A stretch of DNA of 25,922 nt. It comes from a virus. The DNA lies in the IMG/VR virus record IMGVR_UViG_3300026120_000007, positions 1 through 25,922 of that record. One strand, given 5' to 3'. Below, piece by piece: positions 1 to 25,922 of the stretch. The position numbers were made by a program, and so were the translations under genes. Under the pieces are notes generated by a model. It ran no database searches. It saw only the letters and a program-made list of their open reading frames with translations, and was not told where the DNA came from. The stretch's first letter is position 1. Every line of letters starts with the position of its first letter.

Positions 1-269
1 TAGCGGGTGAAGTCCGAGACGTACATGCTCAGAGCGTAGAAAAAGAAATCAGCAGTCCCCTCGGAGGGAATCTCGTCAATGGTGAGGAAGCTCCAAAAAC
101 TCATCTGACTAGAGGGGCGGATAGCACGGAGCTTCTCGTCAAAAGCATTCACTGCGTCTTCCGTAGGATTCTCTGCGATTTCCGCAGCCTCTTTAGCGAG
201 GGCTTCAGCGTGCTCAGAGAAAACAGACAGCTCGTTGACGTAATCTTCGATGGTGTAAATAGTGCTCAT
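1..269 (-). CDS. Hypothetical protein, 3' end beyond the window
   Basis: An open minus-strand frame starts at ATG 269-267 and runs off the left edge after 89 complete codons. It begins MSTIYTIEDYVNELSVFSE and is acidic and helix-rich at first (EALAKEAAEIAENPTED), then more aromatic (SSQMSFWSFL, TADFFFYALSMY). A clear purine-rich ribosome site (AGGAAGGGG, just upstream at 271-279 on the minus strand) supports the start. It lies 43 bases downstream of the RelE-like gene on the same strand and could be co-transcribed with it. I do not recognise the family. The helical acidic start would be compatible with many roles, so no function is assigned. Confidence 0.7.
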   Translation of the reverse strand, partial: MSTIYTIEDYVNELSVFSEHAEALAKEAAEIAENPTEDAVNAFDEKLRAIRPSSQMSFWSFLTIDEIPSEGTADFFFYALSMYVSDFTR

Positions 270-312
270 ACCCCTTCCTATACATGAGCAGCGAAAATGT
301 TAACCACGCACC

Positions 313-720
313 TTATCTGCGCTTTCTCACCACAGGACGCGCACGGCTCACGACACCCTTGTAAACCTTGTTATAGTCCTCGTGAGTACCTATCCAAAGC
401 CAATCCACCCCGTCAGGCTCGCCTTGGTTCTCTATCCCAATGGCTCTGTAGTCAGACTGAGGACCAGACCACCCGACCCTGAACACGTCAGGACGCCCAG
501 AGCTACTGTAGTTCGACACACTAAAATTCCCTTCCCTGTGAGACTTTGTAGGTTTTCCAGCACTCACCCATCTATCGTATGCCTTGTTTGCCGCCTCACG
601 AGCCTCAGGCTTGAGCTTGTTTTGTAGCTTAAAGTAGGTCGTAGCGAAAGCTTCCTCTATCGCATCGGCGGTAGATGTACCCTGCAAGATTGATTTTATG
701 ACGCGCTCAGTACTATTCAT
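313..720 (-). CDS. RelE/ParE-like toxin-fold protein (orphan)
   Basis: 135 residues. The layout seen is an N-terminal helical part (about residues 18-60, with EAREAANKAYDRW), then a short strand with FRVGWSG near residue 81, then DYRAIG, then the C-terminal block DWLWIGTHEDYNKVY near residues 106-120. That order, especially YRA-(I/V)-G followed by W-x-WIG-(S/T)-H-x-x-Y, is what I associate with phage and bacterial RelE/ParE-superfamily proteins, which as toxins cleave ribosome-bound mRNA or poison gyrase. No antitoxin-like partner adjoins it: the next gene on this strand is acidic but not recognisably an antitoxin. Start ATG 720-718 is preceded by the start-proximal motif TATTTAAG with 2-base spacing. 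The C-terminus is very basic (RARPVVRKRR). The fold call is reasonably supported by the motif; toxic activity is inference. Confidence 0.65.
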   Translation of the reverse strand: MNSTERVIKSILQGTSTADAIEEAFATTYFKLQNKLKPEAREAANKAYDRWVSAGKPTKSHREGNFSVSNYSSSGRPDVFRVGWSGPQSDYRAIGIENQGEPDGVDWLWIGTHEDYNKVYKGVVSRARPVVRKRR

Positions 721-722
721 TC

Positions 723-730
723 CTTAAATA
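723..730 (-). promoter_or_regulatory. Start-proximal motif TATTTAAG ahead of the RelE-like gene
   Basis: TATTTAAG lies on the minus strand exactly 2 bases before ATG 720, the same spacing as the TAGTTAAG motif at other starts in this window. It is a variant at the third base. It is proposed as part of a phage promoter lying over the start codon. The adjoining AAGGA could instead be read as a ribosome site, but it would abut the ATG, too close for normal use. Confidence 0.4.
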
Positions 731-746
731 CGTTCTTAGGGGTAAA

Positions 747-2513
747 ATGTACAATGTGGATAGTACCGAAAAACTTACCTATGTCTCCGCCTGTAGCGGT
801 TATGACGGAATCGGATTGGGACTCAAAAGAGTCTTTCCGAATCTTAGAGCCGTCGCTCATGTGGAGATCGAAGCCTTTTGCGCACACAACCTGGTTCAAA
901 AGATGGAACACGGTATCCTGGATCCGTGCCCTGTGTACACGGATATTAAAACCTTCCCATTCCGAGCTTTTCACCGAAAAGTGGGCCTCTTCTCTGCAGG
1001 ATTTCCATGCCAGCCGTTTAGTGTCGCAGGCACAGGCCGAGGGACGGAAGATCCCCGACATCTCTTTCCGTTCATCGCTGAGGGACTCTCAGCTATGCAG
1101 CCCTACTTCGTCCTCCTTGAGAACGTCGACGGGATATTGTCAGCAAAATGCAAAGATCAAGACGGAGCGGAAGATGGAGAGCCTGTGGCTCTCTACGTCC
1201 TTCGAGAGTTGGAGCGCCGAGGTTACATTGCGACGTTCGATATATTCTCAGCGGCTCAAGTCGGTGCGCCCCACCAGCGCAAAAGGGTATTCTTTTTGGC
1301 AGTCCACAGAGACCAACTGTACGGACAGCGCGTTACCGTTCGACAAGCGTTCGTCTCTGCAGCGCAAGCTGTGCGTGATAGACTGCAAAGCGTCTTCTGT
1401 TCTGGTTCAGGATCAGAACAAAGTGTGGTACCTCGTACAGATAGCTCCCACGGGCGTTCAAGGCTCGGAGTCGAACTGGCCAACCCCCCGAGTGAGCTCG
1501 TCGAACGGTCCAAGCGAGAAGGAGATAGCTCAAGGGAACCCGAAAAAGAGGTTGGAGGCGGAGGTTGCTCTGTGGCCAACTCCGACAGTGAGCGGAAACA
1601 ACAACCGAAAGGGGGCGAGCAAGACGTCAGGAGACGGATTAGCGACCAAGGTGAAGAACTGGCCAACCCCAAGTGCGAGGGACTGGAAGGACAGCCCGAA
1701 CATGAGCCAGACGCGGGAAGGAGGGAGAAACCGCGTCGACCAGTTGCCCCGAGCAGTCTTTTCGATGATATGGGAATCGAAGATTTCACAAGAGAAGTAC
1801 GGTACGGTGCCTACCCCTCAAGACCAGGAAAGACTCAGTATGGATGGGAGCCCCCCAGAGTGGTTACGGACGCTATGGAGGACTCCATCAGCTCAGGAGC
1901 CTGGGATAAGCATTTCAAGGCTCGTATGCAAGGACGGGAGTCCTCCGAAGCACAACAAGAGACTTTACGACAAGGAGACTCAGAGGCTGGCTCAGATAGG
2001 ACTTCCTCAGCAGGTTCGCATAGAGGACACTATGGAGGACAATCTGAGCGATCAGGCGGTGGCGGTGTACCGCATAGTGAGCTGGCCAACGCCGAACACG
2101 ATGGACTCGATGGGATCGCGGAGCGAGGATTCGCTGAAGCGGGCGTTGAAGAAGGGCGGATGCCGCAACCTGAAGGACGTAATGACGCATCCGGAGCTTT
2201 ACAGCCTAGAGAGGATGGACGTGAACACGGAAGTTCTCGGGAATCTGATTTTGAACACAGAGGCGGACGTGTTCACGGACATGCTGAAAAGCACGAAGAA
2301 CAAGAACGAAGCGAAGCTGAACCCGAGATGGGAGGAGGTTTTGATGGGATTGCCTGTGGGGTGGACTATGCCAAGCTGTGCATCTCCAGTGACAATCGAG
2401 TTGACGAAGTCCGTTCCTTGGGAAACGGAGTCGTTCCTGCCTGTGCAGAACTTGCTTTCAGACTACTACATAAACGCCTTGAAGCCCAAATTAGAAGAAA
2501 TGTCTCAGATTAA
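747..2513 (+). CDS. dcm: DNA (cytosine-5) methyltransferase
   Basis: 588 residues. It would methylate C5 of cytosine in a specific DNA sequence using S-adenosylmethionine, probably shielding phage DNA from host restriction. Motifs seen: I (VSACSGYDGIGLGL, residues 13-26); IV with the catalytic cysteine in GFPCQPFSVAG (Cys88); VI (ENV, residues 125-127); VIII (QVGAPHQRKRVFFLAV, residues 171-186); and X near the C-terminus (LGNGVVPACAELAF, residues 558-571). The stretch between VIII and X (about 190-545), where the target-recognition domain belongs, is strongly hydrophilic and repetitive, with four LANP/VANS/LANA-type repeats. The whole gene is also open in the +1 frame. Start ATG 747 follows TTAGGGGTAAA. 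No partner endonuclease is visible, so this looks like an orphan methylase. The target sequence cannot be read from the protein. Confidence 0.92.
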   Translation: MYNVDSTEKLTYVSACSGYDGIGLGLKRVFPNLRAVAHVEIEAFCAHNLVQKMEHGILDPCPVYTDIKTFPFRAFHRKVGLFSAGFPCQPFSVAGTGRGTEDPRHLFPFIAEGLSAMQPYFVLLENVDGILSAKCKDQDGAEDGEPVALYVLRELERRGYIATFDIFSAAQVGAPHQRKRVFFLAVHRDQLYGQRVTVRQAFVSAAQAVRDRLQSVFCSGSGSEQSVVPRTDSSHGRSRLGVELANPPSELVERSKREGDSSREPEKEVGGGGCSVANSDSERKQQPKGGEQDVRRRISDQGEELANPKCEGLEGQPEHEPDAGRREKPRRPVAPSSLFDDMGIEDFTREVRYGAYPSRPGKTQYGWEPPRVVTDAMEDSISSGAWDKHFKARMQGRESSEAQQETLRQGDSEAGSDRTSSAGSHRGHYGGQSERSGGGGVPHSELANAEHDGLDGIAERGFAEAGVEEGRMPQPEGRNDASGALQPREDGREHGSSRESDFEHRGGRVHGHAEKHEEQERSEAEPEMGGGFDGIACGVDYAKLCISSDNRVDEVRSLGNGVVPACAELAFRLLHKRLEAQIRRNVSD

Positions 2514-2661
2514 ACAGCTTACAGAAGAAAACGAGAAACTCAGGGAGCTTCTTGCCTCTACGATAAAGGGGATTGAGTCTCTTCAAGAAGAGGGTGACCC
2601 CAATGCTGAGAAGCTCATGGGAGTACTTGAGGCCGAGTACGAGAAGCTTGGGCTAGAATAG
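754..2661 (+). CDS. Overlapping +1-frame ORF inside the methylase gene (possible overprinted protein)
   Basis: 635 codons without a stop, in the +1 frame relative to the methylase and covering almost all of it. It contains five repeats of the form NWPTP/LWPTPT/LWRTPSA/SWPTPN (nt 1477, 1573, 1660, about 1876 and 2083). It also has a block LNPRWEEVLMGLPVGWTMPS (nt 2317-2376) and an early block DFHASR in the +1 reading of the catalytic GFPCQPFS site. From memory, WPTPT...RKGAS...SGDGLAT and LNPxWVExLMGxPxGWT occur in phage proteins annotated as methylase-related, which argues that this frame is or was translated. The 3' end (nt 2500-2661) is a conventional coiled-coil coding segment lying mostly beyond the methylase stop. 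The first third does not look like ordinary protein, and no convincing ribosome site precedes ATG 754. It could be a separate product, a frameshift product of the methylase, or a decaying relic. Confidence 0.4.
   Translation: MWIVPKNLPMSPPVAVMTESDWDSKESFRILEPSLMWRSKPFAHTTWFKRWNTVSWIRALCTRILKPSHSELFTEKWASSLQDFHASRLVSQAQAEGRKIPDISFRSSLRDSQLCSPTSSSLRTSTGYCQQNAKIKTERKMESLWLSTSFESWSAEVTLRRSIYSQRLKSVRPTSAKGYSFWQSTETNCTDSALPFDKRSSLQRKLCVIDCKASSVLVQDQNKVWYLVQIAPTGVQGSESNWPTPRVSSSNGPSEKEIAQGNPKKRLEAEVALWPTPTVSGNNNRKGASKTSGDGLATKVKNWPTPSARDWKDSPNMSQTREGGRNRVDQLPRAVFSMIWESKISQEKYGTVPTPQDQERLSMDGSPPEWLRTLWRTPSAQEPGISISRLVCKDGSPPKHNKRLYDKETQRLAQIGLPQQVRIEDTMEDNLSDQAVAVYRIVSWPTPNTMDSMGSRSEDSLKRALKKGGCRNLKDVMTHPELYSLERMDVNTEVLGNLILNTEADVFTDMLKSTKNKNEAKLNPRWEEVLMGLPVGWTMPSCASPVTIELTKSVPWETESFLPVQNLLSDYYINALKPKLEEMSQIKQLTEENEKLRELLASTIKGIESLQEEGDPNAEKLMGVLEAEYEKLGLE
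2500..2661 (+). CDS. Small coiled-coil protein (or C-terminal part of the overlapping ORF)
   Basis: 53 residues starting at ATG 2500, overlapping the last 14 bases of the methylase in the +1 frame. The sequence is one amphipathic heptad-type helix: MSQIKQLTEENEKLRELL, then a short loop with EEGDPNAEKL, then EAEYEKLGLE. AGAAG just upstream is a weak ribosome site, so translation coupled to the methylase is likely. There is no stop between this ORF and the long +1 frame upstream, so it could also be the C-terminus of a longer protein. Short coiled coils with a DPNAEKL turn are common in small phage proteins, but no function is recognisable. The 3' end overlaps the convergent gene at 2653-2883 by 9 bases. 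Confidence 0.6.
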   Translation: MSQIKQLTEENEKLRELLASTIKGIESLQEEGDPNAEKLMGVLEAEYEKLGLE

Positions 2662-2883
2662 CTCCATTTGTTCAGCACCGTCATCCTTGGGAGGTTCGGG
2701 CAGTGCGACTTCGACTCTTCCCTTAACGTTTCGCCTTGCGTTAGAGATCCTCCAAGGGGCAGGATTACCAGATCCTGCTTGATACGCAGCAATCTTCCAA
2801 CTTAATGAGCCGAGGGCTTTGGCGGGGGACGAGGCTGTAGTTACGTACTCCCTCCCGTTGTGGCGTACCATGTAAACTTCCAT
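2653..2883 (-). CDS. Small hypothetical protein with a C-terminal clamp-binding-like motif
   Basis: 76 residues, starting MEVYMVRHNGREYVTTASSP. The first half looks like a small beta-sheet domain (MVRHNGREYVTTASSPAKAL, then WKIAAYQ). The tail is polar and proline-rich and ends GAEQMELF. The last five residues, QMELF, fit the bacterial sliding-clamp binding consensus QLxLF with Met for Leu, and they sit at the extreme C-terminus where such motifs often occur. The start is supported by TAGTTAG three bases upstream and by an exact TATAAATA 13 bases upstream of the ATG, on this strand. It is divergent from the tape measure gene, sharing a 23-base spacer. A role around the replication or late-transcription clamp is inference from the motif alone. 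Confidence 0.65.
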   Translation of the reverse strand: MEVYMVRHNGREYVTTASSPAKALGSLSWKIAAYQAGSGNPAPWRISNARRNVKGRVEVALPEPPKDDGAEQMELF

Positions 2884-2886
2884 GCG

Positions 2887-2893
2887 CTAACTA
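2887..2893 (-). promoter_or_regulatory. Start-proximal motif TAGTTAG
   Basis: TAGTTAG lies on the minus strand 3 bases before ATG 2883. The TAGTTA core is at the same distance from the start codon as in the exact TAGTTAAG-N2 copies. Here the next gene upstream is divergent, so the motif cannot be serving to stop upstream translation. Confidence 0.45.
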
Positions 2894-2896
2894 CTG

Positions 2897-2904
2897 TATT
2901 TATA
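2897..2904. promoter_or_regulatory. TATTTATA (+) / TATAAATA (-) element between divergent genes
   Basis: On the plus strand TATTTATA sits 2 bases before the tape measure ATG (2907), in the place TAGTTAAG occupies elsewhere. Read on the minus strand it is TATAAATA, identical to the T4 late promoter core, 13 bases before ATG 2883. It is the only TATAAATA I found by eye in the window. One element could serve both genes. Chance occurrence in an AT-rich spacer cannot be excluded. Confidence 0.4.
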
Positions 2905-2906
2905 CC

Positions 2907-5735
2907 ATGGCTATCGAAGACGAACTTAAAAGTACCATGCAGGCGCTCAAGGACTACTCCAAGTCCATCGCCGAGAGTACTGAGGCTATGCACAAGTCCA
3001 TGTCAGGAAGTACTAGCCAAGTTTCGGCGCTGACTAAACAGCTCAAGAAAAAGAAGACTGAGGAGGAGGCGAGCAATGTACGAACGAAGGCTTATTCCAA
3101 ACACCTCAAGCAGAGCGTAAAATACCTCAAGCAGGGCGTAAAGGCTTACTTTGACATGAATAGGGCGGCAATGCAGGCGTCCACAAACCTTGCGAACAGA
3201 AGCAGGATGTTCGAGTCAGCGATGCACACCCAGCTCGCGCTAGGTACCAGCATACAAGAATCAGCTACAGCTCAGCGTGCGCTTGTTGATTTAGGTCTTG
3301 AGACTAGGGACACTTACACGGAAATGCTTCACGTGAGTTCCATGCTTACGGCAGGGTTCGAGGTGCAGGCAAACACAACGGCTAGACTCGCTCTACAAGC
3401 GGACGCGGCAGGCACGAGCTTTGAGCGCATGGGCGACATCGTCTCAGGCATAGCCCAGGCAACCTCTGTATCAGCAGAGAAGTCAGCAGACTTCTTAGCG
3501 AACATGACAAAGAGTGCGTCTTTACTTTCGGGTAATGTAAGCAACGTGAACGCCCAAGTAAAAGAGCTGTCAGCCCTGCAGGAGGCTTTCCGTAGCGTGG
3601 GGATCGAGGATAACTCTTTAATGGACTTTGCGCAGAACCTCCAATCAGGCAAAAACACTGAGTTCATGCTTACGTTCAAGACAGGAGCGGGCAGTACGTT
3701 CAGTCCTGAACGTATGGTAGCAGGAATTGAAACGCTTGCTTCGCGTGTACGTTCTGTGCCTGAATCTTTGAAGCGTACGGTCGCAGAACAGCTCAGCAGC
3801 TCGTTCAACATCCCTGCTGAACTCATACTTGCAAAAGCCACGTATAGCAACCAGATGTCGGAAGAACTCAAGACGATTAGAGAGCGTATAAAGGAAGAGA
3901 CAAAGCTTAAATCGCTAAGGGAAGGGTTCAACGAACAGATGGGTCAGCTGGGTAAAGTATGGGAGCAACTCAAGAATAGGGTAGGAACTCTGCTTGCTGT
4001 AGGTCTCGAACCGTTGGCGAAGGTATTGGTTAAAGTAGGCACCGCTGTGAACGACCTTCTAGGCGGGCTTATAGACAGCTTGCAGAAGGAAGACGGGGCG
4101 ATGCGGAAGATCGTGGATTCGGTCTCTTCCGTGGTGGGAGGTATTGTAGCTCTGGGCGCCGCCCTTGGTACTCTCGCTGGGGGGCTTTCTGGGCTTCCTG
4201 GGTTGTTTGGAGGGCTTTCTAAGTTGCTCGGAGCGGGAGGCAAGAAAGGAGGGCTTCTTTCTGGGTTGTTTGGAGCGGGAGGCAAGAAAGGAGGTATGCT
4301 CGGCGTCCCTGGTGCAACTAAAAGCAAGGGCGGGGCGTTAGCCCGATTCGGCAAAGGAATGAAGGGAAAAGGTTTCCTCGGAGCAGGTATAGGGCTGGTT
4401 GCTGGAGGAGGTTTAGAAGGCCTCATAGGCGGGTACCTCCTTGAGCGAGGTGGAGCATACGCTATTGATAAGCTTACATCGATCGCTACCAAGTCTGCCA
4501 CCAAAGCAGCACAGAAGACAGCAACGCGCTTCGTAGCGCGTTCAGCACTTCAGTTGCTGAAGAACCCTGCGGTTCTGGCTACCGCTGCCTACGGCTATTC
4601 CGCTTTCAAACTTGCAGAGACCTTTATGACCGCAGGCAAAGGCAAGAAGGTAGAGGCCTCAAGCTTTGCAACAAGCGGGTACTTTGAGTCAGACGCCCTC
4701 CAGCGAGCAATCAAAAACAAGGCTTTAGACGTTCAAATGGGCGCCCAGCTCGCCCCAGGTGAGAGGGGGTACACTGAAGGGTTTCACCCTATAAAAGGGT
4801 TTGGGCAGAGTGCTACAGAGATGTACCGCGCCGTTGTTACGCGTGACCTTGACGAATACAAAAAAGAGCGTGCCGTCGAAAGAAGGGGACAAGAACTTGC
4901 CGCCGTCAAGGCAGCTATCCAAGAAGCACCTGCTACTGTATCTAATAGCGAGCTAGAGGAACTCACTGCGATGTCTGTTCGTGCAAGCAAGCTGAGGCTC
5001 GGCACGAGCGATACGGACGAGAGGTATAGCAGGCTGCTTGGCCTTCGACGACAGGCTGATTACGGTACTGACGAAGTAATGGCGCAGTTCAAGGAGCTTC
5101 AGGGCGTTGCTATGAGTCGCCTCCTGACTGAAGAAGGGTGGGAAGGCGAAGGCGCTGATTTCCGCCTTGTAGCGGCTGATTACATAAAGAAAAACCCAGA
5201 CTTCATCAAGGGTTATGAGGATAAGAAACTAGACACAGGTTCTCAGCAAGCAATGGTGTCTGCTATAATGGGCATAAGCGAGAACCGCCGTATGACTGGT
5301 GCTGGCAGGCTGGCGACGGCAGACTTCCTTAAAAAGGTTGGTGTTAAGTTCAAAGATGGGGCGATGATCGTGGACGAAGAAGGTCGCCCTGTTATCCAGA
5401 CCTCTCTGACGCAAAGCCAGGTAAAGGATCGCTACCAGGCAGCCTTAGAGTGGTCAGAAGCGCGTATTATGCGCCAAAACGCAAACGAAACGCTACGCCT
5501 CCAAAGAGGTCTCCTTTCGATAGAAGAGGAAGCTTTAATGATTCAGCGCAAGCAGCAGGCGGATATGATACAAGGTATCCGACATGTGAGCGAGACGATA
5601 GACCTTACTGAGGCTAAAAAGAAGGCGCTAGAGGAGAGTAAAATAAAAATAGAAAAGCAACGTGAAGACATCCGAAACTTCAACGAAGGCTTAAACCAGT
5701 GGCAAACAGTCACAAAGCCCACCCCCGTTATATGA
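2907..5735 (+). CDS. Tail tape measure protein
   Basis: 942 residues. The tape measure fills the tail tube lumen during assembly and sets its length. Evidence: long helical, Ala/Ser/Gln-rich N-terminal half with heptads; a central glycine-rich hydrophobic stretch (about residues 405-515, including VVGGIVALGAALGTLAGGLS) typical of the membrane-interacting part; then a long polar helical C-terminal part. Length and composition fit T4 gp29-type proteins. Using the usual rule of about 1.5 Å per residue, the tail would be roughly 140 nm. The hydrophobic region holds a repeated GAGGKKGG segment encoded by two identical 23-base DNA copies. The next gene, a baseplate/tube-cap-like protein, overlaps it by ATGA. 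The start carries the TATTTATA motif and no Shine-Dalgarno sequence. Confidence 0.9.
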   Translation: MAIEDELKSTMQALKDYSKSIAESTEAMHKSMSGSTSQVSALTKQLKKKKTEEEASNVRTKAYSKHLKQSVKYLKQGVKAYFDMNRAAMQASTNLANRSRMFESAMHTQLALGTSIQESATAQRALVDLGLETRDTYTEMLHVSSMLTAGFEVQANTTARLALQADAAGTSFERMGDIVSGIAQATSVSAEKSADFLANMTKSASLLSGNVSNVNAQVKELSALQEAFRSVGIEDNSLMDFAQNLQSGKNTEFMLTFKTGAGSTFSPERMVAGIETLASRVRSVPESLKRTVAEQLSSSFNIPAELILAKATYSNQMSEELKTIRERIKEETKLKSLREGFNEQMGQLGKVWEQLKNRVGTLLAVGLEPLAKVLVKVGTAVNDLLGGLIDSLQKEDGAMRKIVDSVSSVVGGIVALGAALGTLAGGLSGLPGLFGGLSKLLGAGGKKGGLLSGLFGAGGKKGGMLGVPGATKSKGGALARFGKGMKGKGFLGAGIGLVAGGGLEGLIGGYLLERGGAYAIDKLTSIATKSATKAAQKTATRFVARSALQLLKNPAVLATAAYGYSAFKLAETFMTAGKGKKVEASSFATSGYFESDALQRAIKNKALDVQMGAQLAPGERGYTEGFHPIKGFGQSATEMYRAVVTRDLDEYKKERAVERRGQELAAVKAAIQEAPATVSNSELEELTAMSVRASKLRLGTSDTDERYSRLLGLRRQADYGTDEVMAQFKELQGVAMSRLLTEEGWEGEGADFRLVAADYIKKNPDFIKGYEDKKLDTGSQQAMVSAIMGISENRRMTGAGRLATADFLKKVGVKFKDGAMIVDEEGRPVIQTSLTQSQVKDRYQAALEWSEARIMRQNANETLRLQRGLLSIEEEALMIQRKQQADMIQGIRHVSETIDLTEAKKKALEESKIKIEKQREDIRNFNEGLNQWQTVTKPTPVI
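4230..4294 (+). repeat. 23-base direct repeat in the tape measure gene
   Basis: Two identical 23-base copies (4230-4252 and 4272-4294), each encoding GAGGKKGG, are spaced 42 bases apart, a multiple of three. The bases between and before them are also similar (ctgggttgtttggag occurs twice). This looks like an in-frame duplication of about 14 residues in the hydrophobic core, which would change tail length slightly. Confidence 0.75.
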
Positions 5736-6808
5736 GACACACAGACGAAAGAGACGCATTCGACAGGTACGGAGCTACGATGAGTGGCTACCTGTACGCC
5801 CTAGACAGTGCAAGTGACGCTTGGGGCTCTCCCTTCATCGCTTTTCCAGCCCTCCCTGACGAGATAGACTTTACAAGAGAAAACAGCTTCGACGTCGTGG
5901 TTAACCAACTGTACCCTGATGGAATACACATCTACAGGGGTACACAGCCCTTAGAGATCCCTATGTCGTTCGTGCTTCACGCGTACGACTACGATTACTG
6001 CAACGGACCGCACGGACTGGTAGAAATTGCCTCGAAACTCCACTCACTCGCCCTTCCCTTGTCAAGAGGAGGGGAAGCGAAGGATACCAGTGTACCTACG
6101 GCTCAGGACGAGAAGAAGAAGGACGAAGATGGTGAGGCCGACCCTGACGAAGCAGTCGACGAAGCAGTCGACGAAGCAGGTCAGAGCGTGGAGTCTAAAG
6201 ATAAAAGCTCCCCTGACGACAATGTCACGGTTGCTCAGTCTAATCGAAACCGATTAGAAACTAGCAGTAGAATTAGCAAAAGTATAGGCGCGGAAGGTAA
6301 TGTTCCGACGTGGCCGCCTGTCTGCGTTATGAGGTTGATGGTTTCGGGTCAGAGAGGCGTACATTGCATCGGGTACTTGAAGCGCGTATCTGTCAAGTTT
6401 AAGGGTCCGTGGCTTAACGAAAAACCAAAAGATGCTGGCAGAGACTACGCAACGTCCGAGGAGCTTAGAGGTAGAAAGCCGGGGCAGAACTTACCTACCG
6501 CCTTGGAGGCGAGCTTTACCTTCGTACACGCCCCTGGTTATCGGAACAAGTTTTCAGTTGATGACGACAGTGCTTACTACGATGAGCGCATAGGTGTGTT
6601 TAACCAGACGTTCGGTGAATACGTACATGACCACTTCTACGACACTATAGACGTATCAACTGGGGGTGGTGCCGTGTCTATACGCACGGTAAAAGACCGA
6701 AGGGTGGCCGTGAAGGACGAAAACGGAAAAATTCTGTACACTTACTCAGACCAATCCAGCCAGATTAGAGGTGAGCGGGCTAGGCAGGCTACGCAGAACG
6801 GAGGTTAA
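5732..6808 (+). CDS. Baseplate / tail-tube-cap-like structural protein
   Basis: 358 residues from ATG 5732, which overlaps the tape measure stop (ATGA); an in-frame start at 5699 would lie inside that gene and is less likely. The N-terminal domain (about 10-110) contains GYLYALDSASDAWGSP, DEIDFTRENSFDVVVNQ and PLEIPMSFVLHAYDYDY. The C-terminal half has PPVCVMRLMVSGQRGVHCIG, YLKRVSVKFKGPW and LPTALEASFTFVHAPGY. The pattern of a central strand, then 'xVxVxFxxPW...LPxxLExSFTF', is what I associate with baseplate proteins that cap or nucleate the tail tube (T4 gp48/gp54/gp53-like). Its place just after the tape measure agrees. Between the halves is a disordered acidic linker (about 110-190) with a DEAV tandem repeat. 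The exact T4 equivalent is not certain. Confidence 0.65.
   Translation: MRHTDERDAFDRYGATMSGYLYALDSASDAWGSPFIAFPALPDEIDFTRENSFDVVVNQLYPDGIHIYRGTQPLEIPMSFVLHAYDYDYCNGPHGLVEIASKLHSLALPLSRGGEAKDTSVPTAQDEKKKDEDGEADPDEAVDEAVDEAGQSVESKDKSSPDDNVTVAQSNRNRLETSSRISKSIGAEGNVPTWPPVCVMRLMVSGQRGVHCIGYLKRVSVKFKGPWLNEKPKDAGRDYATSEELRGRKPGQNLPTALEASFTFVHAPGYRNKFSVDDDSAYYDERIGVFNQTFGEYVHDHFYDTIDVSTGGGAVSIRTVKDRRVAVKDENGKILYTYSDQSSQIRGERARQATQNGG
6146..6180 (+). repeat. 12-base tandem repeat encoding DEAV
   Basis: gacgaagcagtc is present twice in perfect tandem (6146-6157, 6158-6169), followed by a partial third copy (6170-6180). It encodes DEAVDEAVDEAG in the acidic linker of the baseplate-like protein. Such repeats often vary in copy number by slippage. 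Confidence 0.85.
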
Positions 6809-8739
6809 GACCACTTAAACGTAGTCCCTTTTGTCTCTTTTGTTGCCGTAAGAACGTAGTCAGCGTACTTCTCAGTCTCTTCGTGGTGGTCAACTAAGAA
6901 GATGAGTATGCGTCTTTTGTGTGCGACCTCTTTCAAGTACGTCAGTATATTGTGTCGGACTACGCCATCTTGAGAGTTGATGACCTCGTCGTACCATCGG
7001 TATCCGACTTTAGAAGGTACATTGCCAAGTTCAGCTAACGTCTCGGACACGATCAGGTTTGTAAGACCTGACTCGCCCTTCGAGTTCCCCTCTACGCGCA
7101 CGCTTCCGTATCGGTTACGCGCGTCCACGATAAGTTCTGCGCGACTCTCCCCGCTCTTGAGTTCCTTGCTCGTAGAATAGTTGATCGCTAGAGTGCCGCC
7201 TGTCAATCTCTCGGATATGCGCGTCGATATGGCGGTCATAGGGCGGACGGCATCACGAAGGATCATGTTAGGTATGCCAGCAGGGCTAAAAGCCTTTGAC
7301 CAGTAATCGCCTATGAGCGAAACCTGCTCGGCTTCAGCAAGCATCTCGGCTGCTTTTTTAAGGCGGTCTTCGCAGCTTCTGAGTGCTTTTCTTCGCTCTT
7401 TTACGATGACCTTAGCTTGCACGACTTCGGCGTCAGTGACCTCTTCCGACAGGCTCTTGATTTTGGTCTCAAGTGCCGTTATCTCGTTTTCACTGCGCGT
7501 AGCTGATGTTTCCGCGCTCTCGTACTTCAAGCTCAACTTTCGCACTTCGTTTGATCCGTTGTCCTCCAGCTTAGCCTCGACACCGTCCATTTTGTCATCG
7601 AGTTCGTCTAAAGTGGAGTCCCAAGCAAGACACGCATCCTCAGCCTCATTCCACGATTCCTCAGCCTTTTTCTTGGCAGCCTTTAGGCGTTTGATCTCGT
7701 CTTCGCTATGCTTCTTGTCCCAGTCCTTTCCGCATGTAGGGCATACGTCAGGTTCGCCGCTGGCGTCTTTCAAAGCTTTTTTTGACGCAGACAGGTCAGC
7801 TTTCCTGTCTGCTCGGACACTGACCCACTTATCGCGGTCGTGGCGAGCCTGCTTCGCCTTTGATTTGACTTCGAGAAGCTCTTTGCGTAAAGCCTCGTGC
7901 TTCTCGGCTACCTTAACCTCTGCGTCAGCGATGCTTTTCTTAATACGCTTCATGTCCTCACGGAAACCCTTCACAGACTCCGCAAGCGCGGCAATGTCAC
8001 CTTCTGCTTTTTTAATCTCGGGTTTCCTTTTCTTGAGTTCGTCTGCGTAAGACTCTTCCGCCTCTTTCAGATCCTCCTTGGCTTCCTCAAGGGCTTCTTT
8101 AGCCTCCTCAACGTTGCTGCGGGCTTCTTCCTGCGCACGCTGCTCGCTTATGAGGTCGCTCTTGAACGCTGAACTCGCTTTTTTGACCTTGCCGTGGAGA
8201 ACGTCCCACGAAGGCTGGTTCAGTGCGGACATTACAATGTGGACAGTGTCAGCTTGTGAGAGTCTGTTGAACTTCAAAGAGTCTCCGTCGACGTACACAG
8301 TCCACTCTGCCAGCTTGGGAGGCAGTCCGATGGCGTTCGACAAATCTTCCCGCGTAACAGTAGTGCGGTTTCGCTCAATCGGTGCATTGTCGCCTATCGT
8401 GTACCGAAGACCTTCCCCTGTTGATCCTACTTCGGCACACTTGTACCCGTTTTCTACGAGAAGCTTGCTCCCGTTAAGTGTAGCATTTACAGCTACGTAA
8501 GTGTTGCCTTCATCCTTGTAGCTGTAGTGACCTATCTTAGCGTACCTGCCTGGGACTCCTAAAAGCGCACGGCTAAGGGCTTCCCCGAGAGCTGTCTTGC
8601 CTGAGCCTACTGACTTTAGCTTACCGTGTCCCGTCAAGTTTTGACCGTTTACCAGTATTAAACCGTACTCAGGGAACGTGATAGTGTCTTCCCGTACCGT
8701 AGCCCAGTTTCTTAGTGTGATGGATTGTATGCGTAACAT
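6805..8739 (-). CDS. Rad50/SbcC-like SMC ATPase (T4 gp46-like recombination nuclease subunit)
   Basis: 644 residues. Rad50-type ATPases pair with an Mre11/SbcD/gp47 nuclease to process DNA ends for recombination-dependent replication. Seen: Walker A SVGSGKTA (residues 43-50); a long N-terminal coiled coil (about 195-325); a zinc hook CPTC (Cys333, Cys336); a return coiled coil (about 345-475); SPAGIPNMILRDAVRPM (485-501); a signature-like GNSKGESGLTNLI (551-563); a Walker B-type region GYRWYDEV (Asp584, Glu585); and a terminal VDHH switch histidine (about 617-619). The overall order and short arms fit phage gp46. No gp47-like partner is in the window. The gene lies on the opposite strand between tail genes, overlaps the upstream convergent gene by 4 bases, and is 13 bases from the divergent SWIM-protein gene. 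Confidence 0.93.
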   Translation of the reverse strand: MLRIQSITLRNWATVREDTITFPEYGLILVNGQNLTGHGKLKSVGSGKTALGEALSRALLGVPGRYAKIGHYSYKDEGNTYVAVNATLNGSKLLVENGYKCAEVGSTGEGLRYTIGDNAPIERNRTTVTREDLSNAIGLPPKLAEWTVYVDGDSLKFNRLSQADTVHIVMSALNQPSWDVLHGKVKKASSAFKSDLISEQRAQEEARSNVEEAKEALEEAKEDLKEAEESYADELKKRKPEIKKAEGDIAALAESVKGFREDMKRIKKSIADAEVKVAEKHEALRKELLEVKSKAKQARHDRDKWVSVRADRKADLSASKKALKDASGEPDVCPTCGKDWDKKHSEDEIKRLKAAKKKAEESWNEAEDACLAWDSTLDELDDKMDGVEAKLEDNGSNEVRKLSLKYESAETSATRSENEITALETKIKSLSEEVTDAEVVQAKVIVKERRKALRSCEDRLKKAAEMLAEAEQVSLIGDYWSKAFSPAGIPNMILRDAVRPMTAISTRISERLTGGTLAINYSTSKELKSGESRAELIVDARNRYGSVRVEGNSKGESGLTNLIVSETLAELGNVPSKVGYRWYDEVINSQDGVVRHNILTYLKEVAHKRRILIFLVDHHEETEKYADYVLTATKETKGTTFKWS

Positions 8740-8742
8740 TGA

Positions 8743-8749
8743 TAGTTAG
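8743..8749 (+). promoter_or_regulatory. Start-proximal motif TAGTTAG
   Basis: TAGTTAG lies 3 bases before ATG 8753 in a 13-base spacer between divergent genes. There is no Shine-Dalgarno sequence. Upstream translation cannot reach it, so a promoter role is more likely than a translational one. Confidence 0.45.
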
Positions 8750-8752
8750 AAC

Positions 8753-10393
8753 ATGGAAAAGCCTAAAAGAGGATACCGTCTAGTAGTTGGCCTAGGGAAC
8801 AAGGTGTACAGCCTTGCCGACTGGTCGCGCGAAGTATCCCTGAAAAAAGGAAGAAGAAGCTACCCCGAAGGGCTTAGACTCGGGGCTAGGCGCGACCTGT
8901 TTGATTACATCGACAACGACGAAGGTGTACGCCAGTTCCTTCTGACCTACGAGTTCGGTGACGATGACTTTAACAAGAAACCTGACTTTGACGGCGAGTT
9001 TTCTGTGAAAGCAGCGGAGCTTGTTGACGTTGAAGAGGTACACCCTGGGTTAAACGAGAATTTAGAGGACGTGTACGGGGTCGATGAAAATGAGCTGGCA
9101 ATATGCAGGCACATGTTCGAGGATATGTCGGTGTACGAAGCTTACCAGCATGGTGAGATTCATCCGCTACTAGAGAAGCTCACGTTCTCCCAGCTGTACG
9201 ACATCTCCGAACCTAAGCGCAAGGTTAGGGCAGAGACCGTACGCGGACCGTCGCTTCAGATGAGCGCAGGCGAAGACACTGAGACGTATTACTTCAACTT
9301 TAAGTCCTTCCCGAGCACTACAGGTCTGCGCCACAAAGGGTATATCCGCTTCTTCAAGCCACGCGGAATGATTTCTCCAGACGACTACCGCCCCATGGAG
9401 AACTTAGACTGCTTCGTAGACTGTACTTGCCCTGACTACAGGTACCGATGGGCATGGGCAAACAAGCAACGAGGGTCTAGCGCGGTCGGTCCAGGCAGCC
9501 TTAATCTGTGCCTTAACCGCGCACCTCGAAAAACCAACCCAACAGGGACACCTGGTCTCTGCAAGCACCTGTTGCATCTGTCTGATTACGTCTACGGGAC
9601 TACGACCACGTTTGGAGGGTCTGGGGCAGACGATTCGCCTGTAATGCGCAGGATTGTGAAGTACGCAGATAAGCGGTGGACTGATTTGGATTCTGAACTT
9701 CAGCGTGCAAAAGAACGTGAGCAGGCGTACTCTAAACGTGCAACTAGGTACGCTGTAGGTGATGTACCAAGACCAGACGGAGAGGTACACATTCCAGCCA
9801 GACCAGACGACATAGAAGTACCCGATCCTCCTACCTTAGACGACCCAGACGATCTTGGATCAGAGGTCGTTACTGCGCCTGACGTCCCCGAAGACCCCGA
9901 GGATGCCCGTCCTACAGGCTTCTTAAATCAAGTACTGAACGCGGCAAGGCGCGGAGCTGAGACTATAGGAAGCTCAGTACGTAACTGGACAAACCGCTTT
10001 TCACGTCCGTTCCGTAGAGGGACTGACTCCACCGAAGAAACTCTCCAATCTCGGAGAGTATGTATAACAGGAACCAAAACAGCCATGAGCATCAAGCAAT
10101 CCATAAAAACAATACGCAGTCTCCGCGAGAACGAAGAACTTGTTGACGAGCTGCCCGACGCCCCTGCTGCACCTTCGGAGGAAGGCGAAGTAGAAGGTCA
10201 AGGCGAGAAAGCTATCGACATTCTCACGCAGATCCTTAACCAGCTCCAAGAACTCGTCCAAGTTGAAAAAGGCGAAGGCGAGGAGATAGAAGACGTCGAA
10301 GATGACCTCGAAGACCTCGAAGACAACATCGAGGGTGACCTTGAGGGCATCGCTGACGAAGGTGACGGCGAAGACTTCAACCCTGAAAAGTAA
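8753..10393 (+). CDS. Virion-associated-like protein with a SWIM-type zinc finger
   Basis: 546 residues. The central part contains FVDCTCPDYRYRWAWANKQR (222-240) and, about 30 residues on, TPGLCKHLLHLSDYV (266-280). The cysteines and histidine (Cys224, Cys226, Cys270, His272) match the SWIM pattern CxC...CxH, which binds zinc and is linked to DNA or protein binding. Between them lies LNLCLNRAPRKTNPTG, a pattern I recall from structural proteins of large phages. After about residue 340 the protein is proline- and acid-rich and low in complexity, and the last 60 residues are extremely acidic. There is an abrupt change near residues 425-445, where a hairpin and internal ATG (10085) suggest a separate or alternative product. 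Function is unknown; the context among tail and virion genes suggests a virion protein. Confidence 0.7.
   Translation: MEKPKRGYRLVVGLGNKVYSLADWSREVSLKKGRRSYPEGLRLGARRDLFDYIDNDEGVRQFLLTYEFGDDDFNKKPDFDGEFSVKAAELVDVEEVHPGLNENLEDVYGVDENELAICRHMFEDMSVYEAYQHGEIHPLLEKLTFSQLYDISEPKRKVRAETVRGPSLQMSAGEDTETYYFNFKSFPSTTGLRHKGYIRFFKPRGMISPDDYRPMENLDCFVDCTCPDYRYRWAWANKQRGSSAVGPGSLNLCLNRAPRKTNPTGTPGLCKHLLHLSDYVYGTTTTFGGSGADDSPVMRRIVKYADKRWTDLDSELQRAKEREQAYSKRATRYAVGDVPRPDGEVHIPARPDDIEVPDPPTLDDPDDLGSEVVTAPDVPEDPEDARPTGFLNQVLNAARRGAETIGSSVRNWTNRFSRPFRRGTDSTEETLQSRRVCITGTKTAMSIKQSIKTIRSLRENEELVDELPDAPAAPSEEGEVEGQGEKAIDILTQILNQLQELVQVEKGEGEEIEDVEDDLEDLEDNIEGDLEGIADEGDGEDFNPEK
10040..10059 (+). other. Hairpin inside the SWIM-protein gene
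   Basis: ACTCTCC (10040-10046) and GGAGAGT (10053-10059) form a perfect 7-bp stem with a 6-base loop. No U-tract follows, so it is not a standard terminator. It lies 25 bases before internal ATG 10085 and could affect translation or RNA processing there. Confidence 0.5.
10085..10393 (+). CDS. Possible internally initiated acidic protein (alternative start in the same frame)
   Basis: An in-frame ATG at 10085 would give 102 residues: MSIKQSIKTIRSLRENEEL, then a proline/acid linker, a short coiled coil (AIDILTQILNQLQELVQVE) and a very acidic tail. The DNA before it (hairpin, AGGA 14 bases upstream, then AACCAAAACAGCC) reads like a leader. The residues it encodes in frame (LQSRRVCITGTKTA) look unlike the acidic protein on either side. 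Codon choice after the ATG moves toward C-ending codons, as in the highly expressed genes here. Size and acidity recall small prohead-core or scaffold-type proteins, but that is a guess. It may equally be only the C-terminal domain of the long protein. Confidence 0.3.
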   Translation: MSIKQSIKTIRSLRENEELVDELPDAPAAPSEEGEVEGQGEKAIDILTQILNQLQELVQVEKGEGEEIEDVEDDLEDLEDNIEGDLEGIADEGDGEDFNPEK

Positions 10394-10399
10394 CCTGAC

Positions 10400-10891
10400 A
10401 TGGGACGCCAGCAAGAAGACGGATACCCGCAGCCGCTCACTCGCGTAACCGAGGTGCGCTGCCCCGCTATCGCAGACACAGTCTACGGAACGCGTAACGC
10501 GACTGCCCGCCTACGCGCTCAGAACCTGATCAAAGACTCAGGCTCACAAGTGCGTGCTACGCTGGTTACTCTCATTAACACAGGTGACACGGACATCACG
10601 GGCAAGCTCGTCGAAGCAGACAGCGACAACCCTTCGTCAGGGCGGTCAGACCTTGGTACCGCGATGGCAGTCAAGGCAGGCGGACAAGTCTCGCAGACGG
10701 TCTACCCCAACAAGGAGTTCGTCGAGTTCCGCACCACCAGCGGTGAAGGCGAGGTACGCATGCAGCTGACCTCAAGACTTCGCTGGAACGAGCTCGGTTT
10801 CCAGATTAAAGGGTACGGACCAGACCCGTTCTATCCGTTACGACTATGGCAACCGACAAACCTGAGCAGTTGGAGTGACGTCAACAAATGA
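10400..10891 (+). CDS. Small beta-rich virion-like protein
   Basis: 163 residues. After a polar start (MGRQQEDGYPQPLTRVTEVR) come alternating strands: VRATLVTLINTGDTDITGKL, then AMAVKAGGQVSQTVYPNKEF and VRMQLTSRLRW. This resembles an immunoglobulin-like or decoration-type beta sandwich. A similar order of strands occurs in the protein at 21488-21841, which may be a distant relative. Codon use favours C-ending codons (CGC, ATC, CTC), as in the sheath and tube genes, hinting at high expression. It begins 6 bases after the SWIM-protein stop, and its own stop overlaps the next start (ATGA). A head- or tail-surface protein is plausible, but no family is recognised. Confidence 0.6.
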   Translation: MGRQQEDGYPQPLTRVTEVRCPAIADTVYGTRNATARLRAQNLIKDSGSQVRATLVTLINTGDTDITGKLVEADSDNPSSGRSDLGTAMAVKAGGQVSQTVYPNKEFVEFRTTSGEGEVRMQLTSRLRWNELGFQIKGYGPDPFYPLRLWQPTNLSSWSDVNK

Positions 10892-11202
10892 CGCTGACCT
10901 ACAGGGACGGCACGAAGCTTTGCATACCTGACGACATCTTAATCGAACACATTCGATCACAGGTTGAAGCTTACGTGAACGCTGAGAGTCTGGTTGAAGA
11001 CTGCGGCGTAGAATCTGTGCAGGAGAAGCTCACGCAGTCTGACGAAGACCGTGTAAAGCAGCTCGTGAGGCAGGAACTTAAAGGACGGGACAACGAGAAG
11101 ATAATCTTTAAGCTCATCCAAAACGTCTTAGGGTCTCTGTTCAAAACTTTTTACGTCCGCAGATCCTTTTGGCGCGACTCTTTAAGCACTTCATCGCAAT
11201 AA
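10888..11202 (+). CDS. Small helical hypothetical protein
   Basis: 104 residues, starting at an ATG that overlaps the previous stop (ATGA), so it is translationally coupled. It is mainly helical and charged (VESVQEKLTQSDEDRVKQLV, then RQELKGRDNEKIIFKLIQ) and ends in an aromatic/basic part, GSLFKTFYVRRSFWRDSL. The closing F-Y-x-R-R-S-F-W pattern is seen in small uncharacterised phage proteins, though I cannot name the family. It belongs to the plus-strand operon with the structural genes on both sides. No signal peptide or membrane segment is visible. Confidence 0.6.
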   Translation: MTLTYRDGTKLCIPDDILIEHIRSQVEAYVNAESLVEDCGVESVQEKLTQSDEDRVKQLVRQELKGRDNEKIIFKLIQNVLGSLFKTFYVRRSFWRDSLSTSSQ

Positions 11203-11205
11203 GCC

Positions 11206-11718
11206 ATGTCCGAGAACAAGTACCTTCCAAAGCACCTTAGAAACGCTCTAAAAGACAGGCAGCGTAAGATAGACAAGGATCGATCAGACCATGAGCCTGT
11301 GGAGCCTTTGCACCGGGAGCTGTTGGATGCCGCAGACACAATGTCTCTCAGCGAACTGTCCGCCAAGCTTGGGGTACACCGAAACAGGCTAAGCGACTGG
11401 CTTAACTTCGGTGTCCCTGCGAAGGACGCTGCCGAAGTTAAAGCCATCTTAGGAGACGTCATGGGAGACGTCATGGGAGACGGCGACCTCGAACCTGGAA
11501 ACTCCGTAAAGGAAGCTGCGGACAAACTTCTACCTGAAGTTGACAAAGAGACTGCTTACGACAGACACAAGCGGGAAGCTGCCGAACGCGACAAAGAGAA
11601 GCGCAGGAAGATGGCGAGTAAAGCACCTGATTGGTACGACAACCCGAAGGACAATCGCCACAAAGCTATACGCACGCTTGGCGAGAAAAAAGACAGAAAC
11701 AGAAAGGGAAGCGCATGA
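11206..11718 (+). CDS. Helix-turn-helix-containing hypothetical protein
   Basis: 170 residues. Residues 46-70 (MSLSELSAKLGVHRNRLSDW, then LNFGVP) fit a helix-turn-helix: LSELSAKLGV for the first helix and turn, HRNRLSDWL for the recognition helix. Next come a GDVMGDVMGD repeat and a long, highly charged basic tail (ETAYDRHKREAAERDKEKRR). It would bind DNA, perhaps as a late regulator or a packaging/terminase-small-subunit-like factor, but nothing here decides between these. It starts 3 bases after the preceding stop, and the next gene overlaps its stop by ATGA. Confidence 0.6.
   Translation: MSENKYLPKHLRNALKDRQRKIDKDRSDHEPVEPLHRELLDAADTMSLSELSAKLGVHRNRLSDWLNFGVPAKDAAEVKAILGDVMGDVMGDGDLEPGNSVKEAADKLLPEVDKETAYDRHKREAAERDKEKRRKMASKAPDWYDNPKDNRHKAIRTLGEKKDRNRKGSA
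11452..11486 (+). repeat. 12-base tandem repeat encoding GDVM
   Basis: ggagacgtcatg occurs twice in tandem (11452-11463, 11464-11475), followed by a diverged partial third copy (ggagacggcgac). It encodes GDVMGDVMGDGD and directly follows the helix-turn-helix domain. Confidence 0.8.
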
Positions 11719-12092
11719 GCCAGTTAGATTACCAGTACGAGGCAGGCACGGCTGTGTGGTACGTTCACGGGAGTGATCGTATCGTTTACGGCGTCATAGA
11801 GTTATTCACTGGACACGCTCAGACTTACCCTGTCATCGAGGACAGCGGCTCAGCAACTGACCCTCACCGACCAGGTGACCCAGGCTCAAGCCCTGATCCC
11901 GTACATTACAGCAACGGAGGTAAGAACGTGCTCAAAACTCTCCAATACACCATCGGCTTGTACAACCTCGACGGTGAGCGCGTCGGGCATCTTGAAGGCG
12001 TACCTGAGTCCTCACTTTTCACAGACATTGACGATGCTTTAGCTGAGTACCGCCGCCGTCTCGTTGGATTCATCTCGCACTGGAGCACCTGA
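11715..12092 (+). CDS. Hypothetical protein
   Basis: 125 residues from ATG 11715, chosen over an upstream in-frame start because AAAGGGAAGC lies just ahead of it and it overlaps the previous stop (ATGA). The N-terminal part looks like a small beta domain (AGTAVWYVHGSDRIVYGVIE). A Gly/Pro/Asp-rich loop follows (SGSATDPHRPGDPGSSPDP), then LQYTIGLYNLDGERVGHLEG and a helical end (DDALAEYRRRLVGFISHW). It shares its last base pair of codons with the next start. I do not recognise the family; it lies just before the baseplate hub, so a virion or assembly role is possible. Confidence 0.6.
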   Translation: MSQLDYQYEAGTAVWYVHGSDRIVYGVIELFTGHAQTYPVIEDSGSATDPHRPGDPGSSPDPVHYSNGGKNVLKTLQYTIGLYNLDGERVGHLEGVPESSLFTDIDDALAEYRRRLVGFISHWST

Positions 12093-12397
12093 TGACGGAC
12101 GAAGAGATAGCACGTGTTAAATCCGAAAAGCTGAATACCGCATCTGAATCCCTGTCTCAATCCGCTGACAGGCTTCTTGAAGCACCTCGCGATGACTTGA
12201 CCAGCCCAAAAACGCCCTCCCACTCCATACCTCTGAGCAAGGACGCGAAAGCCTACGCCAGACGCAGTGGAATGAATGCTTTGAAAAAGCAACCGTCACA
12301 GTTTCAAAAGGTGAACGCTCAAATCACGAACCCAGGCAAGAAGGACGAGTTCAAGAACACTGACGTAGGAGAATACACTGACGGCACGAAGGCGTAG
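12092..12397 (+). CDS. Small hydrophilic hypothetical protein
   Basis: 101 residues, with its start overlapping the previous stop (TGATG). The composition is polar and probably largely disordered: EKLNTASESLSQSADRLLEA is helical, then LTSPKTPSHSIPLSKDAKAY, then basic/polar residues to the end. It has no cysteines, membrane segment or recognisable motif. It ends with TAG directly against the TAGTTAAG motif of the hub gene. Confidence 0.55.
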   Translation: MTDEEIARVKSEKLNTASESLSQSADRLLEAPRDDLTSPKTPSHSIPLSKDAKAYARRSGMNALKKQPSQFQKVNAQITNPGKKDEFKNTDVGEYTDGTKA

Positions 12398-12405
12398 TAG
12401 TTAAG
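12398..12405 (+). promoter_or_regulatory. TAGTTAAG motif ahead of the baseplate hub gene
   Basis: An exact TAGTTAAG lies 2 bases before ATG 12408, with context GTAGTAGTTAAGCT. There is no purine-rich ribosome site. TAAG could only pair with the extreme 3' end of 16S rRNA, which would place it too near the start for usual spacing. Confidence 0.5.
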
Positions 12406-12407
12406 CT

Positions 12408-13688
12408 ATGCCCGACAAAGAAGCAGCTTCAGAGTTAGTAGACCTCGTAGGTGTAGGCTTTATTGAGTTAAGCACTAACCCGAGTGACCCCTCGGCTACG
12501 ATAGTCGGGAAAGGCAGAGACGTTACGGTCTCGCTAGGCGCGGTAGATTGTGCGTTCAACGCGCCTAAAACAACCTCATTCATGCTCCGCACTAAAGACG
12601 TGCGCGTAGCCAACGATGTCATAATACCTCTAGCTGTCAGCACTGTTCCTGTGTACTTTAGGATCGGAGTCGAAGACTTTGATGGGTTCATGTACTGGTG
12701 GGAATGGGAGGAACACTACATAACAGGGTATAAGTTGCACCCGCCTAGAAAGAACGAAGTCGTGGAACTTACGGTGTTCACTAATGACTTCCTCACGTTG
12801 TGGCAAGGGGCGAACCGTTTAATAAGCAGAAGTGGATCGACTAGCTCCATTGCGGGAGAAATCGCTAAGTATTACGGCATGGAAAAGCGCTCTTTTATAG
12901 AGGAATCGTCGGTCAGTGGCGAGTGGCTCCAGTCAGGTCAAAGTGACCTAGACTTTCTCCTTAAACGGATGATGCCAAGGTCTATGAACAAAGACGGAAT
13001 AGGCGGGTATGTCTTATACGCTAAGCAAGATAACTTTTTCTTCTGCACGCCTTCATACACGTCTGCGCAGGGTCAGTACCTTTCTAACTTGTGGGTAATA
13101 CCTTACTCCGCAAAAACCAAAGGCGGGAGTCCCACGCACAATACTATAGTACAAGAGTACAAGTACCCTAGGGCTTACAACGCGGGAGGTAACGGATACT
13201 CTCTGTCGGTATGCGATCCCTACAACCCCCCTACTTTTCCGTCTGCGTCAGAGTACAGGGATAATGCTGTGCGCCTAGGCGAATACACGCCTGAACGCTT
13301 ACAAGGCGAAGGAAAAACGCCTAAGCCCTACCATATCGGTGTAAACGGGGAGAAAGAGGCGCAAGCGATCGCTCAACACGTGTACGCTGATTCCGCTAGG
13401 TTCACGTTTGACCTCGCCATAAGGATCGTGAACAACATACAGCCTAAGCTCGGTGACTACGTTTATTTCGCCTCTGACGGTCCCTCTAACGGTCTGTACC
13501 TTGTAAACTTTCTGCGCGTAAGCTACGAGGACGGCTCTTTGACGTCGTTTCTCGGTCTGAGCCGAGGCCATGCCGAAATCAGCGATGACGGGGCTGCTTA
13601 CGCAGACTTAACTAAAGCAGGATATAACCTCCTTTCAAGGCTGCCTGAAGGGACAGAGTCACTAACAGAAACTGCACGAAGCGTATGA
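12408..13688 (+). CDS. Baseplate hub protein (gp27 / gpD-like)
   Basis: 426 residues. Hub proteins form the trimeric ring joining the spike to the tail tube. Seen: an N-terminal beta domain (VTVSLGAVDCAFNAPKTTSF, VYFRIGVEDFDGFMYWWEWE); a small helical/beta insertion with SIAGEIAKYYGMEKRSFIEE (about 145-165); the typical SGQSDLDFLLKRMMPRSM followed by GGYVLYAKQDNFFFCTP; and a C-terminal part with IQPKLGDYVYFASDG near residue 350. The order 'IAxxxG...xxSDxxFLxxL...GYxxxxxxxxxxFxxP' matches contractile-tail hub proteins. The next gene starts at its stop (ATGA). The hub is separated here from the gp5-like spike (22418-23599). Confidence 0.75.
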   Translation: MPDKEAASELVDLVGVGFIELSTNPSDPSATIVGKGRDVTVSLGAVDCAFNAPKTTSFMLRTKDVRVANDVIIPLAVSTVPVYFRIGVEDFDGFMYWWEWEEHYITGYKLHPPRKNEVVELTVFTNDFLTLWQGANRLISRSGSTSSIAGEIAKYYGMEKRSFIEESSVSGEWLQSGQSDLDFLLKRMMPRSMNKDGIGGYVLYAKQDNFFFCTPSYTSAQGQYLSNLWVIPYSAKTKGGSPTHNTIVQEYKYPRAYNAGGNGYSLSVCDPYNPPTFPSASEYRDNAVRLGEYTPERLQGEGKTPKPYHIGVNGEKEAQAIAQHVYADSARFTFDLAIRIVNNIQPKLGDYVYFASDGPSNGLYLVNFLRVSYEDGSLTSFLGLSRGHAEISDDGAAYADLTKAGYNLLSRLPEGTESLTETARSV

Positions 13689-14284
13689 ACTATCACGAAC
13701 GAAAAGACTTTCTTTACGACCCTGAAATCTTCAAGCGCGAGGACGTCCAAACTGCGCTTACGATATACCGAGAGTACGTCGTTAAGCACAGCCCCAACCC
13801 TACGCCTAGATTCTTCGAGGTGGACAGGTCACAGGCAAGTATTGATCCTCTGTGGCACAGTCCCGTCACCAAGAAGGGCAAGCAACAGTTCACGAGCAGG
13901 TCTCCCATGGACATACCTGTTACCTGGAAGCAGGAGAAACCTCGGTGGCAGATGACGCCTTTAGGGATGACGCCTACCCGCCGCGACACGTTCCTGATGT
14001 CTAACCTTTACCTCAGAGATATAGATTACTTCCCGACGCGCGGAGATATGGTGTACTGGCAGGGATACCGTATGAAGATAATTGACGCAGTACCTCCGCC
14101 AGAAGCTTACTGGCACCAGACTGGAGTATGGCTTGGTATAGGTATAGAGTGCATCGTCGCACCAGAAGGAGATGCGCGACCTATCGGTGACCAGAGTCAA
14201 GGAGTACCTGCCGAGTTCTCTGAGCGACTGCCAGAACCTAAGTTAGAGCCTGTACCTGAGGCACGCCGCCCTAACAATGGATAG
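13685..14284 (+). CDS. Neck / head-completion-like protein
   Basis: 199 residues, start overlapping the hub stop. It contains RRDTFLMSNLYLRDIDYFPT, RGDMVYWQGYRMKIIDAVPP and PEAYWHQTGVWLGIGIECIV. The block 'DYFPxxGDxVYWxGxxxxIxxVxPPPEAYWxQTGxxL' is one I associate with conserved neck or head-tail joining proteins of large myoviruses. The position before the tail-completion-like and sheath genes is where T4 carries its neck genes. The C-terminal tail is Pro/Glu-rich and probably disordered. The structural role is well supported by context; the exact T4 counterpart is not. Confidence 0.55.
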   Translation: MNYHERKDFLYDPEIFKREDVQTALTIYREYVVKHSPNPTPRFFEVDRSQASIDPLWHSPVTKKGKQQFTSRSPMDIPVTWKQEKPRWQMTPLGMTPTRRDTFLMSNLYLRDIDYFPTRGDMVYWQGYRMKIIDAVPPPEAYWHQTGVWLGIGIECIVAPEGDARPIGDQSQGVPAEFSERLPEPKLEPVPEARRPNNG

Positions 14285-14612
14285 CCTCTATCAAAGTTTC
14301 GTTGAAGACGCCCTCACGCGCACTTTCACCTTAAACGAAAGGCAGAGAGATGTTGCCGTAGGTCTCATAAGATCCCATATAGAGAAGTCGGCGAGTTTCG
14401 AGGACATACAAACGCAGAGAAGGTGGGAGGTGTTCCTGCCTGACCTTCAAGCGATGCTCCGAGGTACTGCTGTGACGCTCAAAGACGGATCATTTAGTGT
14501 GGAGGTAACGGGTACAGGGTACAACGCGTATGTCCTGCTTAAAAGGGGTTCTATGTGGTTTGCGCCTTTAGAAGACTTGGACTCTATTTTGATTACTGCA
14601 CGTAGTAGTTAA
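14277..14612 (+). CDS. Small hypothetical structural-cluster protein
   Basis: 111 residues, overlapping the previous gene by 8 bases. The N-terminal half is helical (LYQSFVEDALTRTFTLNERQ, then VGLIRSHIEKSASFEDI), and the C-terminal half is beta-rich (TAVTLKDGSFSVEVTGTGY, then NAYVLLKRGSMWFAPLEDLD). It ends SILITARSS with its TAA stop inside the TAGTTAAG motif of the next gene. The family is not recognised; it sits between neck- and tail-completion-like genes. Confidence 0.55.
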   Translation: MDSLYQSFVEDALTRTFTLNERQRDVAVGLIRSHIEKSASFEDIQTQRRWEVFLPDLQAMLRGTAVTLKDGSFSVEVTGTGYNAYVLLKRGSMWFAPLEDLDSILITARSS

Positions 14613-14613
14613 G
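14606..14613 (+). promoter_or_regulatory. TAGTTAAG motif ahead of the KOW-like gene
   Basis: An exact TAGTTAAG lies 2 bases before GTG 14616, with context GTAGTAGTTAAGCT, the same 14 bases as at the hub gene. The TAA inside the motif is also the stop codon of the gene before it. Confidence 0.5.
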
Positions 14614-14615
14614 CT

Positions 14616-14888
14616 GTGAAAAAGAAAACCACAATACAAGACGTCGTTGAAAGCGTAAACCTGAAGAACCACGGCAGCGTTGTAACTGCGGCTAACAAGC
14701 TCCTTGAGGGCACTCCCGTCAGTCGTGGTCAGAAGGTTGCCGTTATCGAAGGTCCTGCCGAGGCGCACCCCGCAGATGGTCAGCAAGGAAAAGTTACCAA
14801 CATGCTCAATAATGGCTACGCAGAAGTCACACTTGAGAACGGTGCAAAGTACACGCTGTCCGTAAGCTTACTGGTGCCTCTCAGCTAA
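14616..14888 (+). CDS. Small KOW-like beta-barrel protein
   Basis: 90 residues with a GTG start at 14616. That start is chosen because TAGTTAAG stands exactly two bases ahead of it and no ATG is nearby. The N-terminal part is helical (TTIQDVVESVNLKNHGSVV). The C-terminal half, RGQKVAVIEGPAEAHPADGQ, QGKVTNMLNNGYAEVTLENG and YTLSVSLLVPL, has the spacing of a KOW or SH3-like barrel (GxxVxVxxGP...GxVxxxxxxxxxVxLxxG). KOW barrels bind RNA, DNA or protein in transcription and translation factors, but phage assembly proteins use the fold too. Function not assigned. Confidence 0.55.
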   Translation: MKKKTTIQDVVESVNLKNHGSVVTAANKLLEGTPVSRGQKVAVIEGPAEAHPADGQQGKVTNMLNNGYAEVTLENGAKYTLSVSLLVPLS

Positions 14889-14891
14889 AGT

Positions 14892-15830
14892 ATGCCTGAG
14901 AAGACGTCATCCCCTGACCTGCTGTTAAGCCGCAGGCTGCTTCCTAGGACGCAGAAACATGGTATAGACACGAGTATCACGGGGATGCGGATACATGAGC
15001 TCGCTATCCAGCGCTGGCTTCATCGTTCTTTCATCCTTGCTGAGGGCTACCCTATACCCGTTGTTTTTGCGTCCCCTGTCGACGCGTACTCGGAGATTAG
15101 TAACCAGTGGAAACTGGACAACAACCCGTACAAGTACCTGCTTGACTTGAAAGACGAAAACGGGACGCCCCTTTACGAGCCTTACCCCGCCAACATACGG
15201 TATCCTATTATATCCGTAACGCGTAGAGGGTGGGTGCCTCGCATATCGGCAAGCTGGGGTATCCACTCGTGGAGAAAAGCGTATTACCCGAGCATAGCCT
15301 CGGACAGCCCCGCATTGGAAGGTTCTGGGACGCTTACACGAGATGACCTTTCAGCCACCGCAAAAGTACGCATGCCTACGGGATGGGATTACAAGTACGA
15401 AATAAACCACTACTGCAACTATCCAGAGACTCAGGCGTGGTTTGTTAACTCCGTAATGCGTGCGCTGTCATACGCTGCAGGTACAATGCAAACGTGGATA
15501 CCTGTGTTTGACCCTACCTTTTCGGGCGTAGAGAGTAGAAGCCTAAGGCTGTACCTCGAAGGCAGTATAGACACGCCGACTGAATGGAGCCCTGAAGGTG
15601 ACCAGATGACGTTCAGGACAGCTTTCACAGTGGTATTAGAAGGGTACTCGACGGATCCTGACGTAGAGGTACACCCTGCGCTTTGGAAAATCACGACAGG
15701 TACTAGCGCACTGCCTCCAGAAGACTTGGGTAAGCTGGATGACCCGCGAAAAATAATCGAAGAAGAAGATTTAAGAGAGTTTGATGCAAACCAAGTATTT
15801 AATGCAGCAGACGACTTACCTAAAACTTAA
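14892..15830 (+). CDS. Tail-completion/terminator-like structural protein (tentative)
   Basis: 312 residues. Notable blocks are YPIPVVFASPVDAYSEI (about 53-69), YPIISVTRRGWVPRISASWG (about 104-123), RMPTGWDYKYEINHYCNYPE (about 160-180) and WIPVFDPTFSGVESRSLRLY, LEGSIDTPTEW. The pattern 'YPxPxIxVxR...P..I.Y.vd.w....' recurs in phage proteins lying next to sheath genes that appear to cap or complete the tail. Its place immediately before sheath and tube matches T4 genes 3/15. The last 50 residues are acidic and probably flexible. It starts 3 bases after the KOW-like gene. The structural role is likely; the terminator assignment is inference. Confidence 0.5.
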   Translation: MPEKTSSPDLLLSRRLLPRTQKHGIDTSITGMRIHELAIQRWLHRSFILAEGYPIPVVFASPVDAYSEISNQWKLDNNPYKYLLDLKDENGTPLYEPYPANIRYPIISVTRRGWVPRISASWGIHSWRKAYYPSIASDSPALEGSGTLTRDDLSATAKVRMPTGWDYKYEINHYCNYPETQAWFVNSVMRALSYAAGTMQTWIPVFDPTFSGVESRSLRLYLEGSIDTPTEWSPEGDQMTFRTAFTVVLEGYSTDPDVEVHPALWKITTGTSALPPEDLGKLDDPRKIIEEEDLREFDANQVFNAADDLPKT

Positions 15831-15844
15831 CAAGACCAAGAGCC

Positions 15845-18079
15845 ATGTCCATCACACGCCAATTCCCTGGAGTATATGTGAACGTCACTGACGACTCATT
15901 TATCCCTGAAATACAAAGCCGCTTCCGCTGTGGTATCGTTGGTATCGCCGAGCGCGGAAACTTCGACGTAGCGATACCAACGCGCTCCTTTAAGGATTAC
16001 GCGCGTCAACTTGGCGGCCCCGTTTCAGTGTCACCGCTCAGCAATACGCCACCTTTCGCGCCGACGCCATCTACGCTCGATGACCACACTTCATACATGG
16101 CTCAAGCCGCCGCCCTTATCTCGCAGTTCAGCGATGGTCTGATCTGCGTCCGCGTAGGTCGCAGGTACACCGAAGCCGTTCCAGGTGGAGCTTCAGGTGC
16201 AGAAGGTGCGAGCGTCATACGCACCCAGAACGCAAACCTGCTCGCGGAAAACGACTACGTTCGCATTGTAGAGGCTGGAAAGGCTTCTACCGTAAACGCT
16301 CGCGTCGAAAGTATTGACCTCAATACCAACGAAGTGACCCTCGTGTCCTCAGGGGAAGAAGCTCAGACGCTTGAAGATGACTACACAAGCGCCAAAGTCG
16401 ACACCTGCCCCGTCCGCAACGCCGCCAATGAAGCTGAGACGTTTCTTGACTGCTACGAGTACGAGGACGATCCCGTCGAAGCCAGCCCAAGCGTACCTCT
16501 TCAAATCGTAGGTGACCGTAACGGGTACGCCTGCACAGTGGTCAACGCACCTACGTCCTATACAGATTTCGCCAACATCCTCCCTATCGGGAGTCTCATC
16601 AAGATCACACAAAGTGGTCGCCACGACACGCAGGAGGTCAAAGTCCGTACTCTCGTTCCCGCATCTGCAGGGACTCCTGGTCAAATCTACTTTGAGACAT
16701 CGACCGACGCAGAATCAGGCTACCAACCTCTGCCTCTGCAGGACAGCTACACCGCAGGTCAAATCTACAAGGTAGAAGTACTGTCAGGCGTGTACTCGCG
16801 TCGCCGCTGTATGCAGATACTCGCTAATTCCCCTGGCACGTGGGCTAATTCAGTCAGCGTCGACGACGTTGTACGCGTGTCAGCCAGCAGCAAAGGTCTG
16901 AACGTCCGTATCGCCCCTGGCTCGTCAGCCAACACCAAGCGTATTCTCGTCTATCTTGACGGCTCACTACAAGAAACGCTCGACAATGTCGTGTTCGATG
17001 ACTCGACCGATCCCAACTACGTGACTACGCGTGTGAACGGTAACAGCACTCTCATTGACGACGTCATGGTTCTTCGCGACGAGGCACCTGCTAACACGCT
17101 CGCAGGCTGGAACTCTGGTCCAAACAACCTCAACGACGCGAAGTTCTCGAAAGGGTTCAACGGTGAGGCAGCGACTATCCAAGACTTCATCGGATCGCTT
17201 AACCCTAACACTGACCAGCTTACAGGCGTCAAGGTGTTTGAGGACAAGAACGCCGTACAAGTGAACGTAATCGCCGCTCCCGGTCGCTCTGACATCTACA
17301 TGGCACAGGAGATGGCTCGCATCGCCCGAAAAGTCAACGCAGTCGCCGTGCTGGACGTTCCCCGAGGTCTCAACCTGCGCGAAGCGGTTGACTGGCATAA
17401 CGGAGACGGTCTCTACTCAGGAAACGGACGTATCGACAACCCGTACGTCGCGCTTTACTGGAACTGGTTCCGCATGGCGGACGCCTTTACTGGTCAGTCA
17501 GTTTGGACGCCTCCTTCGCTCGGAGCGCTCCGCGCCCTCGCCTACACCTTCCAGAACGCAAAGCCGTGGTTCGCTGCGGCGGGTGACGCTCGTGGTCAGC
17601 TTCCAGAAGCCACAGCGGTCGAGTTCGACCGCGTACAGGATGAAAACCTAGACGCTGCCTATGGTAACGGCAACTCGATCAACCCGATCCTCCTGTACCG
17701 TGGTCGTATCCAAGTTTACGGTGAACGTACCCTGCAACGCGCAGAATCCAAGCTCACCGCCCTCCACAACGTTATCCTCGTGAACTACGTCGTGAACGGC
17801 CTGAGCATCATCGGACGTCAGTTCGTCTTCGAGCCAAATGACAACACCCTCCTTGACCAAGTCAAGGAAGCCTACAGCGGCTTCTTGGAGGGTATCCGCA
17901 ACGAGCGCGGCATTGAAGGCTATGATCTGACAATCGACTCTACCAACAACAACGCGGACACACGTAACCGCCGTGAGGTTGTCGTGGACCTGTCTATCAT
18001 ACCGACAGACGCCGCTGAGCGCATCCTTGTGAACGCTACCGTTCGCGAGTCTGGTGCTGTCCTCAACCAAGCATCTTAA
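15845..18079 (+). CDS. Tail sheath protein
   Basis: 744 residues. It polymerises around the tail tube and contracts during infection. Seen: N-terminal FPGVYVNVTDDSFIPEIQ, typical of sheaths; a large beta-rich insertion (about 110-315) in the position of the surface-exposed domains of T4 gp18; and the conserved C-terminal half with LGALRALAYTFQNAKPWFAA, NSINPILLYRGRIQVYGERT, LTALHNVILVNYVVNGLSII and the closing VVVDLSIIPTDAAERILVN. It is longer than T4 gp18 (659), mainly because of the insertion. Codon use is shifted to C-ending codons (ATC, CGC/CGT, CTC) compared with neighbours that use ATA and AGG freely, as expected for an abundant protein. The tail tube follows after 18 bases with a strong ribosome site. 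Confidence 0.95.
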   Translation: MSITRQFPGVYVNVTDDSFIPEIQSRFRCGIVGIAERGNFDVAIPTRSFKDYARQLGGPVSVSPLSNTPPFAPTPSTLDDHTSYMAQAAALISQFSDGLICVRVGRRYTEAVPGGASGAEGASVIRTQNANLLAENDYVRIVEAGKASTVNARVESIDLNTNEVTLVSSGEEAQTLEDDYTSAKVDTCPVRNAANEAETFLDCYEYEDDPVEASPSVPLQIVGDRNGYACTVVNAPTSYTDFANILPIGSLIKITQSGRHDTQEVKVRTLVPASAGTPGQIYFETSTDAESGYQPLPLQDSYTAGQIYKVEVLSGVYSRRRCMQILANSPGTWANSVSVDDVVRVSASSKGLNVRIAPGSSANTKRILVYLDGSLQETLDNVVFDDSTDPNYVTTRVNGNSTLIDDVMVLRDEAPANTLAGWNSGPNNLNDAKFSKGFNGEAATIQDFIGSLNPNTDQLTGVKVFEDKNAVQVNVIAAPGRSDIYMAQEMARIARKVNAVAVLDVPRGLNLREAVDWHNGDGLYSGNGRIDNPYVALYWNWFRMADAFTGQSVWTPPSLGALRALAYTFQNAKPWFAAAGDARGQLPEATAVEFDRVQDENLDAAYGNGNSINPILLYRGRIQVYGERTLQRAESKLTALHNVILVNYVVNGLSIIGRQFVFEPNDNTLLDQVKEAYSGFLEGIRNERGIEGYDLTIDSTNNNADTRNRREVVVDLSIIPTDAAERILVNATVRESGAVLNQAS

Positions 18080-18085
18080 CCGAAG

Positions 18086-18091
18086 AAGGAG
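18086..18091 (+). promoter_or_regulatory. Strong Shine-Dalgarno site of the tail tube gene
   Basis: AAGGAG (within AGAAGGAG) stands 6 bases before ATG 18098. It is the clearest canonical ribosome site in the window. It contrasts with the starts carrying TAGTTAAG and shows that the host uses ordinary 16S pairing. Confidence 0.85.
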
Positions 18092-18097
18092 TCTATT

Positions 18098-18754
18098 ATG
18101 CCTATCAAGTATAAAAACGTATGGGGTTCGGCGGGATCGAACCTTGAACAACAACGTTCTGACCTTTTCAAAGTCAGCATCAATCTGCCAGGTGCAGGAG
18201 GTAACGGTGTAGCCGCGTGGGAGCAACAAGTACAGTTCGCTATCACGAAGTTTCCGTTCCCTAACCGTACCCGTGAAACCATCCCTGTGAAGTACCTCCA
18301 GCAGGTCAACTACCAGCTCGGCGGAGACACGCCGCAGGACCCAATCACCATCACTGCCCGCTACGGCTTTACGCAATCTACGGCTGAGGCGCTTGAGCGT
18401 TGGCACTGGCAGATTGCCCACCCAGGCTCAGGCGGGGTGTCCCTTACGTCGTCCATCAAGACTTTCGGGTACTTCTACTGGCTCGTGCCGAACCAAAAGC
18501 TGCTGACCAACGAAGTAAACCGCATCAATGACGCGCAGCCAGCTGACGTTATGCAACCTGGTGCGACGTACGTCCTTGAAGGGGTGCTTCTTACAGGGCT
18601 CAAGCCGACAGACGCGGACATGGAGCAAGGCAACCAGCTCGTGTACTACGAGATGACCATATCCATTGACCGCTACTATCCGATCCACCCGTCCGACCTC
18701 AAGGTACCATCGAACGAGAGCGTCGTTGGCAACGAAGGTCTGGTTTCCCGCTAG
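18098..18754 (+). CDS. Tail tube protein
   Basis: 218 residues, directly after the sheath, as in T4 (gp18-gp19). It would stack as hexameric rings to form the inner tail tube through which DNA passes. Seen: MPIKYKNVWGSAGSNLEQQR, SDLFKVSINLPG, the helix-containing RYGFTQSTAEALERWHWQIA followed by HPGSGGVSL, and a late strand LVYYEMTISIDRYYPI. The N-terminal pattern 'MPI..KN.WG..G.L..QRSD' is shared with the protein at 23614-25146, revealing a tube paralogue. It has a strong ribosome site and highly biased codons and is followed by a terminator, all fitting high expression. Confidence 0.9.
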   Translation: MPIKYKNVWGSAGSNLEQQRSDLFKVSINLPGAGGNGVAAWEQQVQFAITKFPFPNRTRETIPVKYLQQVNYQLGGDTPQDPITITARYGFTQSTAEALERWHWQIAHPGSGGVSLTSSIKTFGYFYWLVPNQKLLTNEVNRINDAQPADVMQPGATYVLEGVLLTGLKPTDADMEQGNQLVYYEMTISIDRYYPIHPSDLKVPSNESVVGNEGLVSR

Positions 18755-18782
18755 GTTTAACCTGCTTCTCTTCTTCTCAGAG

Positions 18783-18811
18783 ACCCGATGACAATAGTCG
18801 TCGGGTTTTCT
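18783..18811 (+). terminator. Rho-independent terminator after the tail tube
   Basis: ACCCGATGAC (18783-18792) pairs with GTCGTCGGGT (18797-18806) across the loop AATA: a 10-bp stem with one G-T wobble, followed by TTTCTGTTCT. It ends the sheath-tube unit 28 bases after the tube stop. An ATG at 18788 lies within the stem and is not taken as a gene start. Confidence 0.8.
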
Positions 18812-18847
18812 GTTCTACACTTTAGAAACAACCAACAAAGGTACATC

Positions 18848-19630
18848 ATGCCGATTAAAACAAATCTGAAAGACCTCACTCCTTCACGCGAACGCTTGAA
18901 GGTTACCATGCCGCTGCTATCCCACGGGTACACAGCTCCTAAGTCTTTCCCCAAAGGGGAAATCACAGTTTACCCGTGGGATAACTTCGTGGACGACAAA
19001 CTGATGGAACTCGTCTCCGTGGAAGAAAACGAACACCGCGTCATGTTCGACATTCTGCCGTACGTCTGCAACTTGAACGGGTGTCCTATTGAGGACTTTG
19101 TTGTCGGCGACGTGAACACCGTGCTGATGGTGTCACGCTCAATACCGAAGGCAAACAGGCTCACGCTGCACCTTACGTCCCCCTTCAATAAGTCACACCA
19201 CTGGACAGAGGAGGTCGTCATTCCCGATATGCTGGAGAAGGTGGGTGAGAAGACCCAAGGGTACAAGGGGTACGATGTCATCGAACTTCCCGTGTGCAAG
19301 GACGTCGTAGCCATCCGACCTCTGCTCGTGCGCGATGAACTCAATCTCCACAAGCGAGACAAGTCCATTACTGAGCGTGCTGCCCGCATCGTATCAGGCG
19401 TTGTGACAATCAACGACACGCAGGCTGAAACTCTGAACGAGTACGCTGAGTGGTACTACGCACTTGAGCCTAAAGACCAGGACTTCTTGGAAGAGCAGCA
19501 AGAGTTGCACACGCCTCACTTGAGCCAGAAGCTGGAAATTGAGTGTCCCTCAACCAAGAAAACGTTCACCTACAGCCTTAGATTGGACCGAGACTTTTTT
19601 CGTTCGGACGACGCTGCAGACGATAGATAG
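18848..19630 (+). CDS. T4 gp26-like baseplate/tail assembly protein (zero-frame product)
   Basis: 260 residues from ATG 18848, chosen because AAAGG precedes it and an in-frame start at 18788 lies inside the terminator hairpin. Notable parts: EITVYPWDNFVDDKLMELVS, ILPYVCNLNGCPIEDFVVGD and, near the end, LEIECPSTKKTFTYSLRLDR followed by DFF. The closing 'C P...(K)xFxxxLxLxxxFF' and the position right after the tube resemble the T4 gp26 family of baseplate-hub assembly proteins; by position it would also be the tail assembly chaperone. In the zero frame it ends 10 residues after TTT TTT (RSDDAADDR). A +1 shift there would add about 53 residues (see the adjoining entry). Confidence 0.65.
   Translation: MPIKTNLKDLTPSRERLKVTMPLLSHGYTAPKSFPKGEITVYPWDNFVDDKLMELVSVEENEHRVMFDILPYVCNLNGCPIEDFVVGDVNTVLMVSRSIPKANRLTLHLTSPFNKSHHWTEEVVIPDMLEKVGEKTQGYKGYDVIELPVCKDVVAIRPLLVRDELNLHKRDKSITERAARIVSGVVTINDTQAETLNEYAEWYYALEPKDQDFLEEQQELHTPHLSQKLEIECPSTKKTFTYSLRLDRDFFRSDDAADDR
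19595..19601 (+). other. Candidate programmed frameshift site TTTTTTC
   Basis: In the zero frame this reads GAC TTT TTT CGT. Phe-tRNA on the second TTT can re-pair perfectly with TTC after a +1 slip, since one tRNA reads both codons. A -2 slip would also reach the same frame. The downstream +1 frame stays open to 19763 and has no ATG start of its own in the overlap. It is placed between a tail tube gene and later tail genes, where programmed frameshifts are common. Confidence 0.5.
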
Positions 19631-19763
19631 TCGGTGGCGTACGATCTACGACTTTGCAAAACAAGGCGTAGGTTTCACAGTAGACCTCACTCAGCTTCCT
19701 GATTGGGTTCTTAACCTATTCATAAAATGGCACAACGAAGAAGCTCAGAAGGGCGGACCGTAG
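19602..19763 (+). CDS. +1-frame extension of the gp26-like protein (gp51-like C-terminal part)
   Basis: 53 codons in the +1 frame after the slippery site. They encode VRTTLQTIDSRWRTIYDFAK, then QGVGFTVDLTQLPDWVLNLF and IKWHNEEAQKGGP. It is a compact helical domain of the kind 'L..I.......gxGfT...l..mP......fIK..nEE..K' that follows the FF end of gp26-type proteins in T4-like phages. The only start codons for this frame in the overlap are weak TTG-type ones, so it is most simply made by frameshifting, giving a product of about 304 residues. Alternatively it is a separately initiated small protein. It overlaps the exonuclease start by 37 bases. Confidence 0.5.
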   Translation, partial: VRTTLQTIDSRWRTIYDFAKQGVGFTVDLTQLPDWVLNLFIKWHNEEAQKGGP

Positions 19764-20632
19764 ATCTTATAGTGGACGCAAACAGCGTGTATGCTAAAGG
19801 GTTTTACGCCGCTTACAATCAACGTGAGGTGTACGAAAACAGTGACGGCGAGCACGTGGAAGGCGTCGTTATGGCTATGAAGATAGTCCTTAGTCTGCTG
19901 AACCCTATGTCAGGTCGCCTACCGACCACCCCAGACCGCCTTCTATTCTGTTGGGATGGCGAACGAAAGAACGAGAAAGTTCGTAAAGACAAGCCTGAGG
20001 GTTACCACAAGCAGATGGAGATATTCAAGGACGTCTCTGAGCAGTTCCTAGGGGCTGCTCACTGCGTTGCAGAAGGTACTGAGGGTGATGACGGCGTTAT
20101 CACAGCCGCTTACCGCTCAGAGAGCGCAGGAAACGTCGTTTACATAGCCTCAGGGGACAAGGACTTGCTGCAGGCTGTTAGCGAGAACGTGAGGTACTAC
20201 TCTATAAACAAGAAACGCACCGTAAACGTGAAGACCGTGTGTGAGGAGTGGAAAGTCCACCGACCTATTCACGTTGCCTTAGCTCTTGCGTGCATAGGAG
20301 ACAAGTCTGACAACATTAAAGGCGTACCTCGGGTAGGCGCGGTCGGCTTTGCAAAGCTGTACAAGGACGCAGTCACTCCTGACATGAACCTCGAAGAAGC
20401 AGCCGAAGCGATAGCGTCGGTTTTAGGGAAGGGAAAGGAAGACCCTTTCTGGGAGTCGTTGGATCAGACTCTGTTAGACTCTGACGTACCAGGTATCGTA
20501 GACCCTAACCCCCTGCACCTCGCTGACTCATCACTGGTGTTAGACCTAGGGTATGATGCCTTGCACAGAGACTACCTAGCAATCTACTGCAATCTGAACG
20601 GTCTCGATCCGGACGATATGTACGACCTTTAG
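19727..20632 (+). CDS. 5'-3' exonuclease / flap nuclease (T4 RNase H / FEN family)
   Basis: 301 residues. This family removes RNA primers and flaps during lagging-strand synthesis. Seen: VDLIVDANSVY (Asp17), LLFCWDGERKNEKVRKDK (Asp77 with the basic arch region), EGTEGDDGV (Glu119, Asp121, Asp122), YIASGDKDLLQAV (Asp144, Asp146), and the helix-three-turn-helix block GDKSDNIKGVPRVGAVGFAK (191-210, Asp192, Asp195). All metal-binding acidic residues expected for the family are present. The length is typical of a free-standing phage enzyme without an attached polymerase. ATG 19727 overlaps the +1 extension of the gp26-like gene by 37 bases, so its translation may depend on ribosomes traversing that frame. 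Its 3' end overlaps the convergent gene by 4 bases. Confidence 0.92.
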   Translation: MAQRRSSEGRTVDLIVDANSVYAKGFYAAYNQREVYENSDGEHVEGVVMAMKIVLSLLNPMSGRLPTTPDRLLFCWDGERKNEKVRKDKPEGYHKQMEIFKDVSEQFLGAAHCVAEGTEGDDGVITAAYRSESAGNVVYIASGDKDLLQAVSENVRYYSINKKRTVNVKTVCEEWKVHRPIHVALALACIGDKSDNIKGVPRVGAVGFAKLYKDAVTPDMNLEEAAEAIASVLGKGKEDPFWESLDQTLLDSDVPGIVDPNPLHLADSSLVLDLGYDALHRDYLAIYCNLNGLDPDDMYDL

Positions 20633-21141
20633 AAGGCTATAGAGATCCACCCTTTGTCTAGTGCGTATATGAGCGCACTCACCACGGAAACGCCGCCAAT
20701 CAAAGTGTACCTCCAGCGAACAACCCAATCGACCACTTTCCGCGTCTTATCGCTTGTGCTTTCAAGCTGACACACTCGGTTCTTCAAGTCAGCGGTGTCG
20801 TCTGCTATGCTTGATGTAGCACTCAGGATTCTGGTAAACTTGTCGGACAGGTCATTGTTCAAGTCAGTGAAGCCTTCTGCTATAGAAGTCCTAATTTCTT
20901 CGAGTTCTTCGTCTTGAACCTTGTCTTGAGCCTCGACCGCCGTAACCCTTCCGTTCGTTCTGGTGGTTTGTTTTTCAACCTCTTGAAGGGTTGACCACGC
21001 GTCTTCGAGGCGATCTTTAACGTCAAGTACGTAGCCGCGCAGCTCGTCAAGAACAGCGGCTTGCTGTCCGTTGATATTCTGTTGCTGTAAAGCTTGGTCT
21101 TCAAGTCTCTCAGTACGCCTTAAGTAGTGTTCGTCAGTCAT
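20629..21141 (-). CDS. Coiled-coil protein with a C-terminal membrane anchor (XhlA/holin-accessory-like layout)
   Basis: 170 residues. About residues 1-130 are continuous polar coiled coil (ERLEDQALQQQNINGQQAAV, AWSTLQEVEKQTTRTNGRV, LSDKFTRILSATSSIADD). These lead to a basic stretch (KTRKVVDWVVRWR) and one hydrophobic helix, YTLIGGVSVVSALIYAL (145-161), with a short tail. Coiled coil, then basic residues, then one C-terminal membrane helix is the layout of XhlA-type holin accessory proteins, though this one is about twice as long. It would sit in the inner membrane facing the cytoplasm. Its start overlaps the stop of the receiver-domain gene (ATGA), so the two are translationally coupled. A lysis or membrane-signalling role is inference. 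Confidence 0.6.
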   Translation of the reverse strand: MTDEHYLRRTERLEDQALQQQNINGQQAAVLDELRGYVLDVKDRLEDAWSTLQEVEKQTTRTNGRVTAVEAQDKVQDEELEEIRTSIAEGFTDLNNDLSDKFTRILSATSSIADDTADLKNRVCQLESTSDKTRKVVDWVVRWRYTLIGGVSVVSALIYALDKGWISIAF

Positions 21142-21488
21142 TTACTTACGCTTTGAAGTTCGTTTTTTGTTATAGGCTTGTTAATGAACTTGACAGGACA
21201 TCTCTTGCAGAACTCTTGAATTTCGTTAGATAAGTACGCGGACGTAAGCAGTATAAGGCTGGCCTCTGTTTCGCGCTTTATCACGGCTTCAAGCACGTCT
21301 GCCCCGCTGAGCTGACCTCCAAGCGTTAAATCGCAGATGATCACGTCGTATTGCTCTCCATTAATGTCGTACGCGAATAAAAACTCCTCACCCGTGGAGA
21401 AGTGATCGCACTCTTTTCCTCCGCTCTCAAGGTACTTTCTTACGAGTTTAGCGGAGAATACGTTGTCCTCTACGATTGCCGCCTTCAT
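21138..21488 (-). CDS. Free-standing response-regulator receiver domain (CheY-like)
   Basis: 116 residues, a complete single receiver domain. Seen: acidic pair Glu7-Asp8 in AAIVEDN; phosphoacceptor Asp53 in DVIICDLTLGG; Thr82-Ser83 in LILLTSA; and Lys104-Pro105 in KFINKPI. All residues required for phosphorylation and switching are intact. There is no DNA-binding or enzymatic output domain and no histidine kinase in the window, so it would take phosphate from a host kinase or act as a partner-binding switch. Its ATG shares a base with the stop of the beta-sandwich gene, and its stop overlaps the start of the coiled-coil membrane protein, the obvious candidate partner. A receiver domain among tail genes is unusual. 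Confidence 0.9.
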   Translation of the reverse strand: MKAAIVEDNVFSAKLVRKYLESGGKECDHFSTGEEFLFAYDINGEQYDVIICDLTLGGQLSGADVLEAVIKRETEASLILLTSAYLSNEIQEFCKRCPVKFINKPITKNELQSVSK

Positions 21489-21841
21489 TACAGTGAAAGG
21501 ATAGGTATAGGACCTCCCGACTGTCTATCGTAATCGCGAGTCACAGAGAACTCAAGAATAGCACCGCCTGAGGCGTTGCCGACGAGGCGTACTTGAGGGT
21601 ACTGCGAGTTCACCTTCAAGGTACGAACTTGACGCGACATGATAGTGTTGTAGAAGTCGGTGCCGAGAAGACCCATATCGACCCATTTAGTGCCGTTATG
21701 TTCTTGGAAACGGTAGTTCACCGTGTTGATGCCGACATTTTTCAATATCACCATCATGTCTGTAGGTCCTGAGCGAAGGACTTCAAACAGAGTGTGTTCT
21801 GTCTCGGCTACTTCTTGTGAATCGGAAACATGGATGTTCAT
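21488..21841 (-). CDS. Small beta-sandwich virion-like protein
   Basis: 117 residues of alternating strands: MNIHVSDSQEVAETEHTLFE, DMMVILKNVGINTVNYRFQE, HNGTKWVDMGLLGTDFYN, VRTLKVNSQYPQVRLVGN, ASGGAILEFSVTRDYDR. It has no cysteines, signal peptide or membrane segment. The 'xVRLVGNASGGAxLxFSVTR' end occurs in small phage surface or decoration-type proteins as far as I recall. Its strand order resembles the protein at 10400-10891. It has an exact TAGTTAAG motif two bases before its start and overlaps the receiver gene at its stop. A structural role is likely from the context; its location in the virion is unknown. Confidence 0.6.
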   Translation of the reverse strand: MNIHVSDSQEVAETEHTLFEVLRSGPTDMMVILKNVGINTVNYRFQEHNGTKWVDMGLLGTDFYNTIMSRQVRTLKVNSQYPQVRLVGNASGGAILEFSVTRDYDRQSGGPIPILSL

Positions 21842-21843
21842 GC

Positions 21844-21851
21844 CTTAACTA
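21844..21851 (-). promoter_or_regulatory. TAGTTAAG motif ahead of the beta-sandwich gene
   Basis: An exact TAGTTAAG on the minus strand lies 2 bases (GC) before ATG 21841, in a 36-base spacer. If it is a promoter, it would drive the beta-sandwich, receiver and coiled-coil membrane genes as one unit. Confidence 0.5.
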
Positions 21852-21877
21852 CAATCCACGGACGAAAAACGCCGAGC

Positions 21878-22414
21878 CTAAAATCGTATTCTCCAACTCA
21901 GCACGGGGGCAAACTCGCTTGACTTGTTAATGCCCACAGTCGTCTTTCGAGAAAGCAGCGTGTCATCACCTGAAAACAAGCCCAGCTCGGTTATGAGGTA
22001 GCCGTTTGCGTCCGCTACGCCCAGTGAGAACTCTACGAGAGCGATAAACGGCGCAGGAAAGCTTACCCCTTGTATTTCCTTCGTGAACAGGCTGTTTGAG
22101 AGCTTGATGGGGTTTTGGAGAGCTACGTCAGTCACCTTGGCAGGTGAAGTACCTGTACCCACCCCGAATCGGGAGCAGACATGGTTGCTGATAGGCTCAG
22201 CAAACCCAAACGCGTACGCCAGAAGCTGCCGCCCCTGATCTACGAATAGGTTCTCTCCGATCGGAAGCTCGTGCTTTTCAATGCCCCACCCTTTCGGAGT
22301 GTTCAAGGTTGGGCGAGCAAGAAGGCCTTGGTCGATAGCGTCCTGTGTTCGGACAAACTTGCCGTCCTCTCGGTGGCCTCCTGTGATGGTAAGAAATCCT
22401 TTTGGTCTGTTCAT
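21878..22414 (-). CDS. Tail appendage / fibre-like structural protein
   Basis: 178 residues. It includes NLFVDQGRQLLAYAFGFAEP, CSRFGVGTGTSPAKVTDVAL, FPAPFIALVEFSLGVADAN, GYLITELGLFSGDDTLLSRK and a closing strand FAPVLSWRIRF. The pattern 'GxGTxxAxxxDxxLxxPI...xxxxxELGLFxxDxxLxxRKxxxxIxKxxxxxxxxxWxIxF' is common in small phage tail and fibre-associated proteins. It is next to the spike gene, starting 4 bases after its stop, and shares the TAGTTAAG motif with it. It is probably a baseplate- or fibre-associated protein; the specific role is unknown. Confidence 0.55.
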   Translation of the reverse strand: MNRPKGFLTITGGHREDGKFVRTQDAIDQGLLARPTLNTPKGWGIEKHELPIGENLFVDQGRQLLAYAFGFAEPISNHVCSRFGVGTGTSPAKVTDVALQNPIKLSNSLFTKEIQGVSFPAPFIALVEFSLGVADANGYLITELGLFSGDDTLLSRKTTVGINKSSEFAPVLSWRIRF

Positions 22415-22416
22415 GT

Positions 22417-22424
22417 CTTAACTA
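22417..22424 (-). promoter_or_regulatory. TAGTTAAG motif ahead of the appendage-like gene
   Basis: An exact TAGTTAAG on the minus strand lies 2 bases (AC) before ATG 22414, with context CGTATTTAGTTAAGAC. Its TAA is also the stop codon of the spike gene. Confidence 0.5.
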
Positions 22425-23599
22425 AATACGAATCCAGCTGATGATATGTTTAATGTGCGTCCTCCCACCTGTATAACCATGGTGCTACCTGAACTTATCA
22501 GCGTAGAAGACCCTACTTCAAGAACGTAATCTGACGCAACCGCTCCGAAGTACGAGTTAGACGTTAGTCCGTACCCTTCCGAACATACCATTTCTCGATT
22601 TGACGTAGCTGTACTGTACAGAGCCTCTACAGTCTCATAAATGTTACCTGCGGTAAGCATGTGGTTTGCTGATATGCGCCAGTCAGTGTTTACCCCGATA
22701 ACGTGCCACATCTCGAAAGGGGTTAAGTCATTGGATATTGCTTGCTGCTGCGCGACCCAGGATTGCTGTAACACGACCTTTTCTTCTGCTGTCAGGCTGG
22801 CGGATAGCCACGCATCCGCAAGGTTAGAAGGAACTTCTGGCTTGGTCACAGGGGTGCGCCCTGTCGTGTACAAGACAGGTGCCTTTATGTCTACGCGAGC
22901 CGAGGATGCGATAGTTGACTGCACCTGCGCTTCGACCGTGTAAGTGGTTAAGGCTTTCATAAGGTACGCGGTACCTGTGAAGAATAGATCGTCGAACTTA
23001 GCCTGAAAAGCGTTGTTGCTGTATACCTCTACACTTCCTGACCGAGGGTCTAACCCTGTCTCGTCGGTTACGGCTATGCTGTTTCCGAGCGGAGTTCTTA
23101 TGTCTATTCGACCGTCAAGCGCAATGGAACTCGCATCGGTCGCGACTATAGAGTATCCTTTTTGAGTGCTGAACGTGATGTCAGTAGGGTGAAACCACCA
23201 CACATGTCCATACTTGGTGAACCCTGATTGAGCTTTAGGAGTCGATGAGCCGTTCTGGGTCTCGTAGAAATCTTTCACGAACCTGTCTTTTTCCTCTACG
23301 TCTAAGTCAGGCTTTTGCTGAGACCCCCACTCCCATACTGGTTTTTCTGGTTCACCATCCAAAAAGCGGACAAATACACGATCACCTACGTTCGGTATCC
23401 AGCTGCCGCCGCCACTGCCTGACGTCTCGCCTGCGGGGAGTCCCGAGGGCAGTGCCCAAGGAAGGTCTCCGTCAGAGATAGATCCGTCAACGCCTGCGGT
23501 GGGTCCGTAAGCAGCAGGTACGCGTACCCGAACCCTCCCCATCTGGTAAGGGTCTTTGTTGTTGACTACGTATCCTGAGTATGTGCCTGGGTATTGCAT
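22418..23599 (-). CDS. Baseplate central spike protein (gp5 OB-fold / VgrG-like), no lysozyme domain seen
   Basis: 393 residues. The N-terminal 95 residues are a gp5/VgrG-type OB domain: YSGYVVNNKDPYQMGRVRVR, LPWALPSG, GGGSWIPNVGDRVFVRFLDG and EPEKPVWEWG. Next come beta-rich segments (YSIVATDASSIALDGRIDIR, then TPLGNSIAVTDETG), a helical insertion (about 255-310), and a repetitive C-terminal part (VASDYVLEVGSSTLISSGS, TMVIQVGGRTLNISSAGF) consistent with a beta-prism or helix needle. It would sit under the hub and pierce the outer envelope. T4 gp5 carries a lysozyme domain between OB and helix; no such catalytic sequence is visible here. It is divergent from the tube-paralogue gene with a 14-base spacer. 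Confidence 0.82.
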   Translation of the reverse strand: MQYPGTYSGYVVNNKDPYQMGRVRVRVPAAYGPTAGVDGSISDGDLPWALPSGLPAGETSGSGGGSWIPNVGDRVFVRFLDGEPEKPVWEWGSQQKPDLDVEEKDRFVKDFYETQNGSSTPKAQSGFTKYGHVWWFHPTDITFSTQKGYSIVATDASSIALDGRIDIRTPLGNSIAVTDETGLDPRSGSVEVYSNNAFQAKFDDLFFTGTAYLMKALTTYTVEAQVQSTIASSARVDIKAPVLYTTGRTPVTKPEVPSNLADAWLSASLTAEEKVVLQQSWVAQQQAISNDLTPFEMWHVIGVNTDWRISANHMLTAGNIYETVEALYSTATSNREMVCSEGYGLTSNSYFGAVASDYVLEVGSSTLISSGSTMVIQVGGRTLNISSAGFVFS

Positions 23600-23603
23600 G
23601 CAG

Positions 23604-23611
23604 TAGTTAAG
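23604..23611 (+). promoter_or_regulatory. TAGTTAAG motif ahead of the tube-paralogue gene
   Basis: An exact TAGTTAAG lies 2 bases (TT) before ATG 23614 in a 14-base spacer between divergent genes. The spacer has no room for a conventional promoter plus leader on this side without entering the spike coding sequence. Confidence 0.5.
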
Positions 23612-23613
23612 TT

Positions 23614-25146
23614 ATGCCTATCGTAACTACAAAGAACAGGTGGGGGACGCGCGGCGGTCTTGAGATTCAAAGATCAGACATGTGGGTCGCCCTGTTTGAC
23701 CTACGCGACTTAAACGAAACCACGCCTGATACCATAGCGAACGTGCATGATGGGATTATGTACCAGTTCTGCCATTCTGCGTCATTCTCAGAGTCAGTCA
23801 TCAACCCTATGGAGGTAAAAAGGTTCTCGCTTCCTTTGCAACTTCCTGGGTACGACCAGGCGTATCAAGGCGTACGGTTTACTTTCAACATAGGTAAAGA
23901 TGCGGAATCTTTGGGCGGACTGCCGCCTGTTGTATCAGTATTGAAGCAGTGGTATAACGCTGCCCGCGCAGGTAGGGGAGGTATCGACTACCGGTACTTA
24001 TTAACCAAGGATGGCACTGAAAACGTCGTACCTGAGAGCAGCTACATAAACCTAGTCGAAGGTCAGGGGATACCGAACTTCACCAAGAACATCGCACTAG
24101 TTCTTCTGCGAGGGTCAGAACGCTCTGTTTTGGCAAAAAACCCACAAGCTGAGGTGAACAACGACCTAAACCTCCAGGCGTCTTGGGTTTTCCTGCTTAA
24201 AAGAGCATGGTGCGGGGGTCTTCAGATGGATGAGCTATCTTACGACGGTAGCAACGCGAGCAGGATTATAGCTCAAGTCTACCCTGAGGTTGTAGACTGG
24301 CTTCCTGCCTTTGACTTAGTAAAAAACAGATTTCTTCCTGAGGCAGGCAACAAGCCCCTAGGTGACACAGTGTCAGACCTCTCCCTTGCGTCCATAATAG
24401 AAGGCGTGAAAGCGCGTATAGAAGACCAGCGCAGCGCGGCAGCCAACGAACTTACAGGCGGGGTAGGGCTCAACAGCCTGACTCAGCAGGACGGTGTATT
24501 TTTCCAGAACCCTGACGCTGAGCTTGACGTTAGAGTGACTGCTGACGGGTACGCCACGTCTGAGCAGCTTGACGAAGCTATCGAGAACGACGTGGTAAGC
24601 ACGGGAAGCGTACAAACGAGGCGCATCACGTACAGAGGCGAAGTCATAGAGGTGCCTGTTGACCTCAACGGAGAAGACGACGCGTCGGCACTTCGGGTTG
24701 CCAACGGTCAGATACTCTCTAAGGTAGCCGACCTCGAAGCTGATTACCAAATAGAGCAGTACAGGCAAGCCAACCCTGAAGATCCTGAAGGATTCGGTTT
24801 CCTTCAGGTGCCTGGGACGGGTGATGCTGTACCTTATGGCTTTGAGGGTTCGCCGAGCTACGAAGATGCCTTAACTGACGTGTACAACAAATCAACGGAG
24901 CTTCAGGAGCGTGCCAGCGAAAATTACAACGCTGCTCTTGGTTCGCAGAACACTACGGAAGTTGTAGGTGGCGAGGAGGTGCTCTCGTTCGGAACGGTCG
25001 CTTCTGAGGCGAACAAGCAGTCAATCAAGTTTAACAACAGAGAGTACGAGTACACGCCGCAGCCAGGTGAAACCCAAGAGGAAGCTGAGGCTAACGCTAA
25101 GGTACACTTCAAGGAAGTCATCACTAAAGACCAGTTCCCCGCGTAA
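23614..25146 (+). CDS. Tail-tube-like baseplate protein (tube initiator, gp48/gp54-like) with long C-terminal extension
   Basis: 510 residues. The first 230 or so resemble the tail tube protein of this phage: MPIVTTKNRWGTRGGLEIQR SDMWVALFDL against MPIKYKNVWGSAGSNLEQQR SDLFKVSINL. A later helix/loop also corresponds (KQWYNAARAGRGGIDY against ERWHWQIAHPGSGGVS), as does the closing strand region (IIAQVYPEVVDWLPAFDL). In T4 the tube initiators gp48 and gp54 share the tube fold, so this is probably the ring on which the tube nucleates. Residues from about 260 on are an acidic, probably elongated extension (ADLEADYQIEQYRQANPEDP, TPQPGETQEEAEANAKVHF) not present in the tube. The start carries TAGTTAAG with 2-base spacing and no Shine-Dalgarno sequence. 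Confidence 0.75.
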   Translation: MPIVTTKNRWGTRGGLEIQRSDMWVALFDLRDLNETTPDTIANVHDGIMYQFCHSASFSESVINPMEVKRFSLPLQLPGYDQAYQGVRFTFNIGKDAESLGGLPPVVSVLKQWYNAARAGRGGIDYRYLLTKDGTENVVPESSYINLVEGQGIPNFTKNIALVLLRGSERSVLAKNPQAEVNNDLNLQASWVFLLKRAWCGGLQMDELSYDGSNASRIIAQVYPEVVDWLPAFDLVKNRFLPEAGNKPLGDTVSDLSLASIIEGVKARIEDQRSAAANELTGGVGLNSLTQQDGVFFQNPDAELDVRVTADGYATSEQLDEAIENDVVSTGSVQTRRITYRGEVIEVPVDLNGEDDASALRVANGQILSKVADLEADYQIEQYRQANPEDPEGFGFLQVPGTGDAVPYGFEGSPSYEDALTDVYNKSTELQERASENYNAALGSQNTTEVVGGEEVLSFGTVASEANKQSIKFNNREYEYTPQPGETQEEAEANAKVHFKEVITKDQFPA

Positions 25147-25160
25147 CTGTTCTACAAGGT

Positions 25161-25922
25161 ATGTCAGAATCCTTAAAGCACTCAGTAGAATACTATTTCG
25201 ACGTCGTTCCCCATAGGAGTACCTCCGAGGAACTGGTTATCGTCTGCCCACAATGCTCTGACAAGTCTGGTAACAGGTCAATAAACCTCAACAGCGCACT
25301 TACTAACTGCTGGAGGTGCGGAGGCCAGCCTGGACACTCAGGGGATTTTTACAGGTGGGCAAAGAGTTTGGGGTACGACATTGAGCGCGAGGAAGTACCT
25401 GTCGACGACGATGAGCTCATGGAGCTTACAGAGAAAATAGGCGGTGGTCGCAAGAAGGTCAGGGAGGGATTCTCTACTGGCGTCAAGCTACCCGAAGGCT
25501 TTACACTCCTCAAAGACGACCCTGACTCGTACTATTACAAGAAGATAGCCAAGATGGCTAAGCGCAAGAACCTTCATATTAAGGACTTCATAAAAGCAGG
25601 TGCGGGGTTCACACGACAAGACCACAGATGGGAGCCTTATGCTATCTTCCCAGTAACCGAGTGGGAGCGCGTCGTGTATTACCAAGGACGCACCTACACT
25701 GACGTTCCAGGCAAGGTTACAAAGAAGTTTCCGAGCAGGTATGACCTAGAACTCGGGTCAAGGTATTGGGTGTACGGTATAGACGAGGCTCGAAAACACG
25801 AGAGCGTATCTATCATCATCGTAGAAGCGATATTCAATGTCCTGTCCCTCAGGAAAGTGATCAAGGAGAGAGGCATTGAAAATGTCGTGCCTGTAGCCAT
25901 TTTCAAGCACGCAGTTAGCCAC
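25161..25922 (+). CDS. DNA primase (DnaG/gp61-like), 3' end beyond the window
   Basis: 254 codons are open from ATG 25161 to the window edge, so the C-terminus is missing. The N-terminal zinc-binding domain shows CPQC (Cys29, Cys32) and CWRC (Cys50, Cys53), spaced as in CHC2/DnaG-type primases; it would recognise the priming site on single-stranded DNA. Downstream come a basic linker (GGGRKKVREGF), AIFPVTEWERVVYYQGRTY and a TOPRIM-like start IIIVEAIFNVLSL (about residues 230-242), which would bind metal for RNA primer synthesis. The usual EGxxD of TOPRIM reads EAxxN here. An AAGG-type ribosome site stands just ahead of the ATG, 15 bases after the preceding stop. Confidence 0.82.
   Translation, partial: MSESLKHSVEYYFDVVPHRSTSEELVIVCPQCSDKSGNRSINLNSALTNCWRCGGQPGHSGDFYRWAKSLGYDIEREEVPVDDDELMELTEKIGGGRKKVREGFSTGVKLPEGFTLLKDDPDSYYYKKIAKMAKRKNLHIKDFIKAGAGFTRQDHRWEPYAIFPVTEWERVVYYQGRTYTDVPGKVTKKFPSRYDLELGSRYWVYGIDEARKHESVSIIIVEAIFNVLSLRKVIKERGIENVVPVAIFKHAVSH

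What the first reader, a model, noticed from the sequence alone, without database searches (positions are those of the whole stretch)
720..23614. Fixed-spacing motif TAGTTAAG-N2-start: candidate late promoter giving near-leaderless mRNAs
Exact TAGTTAAG stands exactly two bases before the start codon of five genes (12408, 14616 GTG, 21841 minus, 22414 minus, 23614). Variants keep the spacing at four more (TAGTTAG-N3 at 2883 minus and 8753; TATTTAAG-N2 at 720 minus; TATTTATA-N2 at 2907). By eye I found only one other exact copy, inside the hub gene near 13605 on the minus strand. These starts lack Shine-Dalgarno sequences. TAAG so near the ATG does not suit 16S pairing, and copies between divergent genes rule out a simple stop/restart role. 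An A/T-rich -10-like element this close would start transcription at or next to the ATG.
Basis: partly seen in the sequence, partly recalled or inferred. Interest (0 to 1): 0.72.

Follow-up and report, generated by a model that had tools for sequence, protein, structure and literature searches.

The report
Phage promoters placed at start codons
A group of large, uncultured tailed phages appears to place its gene switches directly against the start codons, so that messages begin at or within a few bases of the protein-coding sequence and carry no ribosome-binding leader; separate switch sequences mark virion genes and DNA-replication genes.

Summary
TAGTTAAG occurs 6 times in the window, 5 of them exactly 2 nt before a start codon. 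The core is (G)TA[G/T/A]TTA, 4-9 nt before starts. I recovered about 1.2 Mb of related contigs. There, 122 of 171 GTAGTTA copies lie directly before ORFs, with a hard lower limit of 4 nt. SD sequences are no commoner than by chance, whereas distant phages show them in 47% of genes.

The motif behaves as a promoter. Virion genes carry it; DNA-replication genes carry a different motif, GTTCTW, with a limit of 6 nt. The class is conserved between orthologues (165 concordant pairs, 7 discordant). A third, canonical sigma70 class (TTGAC-N16..18-TANNNT) has the same 6-nt limit and serves as a ruler placing the transcription start at the start codon. Where the start codon lies further off, a pyrimidine-purine initiator stays 4 nt after the motif (46 of 67).

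The clade encodes a sigma-like protein: its region 2 fold matches sigma-E and T4 gp55, and a weak Mor-like domain follows. It is the likely late factor. Transcription starts and timing are inferred, not measured, and the host is unknown. New variant of a known kind.

The parts
725..730 (-). late-type motif TATTTA, N4 before start of 313-720(-)
2888..2893 (-). late-type motif TAGTTA, N4 before start of 2653-2883(-)
2897..2902 (+). late-type motif TATTTA, N4 before start of 2907-5735 (tape-measure-like)
8743..8748 (+). late-type motif TAGTTA, N4 before start of 8753-10393
8747..8752 (-). second-class motif GTTCTA, N7 before start of 6805-8739(-) (SbcC-like); overlaps the late motif of the divergent gene
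12398..12405 (+). TAGTTAAG, 2 nt before start of 12408-13688
14606..14613 (+). TAGTTAAG, 2 nt before GTG start of 14616-14888; late-type motif kept in 8 of 10 orthologues of this gene
21844..21851 (-). TAGTTAAG, 2 nt before start of 21488-21841(-)
22417..22424 (-). TAGTTAAG, 2 nt before start of 21878-22414(-)
23604..23611 (+). TAGTTAAG, 2 nt before start of 23614-25146(+); its complement reads TAACTA at N4 before the divergent gene 22418-23599(-) (baseplate OB-domain protein)
25149..25154 (+). second-class motif GTTCTA, N6 before the primase-like gene at 25161 (runs off the window end)
13607..13614 (-). TAGTTAAG inside the hub gene, not before a start: probably chance

Best explanation
GTAGTTA-N4..9-start is the late promoter of a clade of large uncultured myoviruses. 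It is a -10-only element that sets the transcription start on a purine preceded by a pyrimidine, 5 nt after its last base. In most cases that purine is the first base of the start codon, giving a leaderless mRNA; in the rest the leader is 1-5 nt. It marks virion genes and recurs gene by gene, even inside colinear clusters and between divergent genes 13 bp apart. Two other classes follow the same geometry: GTTCTW-N6..9-start before DNA-replication genes, and sigma70-type TTGAC-N16..18-TANNNT-N6..10-start before genes that are mostly not shared across the clade, presumably early and read by the host holoenzyme. Late recognition is probably by host RNA polymerase carrying a clade-encoded sigma-like protein with a region 2 fold like T4 gp55. 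Shown: motifs, spacing, class conservation, initiator signature, lack of SD. Inferred: that these are transcription starts, the timing, and which factor reads which motif.
For: Distance histograms over 1393 non-redundant genes: TAGTTA at 4-9 nt = 39,10,12,19,6,6, nearly nothing closer or further; GTTCTW at 6-9 = 48,21,18,12; sigma70 class at 6-10 = 15,3,5,2,2 and none closer. Pyrimidine-purine step at offset 3/4 after TANTTA in genes with 2-5 nt leaders: 46/67 against 0.10-0.18 at other offsets, p 7e-14. Orthologues keep their class: 165 concordant, 7 discordant pairs (permuted mean 84, minimum 54); DNA-metabolism families 19 second-class: 0 late, virion families 2: 22, p 2.6e-10. 122/171 GTAGTTA copies lie before ORFs, reversed control 18/214. 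SD-like frequency equals random in the clade but is 0.47 against 0.08 in distant phages, which also lack the motifs. No -35 element, as in T4 late promoters (PMC2988020). Sigma-like family in 21 contigs; residues 12-122 match sigma-E (Z 11.9, 2.4 A over 92) and T4 gp55 (Z 11.0, 3.8 A over 112). No RNA polymerase beta subunit family in 7 large contigs, with working controls.
Against: No RNA data. Starts come from a home-made gene caller that does not use the motif. Sites are pooled over related phages and are not fully independent. Only about a fifth of genes carry a motif; SD-free internal genes need another explanation. TAGTTA to start (N4) is 1 nt shorter than T4 geometry (-13 to -6). The initiator signature is weak for GTTCTW (14/33, p 0.02). 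The sigma-to-motif link is circumstantial: the window's own contig does not reach the sigma gene, and only 2 of 16 sigma genes are preceded by GTTCTW and none by GTAGTTA. Sheath, tube and major capsid genes mostly lack the motif.
Confidence: 0.86

Rival explanations
1. The motif is a ribosome-binding signal of SD-free mRNAs, pairing with an unusual 16S tail or acting as a fixed start-codon context.
For: Position near -10 to -5 is close to where an SD would sit; SD is absent; overlapping genes almost never carry it, as translational coupling would also predict.
Against: A ribosome signal should serve all gene types, yet two motifs split by gene function and stay with the orthologue. The pyrimidine-purine step is locked to the motif, not to the start codon. 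Hard lower limit with a tail upward rather than a symmetric optimum. An independent sigma70 class with both -35 and -10 ends at the same place. A single sequence serves divergent genes.
Confidence: 0.06
2. Stop/restart element: TAG and TAA in the motif end the upstream gene and let ribosomes reinitiate.
For: At 14616 and 22414 the TAA of the motif is the upstream gene's stop codon.
Against: Divergent genes carry it as often or more often: late motif in 27% of divergent starts with gaps under 30 nt, 17% of same-strand starts with gaps 0-9 nt, 1% of overlapping starts. TATTTA variants lack the TAG.
Confidence: 0.02
3. The motifs are promoters but are read by a phage-encoded RNA polymerase, as in phiKZ-like phages, rather than by host polymerase with a phage sigma.
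For: phiKZ late promoters also lie at the start of transcription (T-3ATG+1; PMC7598289). The short N4 spacing is unusual for sigma-type promoters.
Against: No beta-subunit family match in 7 contigs of up to 238 kb with 14/14 controls ringing; a sigma-like protein is present. The T7-type search found nothing but its controls were silent too, so it says little. Contigs may be incomplete.
Confidence: 0.08

Closest known systems
T4 late promoters with gp55 (Straboviridae)
   Same: -10-only element without -35; late virion genes; many copies, one per gene or small cluster; sigma region 2-like specificity protein.
   Different: T4 box is TATAAATA and lies 14-35 nt before the start with an SD between in the gene 53-24 region; here GTAGTTA lies 4-9 nt before the start with no SD. 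The sigma-like protein is longer and ends in a weak Mor-like match.
Leaderless genes of Deinococcus-Thermus and Actinobacteria (-10 motif TANNNT about 12 bp upstream of the start)
   Same: -10 element next to the ORF, transcription start at the start codon (PMC3160421; PMC12340547).
   Different: There a cellular sigma-A motif; here two phage-specific motifs plus a sigma70 class in a virus.
phiKZ late promoters (T-3ATG+1)
   Same: Promoter element directly at the transcription start in a large phage (PMC7598289).
   Different: Read by a multisubunit phage polymerase, not detected here; different motif.
ECF sigma factors such as sigma-E
   Same: Closest region 2 fold; sigma-E -10 consensus also begins GT (GTC; PMC7598289).
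   Different: No -35 element in the late class; C-terminal part unlike sigma region 4 at sequence level.

Membership tests
T4-type late promoter system | -10-like box with no conserved -35 | tested here: met
   Logo of 171 late sites
T4-type late promoter system | TATAAATA consensus | tested here: not met
   1 TATAAATA near starts in all contigs; consensus is GTAGTTA
T4-type late promoter system | gp55-like sigma region 2 protein | tested here: met
   phrog_234 in 2 of 5 members, best E 0.003; fold match to 7d7c gp55 Z 11.0; sequence similarity is weak
T4-type late promoter system | gp33 coactivator and gp45 sliding-clamp activation | not tested
   No search for clamp or gp33 was made; phrog_836 hit is a Mor/C-type match by Pfam, not gp33
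Leaderless promoter (TANNNT type) | -10 element placed so that the start codon is at +1 | tested here: met
   sigma70 class N6 limit; late and GTTCTW limits
Leaderless promoter (TANNNT type) | mapped 5' end at the start codon | not testable with these tools
   needs RNA 5' end mapping
phiKZ-type late promoter | TATG motif overlapping the transcription start, read by a multisubunit phage RNA polymerase | tested here: not met
   Consensus is GTAGTTA upstream of the start; no PF00562 match in 7 contigs, controls ring, contigs possibly incomplete
Ribosome-binding (SD) signal | complementary to the 16S tail, serves all gene classes | tested here: not met
   Classes split by function; SD-like frequency equals random

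The most novel reading that the evidence does not exclude
A whole phage lineage runs an early/middle/late programme in which every promoter class is compressed against the start codon, so that temporal control is exercised by three -10 elements on leaderless mRNAs, with a phage sigma (region 2 plus Mor-like domain) dedicated to the late set and SD-independent translation throughout.
Probability: 0.6. Interest if true: 0.82.

Novelty: new variant of a known kind. Interest (0 to 1): 0.74.

Why it matters
In the literature that could be searched I found no described phage lineage built on leaderless transcription in all its classes. The geometry pins transcription starts to the base from sequence alone, gives a promoter map and temporal class for genes of unknown function, fixes start codons, and predicts a host whose ribosomes favour leaderless mRNAs.

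Tried and rejected
gp55-gp33 fusion: PHROG 'late transcriptional activator' first looked like gp33, but Pfam names the region Mor, so the fusion reading was dropped. Host identity: no public phage DNA match, weak protein matches only, no GTDB contig with the sheath, NAD ligase best at 37-40% to Omnitrophota and others and Verrucomicrobia at 34-40%, tmRNA and response regulator uninformative: unresolved. A Bacteroidetes-type -7 element was considered and set aside because the sigma70 class has a canonical TTGAC -35. T7-type polymerase search was uninformative. PDB sequence search with the sigma family gave nothing. Contig G015 is redundant with G009, and G002 largely with G012; main statistics were redone without G015 and with identical start regions removed.

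Full report
Observation. TAGTTAAG is present 6 times in the 25.9-kb window (0.83 expected), 5 of them exactly 2 nt before a start codon. Among 28 gene starts the commonest fixed-offset 8-mer has count 5; 2000 draws of 28 random ATGs never exceeded 2. The listed variants reduce to TA[G/T]TTA at N4.

Relatives. The window is a viral fragment overlapping a 39.4-kb contig. Profiles of the sheath and of the 8753 protein brought in a clade of contigs up to 238 kb, GC 47-61%. I took 12 contigs, called genes without using upstream sequence, and looked for enriched upstream words. TAGTTA was strongly enriched in every contig, and GTTCTA/GTTCTT in most.

Geometry. After removing redundancy (G015 equals G009; G002 overlaps G012), 1393 genes remain. 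TAGTTA stands 4-9 nt before starts (39, 10, 12, 19, 6, 6) with almost nothing nearer or further. GTTCTW stands at 6-9 (48, 21, 18, 12). Reversed words show no peak of this kind. Of 171 GTAGTTA copies anywhere, 122 lie before ORFs. The logos show G-TA-[GTA]-TTA and GTTCTW, neither with a -35 element.

Ruler. Genes without these motifs revealed a third class: an A/T-rich tract, TTGAC, 16-18 nt, TANNNT, then 6-10 nt to the start, never less than 6 except one stray at 1. This is a canonical sigma70 promoter whose transcription start should be 7 nt after the hexamer, that is, at the start codon. It calibrates the others.

Initiator. In late-class genes with the start codon 6-9 nt away, the base at offset 3 is a pyrimidine and at offset 4 a purine in 46 of 67, against 0.10-0.18 for other offsets, p 7e-14. 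In genes without motifs no pyrimidine-purine step stands out before ATG. The step is locked to the motif, as a transcription start is. For GTTCTW the same test is weak (14 of 33).

Function split. Orthologous families keep their class: 165 concordant and 7 discordant pairs, permuted mean 84 and minimum 54. DNA polymerase, DnaB helicase, DNA helicase, NAD ligase, primase, SbcC and SbcD (annotation) are GTTCTW. Portal, tail fibre, head-tail adaptor, tape measure and baseplate proteins are GTAGTTA. Counts are 19:0 and 2:22. Exceptions: a baseplate-hub-like family (window 18848) is GTTCTW in relatives, and sheath, tube and capsid mostly lack both. In the 13-bp gap between 8739(-) and 8753(+), the SbcC-like gene has GTTCTA and the opposite gene TAGTTA.

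Translation. SD-like words before starts are no commoner than at random in the clade. In 24 loci of distant sheath-bearing phages they are found in 47% of genes, and neither motif peaks there. In T4, late boxes lie 14-35 nt before starts with an SD between.

Factor. A 336-aa family, found in 21 contigs, matches the PHROG late sigma family (2 of 5 members) and a Mor-type profile. Its AlphaFold model (pLDDT 73) aligns over residues 12-122 to sigma region 2 of sigma-E (Z 11.9, 2.4 A over 92 residues) and to T4 gp55 (Z 11.0, 3.8 A over 112). Z values near 11 are within the range that helical bundles can reach by chance, but the listed rows are sigma factors. No beta-subunit family match was found in 7 contigs with working controls. 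I therefore propose host polymerase plus this protein for the late class. What reads GTTCTW is open; one contig (G008) also encodes a second, clear Sigma70_r2 protein.

Verdict. The promoter reading is well supported from sequence. Start-site mapping, timing, factor assignment and host remain to be shown.

Noticed in passing
L245:1627-3708 (also L244:1627-3738): The sigma-like gene holds an insert of about 350 residues with intein-like ends (begins with serine, ends VHN before a cysteine), placed inside sigma region 2.
   Followed up: partly
L178:2476-2830(-), L214:235-652, L166:3211-3641: Phage contigs carry complete tmRNA genes (Rfam RF00023), two with readable tag peptides.
   Followed up: partly
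L181:12581-12656: tRNA with anticodon CTA (amber-reading), in a contig with about 36 tRNAs; possible amber recoding was not tested.
   Followed up: no
window 21138-21488(-): Stand-alone response-regulator receiver domain (PF00072) among tail genes of the phage.
   Followed up: partly
G008:C1:200305-200514(-): A second, clear sigma70 region 2 protein (396-aa open frame) in one contig only.
   Followed up: no
G009:C1:169894-170520(+): GroES-like co-chaperonin, conserved in the clade and preceded by GTTCTW.
   Followed up: partly
sigma70-class promoters, e.g. G009:C1:24253 and G011:C1:8336: A conserved A/T-rich tract (TAAAATTTTA-like) precedes TTGAC, resembling an UP element.
   Followed up: no

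Follow-up and report, generated by a model that had tools for sequence, protein, structure and literature searches.

A phage C5 cytosine methylase gene with a second conserved reading frame that probably encodes its target-recognition region

Can a single stretch of phage DNA carry two full-length genes on the same strand in different frames and, if so, what does the second contribute to the first? The question is raised by a C5 methylase gene in a 25,922-nucleotide fragment of a contractile-tailed phage (positions 1-25922, hereafter the window), where an ORF in frame 0 (alpha, 747-2513, 588 aa) and an ORF in the +1 frame (beta, 754-2661, 635 aa), both complete and both on the plus strand, share about 1.76 kb. 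Long same-strand overlaps are usually written off as annotation errors, and in a survey of prokaryotic overlaps none of 715 co-directional overlaps above 60 bp was real, the longest real one measuring 56 bp (PMC2478687). The overlap described here is conserved in more than 100 viral loci and in prophages of many phyla. Its features in the window are as follows.

738..742, plus strand: AGGGG, Shine-Dalgarno-like, 4 nt before the ATG at 747 and 11 nt before the ATG at 754
747..2513, plus strand: predicted alpha subunit, the catalytic chain of a C5 cytosine methyltransferase, with motifs I-VIII and X and without IX
754..2661, plus strand: predicted beta subunit, the +1-frame protein (635 aa) with target-recognition repeats and motif IX, assigned from phrog_1008, relatives and hhalign
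754..759, plus strand: overlapping starts ATGTGG, the beta ATG at 754 and an alternative alpha GTG at 756, conserved in relatives
999..1022, plus strand: motif IV GFPCQPFS (DFHASR in beta), alpha being the selected frame
1263..1286, plus strand: motif VIII GAPHQRKR, with alpha as the selected frame and, immediately 5' of it, some constraint on beta
1477..1701, plus strand: beta WPTP repeats at 1477, 1573 and 1660, the last part being ARDWKDSPN (1675-1701), beta selected in the family
1812..1865, plus strand: alpha element YPSRPGKTQYGWEPPRVV, of the WPSRPGxxQxxWExPR(VV) type, alpha selected
2083..2094, plus strand: extra beta WPTP repeat, with a related WRTP repeat at 1876
2317..2367, plus strand: putative beta equivalent of motif IX, LNPRWEEVLMGLPVGWT, of the LNPxWVExLMGLPxGWT type, beta being the selected frame
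2394..2438, plus strand: alpha motif X, NRVDEVRSLGNGVVP, alpha being the selected frame
2500..2661, plus strand: beta-frame coiled-coil tail, whose own ATG (2500) overlaps the stop codon of alpha

A preliminary description had reported two full-length frames through the methylase gene, with 635 stop-free codons in +1, and we find the same, at a length far beyond chance as judged by shuffling. When codons were re-drawn synonymously, keeping the alpha protein and following the usage of the window, the +1 frame acquired 17.0 stops on average and never fewer than 7 in 2000 draws, and when alpha's own codons were permuted it acquired 8.7 on average with a minimum of 2, against none observed. The converse null, in which beta is kept, predicts 23.5 alpha-frame stops with beta's own codons and 33.7 with background usage, again against none observed, and the longest +1 runs in the other large genes of the window span 42-126 codons, compared with 635 in beta. 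The +1 blocks quoted in that description are all present, namely the WPTP repeats, GNNNRKGASKTSGDGLATK and LNPRWEEVLMGLPVGWTMPS, as is the reading of GFPCQPFS as DFHASR. We attach next to no probability to the view that the +1 ORF is a mere by-product of the alpha sequence, of its codon bias and its few stop-prone codons, with no gene behind it: composition does help, as the lower stop count under own-codon permutation shows, but every shuffled version still has +1 stops, conservation in the middle and IX zones falls on beta rather than alpha, and methylases confined to a single frame carry +1 stops at the expected number.

Relatives of the locus provide an independent view of the second frame. 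Of the annotated phages the nearest is C75C1; it has both ORFs, and its beta start follows that of alpha by 7 nt as in the window; the window's kin otherwise comprise a near-identical contig (99.5% over 4.1 kb) and loci at 30-50% protein identity, with no relative of intermediate divergence found among those recovered. A viral scan seeded with the beta alignment yielded 79 new loci, or 87 including the window and phage loci, and in 86 of these the two ORFs share 480-2455 nt, always in the +1 register of the window. A second viral scan seeded with alpha only, which removes the ascertainment bias of the beta-seeded set, found beta in +1 at all 80 of its loci, and opposite the catalytic domain the beta frame contained just 4 stops, in two loci, against 209 expected under synonymous permutation. 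Together the viral and phage sets amount to 164 loci (about 109 non-redundant) with overlaps of about 300 to 2455 nt, and a scan of contigs from bacterial and archaeal genomes returned 80 loci, spread over many phyla, of which 76 have the same overlap. Exceptions exist: beta is broken in two alpha-selected relatives (L218 and L260), and a frame is broken in L044, L064 and L081. The longest overlap, with 2455 nt common to the alpha and beta ORFs, lies at 2952-5516 of L018.

The start region is likewise conserved. In 26 loci, the largest class, the two start codons form ATGTG, an alpha GTG sharing bases with the beta ATG; in others, the window among them, an alpha ATG lies a few bases upstream of the beta start, and in the K1ind2, Lily and Klebsiella phage groups beta starts about 90-180 nt inside alpha. 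A conserved 5' segment, AATGTGGATACTACC, translates as MWILPK in the beta frame and V-D-T-T-K in the alpha frame. Several phage records already contain the arrangement seen in the window, in the form of annotation only and with no role given to the second frame in the records or in the literature consulted: K1G and K1ind2 list the overlapping pair as 'C-specific methylase' and 'Mte8-like protein', and Lily lists the second ORF as 'g62 internal gene'.

To see which frame selection acts on, we used the register of the two proteins. Because position 3 of an alpha codon falls on position 2 of a beta codon, and position 1 on beta position 3, divergence by codon position reveals the selected frame. 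In pairs of relatives 75-85% alike, divergence at alpha positions 1/2/3 was.19/.12/.31 over motifs I-VIII,.31/.11/.13 in the middle zone,.32/.10/.08 in the IX zone (LNPxWVExLMGLP) and.08/.05/.53 in motif X, a profile that implies selection on alpha, then on beta, then on alpha again. Segment by segment, the selected frame is alpha in I-VIII, beta in the WPTP/ARDWKD stretch, alpha in the RPG element, beta in IX and alpha in X, and this switching rules out a chance origin: the +1 ORF is real. Furthermore, in conditional tests where one protein was fixed and codons were permuted, the mean z for alpha beyond beta and for beta beyond alpha was 4.1/0.5 at motif IV, 3.6/1.5 at motif VIII, 0.3/1.8 at ARDWK, 3.2/0.1 at the RPG element, 0.5/3.4 at motif IX and 2.5/0.1 at motif X, and beta was conserved opposite the catalytic domain as well (mean z 6.0 per pair, with a peak at residues 25-84); the pairs are not independent, and these values rank zones rather than yield probabilities. 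Each frame is under purifying selection beyond what the other imposes, in different segments, which is the mark of a functional same-strand overlap. True overprinting, one of the two readings first proposed, is strongly supported: the +1 protein sequence is conserved in homologues, relatives almost never introduce +1 stops, and no codon-shuffled control is as long in +1.

What, then, does each frame encode? Alpha matches PF00145 (1.3e-27) up to residue 214 and phrog_363 (2.9e-45), as well as HhaI and HaeIII in the PDB, where the match ends after motif VIII; overall its database matches end within about 80 residues of motif VIII, short of X. The methylase frame had been called complete, which holds for motifs I, IV (PCQ), VI (ENV), VIII and X, all in frame 0, but not for motif IX and the target-recognition region, which PF00145 members carry in the same chain and which here sit in +1, the selected frame in the IX zone. 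The hydrophilic, repetitive part of frame 0, earlier suspected of being constrained by the second frame, turns out to consist mainly of the WPTP repeats read in the other frame (CTGGCCAACCCC, LANP in alpha and WPTP in beta). Between VIII and X, alpha is probably for the most part a forced other reading of beta with a linker role, except for the conserved element WPSRPG..Q..WE.PR (extended form WPSRPGxxQxxWExPRVV), which is present in 35 of 84 loci. In Lily and Rhynn just some 45-50 alpha residues separate VIII from X, a spacing too small for a recognition domain.

Beta matches phrog_1008, annotated 'DNA methyltransferase' (7.3e-16), and also phrog_27243; no family in Pfam or NCBIfam matched it. 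Its identity is best approached through methylases that keep the whole enzyme in a single frame, found in Mycobacterium prophiFSAT01-1, Gordonia phage Derg and viral loci L179-L182. These resemble the window in having the same catalytic domain, PTP repeats, a LNPRF.EWMMGWP block and X, and their chains run in the order I-VIII, repeated [LFM]PTP blocks, LNPRFxEWMMGWP and X; they differ from it in using one frame, the +1 frame being closed as chance predicts, except in L182. In the catalytic zone the single-frame controls L179-L181, L088 and L089 contain 6-7 +1 stops, the number expected under the null, and L182 has 1 against 3.4 expected. By hhalign the C-terminal part of beta aligns with the target-recognition region of the single-frame methylases (98.4%, E 5.7e-15), the alignment covering the PTP repeats, the LNP..MG.P block and, where beta carries it, X. 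Since the single-frame relatives hold the same repeats and LNP..MMGWP block in frame with X, beta would correspond to the target-recognition region plus motif IX.

The motif IX consensus of C5 methylases is RxLTPrE.aR..GfP, and the LNP..LMG.P..W block directly precedes X, the position that motif IX occupies in these enzymes; its putative identification as motif IX comes by homology to the single-frame methylases. Against the PDB, phmmer of beta and hmmsearch of its C-terminal part gave no matches, and a IX-X profile returned weak C5-methylase matches only (DRM, E 0.42). An AF2 model of one single-frame relative aligns with M.HhaI end to end (1-447, Z 24.5), a match that rests on parts other than the target-recognition and repeat stretch, which is modelled at low confidence. 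The AF2 model of the window beta alone, built from 48 aligned sequences, is poor (pLDDT 53.6) and too low in confidence for claims about its fold.

L182 (1507-2811) deserves separate mention. In this single-frame gene a hydrophilic stretch (ADTESGPAGNAEQ...), similar to the linker of alpha, still precedes the in-frame PTP repeats; the gene may have arisen recently by fusion of a dual-frame pair.

Could beta instead be a separate accessory protein, overprinted on a self-sufficient methylase and with a function unrelated to recognition? Its N-terminal part lends itself to that idea, as residues 19-85 (window 808-1008) form a conserved helical region (WRSKPS..TW...LKPS) opposite the early catalytic motifs that is not found in single-frame methylases and may serve at an interface or in contacting DNA. 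We nonetheless judge this very unlikely, given that alpha is without IX and without a conserved recognition region, for which Lily and Rhynn have no room, and that homology links the C-terminal half of beta to the recognition region of single-chain methylases.

The other early proposal was a frameshift fusion giving an alternative recognition domain. In its programmed form, a +1 frameshift would join the alpha N-terminal domain to the beta recognition region in one chain, perhaps with a second shift back to X. The switches of selected frame match the needs of such a product exactly, and in three relatives (L110, L111 and L159) one +1 shift would yield a full methylase. We consider it improbable all the same. 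A programmed frameshift calls for a conserved slippery site at the switch and does not need the second frame to be open upstream; here no conserved slippery motif follows VIII, what is conserved there being only the codons for KRVFILA, and beta is open and conserved opposite I-VIII, 5' of any useful shift point, where it would have no part in the shifted product (4 stops observed against 209 expected; z about 6, read as a ranking). The beta start is itself conserved, alpha stays open through the middle up to X, and the window would need two opposite shifts. The qualifier 'alternative' probably does not hold up either: the +1 product is most likely the sole recognition domain, that is, the missing target-recognition and motif IX subunit of the same enzyme.

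Taken together, these data make it very probable that a single DNA segment, translated in two frames, gives both subunits of a C5 cytosine methyltransferase, an assignment drawn from sequence comparison. In the proposed scheme, the one Shine-Dalgarno-like site would serve initiation at the two nearly coincident starts. Alpha would form the large catalytic domain, with SAM binding, the PCQ nucleophile, VI, VIII and X, and beta the small domain, with the target-recognition repeats and IX, which single-chain relatives place between VIII and X. The two chains would then associate, beta directing alpha to its DNA sequence, and the enzyme, as a phage orphan methylase, may shield phage DNA from restriction. 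No restriction endonuclease was recognised among the window neighbours searched, which include just about 750 bases upstream of the methylase.

Methylases split into two chains are already known in kind. M.EcoHK31I, of specificity YGGCCR, needs both of its chains (about 176 and 309 aa) for activity, and the coding sequence of the small chain lies within that of the large chain in another frame. In C5 methylases generally, the small domain comprises the variable region and IX and the large domain I-VIII and X (PMC3404938), which is the very division between beta and alpha in the window. The large chain of M.EcoHK31I has I-VIII and X and its small chain IX, whereas in M.AquI the catalytic chain has I-VIII and the second chain the distal recognition region and IX (PMC3404938). 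By this described motif division, rather than by sequence, the predicted enzyme of the window is like M.EcoHK31I and M.EaeI: two polypeptides, I-VIII and X without IX in one, IX in the other, and in the window family the second chain also lies in an alternative frame. The window differs in that beta spans nearly all of alpha, is the longer chain (635 vs 588 aa), begins at the alpha start and holds recognition repeats besides IX. The M.AquI type, with IX and X in the second chain, is not that of the window, where X is in alpha and the +1 overlap covers almost the whole of the first chain. It is the type of L110, L111, L159 and L161, in which alpha ends after VIII or after the RPG element and beta holds the recognition region, IX and X. 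In L161 (2314-4219) alpha ends at WPSRPGQPQHGWEPPRVC and X has passed to the beta frame, which makes this locus a natural intermediate between EcoHK31I-like and AquI-like splits. Another alternate-frame gene inside phage methylase genes is the ShiLan insertion, a hidden HNH endonuclease (PMC11855218); that one is a mobile insertion encoding a nuclease, unlike the +1 frame of the window, which would encode the methylase's own recognition domain.

In a literature search, we found no paper describing the dual-frame arrangement of phage methylases; the features for which no earlier description came up are the near-complete overlap and its tandem starts, the greater length of beta relative to alpha, the interleaved selected segments and the breadth of distribution. 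We lean towards the view that, across much of the bacterial virosphere, this enzyme ordinarily takes the dual-frame alpha/beta form. Such genes would make up a conserved class of same-strand overlaps of kilobase length in prokaryotic viruses, and annotation would be missing the DNA-reading half because of its position in the other frame. PF00145 matches in many phages cover only the catalytic half of the enzyme, and prediction of specificity would have to use the +1 protein. Furthermore, the family offers a natural test bed for the evolution of overlapping genes, with an internal record of the selected frame for each segment.

The end of beta stands somewhat apart. Positions 2514-2661 lie past the methylase, and the coiled-coil tail (beta residues 571-630) is modelled by AF2 with pLDDT of about 95. 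The stretch 2500-2661 may be a separate gene of 53 aa, into which beta runs after loss of its own stop; the beta of L083 (3001-4884) likewise extends into a downstream ORF. Beyond the methylase, the window carries the following genes, along with baseplate and tail-fibre genes on both strands.

2907-5735: tape measure
6805-8739, minus strand: SbcC-like
15845-18079: tail sheath
18098-18754: tail tube
19727-20632: exonuclease-like
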